Assembly: GCF_002563635.1 (NCBI RefSeq)
Contig: NZ_PDIZ01000001.1
Span: 2,728,001-2,792,000 of the forward strand
Origin: Bacillus sp. es.036
Lineage (GTDB): Bacteria > Bacillota > Bacilli > Bacillales > Guptibacillaceae
DNA length: 64,000 bases
Reading direction: 5' to 3'
Of the stretch, positions 1 to 64,000 are shown in pieces; within the stretch, counting starts at the first letter, position 1; each line of letters begins with the position of its first letter. The notes beneath the pieces are model-generated. The model was not told where the DNA came from. It saw only the letters and a program-made list of their open reading frames with translations, and searched no databases. Made by a program: the position numbers and the translations under genes.

Positions 1-826
1 GGTCATTTGTCGTTTTACCTGGCTTCCCTTCTCCAATCTCGCGACCGTCTACTTTCACAACGGCAATGACTTCAGCAGCCGTTCCAGTTAAAAAGACTTC
101 ATCTGCTACATAGACGTCGTGACGCGTAAACGTTTCTTCGCGCATGTCATACCCTTTTTGTCTCGCGAGTTCCATAATGGCATTTCGCGTAATGCCTTCT
201 AGCGCACCGACATAGCCGGGCGGTGTTTTAATAACGTTACCTTTCACGATAAATATATTATCAGCCGAACCTTCAGCGACATATCCCTGATCATTTAACA
301 TCAGTGCTTCACTGACACCAGCTAAATTGGCTTCAATTTTGACAAGAATATTATTTAAGTAGTTTAATGATTTCACCTTAGGACTTAATACATCCGAGCG
401 GTTCCGTCTGCTTGCTACCGTGACAATTTCAATTCCTGTTTCATATAATCGCTTAGGGAACAAGGCCAGTGATTCTGCAATAACGATCACTTGTGGTTCC
501 TTACATGTGAAAGGATCGAGTCCTAGATTCCCTACACCGCGAGATACAACGATGCGAATATAGGCATCTTGAAGGTTATTTTTTTTCAGCGTCTGCACAA
601 TAATGTCAGTCATTTCCTCCATCGTGTGCGTTATTTTTAGCATAATTGAATGAGCTGAATCATAGAGGCGCTGAAGATGATGTTCTAACCTGAAGACATT
701 CCCATCATACATGCGAATTCCTTCGAACACCCCGTCGCCATAGAGGAAGCCATGATCGTACACCGATACTTTGGCATCTTCTTTTTTCACAAATTCTCCG
801 TTAAGGTAGATCCACTGTTCACTCAC
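1..826 (-). CDS. ilvE: Branched-chain amino acid aminotransferase, 3' end outside window
   Basis: Fold-type IV PLP aminotransferase that transfers the amino group between glutamate and the 2-oxo acids of valine, leucine and isoleucine, the last step of their synthesis. The frame is open for 275 codons from a GTG start at 826, behind the ribosome site AGGAG, and runs off the left edge; the family is about 300 residues. Visible motifs are YLNGEF near the N-terminus, DHGFLYGDGVFEGIR, the PLP-lysine segment SPKVKSLNYLNN, and EGSADNIF. First gene after a promoter with CcpA-type sites, so it may head an ilv-leu operon lying outside the window. A D-amino-acid aminotransferase is the main alternative but fits less well. 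Confidence 0.93.
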   Translation of the reverse strand, partial: MSEQWIYLNGEFVKKEDAKVSVYDHGFLYGDGVFEGIRMYDGNVFRLEHHLQRLYDSAHSIMLKITHTMEEMTDIIVQTLKKNNLQDAYIRIVVSRGVGNLGLDPFTCKEPQVIVIAESLALFPKRLYETGIEIVTVASRRNRSDVLSPKVKSLNYLNNILVKIEANLAGVSEALMLNDQGYVAEGSADNIFIVKGNVIKTPPGYVGALEGITRNAIMELARQKGYDMREETFTRHDVYVADEVFLTGTAAEVIAVVKVDGREIGEGKPGKTTND

Positions 827-959
827 CTTGTTCACTCCTTTCTATGTGTTAAGTAGACGCAGTAAAGCGTTATTGTCTAATGATAGGACCAATCATTTTC
901 AAGGTCCCAGTTGTTGTTTTTGTTTGATTTATTAGAATACTTAGTTTGTTTAATTGAGG

Positions 960-991
960 ATTATATTACGCCGGTTTGGACGTAAGGTCAA
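960..991 (-). promoter_or_regulatory. Sigma-A promoter of ilvE
   Basis: Reading the minus strand: -35 TTGACC at 986-991 and -10 TAATAT at 963-968 with a 17-base spacer (an overlapping TATAAT at 960-965 gives 20). Transcription would start near 955 and leave a leader of about 130 bases. I saw no T-box motif in that leader. Confidence 0.6.
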
Positions 992-1037
992 CACCTAAAA
1001 GTTAAGTTTTTTGATAATTATGATATATCAGTTTATT

Positions 1038-1051
1038 TGTAAACGCTTACA
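1038..1051. promoter_or_regulatory. Catabolite-responsive element (CcpA site)
   Basis: TGTAAACGCTTACA is a near-perfect match to the cre consensus TGWAARCGYTWNCW. Its centre lies about 90 bases upstream of the predicted ilvE start. In B. subtilis CcpA activates the ilv-leu operon from a cre at about that distance, so an activating role is the likely reading. Confidence 0.7.
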
Positions 1052-1103
1052 ATCCTATCGTGCGTGAGATTTGGTCACACGAAATTTTTTATTGTAAAAT
1101 TAA

Positions 1104-1117
1104 TAAAAGCGCTTACA
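1104..1117. promoter_or_regulatory. Second cre-like site
   Basis: TAAAAGCGCTTACA resembles cre but matches the left half less well. It sits about 65 bases farther upstream of ilvE than the better site, roughly six helical turns away. It could support cooperative CcpA binding. Confidence 0.4.
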
Positions 1118-1562
1118 TAAGGTCATTCACATAAACCAGCGTTGCGTTGGTGAATTTCATACCTTTCTCAGTTAAGTGAAAGAACTCCCTTTACTACTGC
1201 TAATCGTCAGTTCTTATCTAGCTGACGACAATAGACAGCTACCATTGCATAATTATTTAACCCCTCTTGTTTTTCTACTTAAACCATTACACTTGAATGA
1301 TGCCAACATCTTAGCAAAAATTGATCGATTTTATAATCCCTCCATTGAAAATACATGCTTGGTTCCAACTTACTCAACGATCGATCTTTTCTTTCTATAG
1401 AAACCTTACGAATTTTGTTCATTTATGCAGAAGCATATTTATCAAATTCCATTATTAAAGTTGCATAGTTAATAGCTTACGTTATCTTTAAAGATGTTTA
1501 TGAACATTTACAGTTGTCGTGTAATAGGCAACCTTTACTTGAACAAAAAATAGGAAACATGC
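1118..1562. other. Intergenic stretch without a supported gene
   Basis: AT-rich. One open frame of about 74 codons lies at 1176-1400 on the plus strand, but it has no ribosome site and no recognisable protein features. I see nothing else here. Confidence 0.6.
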
Positions 1563-1595
1563 AAAAAACCCTCTTCTAAATGAGAAAAGGGCTTT
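1563..1595 (-). terminator. Rho-independent terminator of metX-metY
   Basis: On the minus strand a GCCCTTTTCTC / AGAAGAGGG hairpin is followed by six T. It ends the transcript of the pair just upstream. Confidence 0.85.
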
Positions 1596-1644
1596 CCACT
1601 AATATTTCTTAGACGCTAGCTTCGACTTTTGCTTTTGCGATCGC

Positions 1645-2907
1645 TTAATCTAAATCATCAATTAAATCATCAATGTGTTCAATCCCGACAGAGAGTCGAA
1701 TCAGATCGTCTCTTACACCAGATGCCACTAGTTCATCAGCACTTAGTTGCTGATGAGTGGTACTTGCTGGATGGATAATTAAGCTTTTCGCATCACCAAC
1801 ATTTGCAACGTGAGACCAGAGATCAACGGCATTGATAATCCCTGCACCTGTTTCACGACCTCCTTTAATGCCGAATACAACAACAGCACCGGCACCTTTC
1901 GGAAGATATTTGTGAACAAGTTGATGTGAAGGATGATCCTCTTCCTCAGGATAGCTCACCCATTCAACGGCCGGATTGTCTTTCAAATAAGAAACTAGCT
2001 TTCGCGTGTTAGCAATGTGCTCTTTCATGCGAACGTGTAGCGTTTCCACACCAAGAGCAATTTGAAAAGCGTTAAATGGACTAAGCGCAGCACCCGTATC
2101 TCTTAGCAGCTGCACTCTTGCTTTTACAATGTACGCAGCTTCTGGGAGTGCTTCAGCAAAAACGATGCCGTGATACGTATGATCCGGCTCTGTGAATCCA
2201 GGAAATTTAGAGGAGTTCCAATCGAACTTTCCTCCATCAACGATGATGCCTCCCATCGTTGAGCCATTTCCACCAAGCCACTTTGTCGCAGAATGAACGA
2301 CGATATCTGCTCCGTGTTCAATTGGTCGGCACAGATAAGGTGTTGCAAACGTATTGTCAATAATCAGTGGTATGCCCGCTTCATGTGCAATTTCAGCAAC
2401 TTTTTCGATATCCAATACGTGAAGGCCTGGATTCCCAATCGTTTCAGCAAAAATGGCTTTCGTGTTTGGTGTAATGGCTTGCCTAAAAGATTCCACATTT
2501 TCCGGGTCAACAAAGTTGGTTTTTATCCCATATTTCGGAAGTGTAGCAGAAAAGAGATTGTACGTTCCACCGTATAAAGTCGATGCTGAAACAATTTCAT
2601 CTCCGCTATTTGCAACATTTAATATCGCCGTAGTAATGGCTGCCATACCACTTGCTAGTGCAAGCGCTCCAACGCCACCTTCAAGCTGAGCAATTCGTTC
2701 TTCAAGTGCTCCGACAGTTGGATTTCCAATCCTTGAATAGATAAACCCTTCTTCTTTTAATGCAAATAAATCAGCGGCATGGTCAGTATTGTCAAATCGA
2801 TAAGCATTAGATTGATAGATTGGTAGTGCTCTAGCTCCCGTAGCAGGATCTGCTTGTAACCCTCCATGAATGCCAATCGTCTCTAAATGATATTTTTTAT
2901 CTGCCAT
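1645..2907 (-). CDS. metY: O-acetylhomoserine sulfhydrylase (Cys/Met PLP enzyme)
   Basis: Cytoplasmic PLP enzyme that makes homocysteine from O-acetylhomoserine and sulfide (direct sulfhydrylation). 420 residues, normal for MetY and longer than gamma-synthases of about 390. The family signature and PLP lysine lie in HSATKWLGGNG (K209); YSRIGNPT near residue 57 and the C-terminal half ending in SVGIEHIDDLIDDL are typical. It starts one base after the metX stop, so the two are co-transcribed and probably coupled, and both sit under a SAM riboswitch. A terminator follows the stop. A methionine gamma-lyase is less likely next to metX. Confidence 0.95.
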   Translation of the reverse strand: MADKKYHLETIGIHGGLQADPATGARALPIYQSNAYRFDNTDHAADLFALKEEGFIYSRIGNPTVGALEERIAQLEGGVGALALASGMAAITTAILNVANSGDEIVSASTLYGGTYNLFSATLPKYGIKTNFVDPENVESFRQAITPNTKAIFAETIGNPGLHVLDIEKVAEIAHEAGIPLIIDNTFATPYLCRPIEHGADIVVHSATKWLGGNGSTMGGIIVDGGKFDWNSSKFPGFTEPDHTYHGIVFAEALPEAAYIVKARVQLLRDTGAALSPFNAFQIALGVETLHVRMKEHIANTRKLVSYLKDNPAVEWVSYPEEEDHPSHQLVHKYLPKGAGAVVVFGIKGGRETGAGIINAVDLWSHVANVGDAKSLIIHPASTTHQQLSADELVASGVRDDLIRLSVGIEHIDDLIDDLD

Positions 2908-2908
2908 T

Positions 2909-3994
2909 TCACTTCACTCCTTCGATTTTGTTTATCATTGTAAGTTGTTCTTTTATAAGCGGTCCCCATTTATCAAACTCAACGAGAAACCCATCGTGAC
3001 CAAATTTAGTATCGACAAGATAAAACTGAGAGGATGAATCTTGTTGAAAAAGCTTTTCTAATTCATCTGGTGGATAAATCAGATCTCCTTTGAACCCAAT
3101 TGCGAGGATGTTTGCTTTGAATCTTTTGTTTACTAAGGTAAGATTGCCTCTTTCAATGCCAATATCGTGGTTATCCATCGCCTTTAACAAATATAAGTAG
3201 CTATTTGCATCAAATCGGCTTACAAGCTTATTTCCTTGATAATGAAGATAGGATTCGACATCGTATTGTGGTTCTTTATGGCTAACTGAAGCCCCTTTAA
3301 CGCCTCGACCGAATTTTTTTTGGAACATTTCATCCGTTCGATAGGAGACCATTCCAATCATTCTTGCGGTTGCAAGCCCAGATGTTGGAGTTTGATCACT
3401 ACTATAGTAACCATTCCTCCAGTTCGGATCATTCGTAATCGCAAATCGAGAAATGGCATTATAAGCAATTCCATAGGCGTTCAGGGTTGGTGTGACGGCA
3501 AGTGGGATAAGATGATCCATCCAATCTGGATAGAGGAGCCCCCATTCTAGTACCTGCATCCCTCCAAGAGATCCACCAATGACAGCATGCAGGTGGTGGA
3601 TACCAAGTTCCTCTAGCGCTTTTTTCTGAGAATGCACCATGTCTCTTACAGAAACAAACGGAAAATCGGCTTGGTAACGCTTTTGCGTAACTGGGTTGAT
3701 CGATTGTGGTCCTGTCGAGCCATTACATCCCCCAAGGACATTGAATGTAATAACTTGAAAATCAGAAGTATCGATAGAAGCACCTTTCCCAATTAATCCT
3801 TTCCACCAGCCAGCTTCTTCATGACCGACTGTATACTGATTTCCAGTTAAAGCATGACAGACAAGAATCACCGGCGCTCCCCTAGGGCCTACACGTTCAT
3901 AGGCAAGTTCGACGTCATGAAGTTCATTGCCAGATTCCAGCATTAACGAACCAATCGATACCGTCCGATCTTCGTATATCGTCTCTCTATCCAA
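2909..3994 (-). CDS. metX: Homoserine O-acetyltransferase
   Basis: Alpha/beta-hydrolase-fold enzyme that acetylates homoserine with acetyl-CoA, supplying the substrate for the metY product next door. Motifs: nucleophile in GGSLGGMQ (Ser about 142), the family block LTGNQYTVG, the acid in GFKGDLIYP and the histidine in FGHDGFL near the C-terminus. I take the TTG at 3994, 361 residues, because the ribosome site AGGAG lies inside the longer frame that begins at an ATG at 4018. The family name is often wrong between acetyl- and succinyltransferase; the MetX-type fold and metY neighbour support acetyl. Confidence 0.93.
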   Translation of the reverse strand: MDRETIYEDRTVSIGSLMLESGNELHDVELAYERVGPRGAPVILVCHALTGNQYTVGHEEAGWWKGLIGKGASIDTSDFQVITFNVLGGCNGSTGPQSINPVTQKRYQADFPFVSVRDMVHSQKKALEELGIHHLHAVIGGSLGGMQVLEWGLLYPDWMDHLIPLAVTPTLNAYGIAYNAISRFAITNDPNWRNGYYSSDQTPTSGLATARMIGMVSYRTDEMFQKKFGRGVKGASVSHKEPQYDVESYLHYQGNKLVSRFDANSYLYLLKAMDNHDIGIERGNLTLVNKRFKANILAIGFKGDLIYPPDELEKLFQQDSSSQFYLVDTKFGHDGFLVEFDKWGPLIKEQLTMINKIEGVK

Positions 3995-4043
3995 ACCCCT
4001 ATCACTCCTTTCAAACAAAAACTGCTTGTTTTTACTTAAAATA

Positions 4044-4198
4044 AAAAGCCTCTCTGAAAGACAGAGAGGCTTGATTTATTCATCAGCTCCGCTTATCTTT
4101 CAGGATTTCTCCTGCAGGATTTGGCACCTTTTCAAACCAGGATTGGTTTGACGGTTGCCGGGCTTCATAGGGCCAGTCCCTCCGCCTCTCTAGATAAG
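4044..4198 (-). promoter_or_regulatory. SAM (S-box) riboswitch with terminator
   Basis: Aptamer at 4092-4198: P1 arms CTTATC/GATAAG, then AGAGAGGCGGAGGGACTGGCC, CCCGGCAACC and GGTGCCAAATCC in the canonical order of the SAM-I riboswitch. It is followed by the terminator at 4044-4072, GCCTCTC / GAGAGGC plus T-run. The arm of that terminator overlaps the aptamer logic: SAM binding should end transcription before metX. Sits between the promoter and metX on the minus strand. Confidence 0.96.
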
Positions 4199-4230
4199 TA
4201 AGAATATTTCGTTTTTAATTAATTGTGTTT

Positions 4231-4259
4231 ATTTTAGCAAGGTGGCGCATTAGTGTCAA
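4231..4259 (-). promoter_or_regulatory. Sigma-A promoter of metX-metY
   Basis: Consensus -35 TTGACA at 4254-4259 and -10 TAAAAT at 4231-4236, 17 bases apart, reading leftward. The riboswitch aptamer begins about 25 bases downstream of the predicted start. Confidence 0.85.
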
Positions 4260-4381
4260 ACATTTTTCGGAATTTTTATTCTTTTGAACTCAGGGATAAA
4301 ACAGTCTATGACCAGAAATCTTTCGTTAGAATGAACTTTTTGATAAGGTAACGATAGACCATTTAAAAGAGGTGAACAACT

Positions 4382-4801
4382 ATGGAAGCACCCTTCTTTG
4401 CATTAGAGGATATGAATAGTGGCGACGTTATTCGCCTTACTGACTTTGTTGGAAAACCAGTGATGATAACGTTCTGGACATCCTGGTGTCCTGACTGTAT
4501 GAAAGATATGCCGATGAAAGAACAATTTTACCACCATGCTGATCTTGAAGAGCTGGCCTTCTTAACAATAAATGTAACTGGACGAGAACGATCAGAGGAA
4601 GCCGGAAAAGAATTTACGATAAAAAACGACCTTCCTTTTCCTGTATTACGTGACAATGGTCGAGAAACGTATGATGATTACGGATGTACTGGAGTTCCAA
4701 CAACGGTTCTACTCGATAAAGATCATCAAATTGTTAACGTTTTTAATGATCAATCTTCTTTCCTCGATATTGCGAAAGCTCTTCCATCCATCATGAAGTA
4801 A
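4382..4801 (+). CDS. Thiol-disulfide redoxin, TlpA/AhpC-TSA type
   Basis: 139-residue thioredoxin-fold protein with the active site TSWCPDC at about residues 37-43 and the cis-proline segment GVPTT near residue 112. No signal peptide or membrane segment is visible, so it is probably cytoplasmic, unlike membrane-anchored ResA/TlpA. Ribosome site GAGGTG stands before the ATG. It is a single-gene unit, divergent from metX and convergent with rsgI, with a shared terminator after it. The redox partner cannot be told from the sequence. Confidence 0.8.
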   Translation: MEAPFFALEDMNSGDVIRLTDFVGKPVMITFWTSWCPDCMKDMPMKEQFYHHADLEELAFLTINVTGRERSEEAGKEFTIKNDLPFPVLRDNGRETYDDYGCTGVPTTVLLDKDHQIVNVFNDQSSFLDIAKALPSIMK

Positions 4802-4829
4802 AAAAAGCCAGAGGAATCCCTCTGGCTTA
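4800..4829 (-). terminator. Terminator between rsgI and the redoxin gene
   Basis: Hairpin AGCCAGAGG / CCTCTGGCT. On the minus strand it is followed by seven T, so it chiefly serves rsgI; on the plus strand the T-run is weak. Confidence 0.75.
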
Positions 4830-4864
4830 AATAATGGATATAAAATGAATAATAGCATGATGCT

Positions 4865-6202
4865 TCACGAATCTTTTTTCTTTTCTTCAGACTTGCCTTT
4901 ATTATCTTTTGGGTCTTCTTTCTTTGGAGCTTTTTCGCTCTTCTTTTCCTCTTTGTCTTGCGCTTTTTCGTCTTTCTTCTCAGACTTTTCTTGAGCCTTA
5001 TCGCTTTTTCTTTCAGCTTTTTCTTGTGCCTTCTCATCCTTCTTTTCAGCTTTTTCTTGAGCTTTATCTGTTTTACTATTTTGTTTTTCAGCCTGCTTTT
5101 TTTCTTTCTCTTGTTCTTTTTCTACTTTAGTTTCCGTTTTTTTTTCTGCTTTATCTTGTTTATCTTTTTCATTTTGATCTTCTTTGTCATCTTTTTGTGT
5201 CTGCGTGCCACTAGATGAATTGGTTTTCTTTGACTCATTGGAATTAACATTATTCGATTGATTGTCTTTTGATTCAGGAACAGATTTTTGTTCAGGTTGT
5301 TTGAGGATAAGTTCTCCGTTTTCATCCTCTTGATCAGGTACTACTTTTTTGTCGTTTAATTGGACAACAGAGTCTTCAATAGGTGTTGGTGTATCTTTCA
5401 CTTTGAATTCATCAGGATCTTCAGATTCTTTCGCCTCAACAGCGGTCATACTTTCGGGTTGCATTTCATCCATTTTTTTCACAGATAAATTACGTACTTC
5501 GTCCATTGACAAAGAAGCTCCCCGATCAATGGCTGCGAGGTATGCCATATATTTCCCTTGAGATATCCCATGTTCTATTGCTTTTTCGCGCATACTGTAA
5601 TCAGCATCAAGAATGGTTGTAATGGCAACCGCTTGATTAACAAGTGCGTTATTCTTTTCTATACCTTGGATAACGGCTTCTAAATCTCCGCTGATTCCTT
5701 TACTTTCTTTTGCTTCAACGTTCGAAGCGACAATGAGTAATTCCCGATTTTCTTCTAGATAGCCTTCGTTATCGAGTTTCGAGACAAGTAATCCTCCAAA
5801 TTCGCTAAGTGGCATATTCATTGTATCCCGTTCTAAGTTCAACCCTTCACCGTCTGAATTCCATGCTTGATATTGAATAACTTCAAGATCAGAATTAACT
5901 CCAACCTCAATACTTGGATTGATATCAAAGCTTACATAGGCTGCAACCACATCATTTTGTCTAACAGGAATAACGCCTGTTACGATAACGACTAACAATA
6001 GAATTGCTGCCAAACCGGCCAGGGTGGGCATAGAGGGGGTAAAATAACCTTTTTTCTTATTTAGTGGTTTTGGTGCAAGTTTAATTTCAGAGCCGATTGT
6101 TAACTCATGATTTCGCTTCAGATTGATCGTTGAAAATTCTCCATCAGGAGTTAGTACAACTGCCTTTCTTCCGCGAATGTCCATAATGACCCCTTTTTTC
6201 AT
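4865..6202 (-). CDS. rsgI: RsgI-type anti-sigma-I factor
   Basis: Membrane anti-sigma factor that holds SigI inactive. N-terminal RsgI domain at residues 1-45 (MKKGVIMDIRGRKAVVLTPD), one transmembrane segment at about 60-80, then an extracellular part of about 360 residues that includes the conserved block DINPSIEVGVNSD. The last 110 residues are low-complexity repeats of Lys, Glu, Asp and Ala (motif KAEKKDEKAQE), probably a rod or cell-wall tether. It lies 22 bases after sigI in one operon. B. subtilis RsgI is shorter (about 380); in clostridia such tails carry cellulose-binding domains, but none is visible here. Confidence 0.92.
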   Translation of the reverse strand: MKKGVIMDIRGRKAVVLTPDGEFSTINLKRNHELTIGSEIKLAPKPLNKKKGYFTPSMPTLAGLAAILLLVVIVTGVIPVRQNDVVAAYVSFDINPSIEVGVNSDLEVIQYQAWNSDGEGLNLERDTMNMPLSEFGGLLVSKLDNEGYLEENRELLIVASNVEAKESKGISGDLEAVIQGIEKNNALVNQAVAITTILDADYSMREKAIEHGISQGKYMAYLAAIDRGASLSMDEVRNLSVKKMDEMQPESMTAVEAKESEDPDEFKVKDTPTPIEDSVVQLNDKKVVPDQEDENGELILKQPEQKSVPESKDNQSNNVNSNESKKTNSSSGTQTQKDDKEDQNEKDKQDKAEKKTETKVEKEQEKEKKQAEKQNSKTDKAQEKAEKKDEKAQEKAERKSDKAQEKSEKKDEKAQDKEEKKSEKAPKKEDPKDNKGKSEEKKKDS

Positions 6203-6224
6203 CCCCTGGCCCCCTTTTTTCCAA

Positions 6225-6989
6225 CTACTGTATATAAGATTTCAGAGCATTAAATCCACCCAAATGAATTAATGCAACTGCTATTATATACTTTCGATTA
6301 CGTTCAATCGTTTTGCGACTGCATGTAACGAGCGCCAGCAAATCTTTTATAGGGAGCTGCTTTTTCTCTAATAAATATCCTGAAAGAACGTGATCATCCG
6401 CGATTAATTTTGCAATCATCTTGGCATTTTCTCTTGCATCAATATGTTTCGGACAGTTTTTGCTAAGAACCTTAAACGTAATACTAAATTTCTTCAGCAA
6501 CTGCTCATATTCCTCAATTTCAAACATTCGTACTTCACGTTGTTTATCAATCTCATATACATCAAGTGCGGCTTTTTGTTCTGCAAAGCTATCTTCTAGC
6601 CGACCTTCCTCATCAAGTTCCTCAGGTTCAAGGTAAATATACTTATTCTGTCGCGCTTCTTTTCGAATATAATCGATCACTCTTCTTCTAATCACCATAT
6701 CAGCAAATGTTAAAAATCTGCTTCCCTGGCCTTTTCGATACTGATCCATAGCTTCATTAAAAGCGGATAGTCCTATACTGAACTCATCCATCGAATGATT
6801 TATATAGCGATTGCAAACTTTAGACGTGATTTTCTTAATAAAAGGTTGATAGTCTTCTAAAAGCTGATTGCGTAACGCCTGATTTCCATTCTGTATACGA
6901 TCAACTTTATCTTCTAAAGTAATAGTCTCTTTTTTGTTTTCATTTTTATTAGCGAAATTTCCCATTGCGCTGATTGAAATGGTTGTCAT
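6225..6989 (-). CDS. sigI: RNA polymerase sigma factor SigI
   Basis: Heat- and envelope-stress sigma factor. 254 residues from the ATG at 6989, which has AGAGG eight bases before it; a GTG three codons earlier overlaps that site. Sigma-70 region 2 is visible as RFLTFADMVIRRRVIDYIRKEAR, and the C-terminal part has a recognition-helix segment LLALVTCSRKTIERNRKY. Followed directly by rsgI, the usual pair. By family knowledge it is held by RsgI and activates its own operon; I could not identify a SigI-type promoter with confidence. Confidence 0.94.
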   Translation of the reverse strand: MTTISISAMGNFANKNENKKETITLEDKVDRIQNGNQALRNQLLEDYQPFIKKITSKVCNRYINHSMDEFSIGLSAFNEAMDQYRKGQGSRFLTFADMVIRRRVIDYIRKEARQNKYIYLEPEELDEEGRLEDSFAEQKAALDVYEIDKQREVRMFEIEEYEQLLKKFSITFKVLSKNCPKHIDARENAKMIAKLIADDHVLSGYLLEKKQLPIKDLLALVTCSRKTIERNRKYIIAVALIHLGGFNALKSYIQ

Positions 6990-7341
6990 GTTATACACCT
7001 CTCATATTGCAGTCAATCTCAACTAGACCGCTTTTCGGGTTGAATTCTTAGATGTTTTTAAGTTTTGGAAATTCTATAATAGGTTAGAAAATGAAATGCG
7101 CCACCATCCGTACAAAACAGTGGAATGGTGACTCTATTCAGTTATACCACTCAATCAGCATCAACGAAAATACAATTTTATGACAATGTTACTGTTTCTT
7201 TACTTCCTGTTATATTATCTTATCATTATTAATCTTGCTTAATTTTCAGCAAATTAAATATTCATTTTTTCCTTTGCAGACAGGATTTTTGCAACTTATA
7301 AAAAACGAGTAGATGGTCAAAATTCATCAAACGAATTTACT
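6990..7341. other. Intergenic region upstream of sigI
   Basis: About 350 bases, AT-rich, no open frame with a ribosome site on either strand. It must hold the sigI promoter and the end of the yusE transcript, but I see no clear hairpin or conserved element. Confidence 0.5.
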
Positions 7342-7644
7342 TTAATTAAGAAATTTATCGATTGTTACCACGGATTCAAATGCAAAAAGGATCCGATTTT
7401 CATCATTTCCACCAATAACTGTTAATGCAGGAACACTTTGTATTCCGAGCACTTCTGCAACCCAAGGAAAATAATTCAAGTTGCACGTATATACAACAGC
7501 GTTCATCTCTTTTGCTTCTGTAACAATATGTAACATTCGCTCTGCTATTTTACATGTCTGACAAAAGGGAGTATAGAAGAATATAACACTACCTTCTTTT
7601 TCTAAAAGCTCTTTAATCAAAGCTTCGTCAGTAATCTCTTGCAT
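7342..7644 (-). CDS. yusE: Thioredoxin-like protein (YusE family)
   Basis: 100-residue thioredoxin fold. Active site PFCQTC at residues 26-31, cis-proline in SVPALT near residue 77. Ribosome site GAGG before the ATG. Position next to the Toprim gene and upstream of the gcvH-fad block matches yusE in B. subtilis. Role unknown beyond a likely thiol-disulfide exchange. Confidence 0.82.
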   Translation of the reverse strand: MQEITDEALIKELLEKEGSVIFFYTPFCQTCKIAERMLHIVTEAKEMNAVVYTCNLNYFPWVAEVLGIQSVPALTVIGGNDENRILFAFESVVTIDKFLN

Positions 7645-7670
7645 CCGTATGCCTCAATTCCTTTAAGACC

Positions 7671-7694
7671 AAAAGGAAGCTACTTAAAGCTTCC
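7671..7694 (-). terminator. Terminator of yusF
   Basis: GGAAGCTTT / AAGCTTCC-type hairpin followed by TTTT on the minus strand, directly after the yusF stop. Confidence 0.65.
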
Positions 7695-7716
7695 CTTCGT
7701 TAATCTTTTACTTGCA

Positions 7717-8046
7717 TTATACAGTTAATACTTTAAACTTAGCTGCTCTTAAAATTCTTGTTAAATAATTTAGCGGTGTCTCTGCTACTTCACGATGAAG
7801 CATTGTGATATAAAGATGTTCTGCGTGGGGAATTTCCTGCGTTAATTGTCGCCTTAATTTCTCACCTGCATCATCTGCATCAACTAGTACAAACACGTCT
7901 TTCTCTTCAAGTTCTTCACTTAATTCCTCAAGTCGCTCAAAGCTAATTGTTCCATAGGTGCAAATAATATGAACAGGTTCATCCAACACTCTCATTAACT
8001 GCTGTTTATCTGTTTTTCCTTCGACAATAATTACTTTATCATTCAT
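7717..8046 (-). CDS. yusF: Toprim-domain protein (YusF family)
   Basis: 109 residues from the ATG at 8046, which has TGGAGCG before it; a longer frame to 8112 lacks a ribosome site. Toprim signature: VIIVEGKTDKQQL with the catalytic-type Glu near residue 9, and VFVLVDADDAGEKLRR with the DxD pair near residue 56. This is a stand-alone Toprim as in RNase M5-like and OLD-family proteins. Neighbour of yusE as in B. subtilis. Substrate unknown. Confidence 0.85.
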   Translation of the reverse strand: MNDKVIIVEGKTDKQQLMRVLDEPVHIICTYGTISFERLEELSEELEEKDVFVLVDADDAGEKLRRQLTQEIPHAEHLYITMLHREVAETPLNYLTRILRAAKFKVLTV

Positions 8047-8186
8047 GGCACAACGCTCCATTTCAAGCTGTCGTATCAATGCATTGCTATAGCATATGGT
8101 GGTTGAAAGCAAATCGTTTCACTTTAGAAGTAGATTAGCTAACGAGATATGATTACACAACAGCTATTGAGCCAGGTAACCGTCTA

Positions 8187-8714
8187 TTACTCCGTTTCTT
8201 TATCCGGATCTTCTTCTTCTAGATACGTTTCAGAAGTCGAATTACCGTGTTCTCTTTGAAGATCATCAACTGTACGTAGACGATCATCTTCTCTATTACC
8301 TGCGGTCTCAAAAGTAGCTTCATCATCTGGTCGGCTATCTTCTTTCGCCTTTTCTAATTTATCCTGTGCTTCTTTCGTACGAATAGCATAAGGAATGGCT
8401 TCAAGGCGTTCCTTATCAATCTCTTCTCCAGTATCCACACAAATGCCATAGTTTCCTTCACGAATACGATCAAGTGCTGTATTAATTAAACTCAATCGTT
8501 CTCTTGCTGCATCTTCTAAAGTAATATCCTTCTCACGTTGGTCCAACTCAGAAGCCATATCAGCAAAATGATTATCGTACGATGTTAATTCTCCAGTCTC
8601 ATCGGATAATGCCGCATTTTCATCACGATGACTAGCACCACTATCTAAAAGCTCTTTCTTTAAATTAAGTAACTGTTTTTTAAATTGCTGTAATTCTTCC
8701 TTCGACAAAGCCAT
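8187..8714 (-). CDS. yteA: DksA/TraR-type protein, YteA family, zinc site degenerate
   Basis: 175 residues from the ATG at 8714 with ribosome site GGAGG. N-terminal coiled coil (LSKEELQQFKKQLLNLKKELL), then the DksA/TraR block GNYGICVDTGEEIDKERLEAIPYA. Family members have a C4 zinc finger of two Cys pairs; here only one Cys remains, and the second pair position reads RTKEAQ. The acidic tail SETYLEEEDPDKETE is typical of YteA. YteA belongs to the general-stress/sporulation set in Bacillus. Divergent from the peroxiredoxin-like gene. Confidence 0.8.
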   Translation of the reverse strand: MALSKEELQQFKKQLLNLKKELLDSGASHRDENAALSDETGELTSYDNHFADMASELDQREKDITLEDAARERLSLINTALDRIREGNYGICVDTGEEIDKERLEAIPYAIRTKEAQDKLEKAKEDSRPDDEATFETAGNREDDRLRTVDDLQREHGNSTSETYLEEEDPDKETE

Positions 8715-8853
8715 TATCATTACCTCCATAGGTGATTTTCTTTTCCAATACCTATTTTCCCTTAACCACCGTGCAGTTAAACCATGCAATTATGTTTTAT
8801 CATGCTCAACTCGTGGAAATAAATGAATATGATTAAAGAATGGAGTGGTAATA

Positions 8854-9357
8854 ATGGCTAAATTAAAACTTGGAGACCAGGCACCCTCTTTTTCACTTAT
8901 TAACACAGAAGGTGAACTGTTCCAATTTGAACAGCACCAACAAGAAGATAACCGCTGGCATATGCTCGTCTTCTTTAGAGGTGAATGGTGTCCTGTGTGT
9001 AACGAACAGTTAGAAGAACTACAAGAACATCTAGGCGCTTTTCAAAAACTAGACGTACACCCAATTGCAATCGCGAAAGACGAATTAGAATCGCTTCGAA
9101 AAATGAAAGAAAAACACAGCCTTGAGTTCCCAGTTTTAAGCGACAACGAAAACGCTGCAATCGACTCTTATGGCGTTATGATGCATCGCGAAGACGACCC
9201 TTATGAAGATCATGGTGAACATGGGGAACCAGCTATTTTCTTAATCGATGAGAATGGTAAACTGATGGCACAGTTTCTCCAATCCAGCCCTTTCGGAAGA
9301 CCTTCAGCTGATGGATTGATTACGACCATTAAATACATTCGTAAAAATAAAGCATAA
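8854..9357 (+). CDS. AhpC/TSA-type peroxiredoxin-like protein
   Basis: 167 residues from the ATG at 8854, eight bases after GGAGTGG; an ATG three codons earlier overlaps that site. Redoxin fold with GEWCPVCNEQLEEL near residue 45, a CxxC in place of the usual peroxidatic TxxC, so it may act as a thiol-disulfide protein or a CxxC peroxiredoxin. FPVLSDNENAAIDSYGV and EPAIFLIDENGK are family landmarks. No membrane signal. Single gene with its own terminator. Confidence 0.82.
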   Translation: MAKLKLGDQAPSFSLINTEGELFQFEQHQQEDNRWHMLVFFRGEWCPVCNEQLEELQEHLGAFQKLDVHPIAIAKDELESLRKMKEKHSLEFPVLSDNENAAIDSYGVMMHREDDPYEDHGEHGEPAIFLIDENGKLMAQFLQSSPFGRPSADGLITTIKYIRKNKA

Positions 9358-9362
9358 AAATT

Positions 9363-9393
9363 AAAAAAAAACGGCCAATTGGCCGTTTTTTTT
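9363..9393 (+). terminator. Terminator of the peroxiredoxin-like gene
   Basis: Hairpin ACGGCCAATTGGCCGT flanked by A and T runs of eight, so it can work in both directions. Confidence 0.9.
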
Positions 9394-9404
9394 GAAGACA
9401 TTAA

Positions 9405-9558
9405 GCTTGTCGGGGATAAACAGGCGCATTCGCTTTTCTTGTCCAGCTACTGCGCTCAGGCCCTCGATCACTTCACCTTTCAATCGGAACACAAAGAACG
9501 TGTTCCTTTTGAAAGCTTCCAGTGCTTCTCGGTCCTTTCGAGCGCATTCGCTTTTCTT
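9405..9558. repeat. Bacillaceae interspersed repeat of about 150 bp
   Basis: Two direct copies of GCGCATTCGCTTTTCTT (9424-9440 and 9542-9558) bracket about 100 bp that contain a palindrome GGAACAC / GTGTTCC at 9486-9506. It resembles the non-coding elements with GCTTTTCTTGTCCAGCT motifs that I recall scattered between genes in several Bacillaceae. It fills the gap between a terminator and the yusG stop. No protein is supported in it. Confidence 0.55.
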
Positions 9559-9559
9559 A

Positions 9560-9841
9560 CTAACACCAGCCGAGGTCGCAGTCTTCGACATACTTTGCCT
9601 TTTGCTCTAAAACTTGTTCATAGTGGTAAATTTTATCTTGATCAAATTCGTATCCATCTGATAATTCGTAGCGATTGCCCTGATCAGAGAATAAAATACG
9701 GCCGATTTTTTCTTTGTTCAGATACAAATTCATTGCTTTTTGATCAAATTTACCATAAATCTTGTTCGTGACATCAATTCTTACCATAGGACGAGAAGTA
9801 TCAATCATTTGGATCATCTCCTCTATATCGTTTCTTTCCAT
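9560..9841 (-). CDS. yusG: YusG family protein (DUF2553)
   Basis: 93-residue small cytoplasmic protein without membrane segment or known motif. It begins at an ATG at 9841 (ribosome site weak) and ends with the repeat element two bases away. Identification rests on length and on its position just downstream of gcvH, as yusG in B. subtilis. Function unknown. Confidence 0.7.
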   Translation of the reverse strand: MERNDIEEMIQMIDTSRPMVRIDVTNKIYGKFDQKAMNLYLNKEKIGRILFSDQGNRYELSDGYEFDQDKIYHYEQVLEQKAKYVEDCDLGWC

Positions 9842-9964
9842 AAAGCCTCTATGTGACTAGTAGATGACTAAAACAAAAAAGAACCACTAATTAGAGTGTA
9901 TGATGAACCGTTCCATCTCATCATTTATTTTGTAAACGGGTGATGCCACAACACATTAAGTTTA

Positions 9965-10354
9965 TTATTCGTCTTCGCTTACCATTTTTTCGTAAGCTTC
10001 TGCAGTCATCAATTCTTCAATTTGAGAAGGCTCAGAAGGTTCTACAACAACCATCCATGCTTTTTCATATGGAGAATCATTAACAAATTCAGGGCTGTCT
10101 TCTAAATCTTCATTGACAGAAAGAACTTTGCCTGAGATTGGTGCGTACAACTCGGATACAGTTTTTACAGACTCAACGCTACCAAATGGCTCGTCGGATT
10201 CGATTGTGTCGCCTTCTTCTGGAAGCTCAACAAATACGATGTCTCCAAGTTCTGATTGAGCGAAATCTGTAATACCGATTCGGATGTTTCCGTCTTCTTG
10301 TACTTGTACCCATTCGTGTTCTTCTGAGTAGCGAAAATCTTTTGGTAAGTTCAT
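9965..10354 (-). CDS. gcvH: Glycine cleavage system H protein
   Basis: 129 residues from the ATG at 10354 with GGGAGG before it; a longer frame to 10396 lacks a site. Lipoyl carrier of glycine cleavage and, in Bacillus, also the relay for lipoate assembly through LipL. The lipoylated lysine is in [14 protein letters not shown] (about residue 63); [17 protein letters not shown] is the family N-terminus. Stands alone from gcvT-gcvP, as in B. subtilis, consistent with the lipoate-relay role. Confidence 0.97.
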
Positions 10355-10451
10355 TGGTAATTCCTCCCTGAAATAATTCCTCTTAATTAAGGTCAATTAT
10401 ATTAATTACAATAACTATCGTATAATAGTTATTATTAATTAAGCAACTATT

Positions 10452-10811
10452 TTATCGTTTCCACATTTCCTCAAAAACATCTTCTTTAAATCCGACTGTC
10501 ACATTCTCTCCATCTGTTACTAATGGGCGCTTTATTAACATCCCGTCAGATGAAAGGATATCGAGCAATTCATCTTGAGAAGATGAGGCAACTTTATCTT
10601 TTAAACCAAGCTCTCGATACTTCTGACCACTTGTGTTAAAAAATTTCTTGATTGGTAATCCACTCTGATTAACCATTGTAGCTAATTCATCTTTCGACGG
10701 CGGATTTTCTACGATATGAATTTCATTTACTTCTACATCGTTTTGCTCAAACCATTTTTTGGCTTTACGGCATGTCCCGCATTTAGGATAGGCATAAAAT
10801 GTAATGGGCAA
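10452..10811 (-). CDS. yusI: ArsC/Spx-type thioredoxin-fold protein (YusI)
   Basis: 119 residues. Redox pair CGTC in YPKCGTCRKAKKW (Cys 11 and 14), the Spx/ArsC family start, then KRPLVTDG near residue 95, the conserved RP loop. Spx itself has CxxC plus RNA-polymerase contacts; which of the two functions applies cannot be told, but the position between gcvH and fadE matches yusI of B. subtilis. Confidence 0.85.
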   Translation of the reverse strand: MPITFYAYPKCGTCRKAKKWFEQNDVEVNEIHIVENPPSKDELATMVNQSGLPIKKFFNTSGQKYRELGLKDKVASSSQDELLDILSSDGMLIKRPLVTDGENVTVGFKEDVFEEMWKR

Positions 10812-10964
10812 ATCTGTTCCTCCTTAAAGGCATCATGTGATTCTATGGATAGTTTACCACATGACAGGATGAGGACAAATACAGACGCTTCTCTAAAAAG
10901 TAGCTTTCGGCATAAAAAACTAAAATCCTTTAATAAATTCACTCTTTATATTTCCTAATAAGGA

Positions 10965-10993
10965 GAAAAAAATCCCCCCATTGTTGGAGGGAT
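10965..10993 (-). terminator. Terminator of the fad operon
   Basis: ATCCCTCC / GGGGGGAT hairpin followed by seven T on the minus strand, about 60 bases after the fadE stop. Confidence 0.85.
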
Positions 10994-11052
10994 AAAAAGA
11001 GAGTTTGGTTTGGAAGTGATTTTAAATCATTGAATGACATAACCTTAGACAA

Positions 11053-12846
11053 TTAAACAGTAAAGCGTTGTTGTTCCAGTACGGTAGCTGCAATTTCACG
11101 TTTCTTTGCAATTACGTTGATTGGCGTGTAGCGCGACAGTTTACGAAGAGCAGAAATCATCATACGTAGAGAATCGCCAGTTTCAACAGCCACTAACGTT
11201 TCTTTCGCATGTGCCTCAATGCGATTGAACGCTTCCTGACAGAAAACTTGTGTAAGAAGAAGCTTTTGGTTCTGCTTTTCTACACTCGTTTTGTTGATCG
11301 CTTTTTCAGTGCGTAGGACAGCGGATTCCATTGAGTAGATTTCACTTACGATATCTGCAATGTTTGATAAAACTTCTTGCTCTTTATCAAGCGCTTTGCC
11401 ATACTTTTGCACCGCTGTTCCAGCAGCCAATAACATGATTTTCTTCGCCATCGTAACAAGATGCTTTTCTTGTTCAAGTGGCGCATCCCCAATTTCTTGA
11501 GGTGTAAGCATCATGAGTTCTTCTTGAAGAGCTGTTGCTTTTTCAAGAAGTGGTAATTCACCTTTCATTGTTTTGCGAATTAGCGTTCCAGGAACAAGAA
11601 GGCGGTTAATTTCATTCGTTCCTTCAAAAATACGGTTTATTCGAGAGTCACGATACATCTTCTCAACTTCGTATTCCGACATGAAGCCATAACCACCGTG
11701 GATCTGTAACGCTTCATCAGCAACATAATCAAGTGATTCAGAAGCAAAAACTTTGTTTAAAGAACACTCAACTGCGTATTCAGCGATTGCTTCAGCTACT
11801 TTAGCCCCGTTTTTCTGATCTTCATCAGAAAGTTTTCCTAACTTTTGCTCGAAAAGGCCTCCTGTACGGTATGTCGAACTTTCAGTTGCATAAGTGGCAA
11901 CAGCCATGTTAGCTAATTTTTCCTGAATAAGAGAGAATTTTGCAATTGGCGTGTTGAATTGCTTACGCTCGTTAGCATATTTAGCTGCAAGTTCAATCCC
12001 TCTCTTCATGGCACCAATTGTACCTACTGCAAGCTTATATCTACCCACATTAAGAATGTTAAATGCAATCACATGACCTTTCCCTGCTTCACCAAGGAGA
12101 TTTTCTTTCGGCACCATCACATCATCAAGAATCAATGTTCTTGTAGAAGAAGCTTTAATTCCCATTTTCTTTTCTTCTGGACCTGTCGAAAGTCCTTTAG
12201 AATCACGTTCCACGATAAAAGCAGTGAACTTCTCACCGTCAATTTTCGCATATACAATGAATACATCTGCAAAAGCTGAGTTTGTAATCCATTGCTTTTC
12301 ACCATTTAGAACATAGTGCGTACCTTCTTCATTAAGTTTCGCTACCGTTTTCGCTCCAAGAGCATCCGAGCCCGATCCAGGCTCTGTTAGGGCATAAGCA
12401 GCAATCTTCTCGCCTGTTGCTAAACCAGGAAGATATTTTTTCTTTTGATCTTCATTGCCGAAAAATACGATTGGAAGGGACCCAATTCCCACATGCGCAC
12501 CATAGCTAACTGAGAAACCACCAGCACGAGAAAATTTTTCTGTTATAACAGATGAACTAATTTTATCAAGTCCTAGGCCACCATACTCCTCAGGAACATC
12601 CGCTCCAAGAAGACCAATGTCACCTGCTTTTTCAAGCAGCTTACGTGAAATGTCGAATTCATGATTTTCAAGCTTCTCAAGCTGAGGAACGACTTCTTTC
12701 AGTACGAAGTCTTCCGTTGTTTTCCCCATCATGACATGCTCATCAGAAAAATCCTCCGGTGTAAAAATATCTTCAGCTGTTTGATCCTCTACCAGAAAGC
12801 TCGCACCTTTGATTGTTTTATTCATTGTATTCGACATGCTGATCAT
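11053..12846 (-). CDS. fadE: Acyl-CoA dehydrogenase FadE
   Basis: FAD enzyme for the first oxidation of fatty acyl-CoA in beta-oxidation. 597 residues, close to B. subtilis FadE (YusJ). Landmarks: LTEPGSGSDALGAKT (FAD/substrate loop, about residue 152), WITNSAFADVFIVYA, then the family signature QIHGGYGFMSEYEVEKMYRDSRI and FEGTNEINR. The extra C-terminal 190 residues are the VLCAD-like extension of this subfamily. Last gene of fadN-fadA-fadE; 17 bases after fadA. Confidence 0.96.
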   Translation of the reverse strand: MISMSNTMNKTIKGASFLVEDQTAEDIFTPEDFSDEHVMMGKTTEDFVLKEVVPQLEKLENHEFDISRKLLEKAGDIGLLGADVPEEYGGLGLDKISSSVITEKFSRAGGFSVSYGAHVGIGSLPIVFFGNEDQKKKYLPGLATGEKIAAYALTEPGSGSDALGAKTVAKLNEEGTHYVLNGEKQWITNSAFADVFIVYAKIDGEKFTAFIVERDSKGLSTGPEEKKMGIKASSTRTLILDDVMVPKENLLGEAGKGHVIAFNILNVGRYKLAVGTIGAMKRGIELAAKYANERKQFNTPIAKFSLIQEKLANMAVATYATESSTYRTGGLFEQKLGKLSDEDQKNGAKVAEAIAEYAVECSLNKVFASESLDYVADEALQIHGGYGFMSEYEVEKMYRDSRINRIFEGTNEINRLLVPGTLIRKTMKGELPLLEKATALQEELMMLTPQEIGDAPLEQEKHLVTMAKKIMLLAAGTAVQKYGKALDKEQEVLSNIADIVSEIYSMESAVLRTEKAINKTSVEKQNQKLLLTQVFCQEAFNRIEAHAKETLVAVETGDSLRMMISALRKLSRYTPINVIAKKREIAATVLEQQRFTV

Positions 12847-12863
12847 TCCTCCATTTTCATTGT

Positions 12864-14039
12864 TTATAGGATTTCAAACACACCAGCAGCACCCATGCCG
12901 CCTCCGATACACATTGTCACAACACCAAACTGCTCACCGCGACGCTTCATCTCATGAATTAAACTAAGGGTTAGTTTCGTTCCTGTGCAACCAAGAGGGT
13001 GCCCTAGAGCAATGGCGCCTCCGTTCACATTCACTTTATCTTCATCAAGACCAAGCTTACGAATAACGCGCAGTGACTGAGAAGCAAAAGCCTCATTCAG
13101 TTCAAACAATCCAATATCTGAAAGCTCAAGACCTGCAAGGCGAAGTGCTTTAGGAATGGCTTCAATTGGGCCAACTCCCATGATTTCTGGTGCTACACCT
13201 GCCACAGCAAACGATCGGAATTTTGCCATTGGCGCTAATCCTTCGCTCTCCGCTTTTTCACGATCCATGACGAGGACGCTCGCCGCTCCGTCACTTGTTT
13301 GTGAAGAGTTCCCTGCTGTAACAGAACCTCTTACATTAAAGACCGGTCGCAATTTTCCTAGAACGTCTAGAGATGTATCCGCACGTACTCCTTCATCCTG
13401 AGAAAAAAGAAATTTCTTTTCTTGTAGCTTGTTTTTCTCATCAATCCACTTCTTCGTCACTTCAACCGGGACAATTTCATCCTGGAATTTACCGTCTTTG
13501 ATTGCTTGAGCAGCACGCTGATGACTTCTTAGCGCAAAAGCATCCTGATCTTCCCGGCTAATTTCAAAGCGACGAGCCACTTCTTCAGCAGTGTGACCCA
13601 TTCCCATAATGTATTCCGGCTTTTCTTCTACAAGTGCCGGGTTGGGCTTGATGACGTGTCCTCCCATTGGTACAAGACTCATAGACTCTACGCCGCCAGC
13701 TAGAATTGCGCCTGATTGCCCGAGCATAATTCGCTCAGCTGCATAGGCAATACTTTGCAAGCCAGAGGAGCAATAGCGATTGATCGTAATCGCTGGAACC
13801 GTTTCTGAAAGTCCCGCTCTTGCACCGACCATTCTCGCTACGTTTAGCCCCTGTTCCGCTTCAGGTATGGCACATCCAATAATTAAGTCATCTATTTCAC
13901 CATCATAACCGCCTGCCCGCTTAAGCGTTTCCGCCACGGTGATCGCCCCAAGATCATCAGGACGCATATTTGCAAGCGTGCCACGATTAGCTTTTCCTAC
14001 AGGTGTTCTAGCTCCAGATACAATAACTGCTTCTCTCAT
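12864..14039 (-). CDS. fadA: 3-ketoacyl-CoA thiolase FadA
   Basis: 391 residues from the ATG at 14039, which has GGAGGG before it. Thiolase catalytic residues: nucleophilic Cys in NRYCSSGLQ (about 90), His in GHPLGCTG and the second Cys in [11 protein letters not shown] near the C-terminus. Cleaves 3-ketoacyl-CoA to acetyl-CoA. Middle gene of the operon, 19 bases after fadN. Length equals B. subtilis YusK. Confidence 0.96.
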
Positions 14040-14058
14040 CAAACTTCCCTCCTCCATA

Positions 14059-16455
14059 CTAGTTACGCAGCGGCTTTCCTTTTACTAACATGTGCTGCAT
14101 TCTTGCTTGCGTTTTTGGCTCTCCTAGCAGGCTGAGGAACGCTTCACGCTCAAGATCAAGTAGATACTGCTCATCAACAAGTGTTCCTTCTTTTACTTTT
14201 CCGCCTGCAATAACGTGAGCAAGCTTCGATGCAATCGTCAAATCATGATCGGACAAGTAGCCGCTCCACTTCATCGTTTTTGCTCCCATTAGCATTGCAG
14301 CATAACCTGCTTCTCCTGCAACTGGGATCTTTTTAGAGACAGGCGGCTGATAGCCCTGTTCAGCAAGGAATAGCACCTTTTCCTTCGCATCATGAAGGAC
14401 ATGATCTGCATTCGCACTGATCCCATCCTGAGGGCGAATAAATCCTCGTTCCATTGCTTCATGTGCAGATGTTGACACTTTCGCCATTGCAATTGTTTCA
14501 AACACATTCGCCGCAATATCGGTAAGATTCACATTAACTCCAGGAGGTGTTTGTTCTAACTGGCGAAGATAAAGCTCTTTGTTTCCGCCTCCGCCTGGAA
14601 TCAAGCCAACCCCTACTTCTACAAGACCCATATAGGTTTCAAATGAAGCTTGAATGGAAGCGGCAGGCATACATACTTCCGCTCCACCACCTAGTGTCAT
14701 TTGGAAAGGCGCTGCAACAACAGGTTTCTTTGAATAACGGATACGCCCCATCGACTGCTGGAACTTTCTTGCAACCATTTCAATTTCAAAGAAATTATCA
14801 TCCTGCGCTTCCATTAACATGTAAGCAACATTGGCACCAACACAGAAATTTTTACCCTGGTTTCCAATCACAAGACCTTCAAAGTTTTTCTCTGTTTCAT
14901 CAACGGCTTCATTAATCATCTGGAGGATATCCATCCCGATCGCATTGTTTTGGGAGTGAAACTCAAGCCCTGCCACCCCATCACCTAGATCAAGAAGCGT
15001 TGCGCCAGTATTTTTCTTAATCACGCGATTCTGAGCTTTTAGTCCTTTAAGATGAATAATTTTCTTGCTTTCTTCAACTACTTTCTGATCACCTTTATGA
15101 TAGAAAGATTGAGTGGCGCCTTCCTGCTTATAGAAAGACGTTTGCCCTGAGGCAAGCATCTGATCAACCCACTCAGGAATCGTTTCACCTTCTTCTTTCA
15201 TTCGAGCGACTGACTTCTCTACTCCAAGTGCGTCCCACGTTTCGAACGGACCCATCTCCCAGCCAAATCCCCATTTCATCGCGCGGTCGACGGCATCAAT
15301 ATCGTCTGCAATTTCATAGGCTTTCTCTGCAGAATAAAGAAGGACAGGTTTCATAATGTTCCAGATTAACTCACCGGCGCGATCATTCGCATAAGCAAGC
15401 GCTTTCAGTTTATCCGCTTTCGATTTTGCTTGTTTGCTTGCCTCAACAGAAGCGGTTTTTAATTTCTGTCTTGGCTCATAATCAAGCGTTTTAGGATTTA
15501 GCTCTAAAATTTCGCTACCTTTTGCACCTTTTTGCTTTACGAAAAAGCCCTGGCCTGCTTTTGCTCCAATCCAGCCTTTTTCTTTCATCTGCTGCATAAA
15601 TTCAGGGATGCGGAAAACTTCTTTTTCATCGCCTTCAACCTGTTCAAAAACATTGTTTGCTACGTGAATAAACGTATCAAGCCCCACAACGTCAAGTGTT
15701 CTGAACGTTGCGCTTTTCGGACGGCCAATTGCTGGACCCGTTACAGAATCTACTTCACCAACTGAAAAACCTCGGTTTAGCATTTCTCTCACTGTTACAA
15801 GAAGTCCATAAGTACCGATGCGATTCGCAATAAAGTTTGGTGTATCTTTTGTTTCCACTACCCCTTTACCAAGAGTATCCTCACCAAATGTCTTCATATA
15901 GGAGAGAACTTCTGGATCAGTATCTTTTGTTGGAATTACTTCAAGAAGCTTTAAGTATCTTGGTGGGTTAAAGAAATGAGTACCAAGGAAGTGTTTTCTA
16001 AAATCGTCTGATCTTTCTTCAGCCATCGCTTCTACTGAAATTCCCGACGTATTCGAGCTAACAATCGTCCCAGGTCGTCTAAATTGATCTACTTTTTCAT
16101 ATACTTTTTTCTTAATTTCAAGGTTCTCAACAACCACTTCAATGATCCAATCAACTTCCTCCAAGCGTTCCATATCATCTTCCATATTTCCTGCTTCAAT
16201 TAATTGAATGTGATCTTTTTTCGAAAGTGGTGCAGGCTTTTGTTTCTTTAACTTCTCAATCGCTTCTGATGCAAGTCTATTTCTAACCGAGCGATCAGCT
16301 AGCGTAAGTCCTTTTGCTTTTTCTTTCTCATTCGGTTCTTTTGGTGCAATATCCAATAATAAACTTGGAATTCCTACATTCGCCAGGTGGGCGGCAATGC
16401 CTGATCCCATTACTCCTGCTCCTAATACAGCTACTTTATGAATGCTACGTGTCAT
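14059..16455 (-). CDS. fadN: Bifunctional 3-hydroxyacyl-CoA dehydrogenase / enoyl-CoA hydratase FadN
   Basis: 798 residues. N-terminal NAD-binding Rossmann fold with [14 protein letters not shown] (residues 12-25), the dehydrogenase domains through about residue 430, then a crotonase domain near 480-680 with [13 protein letters not shown] and [12 protein letters not shown] as oxyanion-hole loops. Carries out hydration and the second oxidation of beta-oxidation. First gene of the operon behind a FadR-type operator. The dehydrogenase-before-hydratase order is that of the Bacillus FadN type, the reverse of E. coli FadB. Confidence 0.96.
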
Positions 16456-16471
16456 AGCGAACCTCCCCTGT

Positions 16472-16489
16472 TGAATGAATGCTCATTCA
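16472..16489. promoter_or_regulatory. FadR operator
   Basis: TGAATGAATGCTCATTCA matches the B. subtilis FadR (YsiA) consensus TGAATGAMTANTCATTCA at 17 of 18 positions. It lies between the promoter and the fadN ribosome site, where bound FadR would block elongation until long-chain acyl-CoA releases it. Confidence 0.88.
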
Positions 16490-16532
16490 TTTTTGTCTCA
16501 AAAAAAAGAGCGAGATCATTTCCTCTGTCTAT

Positions 16533-16561
16533 ACTATAAAATATATTCTGAAATTTAGCAA
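16533..16561 (-). promoter_or_regulatory. Probable promoter of fadN-fadA-fadE
   Basis: Minus strand: -35 TTGCTA at 16556-16561, 17-base spacer, -10 TATAGT at 16533-16538. The predicted start near 16526 is 40-50 bases upstream of the FadR operator. Confidence 0.5.
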
Positions 16562-16620
16562 TATACCACGTGTATTTTTTTAACAAAATTAAATTTTTAC
16601 GAATTTAGTCACAACTTGTT

Positions 16621-16644
16621 GAAAGCGGACGATTGTCCGCTTTC
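16621..16644 (-). terminator. Hairpin after proline dehydrogenase gene
   Basis: Perfect inverted repeat GAAAGCGGAC / GTCCGCTTTC directly after the stop. The T-run is missing on the minus strand, so termination strength is uncertain. Confidence 0.5.
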
Positions 16645-16646
16645 TT

Positions 16647-17564
16647 CTATTTCATCATTCCTTTTAACACAAAAGCCACGTTTGCCGGCCGCTCTGCAAG
16701 TCTTCTCATAAAGTAGCCGTACCAGTCCTTACCATAAGGTACATAGACGCGCATCTTATAACCTTCTTTAAGAAGCTCCTCTTGTTTTTCCACACAGATC
16801 CCATAAAGCATTTGAAACTCAAATTGTGTGTGTGGAATAGTGTATTCTTCAACAAGTTTCTTTGTGTATTCAATAATCTGGTTATCGTGAGTGGCAATCG
16901 CAGTATAATTTCCATTTAATAAATGCATTTTAATAATCTTTTTAAAATTTTCATCGACGTCTTTTTTGTCTGGGAATGCTACTTTATGGGACTCTTTATA
17001 AGCCCCTTTCACAAGTCTAAGATTAGGAGACAGCTCATTTAACTTCTCAATATCTTCAGCTACCCGGTACAAATAGGCTTGAAGAACAGTACCTATGTTT
17101 GCGAATTCTTTCTTAAGTTCAGTGAAGATTTCAATGGTTTTACCACACCTCTCAAAATCTTCCATATCGATCGTGACAAACACGTCGTGGCGATCAGCGG
17201 CTTCGAGAATACGACGCATATTCTTTATTGTCATCTGATCATCAATATCGAGACCCATAGATGTTAGTTTAAGAGAAAGCTGAGAATCAAGGTTTTCTGC
17301 TGCAATACGCTCAATCGCTTCAATACAATGATTTGTCATTTCATCAGCCTCAGCGGCATTATCAACAAATTCACCGAGATGATCGATTGTAACGGATAAT
17401 CCTTTTTGATTTAACTTTTTTATCGCGTTCACGGAACTATCAAGAGACGCACCGGCTACAAAGCGGCTTGCTCCAAAACGCATACCATATCGCTTCGCTA
17501 CTTTCGTTGCTACCCTATTCTTCCCCATGTATAAAAAGAAATTACGCATTACTTGTTCCATCAT
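16647..17564 (-). CDS. Proline dehydrogenase (YusM/FadM-type position)
   Basis: FAD enzyme that oxidises proline to pyrroline-5-carboxylate. About 305 residues from the ATG at 17564, behind GGAGGGG; the longer frame lacks a site. TIM-barrel PutA/PRODH features: RFVAGASLDSSV, QAYLYRVAEDIEKL, RLVKGAYKES, IATHDNQII and the C-terminal YVPYGKDWYGYFMRRLAERPAN. The gene next to fadN is also a proline dehydrogenase in B. subtilis (yusM). No pyrroline-5-carboxylate dehydrogenase gene is adjacent. Confidence 0.93.
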   Translation of the reverse strand: MMEQVMRNFFLYMGKNRVATKVAKRYGMRFGASRFVAGASLDSSVNAIKKLNQKGLSVTIDHLGEFVDNAAEADEMTNHCIEAIERIAAENLDSQLSLKLTSMGLDIDDQMTIKNMRRILEAADRHDVFVTIDMEDFERCGKTIEIFTELKKEFANIGTVLQAYLYRVAEDIEKLNELSPNLRLVKGAYKESHKVAFPDKKDVDENFKKIIKMHLLNGNYTAIATHDNQIIEYTKKLVEEYTIPHTQFEFQMLYGICVEKQEELLKEGYKMRVYVPYGKDWYGYFMRRLAERPANVAFVLKGMMK

Positions 17565-17864
17565 AACCCCTCCATGAAAACGCATACAAAGCGCTATAAA
17601 AAATATATTCTGGAGAAAATCGGCATATAGTATCAAATACCGCCATATTTCGCCTTCAATGCTATTTTACCATGACATGCTATAGATTAATCTAGTTTTG
17701 ATAGATTTTCTCTCGAATTAATCCTGTTAAATTTTAACTATCACCTTACTCTATACCCCTCTAAACAGAAAGTAAAAGTCATACACTAGTATATTTCCGA
17801 TCGTCTCTTTCGGATACTTTACTTTTGTTGATTTGTTGCTACACTTATCAAAATTTGTCTATGC

Positions 17865-17900
17865 AAAAAAAATGAAACCAGAAGAAATCCTGGTTTCATT
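17865..17900 (-). terminator. Terminator of the DUF2573 gene
   Basis: AATGAAACCAG / CTGGTTTCATT hairpin with eight T on the minus strand. The stop codon lies inside the first arm. Confidence 0.9.
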
Positions 17901-18168
17901 GATCAGTGTCTTTATTTGACGCTTGAGCTTTTCGGTGCTCTTCGTTCAAGGTTTTAATTTCAGCCACTAACTCTTTCATGGCATCTTTTGCATCAGGATA
18001 TGTTTGGTTCCAGTGCTTCGCTAGTGGAGGCATCGTTTTTGAGAGATGCGTGTACATCGCCCACAGCTTTACTTTCTCCTTGAGCTCAGGGCTTGTATCT
18101 CCAAGGAGAAGCTCTGTGTATTTATCCATCAACCCATCGACTTGTTCCTGAAGTGTTTCAAGACTCAT
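17896..18168 (-). CDS. yusU: DUF2573 family protein (YusU)
   Basis: 90 residues from the ATG at 18168 with TGGAG before it. Helical, soluble, no cysteines; the block LLLGDTSPELKEKVKLWAMY and the following HLSKTMPPLAKHWN are those of the small YusU family found across Bacillaceae. Sits in the yus region as in B. subtilis. Function unknown. Confidence 0.75.
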   Translation of the reverse strand: MSLETLQEQVDGLMDKYTELLLGDTSPELKEKVKLWAMYTHLSKTMPPLAKHWNQTYPDAKDAMKELVAEIKTLNEEHRKAQASNKDTDQ

Positions 18169-18213
18169 TTTACTCACTCCAATCACACGCAGAATACCCC
18201 AATTATAGCATAT

Positions 18214-18546
18214 TTAATGCGATACCCGACCATTCATCTGTACATCTCTTAATCTTCCATAATCGATGCGTTCCTGGTTTTCTTTGATCGCTTTTATTAA
18301 CTCGTCTATCAGTACCTTTTCATCCGTCACAATAAAGAAACGACAGGATATCATCGCGAAGTCTCCAAAAAATGCTCGACAACCCTCATACCGTTTTGCA
18401 TCACGAAGTGGCTGATATGGAAAAATAAAATTTCCGCTTTCTTCAAAAGCTGGATCAAGAGGATGTTCTTCAAGCTTCTTAATAAGCTCTCGAATCGTCA
18501 GCTCTCGTCCATGCTCATTTTTTCCGATTTCAATTATTTCAAGCAA
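18214..18546 (-). CDS. Unrecognised small soluble protein
   Basis: About 110 residues from a TTG at 18546, chosen because AAGGGGG lies eight bases before it; a frame to 18615 has no ribosome site. Mixed charge, no membrane segment, no known motif; FIFPYQPLRDAKRYEGCRAFFGDFAMISCRF is the most distinctive part. It lies downstream of a structured leader, so its expression may be attenuated. Confidence 0.6.
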   Translation of the reverse strand: MLEIIEIGKNEHGRELTIRELIKKLEEHPLDPAFEESGNFIFPYQPLRDAKRYEGCRAFFGDFAMISCRFFIVTDEKVLIDELIKAIKENQERIDYGRLRDVQMNGRVSH

Positions 18547-18631
18547 GGCTAATTCCCCCTTCTTTACAAGGTTCGAACACAAACGGCTCTGATAGAGGGC
18601 CGTTGAAAGAAACAACTCGTTTACTAAAATA

Positions 18632-18718
18632 AAAAAAGAGTCAGAATAAATTCTGACTCAAACTTATGGGTCACAAAGAGTGAGTATTTACAAAGGGGGG
18701 ACCTGACCTCACTCTTTA
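18632..18718 (-). promoter_or_regulatory. Structured leader with terminator (candidate attenuator)
   Basis: Read on the minus strand: a perfect 10-bp stem AAAGAGTGAG / CTCACTCTTT (18718-18709 with 18685-18676, loop 23 bases), then a terminator GAGTCAGAAT / ATTCTGACTC with seven T at 18660-18632. No minus-strand gene lies upstream that it could terminate, so it looks like a leader of the gene starting at 18546. The loop includes GGTCCCCCC. Confidence 0.5.
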
Positions 18719-18883
18719 CCTTATCTTATGTCGATTTAATCAAGTTGGCTGGACAAGTACCACGGTACAAACATGGAATTTTCCTACGCTTGTATAGCAA
18801 AAGACACACTCATACATGATTTGAACTTCGATCACCATTATAATAGAAAGAAATGGCATTCGGAGCATCATGGAGGGAATAAG

Positions 18884-20371
18884 ATGGAGATCATTGTAAT
18901 TGGTGGAGGTATTGGCGGTCTGACAACTGCTGCCCTGCTCACAAAAGACGGCTATCATGTAACAATTCTAGAAGCTTCGAATGAATGGGGAGGATCTGCT
19001 GGAAAATTCAGCAGAGGAAAATTTCTTTTTCCAGTTGGTGCAACGATGGGAATGGGGTTTGAGGAAGACGGACTACACCACCGAATTTTAAGAGAGTTGG
19101 GACGATCCTTTCCGGCCATCGCAATGGATGAAATTATGCGAATATACCAGGGAAGTCGTGTAATGCCATACTATTCTGATCGAAATCGTCATTTATCAGA
19201 ATGTGCCACCCAATTCCCCGATTATGCAACCAAAATCGTTTCCTTTTATAAAGAGGTATGGAAAATCGGGGCAGAAATTCGAAAGTTAATTGAACCTCTT
19301 CCAGTTGTTCCACCGGTAACTTTATCAGAATGGAAAGGGCTACTTCTATCTCTAAAACCCGGTACACCTCTCCTTTTGCCTTATTTAAGGAAAACAATGG
19401 GAGATCTCCTTATGAAACATAACCTTACAGAAGCAACTGATTTTAAGCATTTTATAGATGGACAATTAATCGATAGTATGCAAACAACTAGTGAAAATTG
19501 TTCAGCGTTAATGGGCTCCCTCGCTCTCGATATTTATCATGAAGGTGCTTACTATACGGAAGGCGGATTATATCGTATTGCTGAAATACTTCAGCAATAT
19601 ATTGAGGAGAACGGTGGAAAAACCTACCGCAGAAAACAAGTCCAAACGATTCGTCGCGAAAATAACCGCTGGGTAGCCATTGATCAAAAAGGAGAGCATT
19701 GGAAAGCAGATCACCTTGTTAGTAACCTACCTGTCCAGGCATTTGTGCCACTTCTACCAGAACCGCTCCAAAAACAACTGCCTCCAAAATTAAGAAGCAG
19801 AAGTCAACTTGCACAGTGGGGAGCGTTTACGATGTATCTAGGTTTGAATGAAATGGTGATCCCTGACTATACCGCTCTGTTTAGCCAGGTCCTCTCCACG
19901 GATGGAGACATGACGGAGGGGAATCACCTCTTCTTATCCCTGTCGAAGTCCAACGATCTTAATCGTGCACCCGCTGGCTTTCGCACGTTGACCGTTAGTA
20001 CACATACAGAACTCCATCACTGGGATACAAAAGAGAAATACGATCAATATAAAAAGAAACTTACTGAAAAAATGCTAACAGGGATCGAACGCGTCATTCC
20101 AAATGTAAGAAGCGGAATTGAAATACAGGTGACTGGAGCTCCTCGAGCATGGGAACGCTTTACGAAAAGACCAAAAGGTATGGTAGGCGGCTTTCCCCAA
20201 ACAAACGAATATAGTCTTTTTAACAGCCTTTCCCATCGCACCGGGCTAGATGGATTATGGCTTTGTGGCGACAGCGTATTTCCAGGTGCTGGTACGATTG
20301 GGGTATCGACGAGCGGTTACCATGTCTACCGATCAATTTTGAAAGATAACAAGAAAACAAAGCTTTTTTAG
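18884..20371 (+). CDS. CrtN/CrtD-like FAD oxidoreductase (carotenoid desaturase family)
   Basis: 495 residues from the ATG at 18884, which has GGAGGG before it; the frame runs 37 codons farther up without a site. N-terminal dinucleotide fold IVIGGGIGGLTTAALL followed by GSAGKF, a central EGGLYRIAEILQQYIEENGG block, and the C-terminal FAD segment LDGLWLCGDSVFPGAGTIGVSTSG. These are marks of phytoene/diapophytoene desaturase-like flavoproteins. No phytoene synthase lies nearby, so the real substrate is open. Confidence 0.8.
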   Translation: MEIIVIGGGIGGLTTAALLTKDGYHVTILEASNEWGGSAGKFSRGKFLFPVGATMGMGFEEDGLHHRILRELGRSFPAIAMDEIMRIYQGSRVMPYYSDRNRHLSECATQFPDYATKIVSFYKEVWKIGAEIRKLIEPLPVVPPVTLSEWKGLLLSLKPGTPLLLPYLRKTMGDLLMKHNLTEATDFKHFIDGQLIDSMQTTSENCSALMGSLALDIYHEGAYYTEGGLYRIAEILQQYIEENGGKTYRRKQVQTIRRENNRWVAIDQKGEHWKADHLVSNLPVQAFVPLLPEPLQKQLPPKLRSRSQLAQWGAFTMYLGLNEMVIPDYTALFSQVLSTDGDMTEGNHLFLSLSKSNDLNRAPAGFRTLTVSTHTELHHWDTKEKYDQYKKKLTEKMLTGIERVIPNVRSGIEIQVTGAPRAWERFTKRPKGMVGGFPQTNEYSLFNSLSHRTGLDGLWLCGDSVFPGAGTIGVSTSGYHVYRSILKDNKKTKLF

Positions 20372-20432
20372 AATAAATTCAGCTTTCTTAGGCAGAATGA
20401 TACTATCATTTATGTTGAAGGAGCGAATGACT

Positions 20433-20612
20433 ATGAACGAAAAGAATAAATTAGTAACTTCCGATAGTGAAAAACTTCTCACTTCTATGCGAGAAGAAAT
20501 TGCCGAAGAATTCCTTGTGATGGAAGCTGTCACCGAGCAAGTAGAGGAAAAAGATTTTTATACGTATCATCTTTTAAAAGAAGCTGAAAAGCTTCGTGAT
20601 CAAAAGAAATAG
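20433..20612 (+). CDS. Unrecognised 59-residue acidic protein
   Basis: Starts at the ATG at 20433, behind GAAGGAG. Sequence is charged and helical with no Cys, no membrane segment: MREEIAEEFLVMEAVTEQ, ending LKEAEKLRDQKK. Follows the oxidoreductase by about 60 bases. No family recognised. Confidence 0.65.
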   Translation: MNEKNKLVTSDSEKLLTSMREEIAEEFLVMEAVTEQVEEKDFYTYHLLKEAEKLRDQKK

Positions 20613-20684
20613 TCCTTTCACAACAATGACGTATGGAGAATCCTGTAGTATACTTCTAGTAATTGATTTAAAGGAATGGTGCTT

Positions 20685-21326
20685 ATGACAACTCATACGT
20701 TTACGGTTGGTGAAGAACGTGCAAATTATATCACCCATGGAATCGGAGCAATTATTAGTCTTGCTGCTCTCGTCATATTAATTGTCTTTGCATCTCTTTA
20801 CGGAACAGCATGGCATATTGTCAGCTTTACGCTTTTTGGCGCAACGATGCTACTGCTTTATACAGCTTCTACCCTTGTGCATAGCTTTCCCGCAGGAAAA
20901 GCAAAAGACTTTTTTGAAATACTTGATCACTCTTCCATCTATTTTTTTATCGCAGGAACGTACACCCCCTTTTTATTTATAGTCATTGAGGGCTGGCTTG
21001 GCTGGACATTGTTTGGAATTGTATGGGGCCTCGCGATTATTGGAACAGTTTTCAAAGCTTATTTTGTCAAAAAGTTTCTCTTTATCTCAACGATTCTTTA
21101 CGTTTTAATGGGCTGGCTCATCGTTCTTGCCTGGAATCCACTTACCCAGAACCTGCACCCAAATGGAATGATGCTACTAGTGATTGGGGGAATCCTCTAT
21201 ACAATAGGTGCTGTGTTCTATGTATGGAGAGCTTTTAAATACCATCATGCTGTTTGGCATTTATTTGTTGTAGGTGGAACGCTCGCTCACTTTTTCTGTG
21301 TTCTGTTATACGTTTTACCATTGTAA
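20685..21326 (+). CDS. Hemolysin III family membrane protein (PAQR)
   Basis: 213 residues from the ATG at 20685 with AAGGAATGG before it. Seven hydrophobic segments. PAQR signatures: EERANYITHGIGA at the start, STLVHSF, LDHSSIYFFIAGTYTPF and the C-terminal AVWHLFVVGGTLAHFF, giving the conserved Ser/His/Asp metal-type residues. Members are called hemolysin III, but membrane homeostasis or hydrolase roles are as likely. Single gene with terminator. Confidence 0.9.
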   Translation: MTTHTFTVGEERANYITHGIGAIISLAALVILIVFASLYGTAWHIVSFTLFGATMLLLYTASTLVHSFPAGKAKDFFEILDHSSIYFFIAGTYTPFLFIVIEGWLGWTLFGIVWGLAIIGTVFKAYFVKKFLFISTILYVLMGWLIVLAWNPLTQNLHPNGMMLLVIGGILYTIGAVFYVWRAFKYHHAVWHLFVVGGTLAHFFCVLLYVLPL

Positions 21327-21333
21327 AGCTATT

Positions 21334-21364
21334 CCTCTGCACGAATCGTGCAGAGGTTTTTTTA
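21334..21364 (+). terminator. Terminator of the hemolysin III gene
   Basis: CCTCTGCACG / CGTGCAGAGG stem followed by seven T. Confidence 0.92.
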
Positions 21365-21440
21365 TTTTAAATCGAGGCGAAAACTTTTTATCAACACCAT
21401 TCGTCATAGCAGTAGAATAATGTTAAAAGGATGAACGTTT

Positions 21441-22304
21441 GTGATTGAAGTATCTCATCTTACAAAACAATTTAAGAAAAAGAAAGTTCTCCATGATCTC
21501 AATTTATCTGTTGAGGGTGGTATGGTTGGACTAGTAGGCCCTAACGGTGCTGGAAAAACGACGTTTATGAGAATGCTGGCTGCTGTATCGAAACCTTCTT
21601 CTGGAGATATCATCGTTAATGGGTATTCTATTCAAAAAGAAGCTTCAAGCGTTCGCAAAGAAATTGGCTACCTCCCTCAGCACTTTCAGCTTTATCCGCA
21701 GCTTACTGCATCAGAGTTTCTCGATTATACCGGACAGCTTAAGCAAGATCGGGACTATGATCATGAAATGGAAAAGAACCGCTTGCTTGATGCTCTTAAC
21801 TTAAGAAGTCAACAAAATCAGAAAATCAAGACGTACTCGAATGGGATGAAACAGCGCCTTGGTATTGCACAGGCCCTCTACGGGGAACCTTCGCTTATGA
21901 TCTTTGATGAACCTTCTGCAGGATTAGACCCTGAAGAACGCTTACGCTTTCGAAACATCATGGCAGATGTTTCAAGTAGAAGGACGGTCATTTTATCCAC
22001 ACACATCGTAGAAGATATTGAATCAAGCTGTGACACGTTAATCGTTTTAAATAAAGGCGAGATTTTATTTATCGGAACGCCTTTTGATCTACAATGCAAA
22101 GGAAACGGACTTGTTTGGGAATTTGATCTTGAAGATGATGACTGGAATCAACTTGCTGGACTGCAAATGACGCTAACAAAAAGAAAGGCCAACGGATTAC
22201 ATTGTCGTGCCATTTCACCTGTAGCTCCGTTTGACTTCGCAGAAGCCGTCAATCCCACACTTGAAGAGGGCTACATGGCTTTGATTGGGCGTGATGGTAC
22301 ATGA
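21441..22304 (+). CDS. ABC transporter ATP-binding protein
   Basis: 287 residues, GTG start at 21441 after AAAGGATG. Walker A GPNGAGKTT (about 33-41), signature YSNGMKQRLGIAQ, Walker B LMIFDEPSAGLDP, H-loop STHIVED. BcrA/NatA-like export ATPase. Its stop overlaps the next start (ATGA), so it is coupled to the permease. First gene of a five-gene operon that also codes for an ECF sigma factor. Confidence 0.93.
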   Translation: MIEVSHLTKQFKKKKVLHDLNLSVEGGMVGLVGPNGAGKTTFMRMLAAVSKPSSGDIIVNGYSIQKEASSVRKEIGYLPQHFQLYPQLTASEFLDYTGQLKQDRDYDHEMEKNRLLDALNLRSQQNQKIKTYSNGMKQRLGIAQALYGEPSLMIFDEPSAGLDPEERLRFRNIMADVSSRRTVILSTHIVEDIESSCDTLIVLNKGEILFIGTPFDLQCKGNGLVWEFDLEDDDWNQLAGLQMTLTKRKANGLHCRAISPVAPFDFAEAVNPTLEEGYMALIGRDGT

Positions 22305-24556
22305 GAAAATGGCTCGTTCAATTTAAACTTGAATTATCGTTTTTGTTTAAAAGCTGGATTTTTACGCCTCTTCCGTTTGTTTACTTGATTTGGTTACTTT
22401 TTAGCATGAATACCAATCAGGATGGCATTCATGGGAATCTCTATCGAACGACCTATGAAACCACCCACTCGCTTATTTTCATTCTTGTTACCGGCTTATG
22501 TATTCTTATCGGAGTTTATCTCATACGTCGTGATGTTGGAAATGAATCTTTTGAATGGCATCAATCCTTCCCTGTGTCTAATTTCATTTTCATATCGGCT
22601 AAATTTGGTTCGGCTCTTCTCTATATGACGATCTTTACGATTCTCATGACGACTACTTACTTTATATTTGCTACAAATGAGAACATTGCTATACCAGAAA
22701 CGCTGACGATTTTACGGTTCTTTTTCGTTCAATATGAAGTAACCTTCTTTATTAGCTTATCTCTTGGCATGCTTTTATCTGTGTTAATAAAAAATCGATT
22801 TGTCTATTTAATTGCGTTCTGTGCCTGGATGTTTGGAACGCTTTTCATGGAAATTTTCATTATTAATCAAGGAGAACTTTTCTATCTAAAAGCGTTTCAC
22901 CTCACCTACTTATTTGTTGATTCAGTACTAATTAACGGGACGTGGGGCATTCAATTGATGAAAGAAGAAATAGCATTGCAGCGTCTTTTTGTTACGACAG
23001 TAGCCGGCTTTCTTCTTGTCCTCATTATCTTTATTCTTAATATTCGTAGACCTCACCAATACGACAAACTTTGGAGAGGTATGCTGATTCTAAGTGCTGG
23101 AATCGTTATTGTTTCTTACCTTCCATACGCTTCTTTATGGAGTGAACGAATGAGGGAATTTAGCGAGATAAAAGAACAATCACCTTTTATTACAAGTGGC
23201 GAAGACGGTGAACATCGCTACATGACATTTCCGCCGCTTCCTCACCCAGATGGACTTTTGGATGGCGAAGGTGAGCTCTATCAACCAGAACGCTTTAACA
23301 TTGAAAAGTACGACATTTCGATCGATCAACAAAAAGAGAATTCTCTTTCAATTGAAGCCAGCCTCACGCTTCCGGAAGATGAATTTTCAACGAACGAGGT
23401 GATTAAATTCACACTGAATCAAACATTTACTGTAAAAGATGTGATAATCGATCATCAGACGGTTCCGTTTACAAGAGAAAATGATTTTATAACGATTTCA
23501 TTACCTGATCATACTCACTCACCCGTTATTCAGTTGAACTATGAGGGAACTTATGAACTCTGGGCATCTAATTACGGGCAAGAATACTATCCAGGATACG
23601 TTGGTGGAGATCAGATGATCATGCCTTCTCAATCAGCATGGTACCCGTTGCCTGGCCATCAATATCTTTACGATATGAATGGCCAGTCTCAGACGAATGT
23701 AGAACTAGACAATCGAGCGCTCTTTAACGTTACGGTGAACATGACTTCACCCATATATGGAACAATTGAAGAACATCAGTTAGCGAACGGCTCGTATCAA
23801 CTTAAAGGAAAAACTTCCAAGCTCGACCTCTATTCAGGGGATCTTGTAGAAGTTCCATCGGATTATTTTCCATTTACGATTGTCACAAATAGCTATAATC
23901 AGTCACGCGCTCAATCGTTCATGTCCGAATTAGACAAACGACTTCTTTATACCGATCGATACCTTACGAAAGAGATTGAACCAATGAGTCATCTCTTTCT
24001 ATTACCTGTCGAAAATATTCGCTGGGCAAATTATATGAGACAACAGGGGTTTATTGACCAAAATTATCTTCTAAGTGAGTCGTCCTTCTATCAACTAGAT
24101 GAGGCATACTTACTGAAGCTGTTTCTTCAAATTAACCTTTTGCATGACAGTACAGAAATATATGGATACGACGAAGGGGAGTTAGTGACTAGCGCCATTC
24201 TAAGTGCTTACGCTTACCTCTATGAAATAGAAAATGGAAATGAAGAAAAAGCCTCCGCTACTAGAGGATTAGTTATTACACTTAATGACGACATTCCAAT
24301 TGAGAACTATAGTGAAGAAGAGATTAAAGCAAATCGAATTTTCACTATGATTAAAACGGCAGTAGAATCTGGAAAAGAAAAGCAAGTAAAAGAGGTACTA
24401 AACCGGATTTATAGCGAAGAATGGATTGATCCGGGATTCCCTTCCGATTTCTCTTTATTCCGTGAACCATCGACACTTCTCTCCTTTGAAGATTGGCAGC
24501 GAATATGGGACGAAGTGATGCAAGAAAGTCAGAAACGAAAGGAGAAGGTTTCATGA
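22301..24556 (+). CDS. ABC permease with large extracellular M1-peptidase-like domain
   Basis: 751 residues. N-terminal half (to about residue 275) has about seven membrane segments like ABC-2 permeases. The rest is a soluble domain: a beta-sandwich-like stretch (YDISIDQQKENSLSIEASL) and QSAWYPLPGHQY, which resemble the N-terminal region of M1 aminopeptidases fused to some transporters. I find no HExxH zinc motif, so it is not an active peptidase. Coupled to the ATPase gene before it and to the sigma factor after it by ATGA overlaps. Confidence 0.8.
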   Translation: MRKWLVQFKLELSFLFKSWIFTPLPFVYLIWLLFSMNTNQDGIHGNLYRTTYETTHSLIFILVTGLCILIGVYLIRRDVGNESFEWHQSFPVSNFIFISAKFGSALLYMTIFTILMTTTYFIFATNENIAIPETLTILRFFFVQYEVTFFISLSLGMLLSVLIKNRFVYLIAFCAWMFGTLFMEIFIINQGELFYLKAFHLTYLFVDSVLINGTWGIQLMKEEIALQRLFVTTVAGFLLVLIIFILNIRRPHQYDKLWRGMLILSAGIVIVSYLPYASLWSERMREFSEIKEQSPFITSGEDGEHRYMTFPPLPHPDGLLDGEGELYQPERFNIEKYDISIDQQKENSLSIEASLTLPEDEFSTNEVIKFTLNQTFTVKDVIIDHQTVPFTRENDFITISLPDHTHSPVIQLNYEGTYELWASNYGQEYYPGYVGGDQMIMPSQSAWYPLPGHQYLYDMNGQSQTNVELDNRALFNVTVNMTSPIYGTIEEHQLANGSYQLKGKTSKLDLYSGDLVEVPSDYFPFTIVTNSYNQSRAQSFMSELDKRLLYTDRYLTKEIEPMSHLFLLPVENIRWANYMRQQGFIDQNYLLSESSFYQLDEAYLLKLFLQINLLHDSTEIYGYDEGELVTSAILSAYAYLYEIENGNEEKASATRGLVITLNDDIPIENYSEEEIKANRIFTMIKTAVESGKEKQVKEVLNRIYSEEWIDPGFPSDFSLFREPSTLLSFEDWQRIWDEVMQESQKRKEKVS

Positions 24557-25113
24557 CAGATGAAGAATTAGTACTGGCAATGGCTCGTGGAAATCAAGCT
24601 GCTTTTGAAGCTTTCGTTCATCGCTACCACGCACCGCTTCTTGGCTACCTTGAGCGAATGTTGCGCGATCGAAAAAAGGCAGAAGATGTCGTCCAGGATA
24701 CTTTTCTAAAATTAATCAAACAGCTGAAATCAAATAAAATTCCTGAAAAAATAAAGCCGTGGCTCTATCAAGTCGCCACAAACCAATGCAGAGACTACTG
24801 GAAAAGCGCAGGGTTTAGATCGGAAAAACAAATCCTCGACTTTATACCTGATCAGCCTGATAAAGAGCCATCAGTCGTTGAGTTATTTGAGCGTCAGGAA
24901 TCACGAGTAGAATTTCTTAAAAAGCTTGATACCTTATCAGAAACACAAAGAGAAATTGTTTATTTACGTTTTTATCAGGAGTTAAAATATCAAGAGATAG
25001 CAGAAACATTAGAACTGCCGCTTGGCACGGTAAAATCAAACTTATTTCATGCCTTAAAGAAACTAAAAGCATCTTTAGCTCGAAAGGAGGAAGTTAACCA
25101 TGCAAAACATTGA
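24553..25113 (+). CDS. ECF-type RNA polymerase sigma factor
   Basis: 186 residues from the ATG at 24553, overlapping the previous stop. Region 2: FVHRYHAPLLGYLERMLRDRKKAEDVVQDTFLKLIK; region 4: LSETQREIVYLRFYQELKYQEIAETLELPLGTVKSNLFHALKKLK. Lies inside an ABC transporter operon and overlaps the next gene, a membrane protein that may be its anti-sigma factor. Likely drives the operon itself; the target promoter is not identified. Confidence 0.92.
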   Translation: MTDEELVLAMARGNQAAFEAFVHRYHAPLLGYLERMLRDRKKAEDVVQDTFLKLIKQLKSNKIPEKIKPWLYQVATNQCRDYWKSAGFRSEKQILDFIPDQPDKEPSVVELFERQESRVEFLKKLDTLSETQREIVYLRFYQELKYQEIAETLELPLGTVKSNLFHALKKLKASLARKEEVNHAKH

Positions 25114-25900
25114 TCTTGAGTTAGAAAAGCTAGAAGAAGATTTAGAGCAGCCTCTCAAGTCCTATCTGGCTACGTCACCCCGTTCAGAGGATACGCAGAA
25201 ACTTCTTTTGTCCTTACAGGATTCTTTTGACGAACTAAAACCGTCTCAGGTCGAATTTCAATTCGATCAAGATGCGGAACCAGCAAAGCCTTCACTCGCA
25301 AAACAATGTCTCAATCAATTAAGCTCTTATCACTGGGCTTACTGGTTAATAAGCTTTCTCATTTTTGCCATGCTAACGGTTATCTCTTCTGGCAGTATGG
25401 AATCAGATAGTTTATTCCCGATTGTTGTACCAATTTATTTACTATTTGGCGTTCTTTATAGTTACAAAACGTGGAATAAGGAAATGCGCATGGTCGAATC
25501 GATTACCCCATTCCCACCAGCTCTCTTATTATTAAGCAAATTACTTGTGGTTCTCGTAGTAAACATCGGCCTTTCGCTGTTATCCACGCTTTATATTGTC
25601 TCAGATAATACGATGATTAATCCCAGTACTTTTCTGTTGCATTGGTTTGCACCGCTTCTCTTCTTAACGGGCTTGCTTGCTTTCGTAATGTTTCATAAAG
25701 GTGTCATCGCAGGATTTATCGCAGCGCTGTTCGGATGGGTTTTGACATTCCTTGTTTTACCTTATACGGTGTTCGCACTTTCGGGTGAGGCGTTTCAACA
25801 GAACTTCTTATTTGTTGTCTCTTACCTCGTTATTCTAGGTCTAGGTGTAGGTATGCTTTTCTTATCATATCGGAAAAGTTTACGCCTTTCCTACTTATGA
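25100..25900 (+). CDS. Six-TM membrane protein, possible anti-sigma partner or permease
   Basis: 266 residues; starts 14 bases before the sigma-factor stop with GGAGG inside that gene. Residues 1-75 are acidic and cytoplasmic, followed by about six membrane segments. The combination of a soluble N-terminus and overlap with an ECF gene is what anti-sigma factors show, but there is no HxxxCxxC zinc motif. It may instead, or also, be the permease partner of the ATPase that follows. Confidence 0.6.
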   Translation: MQNIDLELEKLEEDLEQPLKSYLATSPRSEDTQKLLLSLQDSFDELKPSQVEFQFDQDAEPAKPSLAKQCLNQLSSYHWAYWLISFLIFAMLTVISSGSMESDSLFPIVVPIYLLFGVLYSYKTWNKEMRMVESITPFPPALLLLSKLLVVLVVNIGLSLLSTLYIVSDNTMINPSTFLLHWFAPLLFLTGLLAFVMFHKGVIAGFIAALFGWVLTFLVLPYTVFALSGEAFQQNFLFVVSYLVILGLGVGMLFLSYRKSLRLSYL

Positions 25901-25910
25901 GGTGGTGTGA

Positions 25911-26792
25911 ATGATCAAAGTAAAGAACGTCAAACATGACCGAAAACACTTTTCTCTTTCCATTCCAGAATTAGCTTTGGGTAAAGGCATTACTATTTTA
26001 GTTGGCAAGAACGGGGCTGGTAAATCAACGTTACTTCAACTAATTGCAACCGCCTTAAAGCCTCACAGAGGTACCATTCAATACGGTGGGAAAACCATTG
26101 ATGACGCCCTCCCCTTCATTCGTAAAAATATCGGATTTCTTCCAACCGGTATTGAACTATATGAAGAAATGAGAGTAAAACGATTTCTGCGCTACATGAG
26201 TGAATTAAAAGGTGTTGTGAATGAAGATGCTGTTGCACGATCGCTTGTTGGCCTGCACCTTCAAGACGTGAAACGTGCCAAAATCAAAACCCTCTCACAG
26301 GGGATGAAACAAAGAGTTGGAATTGCCCAGGCAATTCTGGACTGTCCGCCTATCTTGCTACTTGATGAACCATTAAACTACCTGGATAGTCGTGAACGAA
26401 AAAACGTCGTCTCGCTTTTAACAAGATATGCACAATCAAGACTTGTCCTCATTGCCACACATGAGTTAAATGAATGGGAAGATATGGCGGACGAGGTGAT
26501 CTGGCTTCAAGAAGGAAAAGTTCTTTTTAAAGGACCAATCAACCTGTGGAAAACACATCTACCTTTACGTGTGTATAAAGGTCAAATTCCTCTCTCTAAA
26601 ATCAAAGATCTTGACCAAGAACGAATCATTCATATGAAGCGAGGACATGATCATTATTTGATTAAATATATCGATGTAACAAAACCATTTGAGCATTTTA
26701 AAGAAGCCGAAGTTACGATCGAAGATGCTTACTTTATACGAAAGAAATCTAGAGATCAAGGAACCATCCCTCCTCATCATCTGATATTCTAA
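25911..26792 (+). CDS. ABC transporter ATP-binding protein
   Basis: 293 residues. Walker A GKNGAGKST, signature LSQGMKQRVGIAQ, Walker B ILLLDEPLNYLDS, H-loop ATHELNE. The Walker B context LNYLD departs from the usual SGLD. Ten bases after the membrane-protein gene, with GAGGTGG before the ATG. Ends the five-gene operon; terminator follows at once. Confidence 0.9.
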   Translation: MIKVKNVKHDRKHFSLSIPELALGKGITILVGKNGAGKSTLLQLIATALKPHRGTIQYGGKTIDDALPFIRKNIGFLPTGIELYEEMRVKRFLRYMSELKGVVNEDAVARSLVGLHLQDVKRAKIKTLSQGMKQRVGIAQAILDCPPILLLDEPLNYLDSRERKNVVSLLTRYAQSRLVLIATHELNEWEDMADEVIWLQEGKVLFKGPINLWKTHLPLRVYKGQIPLSKIKDLDQERIIHMKRGHDHYLIKYIDVTKPFEHFKEAEVTIEDAYFIRKKSRDQGTIPPHHLIF

Positions 26793-26829
26793 AAAAGTAG
26801 CCCTTATTTATCAGGGGCTACTTTTTTTA
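26791..26829 (+). terminator. Terminator of the ABC/ECF operon
   Basis: AAAAAAGTAGCCC / GGGGCTACTTTTTT hairpin. Confidence 0.92.
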
Positions 26830-26888
26830 GCAGGTGCTTTCCTCTCTATAGCGAACTAATGGTTAACCGAGTAAAGAAGGTGATTTCC

Positions 26889-27644
26889 TTGCAAAAGCAA
26901 TCTCTAGGTATGATCTATGAATTTATTCTCGCCCTTCTTCTTATCTATTCACTCGTCGTTGATTTGCCAGATCCTGAAGGGGCGGCACTCGATTTCTTTA
27001 TTTGGATCCTATTTTTGATTGATTACGCGACACGGCTTTTCTTAAGCGAAAACAAGTGGACTTTCATTAAACAGCATCCGCTTGATTTAATTGCCATTAT
27101 CCCTCTCGATCAGTTGTTTCGAACTGCAAGATTTGTTCGATTCATACGCGTTATTCGTTTAGTGGCCCTTATCAATCACCGCACTTCTATGTTTGAACTA
27201 TTTTTCACAAAATACAAGATTGATCGCGCCTTTGTCTATGTGATTTCGCTTCTATTTATTTCTGCTCTTTCAATGAAATGGATCGAACCGGAGTTTGAAA
27301 CCTATGGGGATGCACTCTGGTGGGCAGTTGTCACAACGACGACTGTCGGCTATGGTGACTTATATCCTGAAACAACGGTCGGAAAAATTGTGGCAGGCGT
27401 TTTAATGATTGTCGGCATCGGGACGATTGGGGTGATTACAGGGACGGTTGCAGCGATGTTTTCAAATAATAACCGAAATAACCTACCGTCTGAATTAGAA
27501 GATATAAGAAGAAAGATTAACAGCTATCCAAACATTAACCAGCTCGACTACAAGCATATGATCGAAAAACTTGAAGAAATCCAAAAAAGAGAAGCGAGAA
27601 AGGATACTGATGAACAGAGGGAAACGAAACATCAAACATCTTAA
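26889..27644 (+). CDS. Voltage-gated-type potassium channel protein
   Basis: 251 residues from a TTG at 26889 chosen for AAGAAGGTG before it; an ATG at 26859 has no site. Selectivity filter TTTTVGYGDLYPET, preceded by the pore helix and followed by an inner helix. Upstream are four membrane segments with an S4-like run RTARFVRFIRVIRLV, so this is a six-TM KvAP-like channel. The C-terminus is a short coiled segment with no RCK domain. Single gene. Confidence 0.88.
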   Translation: MQKQSLGMIYEFILALLLIYSLVVDLPDPEGAALDFFIWILFLIDYATRLFLSENKWTFIKQHPLDLIAIIPLDQLFRTARFVRFIRVIRLVALINHRTSMFELFFTKYKIDRAFVYVISLLFISALSMKWIEPEFETYGDALWWAVVTTTTVGYGDLYPETTVGKIVAGVLMIVGIGTIGVITGTVAAMFSNNNRNNLPSELEDIRRKINSYPNINQLDYKHMIEKLEEIQKREARKDTDEQRETKHQTS

Positions 27645-27662
27645 TACGCTTAACCAAATAAA

Positions 27663-27708
27663 ATTCCCCTAAAAGGCGTTTGAAAGAACAAACGCCTTTT
27701 AAGGGAAT
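27663..27708 (+). terminator. Long hairpin terminator, bidirectional
   Basis: Twenty-base arms ATTCCCCTAAAAGGCGTTTG and its complement with a six-base loop. It separates the channel gene from the convergent cupin gene; T-runs are weak. Confidence 0.7.
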
Positions 27709-27746
27709 GAGCCAAAAATATTCCGTTCAAATCAACTTACTCGCTA

Positions 27747-28454
27747 CTATAGTTTCTTACTTTCTTGAAGAAGTTTCGATTCTCCCGTCCGTTCCCATTC
27801 TTCCACGACTTCGTACGCTTTCTCAGGTGAATAGCCCTTTCCAACTAGCACTCCCATTAAGATGAATTCTTGCAAAATGTGCGTCGCATTTATACCTCTT
27901 TTCACATCTTCTAGGCCTTCATTTACGAGGTATTCCGTATACTCCACCCACTCATCTGGCGTTTTACCAAACACCTTTTCAGCTCGATTATTCTCAGCTT
28001 CTTCCGCTGCTATCGCATCTGCTTTGGTTTCATGAACGGTTCCAAACGGATGATTTGGAGGCGCATAAATGGAGTAAAGCTTTATTGGAACATCACCGGT
28101 ATTGGTGAGATTATGCCAGGTTCCAGCGGGTATAAAAACTGCAAAGTCATCGTAAACCTCTCTCTGATAATTCAAAGCATCTTTTCGTTTCCCCATTTGA
28201 ACTTTTCCCTGACCCTGTTCAATCCGCAAAAACTGATCTAAATTAGGATGATTCTCGAGGCCGATGTCTTCCCCAACGTCAATACTCATTAAAGTTAACT
28301 GTAAGTAGTCTCCCGTCCACAAAGCAGTTCGAAACGTATCGTTTTGTAATGTAGCCGCATTTATATTTGCTACAAAAGGGTTCGGTCCATAATCTTTGAA
28401 TTCTCTACTCCCCTTACTACCTTGTGATCCAAAAGAATTAGCATTTGTGTCCAT
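27747..28454 (-). CDS. Cupin-domain protein
   Basis: 235 residues from the ATG at 28454 with AAGGG before it. Cupin core: GLENHPNLDQFLRIEQGQGKVQ and VFIPAGTWHNLTNTG supply the His/Glu metal ligands; IKLYSIYAPPNHPFGT is typical of the family called mannose-6-phosphate-isomerase-like cupins. The C-terminal 75 residues are an added helical region with EKVFGKTPDEWVEY. Substrate unknown. Confidence 0.8.
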   Translation of the reverse strand: MDTNANSFGSQGSKGSREFKDYGPNPFVANINAATLQNDTFRTALWTGDYLQLTLMSIDVGEDIGLENHPNLDQFLRIEQGQGKVQMGKRKDALNYQREVYDDFAVFIPAGTWHNLTNTGDVPIKLYSIYAPPNHPFGTVHETKADAIAAEEAENNRAEKVFGKTPDEWVEYTEYLVNEGLEDVKRGINATHILQEFILMGVLVGKGYSPEKAYEVVEEWERTGESKLLQESKKL

Positions 28455-28550
28455 TATTTTCAATCCCTTCACAAATCATAAAATATCCTATGCATTTGTG
28501 CTGGGTGTGTACGTCAAAAAAATTTTAAAGTTCATTTTTCTCCTACTATA

Positions 28551-28590
28551 AAAAGGCAATCGCACTGTTACTATTCCGTGCGATTGCCAA
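28551..28590 (-). terminator. Terminator of the subtilisin gene
   Basis: GGCAATCGCAC / GTGCGATTGCC stem followed by five T on the minus strand. Confidence 0.88.
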
Positions 28591-28619
28591 TAACAAGAAC
28601 GCTTTTTTTACCGCTACTC

Positions 28620-29624
28620 TTATTTAACCACTTTTTCCGATTTTACTTCAGTTTGACTCCATGCTGTTGTATAAACATTGAAGAGCGATTCCAACTGATT
28701 GACCAAATCGAGGGCAAGGAGCCCATTTCCCTCAGCTTGCTTCGAACATCCAATCGGAACGGTCCTCTTTATCAACTGTGAATAAATTTCTGCTTCACTG
28801 AGCGTTCGCTTAAATTCCTTTTCTGCCACGTTCATTAGAAGAGCAAGTGCACCAGATACGTGCGGAGCAGCCATAGACGTACCAGAAAGTACGGCATAAT
28901 CTCCACCTGGATAGGTCGATAGAATATCAACTCCTGGTGCAATTAAATCAATTTCGTTATTCGTATTCGAAAACGGCGCAAGCGTACGTTGGAAAGAAGC
29001 TGCTCCTACTTCAATAACCTCATTATACGCGCCTGGATAAGCGTATTCTGACGTATCTTCTCTACCGTCACCTTCATTTCCAGCAGCGCACACAACCGAA
29101 ATGTTTTGACTCACCGCATCTTTAATTGCTTCGTAAAGTTCAGGGACATTAGATGGTCCACCGAGTGACATCGACATGACATTTACCCGCTCACCATCTG
29201 GTCCCCGCCAATCGATCGCATAGCGGATACCATTTATGATCGATTGATAAGAACCGCTCCCCGCTTCGTTCAGTACTTTTACAATTAATAACTTCGAATC
29301 TGGCGCCACACCTTGAACACCTTTTTCTCCGTTTGTCGCTGCAATTGTTCCGGCTACATGCGTGCCGTGCCCATTATTATCTTCGTAACGATCTGCATCT
29401 CCACCGAAATCTTGCGTGAAATTCTTACCACCGATGATGCGGGATTGTAGATCAGGATGATCCATTTGACAACCGGTGTCAATAACGGCAATGATTCTTC
29501 CCTTTCCTTTTCCTGATTCCTCCCATATGGCTGGAGCTTGGACCATTTCCACTCCGTCGGGCAGGATTCCAGCTTCTTGAACGATCGCCTTTACTTCGAA
29601 TGGGATTAGTCTAACTTCGCTCAT
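28620..29624 (-). CDS. isp: Intracellular subtilisin-type serine protease
   Basis: 334 residues from the ATG at 29624, behind GAGGGG. Catalytic triad: Asp in [14 protein letters not shown], His in [13 protein letters not shown], Ser in [14 protein letters not shown]. There is no signal peptide. The N-terminus has RLIPFE, matching the LIPY/LIPF element that in intracellular subtilisins blocks the active site until removed. This marks it as ISP rather than a secreted subtilisin. Single-gene unit. Confidence 0.93.
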
Positions 29625-29735
29625 GTACAACGCCCCTCTCTTTTACCTGAATTATCTGATAAAACCTCGAGGTTTGTCTAGTTCCATATGGTCTATTTTC
29701 CCATTTTTATTTTATAGAGAAATCGTTCTTTCGTA

Positions 29736-31094
29736 CTAGAGAAGTCTTGCCGCTATTTCTGCAAGCTTACTTCGCTCTGTACTCGTTAAATGAATAATGC
29801 CAACTTCATCCTCTTGCTTTAACCGCTCAACCGCATAAGTTAAGCCATTGTTTACAGAATCAAGGTAAGGATGATCAATTTGTTCAGGATCACCAATTAG
29901 AACGATTTTTGTCCCTTCTCCAACACGTGTTAGAATCGTTTTCACTTCATGTGGTGATAAGTTTTGTACTTCATCAATAATCACAAATTGATTTGGAATG
30001 CTTCTCCCTCTTATGTATGTTAATGCTTCAACCTTTAGAGTCCTCAGTCCTGATAAAATATGATTTAATTCCTCTTCGTTTTTTGCATCGAATAAAAATT
30101 CCAAATTGTCATAGATTGGCTGAATCCACGGCCTAAGCTTTTCTTCTTTTTCACCTGGTAAAAAGCCAATATCATTGCCAACTGGTACGACAGGCTTTGA
30201 GACTAGGAGCTTTTGGTAATGTTGTTCATCCTCTGTCTGGCTAAGTCCAGCAGCAAGGGCAAGCAAGGTTTTCCCCGTACCAGCTTTTCCTGTCGCACAG
30301 ACGAGCGATACATTTTTGTCCATCAATAGCTCCATGAGCATGCGCTGCTGGACATTTTTTGGCAGCACTCCCCAAATATGTTCACTTTCTCGATTCAGTC
30401 CTTGTATCACTAATTTCTGATTGTGAATCACCACTCTTCCAATTCCAGAATGGTTGCTGCCAAACAGATCTTTTAAAAGGATAAAGTCTTGACTGTAAAC
30501 TTCTTCGGTCGAATACTCTCGCAAAATCTCTATCGAAAGTTCCCCGCTCTTGTAAAGAGAGTCAATCACTTCTGGAGGCACAAGGATTTCATGGTATCCT
30601 CGATGAAGTCTCTCTACATGATCAATGAGTCGATCATTCTCATATAGTTCTGGAAAAAATGCAGGTAAATCAAGTGATTTCTTTAGCGCATCTGCTTTTG
30701 CAATCATTAACGTATCATTTGAAACGAGGACGACATCGCCTATTGAATCCGTGCTTAAATTAATCGCTACTGCAATAATGCGGTTATCGTTTGATTCTTC
30801 ACTAAATTCATTTCGTAATTTGTCAAAAGAGCGATGATTCAACTCAATTCGAAATGTTCCTCCGGAGTCAAGCGGAATCGGTTCATCGAGCTTTCCTTTG
30901 TTTGTGTCTCGCAGTTTCTTATACATTCTGCTAAATTCTCGCGCATTTCGACCTACCTCATTCATTAATCGCTTCTTAGAATCGATTTCTTCAATGACAA
31001 TTGCTGGGACGACAACATGGTTGTCTCCAAACTGAAAGAGTGAATGGGCATCATGCAAAAGAATATTGGTGTCTAGAACAAAGGTTTTCAACAA
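29736..31094 (-). CDS. ylaK: PhoH-family ATPase with PIN domain (YlaK)
   Basis: 452 residues, TTG start with AGGAG eight bases before it. PIN-type domain at 1-150 (FVLDTNILLHD, then IVIEEIDSKK and a conserved Asp in VLVSNDTLM), followed by a PhoH ATPase with Walker A CATGKAGTGKTLLA near 270 and Walker B FVIIDEVQNL near 365. This PIN-PhoH fusion is the YlaK/PhoH2 type, thought to couple RNA unwinding to cleavage. Confidence 0.92.
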   Translation of the reverse strand: MLKTFVLDTNILLHDAHSLFQFGDNHVVVPAIVIEEIDSKKRLMNEVGRNAREFSRMYKKLRDTNKGKLDEPIPLDSGGTFRIELNHRSFDKLRNEFSEESNDNRIIAVAINLSTDSIGDVVLVSNDTLMIAKADALKKSLDLPAFFPELYENDRLIDHVERLHRGYHEILVPPEVIDSLYKSGELSIEILREYSTEEVYSQDFILLKDLFGSNHSGIGRVVIHNQKLVIQGLNRESEHIWGVLPKNVQQRMLMELLMDKNVSLVCATGKAGTGKTLLALAAGLSQTEDEQHYQKLLVSKPVVPVGNDIGFLPGEKEEKLRPWIQPIYDNLEFLFDAKNEEELNHILSGLRTLKVEALTYIRGRSIPNQFVIIDEVQNLSPHEVKTILTRVGEGTKIVLIGDPEQIDHPYLDSVNNGLTYAVERLKQEDEVGIIHLTSTERSKLAEIAARLL

Positions 31095-31124
31095 CAGAAC
31101 AGCTCCTTTTAACGAGAGTATAAG

Positions 31125-31150
31125 AAGGCGAAGGGATGTCCCTTCACCTT
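31125..31150 (-). terminator. Hairpin between acetyltransferase and ylaK
   Basis: Imperfect inverted repeat AAGGTGAAGGG / CCCTTCGCCTT on the minus strand; T-run poor. Possibly ends the acetyltransferase transcript. Confidence 0.45.
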
Positions 31151-31235
31151 GAGCTATTCCCGATTTTTTCTTTCGGATCCTTCCTTTTTACACAAACACA
31201 ATCTGATTTACAGTTTCTTCATAATTTGTGGTTTT

Positions 31236-32003
31236 CTATTCTCGCACATATTGTTTATAAGTCGTATATTCACGAAAACCAGATTTACGGAGAATGGGTT
31301 CCGACGTTCCAAGTCTTGCCTGCGTCACCGCTAGCTCACATCCTCTTTTTCTCGCTTCAATTAGACGATCTGCTAACAAACTACGATAGATGCCTTTCCC
31401 TCTATTTTCAGGTAGAACACCCGCTCCGTTTAAATAGAGTACCTTCCCATCCTTGCTATAGCGATAATTCGAATAACCTACGGGCTTATTGTTATCGAGG
31501 GCAATCGTGTATCCGCCTCTTCGATCAGGGAATTGAAGGTAAGATGCTCGCTCAGTAACGGCAGCCTGAATCGCTTCATCATCATATCCCCAGATCTTCG
31601 CTGCTACTTCAACATGCGCTTGCACGTCTTCTTCCGTATTCACTTCTCTAAACGTAAATTCCGATATAGGGGCTTCTTCTGTTAGCTTCTTCGCTAAACC
31701 TCTATATGTATCGTAATACTGAAAGCCTAATGTGAGAAGTTGCTTTTCAAGTTCACTAGAATCCGAGCTTGATCGCACCCACCACGACAATGGACTTCCT
31801 TCAAAATAAGCGATGACATCTTTTACTTCGTGGATGGTTCGATGATATCGAACAACCTTATTCGCATAGACGCTAGTTGATTTTTCATTTTTTATCATCA
31901 CAAGGTCATCATTTTGAATATAGTGAATAGATTCAGGTACAAGAGCTTCTTCGTAATCCCATTGAATGGCTTCAATTGCACGTATGGTTTGTTCTTCATC
32001 CAT
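31236..32003 (-). CDS. GNAT-family N-acetyltransferase
   Basis: 255 residues. The C-terminal half carries the acetyl-CoA loop GVLPENRGKGIYRSLLADRL and SGFREYTTYKQY; the N-terminal half looks like a second, degenerate GNAT-like domain. The substrate is unknown. GAGATGATATGC before the ATG is a fair ribosome site. Confidence 0.82.
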   Translation of the reverse strand: MDEEQTIRAIEAIQWDYEEALVPESIHYIQNDDLVMIKNEKSTSVYANKVVRYHRTIHEVKDVIAYFEGSPLSWWVRSSSDSSELEKQLLTLGFQYYDTYRGLAKKLTEEAPISEFTFREVNTEEDVQAHVEVAAKIWGYDDEAIQAAVTERASYLQFPDRRGGYTIALDNNKPVGYSNYRYSKDGKVLYLNGAGVLPENRGKGIYRSLLADRLIEARKRGCELAVTQARLGTSEPILRKSGFREYTTYKQYVRE

Positions 32004-32155
32004 TGCATATCATCTCTTTTCTCCATTACTCACCTTGATTGATTACAAAGCCGTTCCCTCGCATCTTTTATCAATAATCTGTCACATCTGATTGTGATTA
32101 AAACGCGTAGCACCCGGACATACTGGGAATAAAAAATGTTAAGGAGGGTGTGCTG

Positions 32156-32314
32156 ATGGAAACCAATCAGCTTAGAAAAGCATTAGAGCAGCGAAGAAAC
32201 TACTACATCTCAAAGCTTATTGAGGCAGGAGCCTATTCCACCGCTGATCACCATCTCTATCACTGTACACTAACGGATCTTGAAAAAGAGTACAAACAAC
32301 TATCCAACTATTAA
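32156..32314 (+). CDS. FbpA-type Fur-regulated basic protein family
   Basis: 52 residues, ATG after AAGGAGGG. LRKALEQRRNYYISKLIEAGAY then HHLYHCTLTDLEKEYKQL matches the small FbpA family. In B. subtilis FbpA acts with the FsrA sRNA in iron sparing, but family members are numerous and many are uncharacterised. I see only partial Fur-box-like sequence upstream, so iron control is not shown. Confidence 0.7.
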   Translation: METNQLRKALEQRRNYYISKLIEAGAYSTADHHLYHCTLTDLEKEYKQLSNY

Positions 32315-32330
32315 AATGTTAGATCAACAT

Positions 32331-32358
32331 GAGATTCGATGAGAATCTCTTTTTTATT
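32331..32358 (+). terminator. Terminator of the FbpA-like gene
   Basis: GAGATTC / AGAATCTC stem, four-base loop, then TTTTTTATTT. Confidence 0.88.
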
Positions 32359-32441
32359 TGATTGTAGACGTATAAAACAGCTATAGACTGGTAAAAATAG
32401 AGCCATAGCATTAAAACTAGCAAAATAAGAAAGGATGAAAC

Positions 32442-32717
32442 ATGATGAATAAAGCGGAACTTTTATCGACTGTTGCGGAACGTGCAGCGATGTCAAAGAA
32501 AGATACTGCCAGAGTGGTAGACACCTTAATGGATACGATTGCCGAAGCACTTGCTAAAGGTGAAAAGGTGCAGCTTGTTGGATTTGGTAACTTTGAAGTG
32601 AGAGAACGCTCTGCTCGTAAAGGTCGCAATCCACAGACTGGCGAAGAAATTCAAATTCAAGCATCTAAGACACCTGCGTTTAAACCAGGAAAAGCATTAA
32701 AAGAAAAAGTTGTTTAA
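32442..32717 (+). CDS. HU-type DNA-binding protein
   Basis: 91 residues; AAGGATG before adjacent ATG codons. HU/IHF signature [23 protein letters not shown] with the DNA-intercalating arm NPQTG. Small basic nucleoid protein, close in size to Bacillus HBsu (92). Because hbs usually lies elsewhere (near spoIVA and mtrA), this may be a second copy. Confidence 0.94.
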
Positions 32718-32771
32718 CATTCAGAAGAGCTGGATCCATTTGGTTCCGGCTTTTTAATTGAGGAGAAATCG

Positions 32772-32861
32772 ATGGAATTTATGCAGATAATCAAATACAC
32801 GGTTACCTTCGTTACGATCATTATGCTGATCGTTTTTTACTACCGGATGGCTAAAAAGTAA
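32772..32861 (+). CDS. Small single-TM protein, 29 residues
   Basis: ATG after GAGGAG; encodes IIKYTVTFVTIIMLIVFYYR between short polar ends. One transmembrane helix with a Lys-rich cytoplasmic tail. Follows HU by about 55 bases and may share its transcript. No family recognised. Confidence 0.55.
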   Translation: MEFMQIIKYTVTFVTIIMLIVFYYRMAKK

Positions 32862-32886
32862 AAGCGCGCTAATTGAGCGCGCTTAG
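32861..32886 (-). terminator. Terminator of the MOSC gene
   Basis: AAGCGCGCT / AGCGCGCTT hairpin with TTTT on the minus strand; the MOSC stop codon is within it. Confidence 0.8.
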
Positions 32887-33513
32887 CTGTTTGCTTAATT
32901 TATGATACCAGCTCTCATTAAGTTCTTTCGCAAGTAGCGCCTTCTCAAGTCCTTCGCGATCGGTTCGATCCTTATACGTAACGCGGTTAATCAATGAAAC
33001 CGTCACATCATGGTCAGGTCGATGTTCAAGTATAATGTCATCCTGAACAGTGACGTGCCCCTCTTCTAATACTCTTAGATAATACCCACTGTACCCATTT
33101 TCCATCACAAATAAATGCATATTCTCAACTTCAAACTTTTTTGCGAGCTTAAAGCAAGGCTGTCTTGGTAAACTTACTTGAGCTTTTATACCACCGATTT
33201 GATAAATATCTCCAATCCGTGCTTCTTTCTCATCTAGCCCTGACACTGTGAAGTTCTCACCAAATGCGCCTGCCTTTAATTCACATCCAAGTTTCTTTTC
33301 CCAATACTCATAATGTTCAACGGGATAAACACAAATCGCTTTCTCTGATCCACCATGATGGACGAGATCTGCCTGGCCATCGCCTTCTATCTGAATATTT
33401 GAAACATATACAGATTCACGAACAGGCTGTTTGTAGATACCAGTAGAAATCGGCTTTCCTTTATAAGTCGCTTCAACGGGTTTACCAACATTTACGCTAA
33501 TTAATTTCCCCAT
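32869..33513 (-). CDS. MOSC-domain protein (YiiM/YflK type)
   Basis: 214 residues, AGGAGG-type site before the ATG. MOSC landmarks: GDGQADLVHHGGSEKAICVYP, GAFGENFTVSGL and the conserved Cys in LPRQPCFKLAKKF. The family carries molybdenum cofactor or acts as 6-N-hydroxylaminopurine reductase (YiiM). No other molybdenum genes are nearby. Confidence 0.88.
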   Translation of the reverse strand: MGKLISVNVGKPVEATYKGKPISTGIYKQPVRESVYVSNIQIEGDGQADLVHHGGSEKAICVYPVEHYEYWEKKLGCELKAGAFGENFTVSGLDEKEARIGDIYQIGGIKAQVSLPRQPCFKLAKKFEVENMHLFVMENGYSGYYLRVLEEGHVTVQDDIILEHRPDHDVTVSLINRVTYKDRTDREGLEKALLAKELNESWYHKLSKQLSALN

Positions 33514-33566
33514 CTAATCCCTCCTTCCCTAAGTTTAGCATAAGAAAGGGCCTTCCCTTGCAACGC

Positions 33567-33594
33567 AAAAAAACAGCCGCATGACGACTGTTTT
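33567..33594 (-). terminator. Terminator of the FbpB-like gene
   Basis: AACAGTCG / CGGCTGTT stem with a T-run of seven on the minus strand. Confidence 0.75.
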
Positions 33595-33601
33595 CTTTCA
33601 T

Positions 33602-33721
33602 TTATACGTGGCGATTATCAATTCGTTTTTCTATCTCAGCAAGTTCTTTTTCATTTTTAAGAAGTTCTGCTTTATTTTGATCAACGAGCTGTTTAAAAGT
33701 TAATTTTTTCAGCTTTTTCAA
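33602..33721 (-). CDS. FbpB-type small basic protein
   Basis: 39 residues from a TTG at 33721 with GGTG before it. LKKLKKLTFKQLVDQNKAEL then a charged helix ending EKRIDNRHV fits the FbpB small basic protein family (K-rich start, QLVDQNK core, RH near the end). In B. subtilis FbpB helps the FsrA sRNA repress iron enzymes. Too short for most gene finders. Confidence 0.65.
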   Translation of the reverse strand: MKKLKKLTFKQLVDQNKAELLKNEKELAEIEKRIDNRHV

Positions 33722-33837
33722 CAAAATTCACCAACTTTCCCTCTGCATGATCTCATTATACAACAGGAACACGTTAGATAAGTTAACAAACTATTAAAAT
33801 TTTGTGAAAATTAACACACATTTCAGTTTATGAATGA

Positions 33838-34449
33838 TTATTCAGATTCATTCCTATCGGATGGAGGGCCACCACTTAAACCATAAAAGAATAATTGCAG
33901 GACGTCGTCCAAAAAGTCTTTTCGCTCTGACCAGGTTTTCGCTGGAACTTGCTGCACCTCTGTTTTCAGGGCATTGAGATAAAACATGATCGCTTCCATT
34001 GAAAGTGAAGCATTAATCTCCCCTCGCTCACGTGCCCTTTCAAGAAGCTGAACGAACAGTGGAAGGGTTTGTGTTCGGTAGAAATGGTCTACATACTCTT
34101 TCAACTCTTCGTCTGTCGTTAACATCTCTTGAAGTAGCGATGGGTCGAGACTCTGAACAGCTTTATGTTTTTCAAAAACAATTAACTCAACCAATTCAGG
34201 GAACGTATGCTCTTCCTCAACACTCTCTTTAAATATCTGAAACTGTTGATGCATGTATTCCTTCATCACCGCTCGCACAAGCTCTTCTTTACTAGTGAAG
34301 TGATTGTAAATCGTTACTTGAGAAACTCCTGCAAATCGCGCAATGTCACTGATTTTCACTTTCTTAATGCCCTCTTTATTAAATAACGTAAAAGCAGCAT
34401 TCATAATATCTTTACGCTTTTGTTGTTTTCGCAATTCAAATCCATTCAT
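33838..34449 (-). CDS. TetR/AcrR-family regulator
   Basis: About 203 residues from the ATG at 34449 with AGTGGTG before it. N-terminal helix-turn-helix: RKDIMNAAFTLFNKEGIKKVKISDIARFAGVSQVTIYNHFTSKEEL. Divergent from an ABC transporter pair, with a 38-bp operator-like palindrome between them. Probably a repressor of that exporter and of itself; the ligand is unknown. Confidence 0.9.
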   Translation of the reverse strand: MNGFELRKQQKRKDIMNAAFTLFNKEGIKKVKISDIARFAGVSQVTIYNHFTSKEELVRAVMKEYMHQQFQIFKESVEEEHTFPELVELIVFEKHKAVQSLDPSLLQEMLTTDEELKEYVDHFYRTQTLPLFVQLLERARERGEINASLSMEAIMFYLNALKTEVQQVPAKTWSERKDFLDDVLQLFFYGLSGGPPSDRNESE

Positions 34450-34473
34450 TTTCATCACCACTCTTAGTATAGC

Positions 34474-34511
34474 ATTTATTGAACTATTTATTAAATTTAA
34501 GTTCAATAAAT
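34474..34511. promoter_or_regulatory. Palindromic operator of the TetR regulator
   Basis: Perfect 12-base arms ATTTATTGAACT and AGTTCAATAAAT separated by 14 bases, in the divergent intergenic region. A half-site AGTTCAAA recurs at about 34565 near the ABC gene. Typical spacing for two TetR dimers or one extended site. Confidence 0.7.
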
Positions 34512-34596
34512 ATTGATTATTTCCTTGCAGTCATTTATGATAAAAATGAAATATATATTAAATAATAGTTCAAAATTTGACTGAGGGGGAACCTCA

Positions 34597-35484
34597 ATGA
34601 TCGAATTAAACGGCTTAACCAAAAAATTTTCAAATGGAAAAGGAATTTTTGACGTTACTTTCTCCATTCCAAAAGGAGAAGTATTTGGATTTCTCGGACC
34701 GAACGGTGCTGGGAAATCCACAACCATTCGTCACCTGATGGGATTTATGAAACCTTCAAAAGGCTCAGCATCGATAAATGGGATGGATACATGGAAAGAT
34801 GCGGCTAAGATCCAAGAAAAGATTGGTTATCTTCCTGGTGAAATTTCTTTTCTTGATGGCATGGATGGAATGGAATTTCTTAAACTTCTCGGTGGCATGA
34901 GAGGAATGAAGCAAACAGACTATCGCGACGAGCTCATTCATCGCCTTCAGTTCGATGTGAAAACACCGATTCGTAAGATGTCGAAAGGAATGAAGCAAAA
35001 AGTCGGTATCGTGGCAGCTTTTATGCATGAACCAGAAGTCATTATTCTAGATGAACCGACATCAGGCCTCGATCCACTTATGCAGCGTATTTTCATTGAA
35101 ATTGTGATGGAACAGAAGGAAAAAGGGACCACATTTCTCATGTCTTCTCATAGTTTTTCAGAAATTGAACGTACGTGTGATCGAGCTGCGATTATTAAAG
35201 ATGGCAAAATTGTTGTCGTCGAAAATATTCATGACCTCCAGCAAAAACAGCGTCGACTCTTTGATGTGACGTTTGCAAGTGAGGAAGAAGCTAAGCTCGT
35301 AAAAGAAAGTAAACTTGACGTTGTTTCAGTCACCGAGAACCGTGCAGAAATTGCCGTACAGGGAGATTACAATCAATTTATTCAGGCTTTAGGAGATTAT
35401 CAAATTCGAAATATTGATATTCATGAACAAAATCTCGAAGAAGTCTTTCTTAACTATTACGACAGGGAGGCGAACCCATCATGA
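34597..35484 (+). CDS. ABC transporter ATP-binding protein
   Basis: 295 residues, GAGGGGG site. Walker A GPNGAGKST, signature MSKGMKQKVGIVAAF, Walker B VIILDEPTSGLDP, H-loop SSHSFSE. C-terminal domain FDVTFASEEEAKLV resembles the DrrA/BcrA-type extension. ATGA overlap with the permease gene. Divergent TetR gene suggests induction by a drug or membrane compound. Confidence 0.93.
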   Translation: MIELNGLTKKFSNGKGIFDVTFSIPKGEVFGFLGPNGAGKSTTIRHLMGFMKPSKGSASINGMDTWKDAAKIQEKIGYLPGEISFLDGMDGMEFLKLLGGMRGMKQTDYRDELIHRLQFDVKTPIRKMSKGMKQKVGIVAAFMHEPEVIILDEPTSGLDPLMQRIFIEIVMEQKEKGTTFLMSSHSFSEIERTCDRAAIIKDGKIVVVENIHDLQQKQRRLFDVTFASEEEAKLVKESKLDVVSVTENRAEIAVQGDYNQFIQALGDYQIRNIDIHEQNLEEVFLNYYDREANPS

Positions 35485-36287
35485 ACATCACGTTATATGC
35501 AAAGATGTTAAAGGTTCATGCCAAATCAATCTCTAGCTATGCGATTGGTTCTGCTCTCTATCTTCTATTAATCATCGGCATTTATCCTTCGATTGCGGAT
35601 GCACCTGGATTGAATGAATTAATGGAGTCGATGCCTGAAAGCTTTCTTGCGGCTTTCGGAATGGAGGGCGGCTTTCAACATGTAAGCGACTTTATTGCAG
35701 GGGAATACTATGGGTTACTGTATGTGGTGATTTTGTCGATTTTTTGCTTAATGACAGCGTCTCAGCTAATGGCTCGTCACATTGATCGAGGCTCAATGGC
35801 TTATATTCTTGCCACGCCGAACTCTAGAAAGAAAATCGCCTTTACTCAGGCACTTGTGCTTATCACAGGACTTCTCATTATCGGATTAACGACTGCTTTA
35901 GCAGGAGTCATTGGGACTGAGATCTTAATTGAGGATAAACCTTTTGAAGCAATGACGTTTATGAATGTTAACCTTGTCGGCATTCTATTATTCTACGTCA
36001 TTTCAGGATACTCGTTTTTATTCTCTTCAATGTTAAATGATGAGCGACAGGCTCTTGGGATTTCCGGTTTACTCACAATCGTCTTCTATGGGATGGATTT
36101 AGTTGGAAAAATGAGTGATAAGCTCGATTGGATGGTACACCTTTCTCTCTTCTCAACGTTTCGCCCTGTTGAGATCGCGAGAGGTTCTGTTGACGTCTGG
36201 CCAACAGCCACGTTCTTATTTTTACTAGGTACAGTGCTCTATGCTGTTGCCATACTCATTTTCTCAAAAAGAGACCTTCCTTTATAA
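35481..36287 (+). CDS. ABC-2 type permease
   Basis: 268 residues with six membrane segments; SQLMARHIDRGSMAYILATPNSRKKI is the cytoplasmic loop common in ABC-2 permeases. Overlaps the ATPase gene by four bases, so the two form an exporter. Substrate unknown. Confidence 0.88.
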   Translation: MNITLYAKMLKVHAKSISSYAIGSALYLLLIIGIYPSIADAPGLNELMESMPESFLAAFGMEGGFQHVSDFIAGEYYGLLYVVILSIFCLMTASQLMARHIDRGSMAYILATPNSRKKIAFTQALVLITGLLIIGLTTALAGVIGTEILIEDKPFEAMTFMNVNLVGILLFYVISGYSFLFSSMLNDERQALGISGLLTIVFYGMDLVGKMSDKLDWMVHLSLFSTFRPVEIARGSVDVWPTATFLFLLGTVLYAVAILIFSKRDLPL

Positions 36288-36313
36288 TAGGAAGAAAAGA
36301 AGGAGTGATCGAA

Positions 36314-36775
36314 TTGAATTATGTGAAAGAACTCCGCGAACTCGTTGGTCAACGACCTCTTATATTAGTTGGCGCTGTCGCCATAATTTTGAACGATAAA
36401 GATGAAGTTCTTCTTCAGCAACGGAATGAACGAAGGAAGCGATGGGGATTACCAGGCGGATTAATGGATCCTGGTGAATCGACAGAGGAAACCGCCATAA
36501 GAGAGTCTTTAGAGGAAACGGGCTTAACGATTCGAAACCTCGCGCTTTTCAAGCTTTATTCTGGTAAGGAATTTTTCACAAAAGCGGATAATGGGGATGA
36601 ATTCTATTCCGTCACAACCGCTTATGTTACGAAGGAATACGAAGGAAAGCTTACCTTAACGCAGGAAAGCTTAGCATTTGATACGTTCTCTTCAACTAAT
36701 CTCCCATGTCATATGGTTGAGAGTCATAGAAGAATGATTATGGATTATTTTAACGAAAAAAACGAGTTACCTTGA
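36314..36775 (+). CDS. Nudix hydrolase
   Basis: 153 residues from a TTG at 36314, seven bases after GGAGTG. Nudix box GLMDPGESTEETAIRESLEETGL fits GX5EX7REUXEEXGU exactly. N-terminal helix plus core match the ADP-ribose/nucleotide pyrophosphatase family. Follows the permease by about 27 bases, so it may share its transcript. Substrate unknown. Confidence 0.9.
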   Translation: MNYVKELRELVGQRPLILVGAVAIILNDKDEVLLQQRNERRKRWGLPGGLMDPGESTEETAIRESLEETGLTIRNLALFKLYSGKEFFTKADNGDEFYSVTTAYVTKEYEGKLTLTQESLAFDTFSSTNLPCHMVESHRRMIMDYFNEKNELP

Positions 36776-36808
36776 AGCAATGGAAACCTCTCCATTGCTT
36801 CTTTTTTT
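36774..36808 (+). terminator. Terminator after Nudix gene
   Basis: GAAGCAATGG / CCATTGCTTC stem then seven T. The stop codon touches the first arm. Confidence 0.9.
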
Positions 36809-36947
36809 GCAATAAACTAGTACTGATTACCTCTTTTTACCTTTTCATTGTCTCATATCACTCGATCATTCTTTTCTTATGTTAGAATGAGAAAGTCATT
36901 TTGACAAAACTATGAATCTCATTAACTTACATAAGGAAGTGAACACC

Positions 36948-38063
36948 ATGAGGAAATTATTCCTTTTCCTTCTCGTTGCTTTAGTCGCTTTGGTTACAGC
37001 TTGTTCGAACTCCGCATCCACAAACGAGCAGACCGATGAAAAGACAGATCAGCAAGCAACTAATGAAGATGAAAGCAAAGAATCAGATAAAAAGGCTGAA
37101 AAAAAGAATGAAGAAAAAGAAGTGGCTCAACCTTTTGAAGCACTGGCCCCGTCTGAAGATGCGAAACCACTTAAGGAAACAATGACCGAAGAAGAATTAG
37201 CGAAAATGCCTGTTGTCGAAGCACACGGCGAAGATCGTACAAGAAAGACACCCGTTGGCGAAACGTTAATGGAAGGCACAACTGATGAGACAGACGGTAT
37301 TCTAAAAGATTATCGCCTCGTTGCTTACTATGGTCAACCAAACTCTACCAAAATGGGGATTTTGGGTGAGATGGAACCTGAAGCATTAATGACGAAATTA
37401 AAAGAACAGACTCAAGCTTATTCTGATGCTGATCCAGACCGTCCTGCCATTCCAACGATTGAGTTAATCACTACAATCGCTCAGCGTGACCCAGGTCCAA
37501 ACGGAAAGTACTATCACATGACTTCTGAAGAGGATATCGATGAATACGCTGAGCTTGCAAAGAAACATAATGCCATTCTCATGTTAGATGTTCAGCTAGG
37601 TCGTGATACCGCTCTTCATCAAGTGAAGCTATTGGAAAAATGGTTAAAGCTTCCTTACGTGCATGTCGCGATTGATACCGAGTTCCACGTCAAAGAAGGC
37701 CAAACGCCTGGAATCGACCTTGGAAGTGTCGATGGTTCTGAAGTTCAGGAAGTTGTTGACTATGTTTCTAAGTTTGTAGAAGAAAATAACTTACCTGACA
37801 AAATCGTACTTGTTCACCAGTTTACAGACCATGCTGTTACAAACAAGCAGGCAATCAAGCCCACTGACAACGTAGAAGTTGCCCTTAATTTCGATGGGTA
37901 TGGTGATTATGGAACGAAAATGTCACTCTATCGTAAATTTGTGCGAAATGAGCCTGTTCAATACGGCGGATTTAAAATTTTCTATAATAAAGATAAACCG
38001 GTTTTAACACCTGCTGAAGTCCTTCAGCTTGATCCGAATCCAGCGATCATAAATTATCAATAA
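36948..38063 (+). CDS. Lipoprotein with TIM-barrel-like domain, function unknown
   Basis: 371 residues from the ATG at 36948 with AAGGAAG. Signal peptide with lipobox LVTAC (Cys about 19), then a charged linker of about 40 residues rich in Lys, Glu, Asp, then a globular domain of about 270. In that domain RLVAYYGQPNS, ILMLDVQLGRD, VHVAIDTEFHV, KIVLVHQF and VALNFDGYGDYG are successive strand-like segments with acidic ends, as in glycosidase-type barrels. I do not recognise a named family. Single gene. Confidence 0.75.
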   Translation: MRKLFLFLLVALVALVTACSNSASTNEQTDEKTDQQATNEDESKESDKKAEKKNEEKEVAQPFEALAPSEDAKPLKETMTEEELAKMPVVEAHGEDRTRKTPVGETLMEGTTDETDGILKDYRLVAYYGQPNSTKMGILGEMEPEALMTKLKEQTQAYSDADPDRPAIPTIELITTIAQRDPGPNGKYYHMTSEEDIDEYAELAKKHNAILMLDVQLGRDTALHQVKLLEKWLKLPYVHVAIDTEFHVKEGQTPGIDLGSVDGSEVQEVVDYVSKFVEENNLPDKIVLVHQFTDHAVTNKQAIKPTDNVEVALNFDGYGDYGTKMSLYRKFVRNEPVQYGGFKIFYNKDKPVLTPAEVLQLDPNPAIINYQ

Positions 38064-38068
38064 TCCGT

Positions 38069-38110
38069 AGCGCTTTTCCCTTTCCTTTTAGGGGTAAGGC
38101 GCTTTTTTTG
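38069..38110 (+). terminator. Terminator of the lipoprotein gene
   Basis: AGCGC-TTTTCCC / GGGGTAAG-GCGCT stem with seven T. Confidence 0.75.
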
Positions 38111-38193
38111 TTTAATAATAAAACTTCCACTCCCACCTTCTTTACGCATACTTTTTCCATGATAAGCCAACCTAATCATTGGAGGTGAGGATC

Positions 38194-38355
38194 ATGGAAA
38201 AAAAGACACCAAACAAAAATGAAATCAAACAGAACAATTTGAACAAATTCACGAATGAATATGGTGCTGATTTAGATGAACAGGCAATGAACGGCGATTA
38301 CGGCATGCTAGAGACTGAGGAAGAAGATCGAGCAAACAAAAAAGCGAAGAAATAG
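38194..38355 (+). CDS. Unrecognised 53-residue hydrophilic protein
   Basis: ATG with GGAGGTGAGG before it. Very polar, Asn/Lys/Glu-rich, no Cys or hydrophobic stretch: FTNEYGADLDEQAMNGDYGM is the distinctive core. The composition recalls small spore-associated or stress proteins of Bacillus but I cannot place it. Followed by a good terminator. Confidence 0.65.
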   Translation: MEKKTPNKNEIKQNNLNKFTNEYGADLDEQAMNGDYGMLETEEEDRANKKAKK

Positions 38356-38360
38356 TAATA

Positions 38361-38396
38361 GCCACCTTGTCTATTAGTGATAAGGTGGCCTTCGTT
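38361..38396 (+). terminator. Terminator, plus-strand small gene and GNAT gene
   Basis: GCCACCTT / AAGGTGGC stem followed by TTCGTTTAAT; convergent genes on both sides may share it. Confidence 0.7.
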
Positions 38397-38410
38397 TAAT
38401 GTAAATGATG

Positions 38411-38959
38411 CTACTCGCTTTGTACACGTCCCATTATAATCGTATTGATGTATTGGTCATTAGACAAGCGTTTATCTCTTTTCAAAATCCCTTCTACTTC
38501 AAACCCATGATCTTGATAAAGGTTAACGGCTTTTGTATTCGTCTCTGATACATATAACGCGATTTTCTTGACATTGTTACGATCAGCCCAGGTGATGCTG
38601 TTCTTTAATAAGCTGCTTCCAATTCCATAGCCCCAATAGTCTCTTAAGACACCAACCCCGAAAGTTACTTTATGCGAAAACCTCTTCAACTGAGTCCCTT
38701 CGCATCTCGCGTAGCCAACGATCTTGCTATTTACTTCTGCTACTAAAAAGAGGTTCGTTGGGGCTTCTTCATCTTTAAGAATGATTTGTTTAAACATAGC
38801 ACCGTCTAGAAGCGCTTCTCCTTTCTCTCGGTCCAAAAAGTCTGTCTCCGCATCAATCTGCCTTCTCACGTTAGAAAGCTGATGGGCATCTTCTAATTCG
38901 GCAGAGCGAATGACGTAACATAAACTTTCCACCCTATATTCTCTTTGAGTAACCTTCAT
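38411..38959 (-). CDS. GNAT-family N-acetyltransferase
   Basis: 182 residues, GGAGGAG before the ATG. Acetyl-CoA loop VLRDYWGYGIGSSLLKNSITWA and the C-terminal VNLYQDHGFEVEGILKRDKRL are typical of RimJ/RimL-like acetyltransferases. Substrate unknown. Confidence 0.88.
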   Translation of the reverse strand: MKVTQREYRVESLCYVIRSAELEDAHQLSNVRRQIDAETDFLDREKGEALLDGAMFKQIILKDEEAPTNLFLVAEVNSKIVGYARCEGTQLKRFSHKVTFGVGVLRDYWGYGIGSSLLKNSITWADRNNVKKIALYVSETNTKAVNLYQDHGFEVEGILKRDKRLSNDQYINTIIMGRVQSE

Positions 38960-39020
38960 AACTCCTCCTCAACATGAAAACTCTTTCTAACATACCTTTT
39001 ATAAAAGATGTAGTTTTCAC

Positions 39021-39332
39021 TTATAAATCTGGGTGTTTTCCATAGCTCAGTTTGATCATAAATGGATAAAAGAGAACCAGCATGATAAAAAATGCCACAC
39101 ACCCTCCAATAAGAATAGACAAAGGGATGACTGCTCCATATAAAATAATGACTATCATATAGACCTGAAAAAGGAGAAAAAATGGGATAAATCGTGATTT
39201 TCTCAATTGAAGATAATGTGGGGCTGAACAACTTGGACAAAAGATACCGGAAATCAGATGATTTATCCCCAACATCTTCATAATAAGTTCATTCCACTTA
39301 AATGAATAACCACAGTTTTTACATTTAGGCAT
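39021..39332 (-). CDS. Zinc-ribbon membrane protein (CxxC-20-CxxC type)
   Basis: 103 residues. CKNC at residues 4-7 and CPSC at 32-35 form a zinc ribbon, followed by two membrane segments. The family is small and uncharacterised. A relative lies in the cassette array (48260-48550) and a third, broken one at 60968-61144. Single gene. Confidence 0.72.
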   Translation of the reverse strand: MPKCKNCGYSFKWNELIMKMLGINHLISGIFCPSCSAPHYLQLRKSRFIPFFLLFQVYMIVIILYGAVIPLSILIGGCVAFFIMLVLFYPFMIKLSYGKHPDL

Positions 39333-39471
39333 CTCTAATCTCCTTTTGATGTTAACCTATACCAGGGTATAAGAGCATATAAGCGACCAATAATGAATAA
39401 AATAAGGATTTCATTTGCTCAACTACTTCGGTACCCTTCCTCTTTTCGCTTCACGTTATGGAGCGTTAAAG

Positions 39472-39627
39472 CTAGGAACCCTCATCATTTTTTGCTTCTA
39501 GTTTACTTTCTACTTTTCTTAGCAAGTCGTTTTGCATCTGTAGTTGATCTGTTATTTTCAATCCTACTTTTTCTATGGTTTTCGTTAAAGACCAAAATAA
39601 AATAAATATAAAAACAATCAAAATCAT
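39472..39627 (-). CDS. Small single-TM protein with coiled-coil tail
   Basis: 51 residues from the ATG at 39627 with GGGGGAG before it. Membrane helix ILIVFIFILFWSLTKTI then a helical charged tail NDLLRKVESKLEAKN. Lies 50 bases downstream of the four-TM gene and is probably co-transcribed. No family recognised. Confidence 0.65.
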   Translation of the reverse strand: MILIVFIFILFWSLTKTIEKVGLKITDQLQMQNDLLRKVESKLEAKNDEGS

Positions 39628-39676
39628 ACCTGTACTCCCCCTTCTCTCTTTTTCTAATGGTCTTAGCCGTATCAAT

Positions 39677-40066
39677 TTACGTGCCTTGTCTGGAAGATTG
39701 ACGAAACGATTTTCTGACGTATATGGTATAAATCAAAACAACGATTGAAAAAATGACATTTCCGAGAAAAGGCTGCTGAGATATATTGGATATGAGGAGA
39801 GCACTAATGCACCCAAAGATTATGGAATAGGCGATCATGAACCAGTAGCCCCAGTTTGTTAACCTGATATATCCATATACCATTACAAAAGAAAGAAGAG
39901 CGACGAGGATTCTCATCAACCTTTCTGGAGCATTTGGTAATCCAAACCGTTCCGCAATCCCAATCGTATTGGCCCCTGCGTCATAAAAGATGGCGGTAAT
40001 GAGCAATACCACCGCTCCAAACAAATAGAAGTAGCTAATGAGCGTTACGCCTAACGGTCTTTTCAA
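39677..40066 (-). CDS. Four-TM membrane protein of unknown function
   Basis: 129 residues from a TTG behind GGGGGG. Four hydrophobic segments; RPLGVTLISYFYLFGAVVLL at the start resembles the many small DUF membrane proteins of Bacillaceae. No charged catalytic motif. Confidence 0.7.
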   Translation of the reverse strand: MKRPLGVTLISYFYLFGAVVLLITAIFYDAGANTIGIAERFGLPNAPERLMRILVALLSFVMVYGYIRLTNWGYWFMIAYSIIFGCISALLISNISQQPFLGNVIFSIVVLIYTIYVRKSFRQSSRQGT

Positions 40067-40114
40067 CTGTCTTTTCCCCCCTCGAAAACTGAAAGCTTCT
40101 CTCTCTACTAGTTT

Positions 40115-40324
40115 TTATTTATGAACCTTTATTTTAATTCTTTTCGTTTTTCTTGATATCTTCTTTCTTAAAAAAGAGATACAGATGCATATGACCTCCA
40201 AATGCAATAAGGCCCAGCCCCAACTCTTGAAACCACATGAGATAAAACCCATCAAATTAAAATAAGTAAACGAGTATAAAAGAAAGCCTAGTGTTACATA
40301 AATGGCCGTTACACCGTGTCCCAT
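40115..40324 (-). CDS. Possible small membrane protein, weak
   Basis: 69 codons, ATG at 40324 without a clear ribosome site. Two hydrophobic stretches and a Lys/Arg-rich tail KKISRKTKRIKIKVHK. Could be a remnant of a longer gene, since it abuts the LytTR promoter region. Confidence 0.35.
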   Translation of the reverse strand: MGHGVTAIYVTLGFLLYSFTYFNLMGFISCGFKSWGWALLHLEVICICISFLRKKISRKTKRIKIKVHK

Positions 40325-40545
40325 TATTTACAGCTGCCTATTCGTTCGACTATCCCAATTATTTCAAAACGTTGACTTGCTGGCAATCTTTTCTTTCATC
40401 GCAGGAACGGAACAACCGGCAACAAAAAAGGCAATAGATGCAATATACCCTTTCGAAATGACGTCTTACCTTTATTCGAATGACTTCCTGCTTTTCCAGA
40501 TCTATACTAATCTTAAGAAAGCCGCAAAACAAAGGATGTGAACAA

Positions 40546-41001
40546 GTGAAAATTTCACTCGATGTTAATCGGAAGTATGACGAAACGAGCGTAACGATTC
40601 ACTGTAGAGAAATGGATGATTCGATTAAAGAGATATTGGATTATCTTAATACTGAAAAAACGGAATTCATTGTCGGTAAACGAGGCGAAGGGCAGCACAT
40701 TTTAAAACCAAATCAAGTTCATTCTTTCCATTCAGAAGGCGATCAAGTAATGGCAACGACAGCTCAAGGCGTTTTTAAAGTGAAAGAGAAATTGTATGAG
40801 CTAGAAGAAAGTTTGCCGATGAATACATTTATCCGGCTCTCCAAGTCCGTCATTGCTAATCTGCATGAGATCAGTCATTTTGAACCATCATTTAATGGCA
40901 CGCTCGCTGTACACTTTCAATCTGGTAAAAAAGAATATGCTTCAAGACATTATGTAGGCAAAATACGAGAGATTCTAAAAATGAATAGGAGGTCAAAGTA
41001 A
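40546..41001 (+). CDS. LytTR-domain transcription regulator
   Basis: 151 residues from a GTG at 40546 with AAGGATG before it. The C-terminal LytTR domain covers about residues 50-148: VFKVKEKLYELEESLPMNTFIRLSKSVIANLHEISHFEP and AVHFQSGKKEYASRHYVGKIREIL. No receiver domain. Such stand-alone LytTR genes pair with a DUF3021 membrane gene, as here, and act as an autoregulated switch. Confidence 0.9.
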   Translation: MKISLDVNRKYDETSVTIHCREMDDSIKEILDYLNTEKTEFIVGKRGEGQHILKPNQVHSFHSEGDQVMATTAQGVFKVKEKLYELEESLPMNTFIRLSKSVIANLHEISHFEPSFNGTLAVHFQSGKKEYASRHYVGKIREILKMNRRSK

Positions 41002-41415
41002 ATGAAAACATTTTTATTTAGGAGTATGGTTGGGTTATTTTTTGGAGGGTTTCTAGCTGTATTACTAACCTATGGGATTATTTTCTTAGGTGATCAAGCG
41101 ACGCTTGATTCCAACCTTTTTGTAACAAACTCGTTAGGAGCGATTTTCTGTGGATGGTTGTTTACGGTTACACCGCTTTACTTTGAAATTCATTCTCTAA
41201 AACTCCCTCAACAAACAGCATTGCACTTTTTCACTGTAATGGTTGTCTATTTTATTTTGGCGTATGGGATTGGTTGGATCCAGCCAGATCTAGTAAATAT
41301 ATTACTCTTTATTGCTATTGCGCTTGTATTCTACAGCATCATGTGGACGGCTTTCTACTTATATTTTAAGCATCAATCTAAGAAATTAAATGAAGATCTT
41401 CAACAAACCAAGTAG
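41002..41415 (+). CDS. DUF3021 membrane protein
   Basis: 137 residues, four membrane segments, ATG directly after the LytTR stop with AGGAGG in that gene's end. The partner is thought to inhibit its LytTR regulator at the membrane. Ends at a strong hairpin shared with the convergent recombinase gene. Confidence 0.85.
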   Translation: MKTFLFRSMVGLFFGGFLAVLLTYGIIFLGDQATLDSNLFVTNSLGAIFCGWLFTVTPLYFEIHSLKLPQQTALHFFTVMVVYFILAYGIGWIQPDLVNILLFIAIALVFYSIMWTAFYLYFKHQSKKLNEDLQQTK

Positions 41416-41437
41416 CCTTCCCTTTATTATAAATGGC

Positions 41438-41470
41438 AGAAGCGCATTCAACTGGAATGCGCTTCTAAAA
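41438..41470. terminator. Bidirectional terminator between DUF3021 and recombinase genes
   Basis: AGAAGCGCATTC / GAATGCGCTTCT stem with a five-base loop; the recombinase stop codon is in it. Confidence 0.7.
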
Positions 41471-42307
41471 GTATTTTGTATAGAAGTCGTGACGGAGTTT
41501 TCCACTAAGCTGAGCATATAGCTTTGTTGTTTCGCTCTTCTCATGCCCCATCAAACTTTGAATCACTTCAAGAGGAGCTCCGTTATTAATCATATGCGTT
41601 GCGTAACTATGTCTTAATTGATGAGGGTGAATCACTTTATCAAGTTCTGCACGTCTAGAAATTCGTTTAATGATATAGCGGACAAGATCAATACTCATCC
41701 TTCTTTTTGGCCTTCTCTCCGTTATGAATAAGCAAGGTTCAAGGTCTTTACGCTCATCAAGATAGCGTTTTAACCAGATAGAACACCGCGTGTTAAAGTA
41801 CACTTCTCTTTCCTTATCTCCTTTTCCATGAACAATAACAGAATTTGAATGAAAGTTAACATCCTCACGATTAAGCTTCACAACTTCACCAATACGACAA
41901 CCAGTTGAGTAAAAGAATTCAAACAACGCTTTTTCCATCGTATTCTGACAGGCTTCTCTCAAGTGTTCAATTTCAATTTCATTTAGAAACTTTGGAATTC
42001 TCTTACCAAGCTTAGGTTCTTTCAATTTAGCGGCTGGATTTTTCTGAATAAGTCCCTCATCATAAGACCATTTAAACAGTGAGCGGATGCAGCGAACACG
42101 ATGTCCTAAACTAGAAGGCTTTAAATGACTCCCCATTTTCACTAAATAAGCTTTAAGATGATCTGTCGTAATCCCATTTATATCAACATTGCCAAAATGA
42201 CGTAAGAGCTGATTGTACTGAAAATTGTAAGTCTTGAGCGTTAACGGAGAATAGCCCTCAATTTGCTTATCAAGATTATATTTTTCCCAAACAAGTGATA
42301 ACAACAT
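41465..42307 (-). CDS. Tyrosine recombinase, XerC/XerD-like
   Basis: 280 residues, GGGAG before the ATG. N-terminal SAM-like core-binding domain at 1-95; catalytic domain at 105-280 with Arg 138 (GCRIGEVV), Lys 162 or 165 (GKGDKER), His 229 and Arg 232 (HPHQLRHSYATH), His 255 (GHEKSETT) and nucleophile Tyr 264. All six catalytic positions are present, so it should be active. It lacks the extra helix insert of integron integrases as far as I can judge. It lies 1.9 kb left of an array of palindromic repeats and is the obvious candidate to act on them, though it could equally be a stray Xer-like gene. Confidence 0.92.
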   Translation of the reverse strand: MLLSLVWEKYNLDKQIEGYSPLTLKTYNFQYNQLLRHFGNVDINGITTDHLKAYLVKMGSHLKPSSLGHRVRCIRSLFKWSYDEGLIQKNPAAKLKEPKLGKRIPKFLNEIEIEHLREACQNTMEKALFEFFYSTGCRIGEVVKLNREDVNFHSNSVIVHGKGDKEREVYFNTRCSIWLKRYLDERKDLEPCLFITERRPKRRMSIDLVRYIIKRISRRAELDKVIHPHQLRHSYATHMINNGAPLEVIQSLMGHEKSETTKLYAQLSGKLRHDFYTKYF

Positions 42308-42462
42308 TCATTCCACTCCCTAAGGTTACGAATCTAGTAATCTTGAAACTATTATGTCCAGGAAATGTAGAGTTTATGCTTGAGTTATTTTATAATCTCT
42401 GCTCGATCCTTAAACCGCCAAATAGAATTTTATAGTAAGACTTTAGTAAAATGATGAATAAT

Positions 42463-42487
42463 AAAAAACCCTAAATTATAGGGTTTC
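42463..42487 (-). terminator. Terminator of the YuzF-like gene
   Basis: AAACCCTA / TAGGGTTT hairpin with six T on the minus strand. Confidence 0.8.
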
Positions 42488-42509
42488 CTAAGGAATTTAC
42501 TTTTTAAAC

Positions 42510-42758
42510 TTAGGACTCTGGCATAATCCAAATAATTTCGCCTATGCGAACAAAGAAAGTTGAATCATGTTCTTTAACCACAACATGATCTGGTTTGGCA
42601 TCAATCACTGTTCCATTTACTGGACCACGTGATGTATCAATAACCACTCTATTTCCAATAAGGCTGCGAAGAGCTGCATATACGTAAGGCTCTACGACCA
42701 CAACTTGCATAGGGACATTGGGTGACATCTGGGAATACATCATTCCACCGGGATTCAT
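42510..42758 (-). CDS. yuzF: DUF2642/YuzF-like protein
   Basis: 82 residues with AGGAGGGGG. SLIGNRVVIDTSRGPVNGTVIDAKPDHVVVKEHDSTFFVRI is an Sm-like beta core with the GTV-DH-VV pattern of the CotQ/YuzF spore-related family. Met/Pro-rich start. Probably a spore-coat-associated or small structural protein. Strong terminator follows. Confidence 0.75.
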   Translation of the reverse strand: MNPGGMMYSQMSPNVPMQVVVVEPYVYAALRSLIGNRVVIDTSRGPVNGTVIDAKPDHVVVKEHDSTFFVRIGEIIWIMPES

Positions 42759-42963
42759 CTTTCCCCCTCCTAGTATGTTACTCTACATGTTCATTTTATT
42801 ACATACTAGCTTGACTCGTTCCCTCCTAACATTTTACCCTTCAATTCCCATTGCTTGTTAGCTCTTCATTTAAAGAGGGTTGCTAGGTATTATGGTTGTT
42901 TCCAACCACACCTTCATACCCTCATGACAGATTTGCTTAACACCAATTATTTCACAGTAATCT

Positions 42964-43221
42964 TTAATCAAACTTCTCTTTAACTACTTTCAGAAATTGT
43001 TCCACTTCGACTTCTTTTTTTAGATTTAATGCGAGTAGATCTCTACTTAAATAAGTTTCACCTTCAAACTCTTTTTGGAATTTTTTATAGTAATTCTTCA
43101 GACAAGGATGTGCTTTAGATATCTTTTCTACCTTTAAATTAATTTTGTATTCTTTAGTTCCAATCCCTAGTGAAGTATATACTCCTATTATAATATCAAG
43201 CAAAAGATCTAAGATAAGCAT
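42964..43221 (-). CDS. Unrecognised 85-residue protein downstream of AraC regulator
   Basis: The ATG lies two bases after the stop of the AraC-type gene without its own ribosome site, so it is probably translated by coupling. A short hydrophobic N-terminus (LILDLLLDIIIGVYTSLGI) is followed by a charged helical part. No family recognised. To its left, ACCAATTATTTCA (42940-42955) matches the outer end of the long array repeats, so the array may once have reached here. Confidence 0.6.
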   Translation of the reverse strand: MLILDLLLDIIIGVYTSLGIGTKEYKINLKVEKISKAHPCLKNYYKKFQKEFEGETYLSRDLLALNLKKEVEVEQFLKVVKEKFD

Positions 43222-43223
43222 AT

Positions 43224-44102
43224 TTAATTACTGAAATCTAGGTTTCCAGGACTTTCTGGTAGAGGATTTACTTCAAGGATATTTGTTGATTGAACATTTT
43301 TTGAAACCTCCTGAAATTGGAATCCATCTATCCACACCTTCCCAGAACCATGAAGCAATACTCCAAAATGAATAGCCTCACTGTCTTCTTCGACATCAAG
43401 AATAACCGAATAGTAGTTCCAATCAGTTGTTCCCTCAATTTGTCTATTTTCCATATTATCAAATTGCAATACATCCCCAGTCTTATTATCAACACGCATC
43501 CAGGCACCACACTTATAAACTTTCTCTGTCTTTAGGAAACATGACATCTTCAATCTCTTTCCTTTGTATGTATTAGATTGAAAACCTTGCATGATTGTAG
43601 CAAAATGATTTTGATTTGTTTCTTTTTTTCCATATAGTAATCCTGATTGTTTACCTGTATGAAATTGTGATGGATCTAATTTAATCTCATATATTTCTGG
43701 ATTTGAGCCACTTAAAGTCCATTTTTCTACTTTATTACGATCATCCACACTATCTTCCTCCTTTTTTATTAAAAGCGTTCTCATTATTTTTCTATACTTT
43801 GACGGTGGCAAATTATAAATATCTTTAAATGCCCGAGTAAATGCTTCTTGCGATTGAAACCCCCAAATAATGCCTATAGATAGAATTGACTCATCACTGT
43901 CTAATAACATTAAGGATGCCATAGCCATCCTCCGATGCCTAATATACTCACCAATTGTCTTGCCAGTTTCCTGCTTAAAAACGCGAAGTAAATGGTATTT
44001 TGAATAACCAATAAGAGAAGGCAATTCATCAATAACTATGTCATCATCTAAGTTCTCTTCGATATAAGAAATCGTTTTTTGTGTAGTATTGCTATAGTTC
44101 AC
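43224..44102 (-). CDS. AraC-family regulator with carbohydrate-binding-like C-terminal domain
   Basis: 292 residues from the GTG at 44102, chosen for GAGGTG six bases before it; the open frame continues to 44330 but would translate the array repeat. AraC HTH at about 10-110: ISYIEENLDDDIVIDELPSLIGYSKYHLLRVFKQETG and FKDIYNLPPSKYRK. Residues 150-285 look like a beta-sandwich (galactose-binding-like): MSCFLKTEKVYKCGAWMRVD, VWIDGFQF. The order (HTH first, ligand domain second) is that of Rob/SoxS-type regulators with effector domains. Ligand unknown. Confidence 0.82.
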   Translation of the reverse strand: MNYSNTTQKTISYIEENLDDDIVIDELPSLIGYSKYHLLRVFKQETGKTIGEYIRHRRMAMASLMLLDSDESILSIGIIWGFQSQEAFTRAFKDIYNLPPSKYRKIMRTLLIKKEEDSVDDRNKVEKWTLSGSNPEIYEIKLDPSQFHTGKQSGLLYGKKETNQNHFATIMQGFQSNTYKGKRLKMSCFLKTEKVYKCGAWMRVDNKTGDVLQFDNMENRQIEGTTDWNYYSVILDVEEDSEAIHFGVLLHGSGKVWIDGFQFQEVSKNVQSTNILEVNPLPESPGNLDFSN

Positions 44103-44188
44103 ATCATCCACCTCATATTTAGCATAGCTTAAATCACCAATAATTTTTTGATCATAATTGCTAATATTAAAAACAAAACGAAAAAATA

Positions 44189-44228
44189 AGCTTATCTTAT
44201 TACAGATAAGCTCCGAGATTATGGAAGA
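44189..44228 (+). repeat. Array repeat 1
   Basis: Perfect stem AGCTTATC / GATAAGCT with eight-base loop, then box GCTCCGAGATTATGGAAGA. It abuts the 5' leader of the AraC gene, so it is the left end of the recognisable array. Confidence 0.9.
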
Positions 44229-44278
44229 ATTGATTTCTAGATATTCTCCTTTGATTAGATAAAAGTATATTATATGTA

Positions 44279-44353
44279 CTACTTTAAAAGAAGCCATATC
44301 ACTACTAAGATGATAGCTATTATCCCCCATAACAAAACTTGCTTATTTCTCAA
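44279..44353 (-). CDS. 24-residue single-TM peptide
   Basis: TTG start with GGGAGG eight bases before it. Sequence RNKQVLLWGIIAIILVVIWLLLK: two basic residues, one membrane helix, final Lys. Fills the unit between repeats 1 and 2. The good ribosome site argues it is real despite its size. Could be a toxin-like or regulatory membrane peptide. Confidence 0.5.
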   Translation of the reverse strand: MRNKQVLLWGIIAIILVVIWLLLK

Positions 44354-44386
44354 TCTTTTACCTCCCTTCAATAGGTTCTGATTATT

Positions 44387-44410
44387 GAGCATTCGCTCCG
44401 ATTTAAAGGA
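44387..44410 (+). repeat. Array repeat 2, short variant
   Basis: Reduced copy: GAGC-ATTC-GCTC mini-stem running into box GCTCCGATTTAAAGGAAG. Confidence 0.75.
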
Positions 44411-44443
44411 AGATCACGAATTTCCTTTGAAGGTATTGCCCGT

Positions 44444-44617
44444 CTAAGTTGAGTGCTTATTTCCTTTCTTATTTCGTCCAATTAAAATAGCAATGAAGAG
44501 AAATCCGAACCCTACTATGTTCATAATGGTATTACCTAAATTGCCTATGTCACTAATTTTTAAACCGATTAGAAAACCACCAAACAAAATAAGTGGAATA
44601 ACTATAACAAATCTCAA
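44444..44617 (-). CDS. 57-residue two-TM protein
   Basis: TTG start with CGGAGGAATAAT before it. Two membrane segments (VIVIPLILFGGFLIGLKI and TIMNIVGFGFLFIAILIG) joined by a short loop, then the basic tail RNKKGNKHST. Sole gene between repeats 2 and 3, stop about 35 bases from the repeat 2 box. No family recognised. Confidence 0.65.
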   Translation of the reverse strand: MRFVIVIPLILFGGFLIGLKISDIGNLGNTIMNIVGFGFLFIAILIGRNKKGNKHST

Positions 44618-44665
44618 AATTATTCCTCCGAACCTATATAGTGCGTTTTACTTTCACTTACTTCT

Positions 44666-44719
44666 TAAAAGCCATAAGATACTATGATTATTACAGATTA
44701 GCTCCGAGATACTGGAAGA
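44666..44719 (+). repeat. Array repeat 3, diverged long type
   Basis: TTATTACAGATTAGCTCCGAG recalls the long-type loop and right arm, but the left arm has drifted (GCCATAAGAT). Box GCTCCGAGATACTGGAAGA. Confidence 0.8.
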
Positions 44720-44748
44720 TGGTAAAAAACGATCCTTCTGTCTTAAGG

Positions 44749-44940
44749 TTAAGACTTTTCTTCTTTTGATAACAGTCCAACAATGAACATGACAATAGCA
44801 TATATAATAATCGTAGTTATTAATAAAGTTAATGGATTAAAATGATCATGCAAAAATGGGGACAAAACTATTACTATCACCAATAGTATTGCACCAGTTA
44901 TTTTTTGGTTTTTCTTCTTTTTTGCAACTTCCATTTTCAA
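44749..44940 (-). CDS. 63-residue two-TM protein
   Basis: TTG start with GGGAGG six bases before it. Basic start MEVAKKKKNQK, then two membrane helices (ITGAILLVIVIVLSPFL and LTLLITTIIIYAIVMFIVGLL) and tail SKEEKS. Only gene between repeats 3 and 4; the stop is about 30 bases from the repeat. No family recognised. Confidence 0.68.
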   Translation of the reverse strand: MKMEVAKKKKNQKITGAILLVIVIVLSPFLHDHFNPLTLLITTIIIYAIVMFIVGLLSKEEKS

Positions 44941-45002
44941 TGATAACCTCCCTTTATTCCTGGGTTGCTCTTAAATAATGAAATAGCTGCAAAGACACCT
45001 TA

Positions 45003-45033
45003 CTCAACATTCGCTCCGAGATTATGGAGTAAG
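45003..45033 (+). repeat. Array repeat 4
   Basis: CAACATTCGCTCCGAGATTA then TGGAGTAAG; within the box CTCC pairs with GGAG across GAGATTAT. Stop codon of the next gene begins at its right end. Confidence 0.85.
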
Positions 45034-45486
45034 CTATTTACAGCTTAAAATATCATTATTCAGAACCACTGGTCCCAACTTTCCAGTTTTAGAATTGGAA
45101 GCTCTCACTTGAACTTTAGCATTGTTTAATTTTGCAGTGATCAAGTCAAACCTTCCCGACCAGGTAGGACTATCTTCTTCTGGAGTAGGATAAAGTCTGA
45201 ACCTCCAGCTTATTTCACCAGGTATAAAAGCAAATCCCTCATAAATATCATATTCGCCGTATGTAGAGGGTTCAGGTAGATGAACACTTAAGATACTGAT
45301 ATTAGTTCTGGCAAAGCTTGGTGGAATCAATTGAACTTTATAAATTAGTGCACTTCCTCTTGCATTAGTAAGACCTTCATCGATTGGGTCTAACACCATA
45401 CTGCAAGGCATTGAGATAGCAATTGATTCTTTAGGAAAAAGAACTACTGAAGCCAGAAGGGATGTAATCAATAGAGTTTTTTTCAT
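45034..45486 (-). CDS. Secreted protein of unknown function, 150 residues
   Basis: Signal peptide MKKTLLITSLLASVVLFPKESIA, then about 127 residues with two Cys (in MPCSMV and at the C-terminus LSCK) that may form one disulfide. The middle, YIYEGFAFIPGEISWRFRLYPTPE-like with WSGRFDLITAKLNNAKVQVRAS, suggests a beta-sandwich. GAGAGG before the ATG. Its stop touches the repeat. No family recognised. Confidence 0.72.
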   Translation of the reverse strand: MKKTLLITSLLASVVLFPKESIAISMPCSMVLDPIDEGLTNARGSALIYKVQLIPPSFARTNISILSVHLPEPSTYGEYDIYEGFAFIPGEISWRFRLYPTPEEDSPTWSGRFDLITAKLNNAKVQVRASNSKTGKLGPVVLNNDILSCK

Positions 45487-45557
45487 ATGTATACCTCTCT
45501 TTTTTTGATTAGCTTTCCCTAATGACTACTCAATATATGAATTAGCTGCTTGATATA

Positions 45558-45588
45558 CTTCAGCAAACGCTCCGACGTTAATTGAATA
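45558..45588 (+). repeat. Array repeat 5
   Basis: CTTCAGCAAACGCTCCGACG followed by TTAATTGAATA. The right box is diverged (GACGTTAATTGAATA); left arm weak. Confidence 0.7.
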
Positions 45589-45605
45589 ACAGTACACTAA
45601 TTAAC

Positions 45606-45761
45606 TTAAAACATTAGATTTCGTAGGAATAAAACACCATATAGTAAAGCTCCTCCAATAAAAACTAACAGTCCGACCATTACAAAACCATAGATATATC
45701 CTTTCCCCATTGCAAATAAGTCTGAAATAATATTCTTAACAGTATTGAATAGTATTTGCAT
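45606..45761 (-). CDS. 51-residue single- or two-TM protein
   Basis: ATG with GAGGGGG before it. MQILFNTVKNIISDLFAMGK forms an amphipathic start, then YIYGFVMVGLLVFIGGALLYGVLF a membrane segment. Sole gene between repeats 5 and 6, stop 18 bases from repeat 5. No family recognised. Confidence 0.65.
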   Translation of the reverse strand: MQILFNTVKNIISDLFAMGKGYIYGFVMVGLLVFIGGALLYGVLFLRNLMF

Positions 45762-45874
45762 AGTACCCCCTCTAACATAACAATTGTTACTCTAGCTATC
45801 TTAATTATTAATACGAAACATTCTCTTGAATGCTTTCATATCTCTTCAACGGAAAACTTTTTAAACCTACATAG

Positions 45875-45918
45875 GGAGTTCATTTTTTATTAAGCAAGCG
45901 CTCCGAGATTGTTGAAGA
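45875..45918 (+). repeat. Array repeat 6, short type
   Basis: GGAG-TTCATTTTTTATTAAGC...GCTCC with box GCTCCGAGATTGTTGAAGA; CCTACATA stands just before. The remaining 250 bases to the next gene look like promoter DNA only. Confidence 0.85.
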
Positions 45919-46165
45919 CTCGATATCAAGATAATTAAAACCCAAAAAACAGAATTTAGACGATTCAACTTGGATAAAACTATCTTACGACTAATTTAGT
46001 TATGAATTGAACTAGCCAGAAAACATTCTATATAGATAAATCAAAAAGGGTACAATATGTTTAGTGAAACAAAAAATAATATATCGTTTATCTTAGAGCT
46101 ATGAAATAATTCATTCAAAAGATTTCAATTTCAGATCTACAACAATCAAGTTTAAGGAGTATAGG

Positions 46166-46699
46166 ATGAAAAAAACTCTACTTTCAGGTGCACTATTAAT
46201 ATTCATAATAGTTATTGTAAATCATCTTTCTGCCTCAGATTTTGAAGAGAAGAAAGCATTGGAAGTATCAAATTCTAACTTACAGGCAGCTGATTTCAAC
46301 TTAAGTAATTTTAATGGTGAAAACTACTCATTAGAAGTTCTTCAAGAAAAACCGTTGATAATTAATTTTTGGGCATCCTGGTGTGGACCGTGCAATAATG
46401 AAGCACCACTTCTCGTTGATTTATACGAACAATATGGAGAAAATATTGAGTTTTACGGCATTAACACCACTGATGGAGAACTAAAAATCAAAGATGCCAA
46501 AGGATTTATGGAGAAATTCAACATTAATTTTCCTGTATTATTAGATATTGAAGGTAGTGTATCCAAAGAATATGGAGTCATAGCGTTACCGACTACCTAC
46601 TTTATTGATCAAAATGGAGTTATAGTTGATAAAATTCTAGGTGAAGCCTCAAAAGAAGAGCTTGAAATGAAAATAAAAAAATTAATAAATGAAACATAA
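46166..46699 (+). CDS. ResA/TlpA-type membrane thiol-disulfide oxidoreductase
   Basis: 177 residues, AAGGAG site. One N-terminal membrane anchor (TLLSGALLIFIIVIVNHLS), then a thioredoxin fold facing outside with active site WASWCGPCNNEAP (Cys 74 and 77) and cis-proline in IALPTTYFID. One of few plus-strand cargo genes. ResA/StoA relatives reduce cytochrome c apoproteins or spore proteins; no partner genes are near, so the target is open. Confidence 0.88.
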   Translation: MKKTLLSGALLIFIIVIVNHLSASDFEEKKALEVSNSNLQAADFNLSNFNGENYSLEVLQEKPLIINFWASWCGPCNNEAPLLVDLYEQYGENIEFYGINTTDGELKIKDAKGFMEKFNINFPVLLDIEGSVSKEYGVIALPTTYFIDQNGVIVDKILGEASKEELEMKIKKLINET

Positions 46700-46825
46700 A
46701 TCTGATAATGTTCAATATTCAATTAGATGGCATTTGAAAAGTTGGAATTAGTGACCTCTATGAATTTAGATTGATTTTACAAACTCTAGATAACCTTTTC
46801 TTTCCTCGTCCTCCTGTTTTTTTAT

Positions 46826-47059
46826 TTAAGCTCTTTTCTTTTCAATTAATGTCCAAACTCCATAAATCAATATGGAAGCAGCCATCATTATTAAGAAGGC
46901 ATTAGTAATTAAATTAAAATCTAATTCATTAATTGTTTTAGTAATTTCACCGTTCTTTCCGGTTTGGTGAATTGTCCAGCCATTGTAGCCCAGAAAAAAA
47001 TACGAAAGCGTAAATGCGATTATTAAACCGCCTAATAAAGAAAACCAAGTTTTCATCAT
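46826..47059 (-). CDS. 77-residue two-TM protein
   Basis: ATG after AAGGGG. Membrane helices at 7-25 and 52-70 separated by an external loop NGWTIHQTGKNGEITKTINE. Converges with the ResA-like gene; both lie between repeats 6 and 7, so this unit has two genes. No family recognised. Confidence 0.7.
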   Translation of the reverse strand: MMKTWFSLLGGLIIAFTLSYFFLGYNGWTIHQTGKNGEITKTINELDFNLITNAFLIMMAASILIYGVWTLIEKKRA

Positions 47060-47138
47060 AGACCAACCCCTTTTTACACTCTATGTCCTTAATGGCTCTT
47101 CAGTATTATCTTCAATAATTCTTATACAAAACTACATA

Positions 47139-47183
47139 GAGCGCTTCCTTTTTATTGCGGAAACGCTCCGAGATTGTTGAAGT
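47139..47183 (+). repeat. Array repeat 7, short type (model copy)
   Basis: Arms GAGCGCTTCC and GGAAACGCTC pair over 10 bases with one mismatch, ten-base loop, box GCTCCGAGATTGTTGAAGT. ACTACATA precedes. Confidence 0.92.
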
Positions 47184-47205
47184 CTCGATTTCATAACATA
47201 GGGAT

Positions 47206-48105
47206 TTATTCTTTCACTTTTATACTATTAAAAATGGAGTCTACAGCTCTCTTTATAACTTCAGGATTTTCAAGATGAACCCTATGTCCGGACTCTTTTG
47301 CCAAAATATATTTAGTGTTGGAGTTTAACTTTGTTTGATTGCGAATTAAATTTTGCCATATATTTTCTATGTCTTCGGCTTCTGACTTATGTAACCCTTC
47401 ACTTTCTACCATTTCTATAATTGAAGCCTTTGGATCCCTACCTATCACTATAGTAAAAGTATCAGGGAAGGCTTTGTAATAATTCGTTTCCCTGGACAAT
47501 AGGTCAAATTCTAGTTCTTCACTTAGAGATTCGAACATGGTCGGGTTACTCATAAATTTCTCTACTTCTTTATGACTGATGCTTGGTAATATCTCTTTAA
47601 GCTCATTAACCCAATCTGCCATCTCCAGTTGTAGATGTTTTTTTGAAAGACCGGAATATGTTTTACATTTTTCTATCCAAGCTTCTGTACTATTGCCGTC
47701 CTCTCCCTCGATCTCAACTTCATCAAGCCTATAAGCATCAAATGAAGTTGAGTCGACTAAAACAAACCCACTAGCCACGTTCGGATACTCCTGAGCAAAT
47801 TGCTGAAGAATGAGTCCTCCGTATGAATGACCTATGATAATAGGTGAAGTAATACTAAGTTTCTTAATTAGTGCATTTAGATCCTTTGCGTTTTCCCTGC
47901 GATTTCTTGTTGTTATCCCTTTATCACTCTTGCCGCAGCCAGCTCTATTGTAAATAATAACTCTTGCGTGTCTTGAAAGATCTTCCCACAAAGCATTCCA
48001 TTCAGATAAAGGACTTATCATACCTGGTTGGATGATTATAGTTCTACCATTGCCTTTCATCCATACCTCGAGCTCTTTGTCACCGATATCGACGAGTTTC
48101 TTAAT
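47206..48105 (-). CDS. Alpha/beta-hydrolase
   Basis: About 299 residues. Nucleophile elbow GHSYGGLILQQF (Ser about 94), oxyanion HG-equivalent IIQPGMISPLSEW, catalytic His in ESGHRVHLENPE near the C-terminus. Strong site GGAGGTG stands at 48112-48118, inside the frame that begins at an ATG at 48129, so I take the ATT at 48105, eight bases after it. Whether ATT or that ATG is used needs N-terminal data. Stop is about 25 bases from repeat 7. Substrate unknown. Confidence 0.85.
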   Translation of the reverse strand: MKKLVDIGDKELEVWMKGNGRTIIIQPGMISPLSEWNALWEDLSRHARVIIYNRAGCGKSDKGITTRNRRENAKDLNALIKKLSITSPIIIGHSYGGLILQQFAQEYPNVASGFVLVDSTSFDAYRLDEVEIEGEDGNSTEAWIEKCKTYSGLSKKHLQLEMADWVNELKEILPSISHKEVEKFMSNPTMFESLSEELEFDLLSRETNYYKAFPDTFTIVIGRDPKASIIEMVESEGLHKSEAEDIENIWQNLIRNQTKLNSNTKYILAKESGHRVHLENPEVIKRAVDSIFNSIKVKE

Positions 48106-48183
48106 ATTAATCACCTCCAAGTGTCCCATTTACTTCTGATATATCTCGTTTCATAGGGAAGTGAAGGACACTTAACTATTATT

Positions 48184-48210
48184 AGATAATCGCTCCGATT
48201 ATCAGGAATA
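48184..48210 (+). repeat. Array repeat 8
   Basis: GATAATCGCTCCGATTATC is itself an inverted repeat around the box; no long left arm. Box continues CAGGAATA. Confidence 0.75.
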
Positions 48211-48259
48211 AGCGAGGATCTTCTATTAAATAGTTTTATCTAGTATCAAACCATTTCTG

Positions 48260-48550
48260 TTAGTGATAGGATTCATATTTTATAAAGAAGGGGATGAACG
48301 TAGAAATACATATGCCCATCAAAACCATATAAATCAACCTAACACCAATAGAATAGCTGGATAAATAGAACCCAAAAATCAACATCGGAAGAATAATTGA
48401 TAGAGACACTAAAACTCTTGATAAATATGTAATCTTATTTTTCGTCCCGCAATTATTACAAGTGATTGGTCTGTAAATTCCCCAGATATTTTTTATTATG
48501 GTTCTCCATTTAAAAGGTTTCCCACATCTATTACACTTTGGTAACCCCAT
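48260..48550 (-). CDS. Zinc-ribbon membrane protein (CxxC-20-CxxC type)
   Basis: 96 residues from the ATG at 48550 with GAGGAG before it. CNRC and CNNC (about 24 residues apart) form the ribbon, then two membrane helices. Close relative in layout of 39021-39332: both have PKC-xx-CG, FKW and two C-terminal helices. So one copy lies in the array and one outside it. Stop 50 bases from repeat 8. Confidence 0.78.
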   Translation of the reverse strand: MGLPKCNRCGKPFKWRTIIKNIWGIYRPITCNNCGTKNKITYLSRVLVSLSIILPMLIFGFYLSSYSIGVRLIYMVLMGICISTFIPFFIKYESYH

Positions 48551-48620
48551 CCAATTCACTCCTCATACATTTCCTTTATATCACCCTTTACCGTTTACTC
48601 TGCTATGATATTGCATAATC

Positions 48621-48640
48621 GCTCGGAGATAATGGAATAT
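48621..48640 (+). repeat. Array repeat 9
   Basis: GCTCGGAGATAATGGAATAT, with one change in the core (CTCG for CTCC). No clear left arm beyond TAATC. Confidence 0.75.
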
Positions 48641-48642
48641 CG

Positions 48643-48788
48643 TCATATTCCAGCTACTGAATTAATATACCGATGGTAACGCTTCCCATTGAGAGAGCAT
48701 TTTCTATAAGAGTAATCTTCCACAATCTTCGTTCTAACTTGTTCGGGGGTTAAGTACAGTTTTCGGTTTTCATAATTTCTACTGGCAA
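48643..48788 (-). pseudogene. Frameshifted small gene remnant
   Basis: A good site GGGGGAATT precedes TTG at 48788, but that frame stops after 12 codons, while the neighbouring frame stays open for 48 codons (TPEQVRTKIVEDYSYRKCS) and ends at repeat 9. Best explained as a small cassette gene broken by one frameshift. No family recognised. Confidence 0.4.
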
Positions 48789-48879
48789 TTTAATTCCCCC
48801 TATAATTTTTTCTGATATGTTAACGACTGTTCAATATATAAAGGGGAATTTTATAAAACAAAGTAAACCATTTTTAAAA

Positions 48880-49233
48880 TTAGTTAGTTTTTTTCCTGAA
48901 TTTCATCATTATTAAAAATGCTAATATGAGGTAAGCGACCAAACCTACCAACATAGGAAGTAATGCTTGTTCTTCACGGAGGAAATCAAAGTTTCTCAGT
49001 ACCCCTGCAGCTAGAATAGCAAAAGCGATGACAATTAATCCCAAGATTAATTTGTATTGTTTTCTTGAGGGGGAATCACTTAATGGATAAATCATTAATA
49101 TAACTACCAAAGAACCTACAAAGTAATAGTTTAAAGAAATCATTTCCGCACTTAGCGATTCTGCATTCATCAAGATAGCCATTTCTGTAGCTGATGCAGC
49201 TATTATTAAAAGAAACCATTTAAAATATTTCAT
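48880..49233 (-). CDS. Four-TM membrane protein, 117 residues
   Basis: ATG with GAGAGG before it. Four membrane helices; polar loop YPLSDSPSRKQYKL between helices 2 and 3; Lys/Arg tail KFRKKTN. In the unit between repeats 9 and 10, with the broken gene. No family recognised. Confidence 0.72.
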   Translation of the reverse strand: MKYFKWFLLIIAASATEMAILMNAESLSAEMISLNYYFVGSLVVILMIYPLSDSPSRKQYKLILGLIVIAFAILAAGVLRNFDFLREEQALLPMLVGLVAYLILAFLIMMKFRKKTN

Positions 49234-49359
49234 AACGCCTCTCTTTCCAATATTAATATCTTTGGAACCTTATTTAAGATTTCTTTCTTCATATTAAACC
49301 ACTTAATTCATTAAAATATCTCGGTATTAAAGACTTCACCTATGCTGCGCATACCTCTA

Positions 49360-49457
49360 ATACCAATTATTTCAAATCCACCTACATAACTCAATCTTTT
49401 ATTTCAAATTAAAAGGAGCCTATCCTATTACAGATAAGCTCCGATTATATTGAATAA
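49360..49457 (+). repeat. Array repeat 10, long type
   Basis: Starts TACCAATTATTTCAAAT, contains CCTACATAACTCAATC, stem GGAGCCTATC / GATAAGCTCC, box GCTCCGATTATATTGAATA. Confidence 0.92.
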
Positions 49458-49518
49458 GAAGTATAACTATTGTAATGTATAATCGATATGGTAATTTCCA
49501 TCCAAAAGGAGGTAGATC

Positions 49519-49758
49519 TTGAAAAAATCTCATATTTTTAATATCTTTTCAGGCATTCTTATTACTATCATATGGATTTATCAGATTGTAGCAAATGGAG
49601 CCTACCCTTTGTTACCACTAGTGATGATTGTATTGGTCCTGATATTATACATAATGGAACGAAAGGGCGTAGACACTGTTTATTGGGCTGCACCAACTAT
49701 TGTATTGCTTCTAATTAGCTTATGGACTATGGTTCCAGAATTCTTTTTTGGACCTTAA
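49519..49758 (+). CDS. 79-residue three-TM protein
   Basis: ATG-type start (TTG GAA preceded by AAGGAGG; first codon TTG/ATG of KKSHIF). Hydrophobic helices IFSGILITIIWIYQIV, LVMIVLVLILYIM and TIVLLLISLWTMV. Plus-strand gene, reading away from the majority, with its own hairpin terminator at 49863-49895. No family recognised. Confidence 0.7.
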   Translation: MKKSHIFNIFSGILITIIWIYQIVANGAYPLLPLVMIVLVLILYIMERKGVDTVYWAAPTIVLLLISLWTMVPEFFFGP

Positions 49759-49862
49759 AAAATTTTTTCGTAACAACAAATTCTGTTCAGGATTACCGAC
49801 TATAAATCAAAAGACAAACAGCAGTAAAAATTAAATGTGTTACTCGCTTATATCTCAAAAAA

Positions 49863-49910
49863 GAGCTTGGTACGACTTTTTTGGTTCCAAGCTCTAAAAA
49901 CGTTTTTTTT
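49863..49910 (+). terminator. Terminator of the 79-residue membrane-protein gene
   Basis: GAGCTTGG / CCAAGCTC stem, then TAAAAACG and a run of eight T. It lies just before repeat 11. Confidence 0.85.
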
Positions 49911-49911
49911 C

Positions 49912-49941
49912 TCCGTAAAAGCTCCGAGATTGTTGAATATG
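49912..49941 (+). repeat. Array repeat 11
   Basis: CCGTAAAAGCTCCGAGATTG then TTGAATATGG; left arm reduced. It includes GTTGAAT, the only copy whose end matches the integron GTTRRRY core, probably by chance. Confidence 0.8.
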
Positions 49942-49957
49942 GTTTCTTGTATATCAT

Positions 49958-51187
49958 TTATACTTCTCTCTTATATACCTTATTGCTTTCAACGATAGTA
50001 CACCCACTATTTTGAAATGTCTTTAACATAGGTATGTTATCTTTTCCCGTACTCCCGATATAATAGGCAGCATCAAAATCATTTTTCAATATATCCAATG
50101 CTTGCTTATGAAGCTGCTTACTCTTTCCCTTACCTCTCTCACTTCGAACCAGTCCAAAGTAAAAAAGTCGACCTTCGTTAGTAGTGCCAGGTTCTATGTG
50201 TGGCATTACTACACCTAAAAGACGATTACTTTCATATGCTACAAGACAGGATGCTTTATAGGTTGAACCTAGCTCCACCTCTACACTTCGCATTTGTTCA
50301 TCCACATTTAATGAAGAAGGCGCATTTAACGAGTTAACCATTGATTCTTTCCAAACCCTCTTAAAATCACTCTTGGAAATTTCATTTAAAGATTTAAATG
50401 AAATGGGAACATCTTCTTTTGGTGAAATGGTATCTAAATCTCTCCGTACAGTAATATTATCTGCACGTAACTCAAATCCATTGTTTTCCAAAAGCGCCTC
50501 AATTTCACTGTTAAACTTAGAGTTAACAAGGACGATGACATTTTTTACGCTTCTAATGGAAGGATCTATTCTCAAATGACCAATAAGTTCAACCATTTCC
50601 GAATGAGTAAGATTCTTCGTTTCTTCAATTGTTAAAAATGTTTCCCCTTCAACAAATTTCACTTTTTCATAAAGGTCCATCCTTTTGGAAAGTTGCTCAT
50701 ATTCTTTTGTGGAAAGAATATGAGCGATAAAAGAAGATTTCTCGTTTCTGTACTCCTCCATATCTTCGCCTTCAAACTTCATCTTCAAATGATTGTAGGC
50801 TTCTGTATATGATGGATGTTCGAAGAAAAATTGAGTTACTTTGCGAAAATTATCTACTGAAGAACCATTAACTGTGAGCTGGATACCAAGAGGTAGTATT
50901 TCATCTTCCTTTTCAAATGCACAAAAAAAGGAAGTTTGGTCACTACCCGTGTTTAAACTATACATTGCCATCAATGATTCTTTTGCTTCGGGGAAATCTT
51001 CTTGAGTCACTCGAACTTGAAGATCAACATCTCCTTTTGTCAAAGAACCTATAACTCCTGTACTACCAACGTGGTAAACCTGTGATTCAGGCAATACTTG
51101 TTTAATCAACCCTGAATGTTTTTGAAAGACTGTTTCTGCATTTATTCGAAACTCCTTTTCAGGAGCGAATGTAACTATCTCTGTCAT
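49958..51187 (-). CDS. GrpB-type nucleotidyltransferase-like and GNAT acetyltransferase fusion
   Basis: 409 residues, CAGGAGG site. Residues 1-165 match GrpB/UPF0157 nucleotidyltransferase-like proteins: VYHVGSTGVIGSLTKGDVDLQVRV carries GS plus the DxD pair. Residues 245-409 are a GNAT acetyltransferase with LVRSERGKGKSKQLHKQAL and the final QNSGCTIVESNKVY. A linker with helical segments joins them. Two-domain fusion of enzymes that can modify small molecules such as antibiotics; substrate unknown. Stop about 20 bases from repeat 11. Confidence 0.82.
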   Translation of the reverse strand: MTEIVTFAPEKEFRINAETVFQKHSGLIKQVLPESQVYHVGSTGVIGSLTKGDVDLQVRVTQEDFPEAKESLMAMYSLNTGSDQTSFFCAFEKEDEILPLGIQLTVNGSSVDNFRKVTQFFFEHPSYTEAYNHLKMKFEGEDMEEYRNEKSSFIAHILSTKEYEQLSKRMDLYEKVKFVEGETFLTIEETKNLTHSEMVELIGHLRIDPSIRSVKNVIVLVNSKFNSEIEALLENNGFELRADNITVRRDLDTISPKEDVPISFKSLNEISKSDFKRVWKESMVNSLNAPSSLNVDEQMRSVEVELGSTYKASCLVAYESNRLLGVVMPHIEPGTTNEGRLFYFGLVRSERGKGKSKQLHKQALDILKNDFDAAYYIGSTGKDNIPMLKTFQNSGCTIVESNKVYKREV

Positions 51188-51317
51188 AACCGCAGTACCT
51201 CCTGAGTTTTATAATATCGATGTTGTACAACTCAGAAATCACATTGGAATCCCTCGCTTTTCGTTTAATTTTATCCAGCAACATCTTTAACCTACCAGAC
51301 ATTTAGGATGCATCTCT

Positions 51318-51416
51318 AATACCAATTATTTCAAACCAATCCACATAACTCAATCTTTTATTTCAAATTAAAAGAGCTTATCTTATTTAAAGATAAGCTC
51401 CCTTTAACAAAAGAGT
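51318..51416 (+). repeat. Array repeat 12, long type with perfect stem
   Basis: AATACCAATTATTTCAAACC start; arms GAGCTTATCTT / AAGATAAGCTC pair over 11 bases (loop ATTTA). Box is degenerate: GCTCCCTTTAACAAAAGAG. Confidence 0.88.
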
Positions 51417-51428
51417 AAATAGTTTTGG

Positions 51429-52067
51429 TCAGGCATCCTCTAAATTACTCAGTAATCTCTTTAATAATATACTTGCGATTACTAGAACGCCTACAATAAT
51501 AATAAGCAGAAGAGGGAAAGTGTAAGTTGCAAAAACCGAAATAACCATCACAATCCCTACGATAAGTATAAAAAGTAGATTAGTCCATTGCTCATTTAAG
51601 CCTTTAAGAAGAGCGTAAAGTGAAGCTACAAAAGCAGCTGGTGCATAAAAGAGTAAGCTAAGAAATATTACTAGGAAGTAATGAACTTGATAAAGAAAGG
51701 GGAGCGTACTACTTAAGTAAGCTTCGCTCTCGGGGCTAATATAAAAAGTTACTATCAATCCCGTAACAATTAAGACTGCTGCAATAAAGTAGTGAACAAG
51801 ACTCACAAAGAACTTAGCGAAAACAAGTTCACTTCCATTAGCTAATGGATTTTTCCAAATAACTTTCGCTTGAGAGTTTGGCACTTTTACAATTAATGCA
51901 GCGTGTTGCATTGGTAAGATGTACAAAGATAGAAATAAGTAAAAAGCCCAATGGAATCCATTATTTGATATGTATGGAACTCCTATTATCAAAACAACAA
52001 ATAATATTGTTAGTTTTAATAAACTAAATTTGATCTTTTTTAATTCATTTTTAACTAGTTCAGACAA
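51429..52067 (-). CDS. Orphan ABC-2-like permease, six TM
   Basis: 212 residues from a TTG with TGGAGG before it. Six hydrophobic segments; MSELVKNELKKIKFSLLKL is the amphipathic cytoplasmic start typical of ABC-2 permeases, and LKGLNEQWTNLLFI a loop of that family. No ATPase gene lies nearby, so it would have to borrow one. Sits alone between repeats 12 and 13. Confidence 0.72.
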   Translation of the reverse strand: MSELVKNELKKIKFSLLKLTILFVVLIIGVPYISNNGFHWAFYLFLSLYILPMQHAALIVKVPNSQAKVIWKNPLANGSELVFAKFFVSLVHYFIAAVLIVTGLIVTFYISPESEAYLSSTLPFLYQVHYFLVIFLSLLFYAPAAFVASLYALLKGLNEQWTNLLFILIVGIVMVISVFATYTFPLLLIIIVGVLVIASILLKRLLSNLEDA

Positions 52068-52140
52068 TTAGTACCTCCAGAATTGTTTCGTGTTATGTCT
52101 TCACAAGAGATTTTACACGACTACATTAACTTAATAAAGG

Positions 52141-52213
52141 GAATAACTCAATCTTTTCTTTCATAAAAGGAATCCTATCTTATTACTGATAAGCTCCGAG
52201 ATTCTGGAATAAG
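52141..52213 (+). repeat. Array repeat 13, long type
   Basis: ATAACTCAATCTTTTCTTTC, then TCCTATCTTATTACTGATAA and box GCTCCGAGATTCTGGAATA. The 145 bases between it and the intron hold no gene. Confidence 0.9.
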
Positions 52214-52356
52214 GCGCTGATTTCTAATTAATTATTATTACTCTTGAAAATGAGTAATCATATTTCTCTTTAAAAGTTTATGTTTCCACATCTTTATTCT
52301 CATTCCATTGGAATTCTGGACCTGCTACTTACGAATTAGCCGTACCAAGTTATACA

Positions 52357-54237
52357 ATCGAGTAGGAGGGGAAATATAATTCCCCCGACCTCTCACACCA
52401 CCGTACGTACCGTTCGGTATACGGCTGTTCAACCTTTTGAGTAACGTGACTCATAAATTGTAGAGATTTCTTTTAATCCCCATTTTATGAGTCTCTTTTT
52501 TGTAAGTGCGCGTTGAAGAATTTCCGATCGTGTAATCCTCCAGTATCCCTTACGGGAGTTAGCCAATTTCATGGCATCCTCATGATCGATGCCATATTTG
52601 CGAAGCATTTTAAATTTCGTCTTAACTTTCTTCCACCTTTTCCAGATGATCTGTCTGAGTCGATGGTTTAACCTTCCTTCGATATCCTTAATGAACGCCT
52701 TCATTCTCGCGATACCGTAATAGTTAATCCATCCCACCGTTATCCGATTGATATCTGTGATAATCTGTTCCCATGGGCCGGCTCTTTTCCGACTGGTTAG
52801 CTTTTTGAGTTTGTTTTTGAATCGTTGTTTCGCCGACCTGCTTGGTCGGCTTCCAACCTTCCCATGAGATTTTGGATATTGAACCCAAGGAAAGTGGCTG
52901 AAGTAGCGCCGCAAACCTGGCTTTTCTTTTGATTAATGGTTAACCCAAGATCTTTCTCAATGTATTCCGAGATACTTTCCATCACTCTTTCACCTGCCCG
53001 GGGGCTCTTTACGTAGATGACGAAGTCAACTGCGTAGCGGACAAATCGATGGCCACGTTCTTCTAGTTTTCGATCCAGCTTATTTAAGTAGATGTTTGCG
53101 AGAAGAGGTGAAAGCGGACCACCTTGTGGTGTCCCTTCCGACGTCTTGATATAGATGTCTTTATCAAGAATACCGGAACGCAAGAGTTTCCATATCAGTT
53201 TTAGGATGACTTTGTCCGAGACAAACTCCTCTAAGTAGGCGTGAATCCTCTGATGGTGGATGGTGTCGAAATAGCTTTTCAGGTCACAATCTACTACGGT
53301 GCGATATCCGTCCTTATAGTATTGTTGCGCAACCTTGATTGCCTGATGGCCGTTTCTTCCTTTTCTGAATCCGAAACTGTTGTCAGAAAAGTGAGGATCT
53401 ATTTTGGGTTCGATAACCTGTAGGATAGCCTGTTGTACGACTCGATCCAGTACACATGGGATTCCGAGGTATCGTTTGGTACCATCCTTTTTCGGGATGG
53501 CGACTCTTTTCCCTGGTTGTGGTTGATAAGTTCCATTTAAAAGCTTTGATTTCAGCGATTGGTAGAATGTCTGCATATGTGCTTTAAGTTCATAGACGGT
53601 GATCCCATCAATGCCCGGATTACCTTTGTTTTTCCTACCCTTCTCATATGCATTCCATAGGTTTTCATCGCGAATCACCTGTTTGATTAGTTCGTTACCA
53701 TCTTGTGCTTTCATCTCCATGTCGGCATCCCTACACACTCTTATGTACCTTTCAGTTTCCAACCTATTTCTCCATAAGTAGTCATCTCTCTGGTCATTAC
53801 CACGATGTTTTCTGTGCTTAGGCGGTGATGCCTACACCTCCTTGTTTTCCAAGATTTAAGATTGTTCAGCCCTTCGTTTCATAGAAACTACTATGGCTTA
53901 TGCTGACTTCTTATGATTCATCCACTTATCCCTAAGTAGATTGTTACGTAAATAACCCTTATGAGATCTCCCCGGGTAAGGGTGATAACCTTCCTCCCAT
54001 GTAACTGTTGTATTTACTGTATGGAATTCGGGCAGTATTGGACTTTATTTTGTGTTGCAAACTCGTCCATTCCAATTCAGCCTTTGTATACAATTTCTAT
54101 TCGCAAACTCGGGATTTTGCCGCCGACTTCCTTCAGATTCCACTTCACAATGGACACCCTTGCCTTTGGCTAACAGTTCCTACTGCCAAGCCTGTAGCGG
54201 ACTTTCACCGCCTAGTTATCACCCATGCCGGGCACAC
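52357..54237 (-). mobile_element. Group II intron 1, class-C-like, interrupted
   Basis: 5' end GTGTGCCCGGCATGGG at 54237 and 3' end CCTACTCGAT at 52357, about 1.9 kb. Domain V lies at 52399-52427 (GCCGTA-TACC-GAAC-GGTA-CG-TACGGT). The encoded reverse transcriptase lies in it on the same strand. The intron begins directly 3' of a perfect hairpin (54238-54275), the target type of class C introns. It splits array DNA between repeats 13 and 14. Confidence 0.88.
52429..53762 (-). pseudogene. Intron 1 reverse transcriptase-maturase, frameshifted and catalytically dead
   Basis: Two frames together make one group II RT of about 445 residues: 52797-53762 holds RT (NPGIDGITVYELKAHM, GTPQGGPLSPLLANIYL) and 52429-52914 the maturase (GWINYYGIARMKAF). 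The junction near 52862 is a single frameshift. The RT active site YADD reads YAVD (GTT for GAT at 53024), losing a metal-binding Asp. No HNH domain, as in class C. The intron can hardly move on its own. Confidence 0.9.
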
Positions 54238-54275
54238 AACGATAAATCTATTAAATCATTTAATAGATAGTCGTT
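54238..54275 (-). repeat. Hairpin target at the 5' side of intron 1
   Basis: AACGA-CTA-TCTATTAAAT-G-ATTTAATAGA-TTA-TCGTT, read on the minus strand, ends exactly at the intron. It is a 15-bp stem with small bulges, unlike the array palindromes in sequence. Confidence 0.8.
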
Positions 54276-54429
54276 CCATTAGCTTTTCCTGGGGGAATAA
54301 ACATTAAAGCTATCAGCTTTAAACAAACAAGTTCTATAAAATAAAGATAGACTAATTATATTCAAATATATATAATGAATTTTATGGTAAATAATTAAAA
54401 ATTTTACCAATAATTAAACAGAGGAGATT

Positions 54430-55383
54430 ATGAAATTGAAAAAATTGTTGGTCTTTGGAATTGTTGGACTTTTAACGTTTGGAGGAATAATTGACTCCAA
54501 TTATGTTAGCGCTTCAAAAAATGAGGAAATTATTAAAGATGAATTTATACAATCTTCTGAAATTATCAGTAAGAAAGAATTAATTGAGGTAATTAAAGAA
54601 GTTAACGAAAGTACAGAAGTTTCTAAACTTCCTAAGGATGACATTATAGAAATCTTTGATTCTATTGACGAAAATACTACTAAAGAAGCTAAAATTGAAT
54701 ATCGTGATCAAATGAAGGAAGAACTAAATCACAAGCTCAATAATTTGAATAATTCCAAGTTAAATACGGAAGGTTTCGTTGAGGAACAAATCACTTTATC
54801 TGATGGAAGTGAAGTTAACATAGAAACTAGTGACCTTCCAGAAGAAGTAGATGAAAACGAATTACCCGAGGAATATATTGTAGAGGAAGAAGAAGATAGT
54901 GATTTACCAGCTGAAGATTTTGTAGAAATATATGAAGGTGAAGGTATAGAAATTAATAGAGCACCAGTATTTAGTGGGATAATGTATTCTCCTTATAGAA
55001 GTGAAAAGAAAGATTATGGAGCAAGGCGTTACAGCTCTATTATTACTTTTAGAGCAAGTGGATTAAATGTAGGAAAATTGTATCTTCGTAGTCATTATTC
55101 TGTTGGGGATTACGGGCTAAAAATGAGGTACTCCTCTAAGTCTGGTACACGTAGTTATTTACCTAAATTCGACATTTCAAGAGCTACGGCAAAAACAACT
55201 GACTCAAAAGCACCCGTAGAAGGTCATGATATCAACAGCTATGGTGAATATACTGTAAAAATTGATTTATTGGGATGGTTAGGTGGAAGTAGGTATTATG
55301 ATATAAGAAGTCAAATAAAATTAAAAAAGTTGGATAAAAAAGAAAAATATGCTTACGTAGCACAAAGTTATGTATTTAATTGA
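54430..55383 (+). CDS. Secreted protein of unknown function, 317 residues
   Basis: Signal peptide (KKLLVFGIVGLLTFGGIIDSNYVSA); either the ATG at 54430 or the TTG three codons on fits the GAGGAG site. Residues 30-180 are acidic and helical (EVNESTEVSKLPKDDIIEIF), including a run ELPEEYIVEEEEDSDLP. Residues 190-317 form a beta-rich domain: FSGIMYSPYRSEKKDYGARR, GKLYLRSHYSVGDYG. Plus-strand gene in the unit split by intron 1. Followed by a 42-residue membrane peptide. No family recognised. Confidence 0.75.
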   Translation: MKLKKLLVFGIVGLLTFGGIIDSNYVSASKNEEIIKDEFIQSSEIISKKELIEVIKEVNESTEVSKLPKDDIIEIFDSIDENTTKEAKIEYRDQMKEELNHKLNNLNNSKLNTEGFVEEQITLSDGSEVNIETSDLPEEVDENELPEEYIVEEEEDSDLPAEDFVEIYEGEGIEINRAPVFSGIMYSPYRSEKKDYGARRYSSIITFRASGLNVGKLYLRSHYSVGDYGLKMRYSSKSGTRSYLPKFDISRATAKTTDSKAPVEGHDINSYGEYTVKIDLLGWLGGSRYYDIRSQIKLKKLDKKEKYAYVAQSYVFN

Positions 55384-55403
55384 GGTTAAAGGAGAGAAAT
55401 TAA

Positions 55404-55532
55404 ATGGATGATTGGTGGGCAATTCAATCTGTATTTTTACTAGTGGGCCTAGTTGTAACAATTTTAGGATCGGTTGCGATAATTGCTTTAGTTTTATATA
55501 TTATAAAATTTTTGAAAAACAACTCCCAATAA
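55404..55532 (+). CDS. 42-residue single-TM peptide
   Basis: ATG after AGGAGAG, 20 bases behind the secreted protein gene. MDDWWAIQSVFLLVGLVVTI is followed by a second hydrophobic run LGSVAIIALVLYIIKFLKNN. Tryptophans at the interface and a Lys tail. It may be an accessory of the secreted protein or a small toxin. Confidence 0.6.
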   Translation: MDDWWAIQSVFLLVGLVVTILGSVAIIALVLYIIKFLKNNSQ

Positions 55533-55677
55533 TACATTAGCACTCATAGGGGAATTTCCTTATGGTGTACTATGCTAGTAAATTATTACAATACATCATC
55601 GTTATTCAATAATAAAGCGCCATGTATAAGTAAAAGAACTCATTAGAAAACTATTCTTTTCCGCTTCTATTTAATTT

Positions 55678-55730
55678 CCAGAAGGTCACCTCTCATGCTT
55701 ATATGAAGAATGGCCTTCTGGTTTCTTTTG
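55678..55730 (+). terminator. Terminator after the secreted-protein operon
   Basis: CCAGAAGG / CCTTCTGG stem with a long loop, then TTTCTTTTG. Between 55533 and repeat 14 nothing else stands out. Confidence 0.7.
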
Positions 55731-55876
55731 TAAGTCGGAAGTATTACTGGTTACAATATATGTTAGAGGCAACATAATTTAAAATAGATAACGAAAAGTA
55801 CTCTAATCGAGTCAATTCACTTTCTCCTTTGTTTAGAAAAACCTCTCATTCTTTACTCCATTAAGCTGTCCTATAC

Positions 55877-55926
55877 CTACATTGATCGCAACTTTCGTTA
55901 AGTAAACGCTCCGAGATAACGGAACT
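55877..55926 (+). repeat. Array repeat 14, short type
   Basis: CCTACATTGATCGCAACTTT start, weak arm AACTT / AAGT, box GCTCCGAGATAACGGAACT. Confidence 0.85.
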
Positions 55927-55976
55927 ATAACGAAATGATTTTAACTAATATAAAACTGCTAAGTTGATTTTTCAGC

Positions 55977-56609
55977 TCAGTTATTTATTGAATTCATTAA
56001 CTGAAAGAAGTATTCAGGTTTATGAGTCTTATTTAGGTTATACCATGAATGTAATGTATCTGGTGCAAATACATCTAATTTTTTCAGTACTTCCATCGCA
56101 AATTCCAGAGGAGCTATTCCTGATGCAGTAATTAAATTCGCATCAGTTACGGCAGATCCCAACTCATAAAACTTTTCTCCTTTATAGTTAGGACATACCA
56201 TTTTAGTATATTCTAAGTTATTACTTGTATGCTTTCTAGTATCTAAGTATCCCATATTCGCGAGGCCCTCAGTTGCACCACAAATTGAAGCAACAATAGT
56301 GCCAAGCTTTAAAGCTTGGCCAATACTTTCCAAGATAGGTTGATGAATTTCTTCACTCCAAGTAGTCCCTCCTGGTAAAATTAAAAGATCTTTACTCTCA
56401 AGAGTACATTCATTAAGGGAAATATCTGGTATTATGTTCAGTCCTCCCATAGTAGTAATCATTTCTTTATTAGCTCCTACTGTAATGACTTTTAAAGGTG
56501 CTAAATCTTTTTTGAAATATCTTCCTGAGTTTAGTTCAGCAATTAAATATCCATATTCCCAGTCTGACATTGTATTAAATACATATAAAACAACCTTTTT
56601 TGTTTGCAT
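55977..56609 (-). CDS. DJ-1/PfpI family protein
   Basis: 210 residues from the ATG at 56609 with TGGAGTG before it. Flavodoxin-like fold; nucleophile Cys in VASICGATEGLANMG (about 104), early Glu position in LYVFNTMSDWEYGYLI, and DLLILPGGTTW. Members are glyoxalases, deglycases or transcription cofactors. Follows the WYL regulator gene on the same strand with a terminator between, both within one unit. Confidence 0.88.
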   Translation of the reverse strand: MQTKKVVLYVFNTMSDWEYGYLIAELNSGRYFKKDLAPLKVITVGANKEMITTMGGLNIIPDISLNECTLESKDLLILPGGTTWSEEIHQPILESIGQALKLGTIVASICGATEGLANMGYLDTRKHTSNNLEYTKMVCPNYKGEKFYELGSAVTDANLITASGIAPLEFAMEVLKKLDVFAPDTLHSWYNLNKTHKPEYFFQLMNSINN

Positions 56610-56655
56610 CCAATAACACTCCAATCACATTTGATATAGTCAGTATAATAAAACT

Positions 56656-56682
56656 TCCCTGACAGTTAGCGTCAGGGAAGTG
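56656..56682 (-). terminator. Terminator of the WYL regulator gene
   Basis: CTTCCCTGAC / GTCAGGGAAG stem followed by TTTTATTATA on the minus strand, separating it from the DJ-1 gene. Confidence 0.8.
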
Positions 56683-56683
56683 A

Positions 56684-57646
56684 TTATACTTCATGAAATT
56701 TTATTAATTCCGACAGAACTTCAATAAGTCTTTTCTTAAGACTTATTGGCTCAATAACTTTAATAGATTTGTTGTACGGTAAAAGTAAATAAGGTACATA
56801 TGTATGGATCACATCTTTTTCAAGAAGAAAAACGGCTCGATTTGAAGACCGTTCTTTTAAATAATGTCCTAAAAACCAATGCTGACAAATATCATCCAAT
56901 ACACTCTTATCCCCACTAATGACGAAAGATATTCCCTCTTCCTTATCTTCTACAGTTGGAAGAAGACTTTTTATAAAAAAGTCATGTGCTGAAAAATTTT
57001 CTGGCCGGTTAAACTTATTTTCGGTTAGCATTAGACTTTCTATTCGATCTACTCTAAAACTACGGATATCATTCCTAAGATGACAAAAGCCAATCACATA
57101 CCACTTATTATTCCAATAGATAATTCTGTATGGATCGACCAATCTATCATTTAATTGCTTTTCACTACTTTTATGGTAAAGAATTTTTACTGAGTACCCG
57201 TCAGCTACGGCCTGCTCCAACTCTTTCAAAAGAGGTTCAATAGAGAGTGAGCTTAATCGACTTATTACTTCAAGACTAGTTAAATGTTGGTTTATCTTTG
57301 TTTCCTGCTCTTGATTTGAGTATTTACTTAGTTTTGAAATGGCCCTATTCAGTGCTTCACCTCCATAATATCCGGCTTCTTCTGCAAAAACAGCAGCGTG
57401 ATACAATGAAGTTTGTTCCTCAAAATCAAAGAAAAGAGGAGCCTCAATAAAATTATTCAGTAAAGTGTATCCACCGTTATGTCCTGGTTCTGAAATGATA
57501 GGTACGCCACTTGTTGAAATGGTATCAATATAACGATACACAGTTCTTATATTCATCTCTAACTTTTCTGAAATTTGTTTTGCAGTAATTTTTTCACCTG
57601 AACGAAGCATCCATAGAATTGCTAACATATTGTCAATTTTAGGCAT
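56684..57646 (-). CDS. HTH-WYL transcription regulator (YafY/DeoR-like)
   Basis: 320 residues, GAGGTGG site. N-terminal winged helix: MLAILWMLRSGEKITAKQISEKLEMNIRTVYRYIDTI. WYL domain at about 140-300: VDPYRIIYWNNKWYVIGFC (the W-Y-V core) and DIRSFRVDRIESL. Upstream neighbour of the DJ-1 gene, a possible target. WYL proteins also recur in phage-defence loci, but no defence genes are adjacent. Confidence 0.9.
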   Translation of the reverse strand: MPKIDNMLAILWMLRSGEKITAKQISEKLEMNIRTVYRYIDTISTSGVPIISEPGHNGGYTLLNNFIEAPLFFDFEEQTSLYHAAVFAEEAGYYGGEALNRAISKLSKYSNQEQETKINQHLTSLEVISRLSSLSIEPLLKELEQAVADGYSVKILYHKSSEKQLNDRLVDPYRIIYWNNKWYVIGFCHLRNDIRSFRVDRIESLMLTENKFNRPENFSAHDFFIKSLLPTVEDKEEGISFVISGDKSVLDDICQHWFLGHYLKERSSNRAVFLLEKDVIHTYVPYLLLPYNKSIKVIEPISLKKRLIEVLSELIKFHEV

Positions 57647-57823
57647 ATAATTCCACCTCTATATGAAATTTATTTCCTATTATGTATTTCCGATTTTGGT
57701 GTTCCGATAGCTTTCTATATTATGTGGCCCTTACAGGAGCAGTATCTAAATTAGTTAGGGGTACCGTTAGAAATATGCGGACTTATAACGCTAAGCCTAT
57801 TTTCCTATCGCCCACACATCTGC

Positions 57824-57921
57824 AATACCAATTATTTCAAATTAGTACAAATAACTCAATCTATTCTTTCACACTAAAAGGAGCCTATCTTGTTACAGAT
57901 AAGCTCCGAAGATAATCGAAC
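57824..57921 (+). repeat. Array repeat 15, long type
   Basis: AATACCAATTATTTCAAATT, ATAACTCAATCTATTC, stem GGAGCCTATC / GATAAGCTCC, box GCTCCGAAGATAATCGAACA. The region between 57647 and here holds no supported gene. Confidence 0.9.
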
Positions 57922-57945
57922 AAGTGCTTCTCTAGGAATGAATAA

Positions 57946-58140
57946 CTAATTTCGATTTACTTTTCTTAAAGTTATAATTATTATCAATTGATACACTGTA
58001 AATGAAACCCCTAGCAAGGCTATAAATACTAGTGATAACAGTGAATTCGCGATACTATTACTTTTAAGCAATAAAAAAGATACTCCAATCCAAAAAACTA
58101 TTAACCTTATTATTCTATTTGTTACGTGTGATTTGAACAT
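57946..58140 (-). CDS. 64-residue two-TM protein
   Basis: ATG with AAAGGAAG. Basic start MFKSHVTNRIIR, helices LIVFWIGVSFLLLKS and LLSLVFIALLGVSFTVYQLIIII, tail LRKVNRN. Only gene between repeats 15 and 16. No family recognised. Confidence 0.7.
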   Translation of the reverse strand: MFKSHVTNRIIRLIVFWIGVSFLLLKSNSIANSLLSLVFIALLGVSFTVYQLIIIITLRKVNRN

Positions 58141-58161
58141 TTTACACTTCCTTTAATTAAC

Positions 58162-58230
58162 ACTCCAGCCCTAAACCTACTACGTAGAGCGCTTACTTAA
58201 TGTTAAGCAAACGCTCCGAGATTGCTTAAT
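58162..58230 (+). repeat. Array repeat 16, short type
   Basis: CACTCCAGCCCTAAACCTAC opening, shared with repeat 21; arms GAGCGCTTAC / GCAAACGCTC (8 of 10 paired); box GCTCCGAGATTGCTTAATA. Confidence 0.88.
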
Positions 58231-58306
58231 AAACAAATCTCCAAGAAAAGAAGATAATGATAAGTAAAATTTTTCATTATTCATAAATAATCCCTGTTTA
58301 AAAATA

Positions 58307-58747
58307 CTATGCATTAACAGAAGAACGCATTGATTTCATCTTTTCCTTTTCATCAAACTTCCAAAATAATGAAGCAGAAGCGATCACTACTAACAACCAG
58401 GGGCTAGTACTTATTAGATAATCTAGAGTGTTTACTAACTTTGAATTAGAAAAAACAAACAAGAACAGCAATATCCCAACCCCGTTATGTACGATATAAG
58501 AGTAAAACTTCCGATGGTTTTTTTCGGCAGTAAGTTGATCAGCTGTCACCGAAATTGGAATACCAATGATTATAATTGCTGGAATTAGATATATAATCAT
58601 TAAAAATGAGCCGCCAATCGCAACAGATATTTCCCCGTCTCCTCCAGTCAACTTATAGATAATCCCCCCTACAGTCATAATAACGATACAGAACAACCAA
58701 GTCAGAATGGAAGTTATCAACGCTGTTTTGAGTTTGCTAAATAGCAT
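58307..58747 (-). CDS. Four-TM membrane protein, 146 residues
   Basis: From the ATG at 58747 with AAGGAG before it. Four hydrophobic helices, external loop IYKLTGGDGEISVAIGG, cytoplasmic TAEKNHRKFYSYIVHNG and tail FDEKEKMKSMRSS. Only gene between repeats 16 and 17. No family recognised. Confidence 0.72.
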   Translation of the reverse strand: MLFSKLKTALITSILTWLFCIVIMTVGGIIYKLTGGDGEISVAIGGSFLMIIYLIPAIIIIGIPISVTADQLTAEKNHRKFYSYIVHNGVGILLFLFVFSNSKLVNTLDYLISTSPWLLVVIASASLFWKFDEKEKMKSMRSSVNA

Positions 58748-58810
58748 AGTAATTAACTCCTTATTTGTGTGTTTTGTACACCCCATTTTCGAAATAACGT
58801 TTTAGAGAAT

Positions 58811-58872
58811 CTTGCCTAAAACTCATAGAGCGATTCCTTTTTATTAAGCAAACGCTCCGAGATAATTGAAGA
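58811..58872 (+). repeat. Array repeat 17, short type
   Basis: CCTAAAACTCATAGAGCG opening, arms GAGCG / CGCTC with AT-rich inner part, box GCTCCGAGATAATTGAAGA. Confidence 0.85.
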
Positions 58873-58935
58873 TTCAGTTTCAAGAAAAACATTACCATTT
58901 CTAGTTTAATCCTTTGTTCCATGATCAGATAAATC

Positions 58936-58981
58936 TTGACATGATTTCTTCGCTGTTCTAAAATGACTTATAAGTCATTTT
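58936..58981 (+). promoter_or_regulatory. Promoter and palindromic operator of the TetR gene
   Basis: -35 TTGACA at 58936-58941, 17-base spacer, -10 TAAAAT at 58959-58964. A perfect 22-bp palindrome, AAAATGACTTA / TAAGTCATTTT (58960-58981), overlaps the -10 and start site. A TetR dimer bound there would block its own transcription. Confidence 0.88.
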
Positions 58982-59011
58982 TGACCTATGCGTCAAAAAA
59001 AGGAGGCCTTT

Positions 59012-59617
59012 ATGTCTGATAGAATGGCTAAAAAATTTTTAAAAAGAAACAAACTAATTCTAGAAACAGCTGAAGAGTTAATTAGAGATCATGGTTACCA
59101 TCAGGTAAAAATGAGTGATATATCTGAGAAACTAGATATAGCGAAAGGAACCCTCTATTCTCACTACCAATCAAAAGAGCAACTTGTCTTTTCCATTGTA
59201 AAACCTAAGATTGACAGTTTCTTAATTACTATGGAAAAAATAGACACGAGCGACCTTTCTGAAAGCAAAAAAGTTCTATCCTTTATTGAGATGGGATTTC
59301 GTAGTGACTTTTTCCATTTCGTTTTATCAAGCTTTCCTGATATGGGAGCTATCTTCAGTGAAGATCATAACTCAGAACTTAACCAAATCCAGAAAAAAAT
59401 CATTGTTATTTTTGAACGTGTAATAGTCAAAGGAACAAAAAACAAAACTTTTCAAACGAATATGTCCTCAAACTTTTTAGCGCTACAGTTAATGCAGATG
59501 TTTGATCCTCTTATTTATAAAACACTAGTATCCTCAGGTACAATGAGTTCTAATGAATTTGTAAATCAGTCTATTACATTTTTTATGACAGTAATCAATA
59601 GTAAAGGGGAATTTTAA
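59012..59617 (+). CDS. TetR-family regulator
   Basis: 201 residues from the ATG at 59012 with AGGAGG. HTH: ILETAEELIRDHGYHQVKMSDISEKLDIAKGTLYSHYQSKEQL. C-terminal ligand domain unremarkable. Followed after one base by the NTF2-like gene, so the two form an operon under a self-operator. A whole regulated operon, promoter included, within one unit between repeats 17 and 18. Confidence 0.92.
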   Translation: MSDRMAKKFLKRNKLILETAEELIRDHGYHQVKMSDISEKLDIAKGTLYSHYQSKEQLVFSIVKPKIDSFLITMEKIDTSDLSESKKVLSFIEMGFRSDFFHFVLSSFPDMGAIFSEDHNSELNQIQKKIIVIFERVIVKGTKNKTFQTNMSSNFLALQLMQMFDPLIYKTLVSSGTMSSNEFVNQSITFFMTVINSKGEF

Positions 59618-59618
59618 G

Positions 59619-60218
59619 ATGGATTATTCTAAACTGAGAACTAAAAAATTTGAAGAAGTGTTTACTGAAAGTGAGTACTCAAGCTTAAGGGAATTTTTGA
59701 TACAGGCCTACTTGTTTCTTGACGAATCAAATAAAATTGAAGCTAGAAGACTCTTAGTGAATACATTTGGACTTAGTGAAGAAGAGCTCAATGAAAGATC
59801 TACAGCGTTTATACATCATAGTTCAATTAAAGCTACCCTTCTTACCACGATAAAAACCGCAGAAAACTGGGTCGAAAACTCAAATCAAAAAGATATCCCT
59901 GGATTACTCAATTTATCTCATTCAGACATAGAAATAATGGGGCCAAAAGGTTCTATTAGTGGAAGTCAACATTTAGGTGATTGGATAGACCGCGCCAACC
60001 TCCACCTTCATACCATTCGGCGCTTTGCAAAAGGTCACAATATTGTTCTTGAGCAGCAAGGTACTTGGTATGAAGAAAGTGATCAAGTAAAAGGTCAGAA
60101 TATCGTTTACACGTTCATGAGAGTTATTGACGGAAAGGTTGCTTTCTTAGGAAGATACGACAATAAGATTAAAGCTTTTCAAGTTAGTGAATTAAATGAG
60201 GGGAACCTGATTGAATAA
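59619..60218 (+). CDS. Protein with C-terminal NTF2/SnoaL-like domain
   Basis: 199 residues, ATG directly after the TetR stop, GGGGAATTTT as site. N-terminal 80 residues helical (FLIQAYLFLDESNKIEARRLL). Residues 85-199 have the NTF2-like pattern: SDIEIMGPKGSISGSQHLGDW and the beta strands VLEQQGTWYEES, NIVYTFMRVIDGKVAFLGRYDN. Probably binds or turns over a small molecule that the TetR protein senses. Exact family not assigned. Confidence 0.65.
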   Translation: MDYSKLRTKKFEEVFTESEYSSLREFLIQAYLFLDESNKIEARRLLVNTFGLSEEELNERSTAFIHHSSIKATLLTTIKTAENWVENSNQKDIPGLLNLSHSDIEIMGPKGSISGSQHLGDWIDRANLHLHTIRRFAKGHNIVLEQQGTWYEESDQVKGQNIVYTFMRVIDGKVAFLGRYDNKIKAFQVSELNEGNLIE

Positions 60219-60254
60219 AATAAAGTGCCTCTTACAAAGAGCCACTTTATTTTA
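60216..60254. terminator. Convergent hairpin terminator
   Basis: TAAAATAAAGTG / CACTTTATTTTA with inner CTCTT / AAGAG stem: about 16 paired bases, A/T runs on both sides. Confidence 0.85.
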
Positions 60255-60259
60255 GATTT

Positions 60260-60280
60260 GCTCCGATTATGTGGAGTAGT
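60260..60280 (+). repeat. Array repeat 18, short box only
   Basis: GCTCCGATTATGTGGAGTAG; CTCC pairs with GGAG inside the box. The left arm is replaced by the terminator before it. Confidence 0.78.
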
Positions 60281-60286
60281 GCGATT

Positions 60287-60826
60287 CTACGAAACCAATT
60301 TTTTTGAGTGGATAATTGGGGCTCTATCTTTATTTGATACATCAATTAAAGCAACCTCTACCATCTGTCCAAGAATGGTGTCATTTCTTCTAGAACAATA
60401 ATTAAATGCTTCAGATAATTTTTCTGCTGTTAATCTATTAGCTATTGTACAGTGAGGTATCCAGCTATCAGGTGAATACAATGAGCTAGGGTCATCATTA
60501 AAATGTCTGAAGTTTTTATGATGATTATTATGAAAGTCAATTAAGTCTTTAGTGACGGTGGGCGTATAGAATAAAGCTCCCGAATTCAAGAACGAACCAA
60601 TTGTGTTAAAAGAAATATCAATTACTGTCTTTCCATTGTAGTAATCATCCATTTGTTTCATAAAATCAAATTGGTTTAGGTCATTATAACTTGCCAATGT
60701 AATGTGTGGCTTTCTACTCTCCACTTCATATGCATAAGAAGAAATTGACTTTTGGTTTAACTCTTTCCAAATATCCTTTATTATGTGATCTGTTTTTTCA
60801 TCGAAAGTAGCTATAAATCCATACAC
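60287..60826 (-). CDS. 2H phosphoesterase (2'-5' RNA ligase-like)
   Basis: 179 residues from a GTG at 60826 with AAAGGTGG before it; an open frame to 60886 has no site. Both catalytic HxTx motifs are there: HITLA near residue 44 and HCTIA near 134. N-terminal YGFIATFDEKTDHIIKDIW is typical of the YjcG/LigT class. Such enzymes act on cyclic phosphates of RNA or ADP-ribose products. Stop codon just right of repeat 18. Confidence 0.88.
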   Translation of the reverse strand: MYGFIATFDEKTDHIIKDIWKELNQKSISSYAYEVESRKPHITLASYNDLNQFDFMKQMDDYYNGKTVIDISFNTIGSFLNSGALFYTPTVTKDLIDFHNNHHKNFRHFNDDPSSLYSPDSWIPHCTIANRLTAEKLSEAFNYCSRRNDTILGQMVEVALIDVSNKDRAPIIHSKKLVS

Positions 60827-60967
60827 AAGACGCCCACCTTTAAATTCTGATATTGAAATTGCCTCTGTAATTAACTTAAACAACAAAGAGCGTAATACTT
60901 TCTAAATTAACGCCATCGTTTCGTTAACTCTTGGTTTCAAGACTCTCGCAGAAACAGTTACCTATAT

Positions 60968-61144
60968 TTATTCCCACTCACTAAAACATCTTGAACAATA
61001 TATAATTTGTTCAGGGCCCCAGGCTTTTAAAAGAGTCCACCCATTTAGCTTTTTCAGTGTAGCAATAATTGCCATCTTCTCATCTTTTTCTACTTCTCTT
61101 CCGCAATTTTTGCAAGTAACTTATCGCCAATAATAAGTATCCAC
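60968..61144 (-). pseudogene. Small zinc-ribbon gene with in-frame stop
   Basis: From GTG at 61144 the frame reads seven codons, a TAA at 61121-61123, then 50 codons: TCKNCGREVEKDEKMAIIA and QIIYCSRCFSEWE before the final stop. CKNC and CSRC make a zinc ribbon, related in style to the two CxxC-20-CxxC genes. Either a nonsense mutation or a start I cannot see. Shares the unit with the 2H gene. Confidence 0.5.
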
Positions 61145-61270
61145 CCTCTCGATAAACTTCTAATTTAGTAACTTATTAGCTTCACCTTTTAAATACGTTT
61201 GAATAAAAAATACGTTTCACGATTCAAACTATCTCGAAACTGAGTATTCAACTAACCTTCCAAAATTTCT

Positions 61271-61366
61271 AATACCAATTATTTCGAATAAATCCGCATA
61301 ACTGCGTCTTTAATTCCAGTTAAAGGAGCCTATCTTATTACAGATAAGCTCCGAGATTATGGAATA
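61271..61366 (+). repeat. Array repeat 19, long type (model copy)
   Basis: AATACCAATTATTTCGAAT start, CCGCATAACT, stem GGAGCCTATC / GATAAGCTCC, box GCTCCGAGATTATGGAATA exactly the consensus. Confidence 0.94.
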
Positions 61367-61408
61367 CCGTTATGCTTCTAATATGTGCTGGTAAACCTTT
61401 AAAATGGA

Positions 61409-61642
61409 TTATAGAAAATACACTAAGGCACAAGCGAACCCTGTGACAAAGTAAGTTATTAATCCTCTGACCCTATATTTTTTTTCAACACCTGTTCTCT
61501 TCTCTAACCCTCGTATGTAGTCATAAATAACCATAAGACATACTAGAATGGCAATACCAAAGAAATCATCGCCTTCAACTATTAACACCATCGAAAAAAC
61601 AGTAGATATAGCAAATGCAATATTGGTAACTATTGTTTTAAT
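61409..61642 (-). CDS. 77-residue membrane protein, apparent ATT start
   Basis: The only well-placed ribosome site, GGGAGG, stands nine bases before an ATT at 61642; an ATG 17 codons later (61591) has none. From ATT: KTIVTNIAFAISTVFSMVLI, FFGIAILVCLMVIYDYI and YFVTGFACALVYFL give three membrane helices. Only gene between repeats 19 and 20. No family recognised. Confidence 0.65.
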   Translation of the reverse strand: MKTIVTNIAFAISTVFSMVLIVEGDDFFGIAILVCLMVIYDYIRGLEKRTGVEKKYRVRGLITYFVTGFACALVYFL

Positions 61643-61692
61643 GGTAACCTTCCTCCCAATCCCACATAGTCTATTTTCTTTTTTTCTTTCTC

Positions 61693-61746
61693 TGAGCTAA
61701 GCACTTACACTTTATTAAGTAAATGCTCCGAGATTGTAGAGTAATG
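61693..61746 (+). repeat. Array repeat 20, short type
   Basis: GAGC upstream; arms GCACTTAC / GTAAATGC (7 of 8 paired) with a ten-base loop; box GCTCCGAGATTGTAGAGTA. Confidence 0.88.
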
Positions 61747-61749
61747 TAT

Positions 61750-61947
61750 TCACTCCACTTTCTTATCTACATATACTCCTACGAGAAAACGAAGCAATAG
61801 ATATAACAAAATAGTGACCCCACCCACTATGAATACGTTATAATCATCAAATAATACCGTTGCCAAAATGATTGCGATAACTAAATAAATAACTGCAAAC
61901 CCTTGCTGATATCTCCTCTTTTTAGATAACTCATTTGGATACCTCAA
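61750..61947 (-). CDS. 65-residue two-TM protein
   Basis: TTG at 61947 with TGGAG eight bases before it; an upstream ATG at 61980 lies in repeat sequence. Charged start RYPNELSKKRRYQQG, helices FAVIYLVIAIILATVLF and NVFIVGGVTILLYLLLRFLVG, tail VYVDKKVE. Only gene between repeats 20 and 21. Confidence 0.68.
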   Translation of the reverse strand: MRYPNELSKKRRYQQGFAVIYLVIAIILATVLFDDYNVFIVGGVTILLYLLLRFLVGVYVDKKVE

Positions 61948-61952
61948 TTCAT

Positions 61953-62034
61953 TCACTCCAGTCCTAAATCTGAAAGTCAACCTACATAAAGAGCAGACTT
62001 TTTATTCTGTAAATGCTCCGATTTTATGGAGTAA
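61953..62034 (+). repeat. Array repeat 21, short type
   Basis: CACTCCAGTCCTAAATCTG opening as in repeat 16, CCTACATAAAGAGCAGAC, arms GAGCA / TGCTC, box GCTCCGATTTTATGGAGTA. The gene on its left starts inside the opening. Confidence 0.88.
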
Positions 62035-62074
62035 GTTCAGTTCAATTTCCTTCAAATAATCCGAACAACATCGA

Positions 62075-62275
62075 CTAATTATTTGTAGTTTGCTTTTTAA
62101 GTCGTATTACTTCGGCAATAATACTCACTATTGCTCCAACTAATAATACCAAGAAAGTCCAAGATGTTATGTTCATCCCATTATCATTAACAGAATGACT
62201 ACGATAAAATCCATTAGCTGCTAATAGGATTACAATTAAATTGAAACCTATGTAAAATCTTCCTCCACGCTTAAT
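62075..62275 (-). CDS. 66-residue two-TM protein, apparent ATT start
   Basis: AAGGAGG stands seven bases before an ATT at 62275, and no ATG, GTG or TTG exists in this frame near it. Reading KRGGRFYIGFNLIVILLAANG then ITSWTFLVLLVGAIVSIIAEVI: two membrane helices, tail RLKKQTTNN. Only gene between repeats 21 and 22. No family recognised. Confidence 0.68.
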   Translation of the reverse strand: MKRGGRFYIGFNLIVILLAANGFYRSHSVNDNGMNITSWTFLVLLVGAIVSIIAEVIRLKKQTTNN

Positions 62276-62312
62276 TGGAATTCCTCCTTTTCTATTGGAT
62301 ATAATTACAATT

Positions 62313-62336
62313 CGTTTATTGCTCCGATTTAATCAA
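62313..62336 (+). repeat. Array repeat 22
   Basis: CGTTTATTGCTCCGATTTAATC: box with weak left arm. The TAA stop of the next minus-strand gene lies inside the box. Confidence 0.78.
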
Positions 62337-62520
62337 ATAGAAAATTACCCACTAATCCAATTAAAAGCATTAGTATAAAACTCCCAAACAGAAAGTATCC
62401 GATTAACTTAATGGGTAAAGGAAGTCTTCCTCCACGTGTTTTTGGAAACCCTTCGATGTTTTGTTTATGTGCTATGGCATCATTGAAAGGCTTATTTTCA
62501 TTTCCATTGTTCATAGACAA
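62329..62520 (-). CDS. 63-residue single-TM protein
   Basis: TTG at 62520, seven bases after GGAGG; the frame is open to 62556 without another site. Polar N-terminus (NNGNENKPFNDAIAHKQNIEG), GGRLPLPIK, then helix YFLFGSFILMLLIGLVGNFLF. The GGR-xx-PIK motif before the helix also occurs, reordered, at the start of the preceding cassette protein. Stop lies in repeat 22. Confidence 0.68.
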   Translation of the reverse strand: MSMNNGNENKPFNDAIAHKQNIEGFPKTRGGRLPLPIKLIGYFLFGSFILMLLIGLVGNFLFD

Positions 62521-62636
62521 TTTGGTACCTCCAATATTTCTGGTCTTCTCTAACAAAAAGTCTCCTATTATACTTACGAAGTAGCCCCTGATTTAGTTTC
62601 AAATCGTTCATTATCTCGAATTCAAGTCTTCATACA

Positions 62637-64000
62637 GATAGATAAGGGTTTGAAGTTATCGCCCCCTTTTCCCCCTGTTTGCACCGTATGGGCAACTTTC
62701 ATCGCGTACGGCGCGCCAACTAATCCAATTCATTCTTTCGATGTAATGAATAAAGCCGATTTATATTAAATCTTAGATTGCTTGAAGATTGCACTGCCTT
62801 CGAAGATCATTTACCTTTTCTTTTTGAGTGTTTTCCAGCTTTAATTCTTTAAGGATCGCTTTAATTTTAAGTGGATCCTTTAAATGTACAAGCCGGTGAA
62901 CGGGTTCATATAACACGATCAGGTTAGAGAATCGATCATCTTTTGAAAGATGATAAGGTCTCTTATGATGACAGTGCCAGTCTGATAATCCAAGCTCTGT
63001 TCCCGTTACAGCACACTTACCGTACTGAGCGATGAACTTACTAATGCGATTATCATTGTATTCAATCGTTCGATTTGGTATATAGTTTGACATGACATAG
63101 TTAAGTACATTTTTCTGAATCGCTTTTAGGTTCTGGTGAATTTTCGCCCTACCTTTCGCAGTATAGTTACAGGTTTCTTGCGAAAAACATAAGTTGGTTT
63201 TATGCCGTTGCGCATAAATCGGGACGAATACCATGTCTTGAATCTTATAATATTGGGGTTCATACCCTTTAAAGCGTTTTTGTAGCGTACTTGTCATGTC
63301 TTTAAACTCAGCTTCTTTTCTCACGTCTTTTAATCGGTTGTATAATGTCCTGCGAAGATAGAAGTTCAACTCATGTAAATTATTTGTGATATGAGTGGCG
63401 GCAGCGTAATAATTCTGGATCCCCATGACAACTGTATTGAAATGCCAGACGGTCTCAGCACAAGGCTTTTTATGGATTGCCTTGATGGATTCTTTCATTT
63501 TCCTTTTGGCATTTGCTTTGGCTTTTTTCGACATATTTGAATGAGCCACAAATCCTTTTCTCGTCTTTCCTTTCTTGACAGCTCGAAACGTAAATCCTAG
63601 AAACTCTGAAGAGTTTTTCTTTAGGTTTACTACTTTCGATTTTTCTTCACTTGCCTCAAGATGAAGTCTTGTATGGAGAAAATCCTTTATGGCATAATTC
63701 ATTTTCATTGCTTGTGAGCGTGTACGACATAAGACTTTGAAATCGTCCGCATAACGGACGATGTAACATTCTTTTAAATTTGACCTCTTCAGCGCTTGTA
63801 TTTTACTTCCATTATGTTTGTACTGATGGCTAGTCTCCAGAGTTTCCCATTGGTTACTAATCCACCAATCTAGTTCATTTAACACAATGTTGGATAGAAG
63901 TGGAGAAATGATACCGCCCTGTTGCGTTCCTCTGGTTGGTATGCCTTCTCCTTCAACCTCTGCCTTCAGAAGCTTTGAGATAATAGAAAGCAATGCTTTA
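62637..64000 (-). mobile_element. Group II intron 2, 5' part outside window
   Basis: 3' part of an intron read on the minus strand. Domain V at 62681-62714 is 34 nt: arms GCGCCGTA / TACGGTGC, inner stem, GAAA loop. It ends near 62637 after CCCTTATCTAT. Encodes an RT-maturase-HNH protein. It sits just right of repeat 22, the second intron of a different lineage in the array. Confidence 0.85.
62773..64000 (-). CDS. Intron 2 reverse transcriptase-maturase-HNH protein, N-terminus outside window
   Basis: At least 408 residues, open to the right edge. RT motifs TRGTQQGGIISPLLSNIVLNELD and the active site YADD (intact, in VRYADDFKVL); maturase domain X around NTVVMGIQNYYAAATH; C-terminal HNH with Cys/His pairs CAVTG and HCHHKRPYHLSKDDRFSNLIVLYEPVHRLVH. 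All visible catalytic motifs are intact, so this intron may be mobile. Confidence 0.92.
   Translation of the reverse strand, partial: KALLSIISKLLKAEVEGEGIPTRGTQQGGIISPLLSNIVLNELDWWISNQWETLETSHQYKHNGSKIQALKRSNLKECYIVRYADDFKVLCRTRSQAMKMNYAIKDFLHTRLHLEASEEKSKVVNLKKNSSEFLGFTFRAVKKGKTRKGFVAHSNMSKKAKANAKRKMKESIKAIHKKPCAETVWHFNTVVMGIQNYYAAATHITNNLHELNFYLRRTLYNRLKDVRKEAEFKDMTSTLQKRFKGYEPQYYKIQDMVFVPIYAQRHKTNLCFSQETCNYTAKGRAKIHQNLKAIQKNVLNYVMSNYIPNRTIEYNDNRISKFIAQYGKCAVTGTELGLSDWHCHHKRPYHLSKDDRFSNLIVLYEPVHRLVHLKDPLKIKAILKELKLENTQKEKVNDLRRQCNLQAI

Follow-up and report, generated by a model that had tools for sequence, protein, structure and literature searches.

Can a recombinase other than an integron integrase have assembled a cassette array of the integron kind? 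The question is raised by a 64,000-nucleotide stretch of Bacillus sp. es.036 (hereafter the window), where an earlier note, made from the letters alone, described about 22 repeats in a single orientation. Our searches arrive at the same count, with 22 site copies between 44197 and 62340, all on the plus strand, 18 of them satisfying a strict definition (CTCCGA present and no more than 6 mismatches to a 19-base box) and four altered or decayed. The layout is a left (L) arm, a near-invariant spacer GCTCCGA and an inverted right (R) arm. At up to 3 mismatches the 19-base box matches 11 times in the window, always on the plus strand, against 0.01 expected from shuffles, and a position matrix built from the 18 strict sites scores at least 30 at 18 places (17 strict sites and 48621, where the spacer is GCTCGGA) and 15.3 at 62321. 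Two copies of GCTCCGA, at 45569 (7.4) and 57903 (6.9), have matrix scores at background level (7.8 at 44967; 6.8 at 31836, the top plus-strand place outside the array) and are therefore called decayed on context, while a hairpin at 51397 that has GCTCCC and lacks the R arm was counted as the 22nd copy. The element adjoining 51397 is a member of repeat family D4. Four further such clusters lie elsewhere in the same genome, and over 26 stretches in 11 genomes 397 sites were on the array strand and 6 on the other. The array and its putative recombination sites (each 33 bp) are as follows, with the basis of each call.

44197..62340, plus: whole cassette array of the window; box search, matrix and cluster survey
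44197..44229, plus: site, spacer GCTCCGA at 44210; box and matrix
44382..44414, plus: site, spacer at 44395; matrix
44688..44720, plus: site, spacer at 44701; box and matrix
45000..45032, plus: site, spacer at 45013; box and matrix
45556..45588, plus: probable decayed site, GCTCCGA at 45569; matrix 7.4, background level
45887..45919, plus: site, spacer at 45900; box and matrix
47152..47184, plus: site, spacer at 47165; matrix
48179..48211, plus: site, spacer at 48192; matrix
48608..48640, plus: site, altered spacer GCTCGGA at 48621; box and matrix
49425..49457, plus: site with strong hairpin, spacer at 49438; matrix
49908..49940, plus: site, spacer at 49921; box and matrix
51384..51416, plus: probable decayed site, hairpin with GCTCCC at 51397, R arm gone; sequence inspection
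52180..52212, plus: site, spacer at 52193; box and matrix
55895..55927, plus: site, spacer at 55908; matrix
57890..57922, plus: probable decayed site with hairpin, GCTCCGA at 57903; matrix 6.9, background level
58200..58232, plus: site, spacer at 58213; matrix
58841..58873, plus: site, spacer at 58854; box and matrix
60247..60279, plus: site, spacer at 60260; matrix
61335..61367, plus: site, exact box, spacer at 61348; box and matrix
61712..61744, plus: site, spacer at 61725; box and matrix
62002..62034, plus: site, spacer at 62015; box and matrix
62308..62340, plus: final array site, spacer at 62321, weaker R arm, where homology to the sister genome restarts; matrix 15.3 and sister-genome comparison

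The earlier note proposed to check whether whole units are gained, lost or reordered with breakpoints in the repeat, and this is what comparisons between species, and within one genome, display. Blocks shared between arrays numbered 303; they begin most often at spacer base 1, as 73 of the 303 first copies do, and their ends spread from spacer base 7 across the conserved R arm. In 195 of these blocks one copy or both have the left end at a site, and in 205 the right end; for both copies together the figures are 143 and 154, respectively, whereas a random point in one copy would lie at a site in 3.6%. Left flanks seen repeatedly were joined to differing right flanks in 47 of 50 cases, and repeated right flanks to differing left flanks in 68 of 72. 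A left-anchored test gave 10 of 759 at sites against 371 of 393 at mid-cassette, inflated by a repeated 110-bp element, and for that reason the reverse test was run. In comparisons of sites that have their right side in common, the DNA 95–165 bp to the left is also shared in 11 of 441 and that 15–85 bp to the left in 21 of 441, against 228 of 260 and 245 of 260 at mid-cassette controls; these counts, like the shared-block, flank-partner and attI-pair counts, pair the same sequences and so are not independent, and two Ureibacillus loci look identical.

Array contents that vary between species would also suit ordinary terminators or dispersed repeats lying among gene blocks duplicated by homologous recombination, as would the overlap of four of the array's 11 terminator-like matches with sites, on the gene strand. 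Those 11 matches, however, compare with a shuffle mean of 8.9, most sites have none, and an Rfam search at the sites, up to E 0.1, matched no RNA family; shared blocks end at a site and hardly ever cross one, and a fixed, asymmetric, lineage-specific spacer is not expected of terminators. We consider this explanation highly improbable, and by its sequences the array instead consists of mobile cassettes with breakpoints in the site. RecA-dependent exchange could be a mover of blocks. In a sister genome (G009) with a 99% identical recombinase, the flanks are conserved up to 42860 and from 62321 of the window; between them lie 19.5 kb in the window genome and 2.9 kb in the sister, with no block longer than 250 bp common to both contents among the matches listed, and the right-hand switch falls at GCTCCGA.

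Breakpoint positions also indicate what a unit is. By these positions, the hairpin at a gene's 3' end belongs to the neighbouring cassette and the cassette's own hairpin stands 5' of its gene, which reverses the earlier description of a gene followed by its palindromic 3' site. The description of single genes between repeats holds for most cassettes, a second gene being present in some. The longest ORF is on the minus strand in 11 of 15 window cassettes (an intron reverse transcriptase among the 11) and in 79 of 90 cassettes of four clusters of the same genome, where a median of 48 bp separates stop codon from site, in line with the three quarters on one strand, ending near a repeat, estimated before. 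Most window cassette genes thus point toward the recombinase described below. Pfam was run on 20 of the 49 larger cassette ORFs listed. The cassette genes of the window include:

47206..48129, minus: alpha/beta hydrolase
49958..51187, minus: GrpB domain plus GNAT acetyltransferase
55977..56624, minus: DJ-1/PfpI family, with a WYL regulator (56684-57646) in the same cassette
46166..46699, plus (minority strand): AhpC/TSA-thioredoxin family

An integron-like array, as the earlier note proposed, gains support not only from the breakpoints but also from two neighbouring features that it did not mention.

41465..42307, minus: tyrosine recombinase, 280 aa, XerA/XerC/D-like, the proposed cassette recombinase; profile scores and relatives beside arrays
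42308..42400, plus: attI-like region 5' of the recombinase gene, degenerate here (TTATTTTATAATC, no intact spacer)

The recombinase, 1.9 kb from the array and with Tyr264 as its catalytic tyrosine, scores 132.6 bits on PF00589 and 219.1 bits on the XerA-like model NF040815 (curated cutoff 220; relatives in B. horikoshii and R. vietnamensis reach 222.8 and 218.7), against 94.8 bits on the IntI model TIGR02249 with its cutoff of 265. IntI-type integrases have an additional domain near patch III, and this insert is absent from the window protein and two others (L099, L119) and present in two Bacillota IntI proteins (L161, L162). In a tree of 39 proteins the nearest kin are XerA-like enzymes of plasmids and prophages, among them one from Peribacillus plasmid pSHB26 (64% identical) and one from a prophage of P. 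caeni (57%). An AU test on 24 of the 39, after removal of four long-branch rows and eleven others lying close to retained rows, rejected a clade of the recombinase with IntI (p 0.00095), the tree holding only two IntI rows and a third IntI match (L163) lying outside both trees. A Foldseek search with the predicted structure (mean pLDDT 81.8, pTM 0.57), which is not main evidence, placed XerA 5hxy first and IntI4 (2a3v) at rank 9. The recombinase thus looks XerA-like and apparently was recruited independently of IntI.

Upstream of the recombinase gene, a leader of about 90 bp is conserved in the genus, and in one genome (G011) a cassette is attached where this leader ends. Homologous attI-like regions in other genera switch cassette at the spacer; across relatives they are conserved up to the spacer, after which the first cassette differs in 42 of 43 related pairs. 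B. horikoshii and Sutcliffiella are examples of relatives whose attI is intact. In the window 1.8 kb of other DNA separates the degenerate region from the first site, and the corresponding region of the sister genome also looks degenerate. Spacers differ largely by lineage, and because those of the relatives differ from that of the window, relatives were sought through the protein and not the box. Those in other genera are mostly 75–84% identical, and 24 of 35 loci scanned have at least three sites nearby (11 have fewer), with 154 array-strand matches against 36 on the opposite strand, 13 for the reversed pattern and 11 after mononucleotide shuffling; a few loci are balanced between strands (L132, 3 and 3). 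Plasmid kin (L159, L160, L170 and L171) carry 3, 3, 0 and 5 array-strand matches and 2, 0, 1 and 0 opposite ones. The XerA-like enzymes (NF040815) found on plasmids and in prophages of Bacillota form the same protein group, but the 35 of 75 viral kin loci scanned are near background in sites (18 matches on the array strand, 8 on the opposite one and 8 for the reversed pattern, a single locus having 3), the 13 box matches in viral contigs are each single, and no repeat array was seen near the P. caeni prophage kin.

The box occurs in 13 of 14 genomes of the genus and a recombinase ortholog in 8 of 14; the single box-free genome has no ortholog either. Five of the six genomes without an ortholog keep boxes, so arrays exist without one. 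At up to 2 mismatches in 397 genomes of the order, the box matches 12 genus genomes and, with one or two scattered matches each, 18 others, against 7 others for a reversed control pattern. Boxes kept in recombinase-free genomes, together with the dif-like form of the site (inverted arms, 6–7 bp spacer), could mean that host XerC/XerD moves the sites as dif-like modules and that the nearby recombinase is incidental. Against this, dif is a single, distinct site in the three genomes examined, the recombinase gene is immediately preceded by the conserved junction region both in the genus and in other genera, and most relative loci scanned (24 of 35) have three or more sites beside them; we find movement by XerC/XerD unlikely.

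Whether the sites act as folded strands, as in integrons, is a separate matter. attC sites have a folded structure with boxes RYYYAAC and GTTRRRY and recombine as a folded single bottom strand. The palindromes described by the earlier note are partly borne out: hairpins are enriched, 45 of 101 sites having z below -2 against 7 of 101 controls, though fewer than half reach significance. The gene strand folds better at 91 of 101 sites against 60 of 101 controls, and in a second set at 108 of 136 against 72. Among shuffled left ends, 19 of 47 have a hairpin weaker than -5 kcal/mol, and with a stable hairpin missing at many shuffled sites we infer double-stranded dif-like sites in preference to folded single strands, a model that does not explain the hairpin enrichment or the gene-strand bias. 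A second left-hand site as in attC was also sought; 14 of 136 sites have the motif 25–75 bp to their left, where control windows gave 4 and 5, too slight an excess to support such a site. The GTTRRRY core, said earlier to be lacking, indeed fits only 9 of 96 sites in the window genome, but the consensus R arm of relatives, GATTGTTGAATAA, contains GTTGAAT, which fits it; full matches there (24 of 138 sites) are circular, the sites having been chosen with that same consensus.

Together with an L arm in relatives, TTATTCAACAATC, that contains RYYYAAC, such motifs would be at home in a true integron whose integrase and sites had diverged past recognition, as would the enriched hairpins and the shared layout of recombinase, attI and one-way array. 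Yet the protein lacks the IntI insert and falls far short of the IntI model, the grouping with IntI is rejected, its closest kin are plasmid and prophage enzymes, block starts lie on the spacer, left of GTT, and the genes are reversed. A diverged integron is, in our view, very unlikely. Where the earlier note left open convergence or deep divergence, the missing insert and the rejected IntI grouping favour convergence.

Our preferred reading, to which we assign a probability of roughly 0.83, is that the locus is a cassette-capture platform that works like an integron; it probably evolved independently. The sequences themselves show the sites, the shuffling of cassettes, the breakpoints at the site, the attI-like junctions of relatives, the association with kin of the recombinase and the kinship of that enzyme. 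A cassette would start with the R arm just right of a spacer, continue through a gene, in most cases encoded on the other strand, and close with the L arm belonging to the following site. The excised circle, the presumed intermediate, would carry one full site, both arms with the 7-bp spacer GCTCCGA between them; the XerA-like recombinase at 41465-42307 would exchange strands inside the spacer, and insertion would occur at the attI-like site beside its gene or at array sites. Partner spacers would have to match, and as the spacer is asymmetric, cassettes would stay in one orientation.

Judged from sequence comparison, the array resembles integrons, especially sedentary chromosomal ones, in its mostly single-gene cassettes of one orientation with a site between neighbours, its tyrosine recombinase at one end, accompanied by an attI-like site that in relatives adjoins the recombinase gene, recombinase-free (CALIN-like) arrays elsewhere, reshuffled order and lineage-specific sites. 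In integrons a common promoter, Pc, serves the cassette genes, which point away from intI. Here, by contrast, most genes face the recombinase and have the hairpin 5' of them, the enzyme is XerA-like without the IntI insert, breakpoints fall at a 7-bp spacer between inverted arms, many shuffled sites have no stable hairpin, and a chromosome carries several clusters. With XerCD/dif sites and pdif modules, the array shares a short dyad site with a central spacer, a Xer-type recombinase and mobile modules between sites; it differs in that its sites stand in direct repeat, as many as tens in one array, that a separate recombinase brings an attI-like region of its own, and that the host dif is single and unlike the array sites.

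To our knowledge, integrons are treated as a single family with one kind of integrase. Among the literature matches listed, judged by title and start of abstract, no report of such arrays in Bacillus relatives appears, preprints and most subscription papers being outside the scope of that search. Passages of one paper describe Firmicutes integrons as very rare, with one complete (Limnochorda) and a few CALINs (PMC9024848). In a phylum so described, we think it likely that the integron was invented a second time, independently, when a plasmid or prophage XerA-like recombinase turned into a genome-wide platform for capturing cassettes in Bacillus relatives, equipped with an attI of its own, spacers specific to each lineage and exchangeable cassettes in the hundreds. 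If a different recombinase did build the same kind of cassette library, the design evolved more than once; software that looks for IntI and attC would overlook these arrays, and it could be tested directly which integron traits, among them folded single-strand sites, the direction of genes and the orientation to replication, are essential and which are accidents of one lineage. The arrays would also give access to a reservoir of mobile genes, many with no known function. Within the window, the stretch 55908-57920 has a 99% identical copy in the cluster at 1.62 Mb.

The window holds 11 matches to the 19-base box at up to 3 mismatches, all on the + strand, against 0.01 from shuffles. Inverted arms (roughly TTATTNNNNAANN and GATTNTGGAATAA) flank the 7-bp spacer, GCTCCGA. 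A strict rule gave 18 sites, and a position matrix trained on these scored at least 30 at 18 places, namely 17 strict-rule sites and 48621; next below was the site at 62321 (15.3), and the top + strand score beyond the array was 6.8. GCTCCGA at 45569 and 57903 has background-level matrix scores, and on context we called these sites decayed; the array total of 22 also includes a hairpin at 51397 that lacks the R arm. Both the box and the roughly 22 copies described in the earlier note are recovered.

Main features in the window and box clusters in its genome (G000)
44197-62340, +: array of cassettes between sites
41465-42307, −: 280-aa ORF, tyrosine recombinase
Contig C1, ~0.21, 0.37, 1.62-1.67, 2.61-2.63 and 2.77-2.79 Mb: box clusters

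These five clusters contain nearly all of the 58 box matches in the genome, where the reversed box pattern, used as a control, had zero. At least one match occurs in 13 of 14 genus genomes (range 1, in G012, to 58). The genus includes A. macyae, P. spartinae, P. hwajinpoensis and Bacillus sp. RAR_GA_16; NCBI places Pseudalkalibacillus in Fictibacillaceae.

Across 101 sites of G000, conservation reaches 98-100% at all six positions of CTCCGA, and neighbouring sites are a median of 620 bp apart (97 intervals from four clusters). In 79 of 90 cassettes the longest ORF runs opposite to the box strand, with a median of 48 bp between stop codon and site. A significant hairpin adjoins the spacer at 45/101 sites versus 7/101 random places. 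Folding of the gene strand gives the more stable hairpin at 91/101 versus 60/101; both enrichment and strand bias recur at sites near recombinase relatives. Among shuffled left ends, 19 of 47 have no hairpin stronger than -5 kcal/mol. The sites may act as double strands, to which these ends would point, or in folded form, to which the enrichment and strand bias would point. Many hairpin-bearing sites have on their left a repeated ~110-bp element (AATACCAATTATTTCAAAT ... ATAACTCAATCTTTTATTTCA), e.g. at 49335-49420; in other genera, some sites are followed by a similar AATACCAATTATTTCA.

Cassette products are as functionally mixed as first described: a hydrolase, GrpB, a GNAT acetyltransferase, DJ-1/PfpI, thioredoxin family, an M29 peptidase, a CAAX protease, a beta-lactamase-fold enzyme and FtsX-like products occur, and 6 of 20 cassette proteins tested from the two large clusters had no Pfam match. 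Cassette 52193-55908 also contains a group II intron (52357-54154, −; Rfam D1-D4, Intron_gpII); its reverse transcriptase is divided between two frames that overlap, 52429-52914 and 52797-53762. Another group II intron runs from 62632 to ~65339, past the window end (3' end 62632-62716), and is missing from the sister genome G009, where its flanks are contiguous.

In G000, G009 and G008 (another genus genome), 98 of 102 box matches face against the replication fork on both replichores, those of G000 being approximate because the genome is in three contigs; the four exceptions are isolated 3-mismatch matches. Most cassette genes therefore run in the same direction as the fork, as genes in Bacillota tend to do in general, and that tendency alone may explain it. 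PMC11023631 reports that chromosomal integrons lie such that the leading-strand template carries the bottom strand of attC.

Cassette shuffling was assessed in 26 stretches covering part of the arrays of 11 genus genomes. Here 397 sites lie on the array strand and 6 opposite. Arrays share 303 blocks (≥150 bp, ≥85% identity), 52 of them inside one genome and 251 between genomes. Of these, 195 start at a site in one copy or both (143 in both) and 205 end at one (154 in both); a random point of one copy falls at a site 3.6% of the time. The commonest start is the first spacer base (73), in line, between species, with the reordering with breakpoints in the repeat that the earlier note proposed to look for. 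Block ends are scattered and peak at the final base of the spacer (29) and across the conserved R arm. Where DNA right of a site was homologous, DNA 95-165 bp to the left was also homologous in 11/441 comparisons (0/65 within genomes) versus 228/260 at mid-cassette, and DNA 15-85 bp to the left in 21/441 (4/65) versus 245/260. Among recurrent flanks, 47 of 50 on the left had several right partners and 68 of 72 on the right had several left partners. The comparisons by blocks, flank partners and anchors are not mutually independent. Within G000, window 55908-57920 has a second, 99% identical copy in the 1.62-Mb cluster.

G009, whose recombinase is 99% identical, keeps the order of window 13158-42860, interrupted at 38393-39438, and of the DNA from 62321 onward. 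Between these flanks lie 19.5 kb in the window versus 2.9 kb in G009, with no block >250 bp in common. The right-hand switch falls at GCTCCGA, the left differing and the right alike; no clear site was found at the left-hand switch (42860).

Upstream of their gene, relatives of the recombinase share a conserved leader of ~70-210 bp that ends in the spacer, an attI-like arrangement; in G011, of the same genus, the junction reads TTATTCCATAATC-GCTCCGA-GATTGTTGAAGA. Among 43 pairs from 26 loci that are >72% identical in this stretch, 42 fall to an identity of 0.09-0.65 beyond the spacer (random mean 0.37, maximum 0.64), and one, with its first cassette in common, stays at 0.86; single cases may be off, since spacer positions there were chosen by best match. 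The mechanism we propose is conservative site-specific recombination within the spacer by the 280-aa recombinase, in which circles would be intermediates and cassettes would be taken up at attI or at sites of the array. Spacer asymmetry would account for the single cassette orientation.

Judged from these sequence comparisons, the platform is an integron analogue in how it would work. By membership it does not belong to the integrons, because the additional domain of the integron integrase (IntI), which the archaeal integron paper treats as a defining trait (PMC9668308), is absent from the recombinase; the two Bacillota IntI proteins compared both have this insert. The best-scoring protein models are XerA/XerC/XerD, whereas the integron-integrase model reaches 94.8 bits over two stretches (cutoff 265); against solved structures the profile scores 141 bits for 4a8e (XerC-like, archaeal), 135.5 for XerD and 68.9 for IntI4. 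In trees, 21 cassette recombinases form one clade (99/99), nearest to a Peribacillus plasmid enzyme and a P. caeni prophage enzyme. Forcing them into a group with IntI lowers the likelihood by 31.6 log units (p-AU 0.00095), in trees with only two IntI sequences, both long-branched. In a search of 398 Bacillota genomes, the integron-integrase model exceeded its cutoff in two and nowhere in G000; one Bacillota genome, G703, has two proteins over it (C1:1041228 and C1:953606). The IntegronFinder 2.0 paper (PMC9024848) reports one complete integron and a few CALINs in Firmicutes. Among the papers listed by searches of an open-access library, none appeared to describe the present system.

Eight of the 14 genomes of the genus, counting that of the window, carry a recombinase ortholog (80-99% identity). 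Another five have boxes without an ortholog, among them G008, with a 3' remnant of the gene at an array edge; G001 has neither. A scan for relatives gave 44 loci. The long matches outside the genus, most of which are 75-84% identical, come from Sutcliffiella, Rossellomorea, Fictibacillus, Pontibacillus, Ectobacillus, Ureibacillus, Neobacillus, Cytobacillus and Bacillus species; weaker or partial relatives are 47-69% identical, one of them in Anoxybacillus. At least three sites were found at 24 of 35 relative loci (one being G012, of the window's own genus). Their R arm is similar and their spacer differs, largely by lineage.

Spacers near recombinase relatives
GCGCCC: Ureibacillus, Pontibacillus and others
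GCACCC: Fictibacillus
GCCCCC: part of Rossellomorea and kin

The spacer has also switched within the genus, as seen at locus L104 of Alkalihalobacillus sp. CinArs1 (G012), where an array with GCTCCC stands beside an 80% identical recombinase and the whole genome has one GCTCCGA box match. A recombinase of 64% identity, close to another tyrosine recombinase on plasmid pSHB26 of Peribacillus simplex (locus L159, 12001-12840 and 9873-10724), is possibly a mobile relative of the platform.
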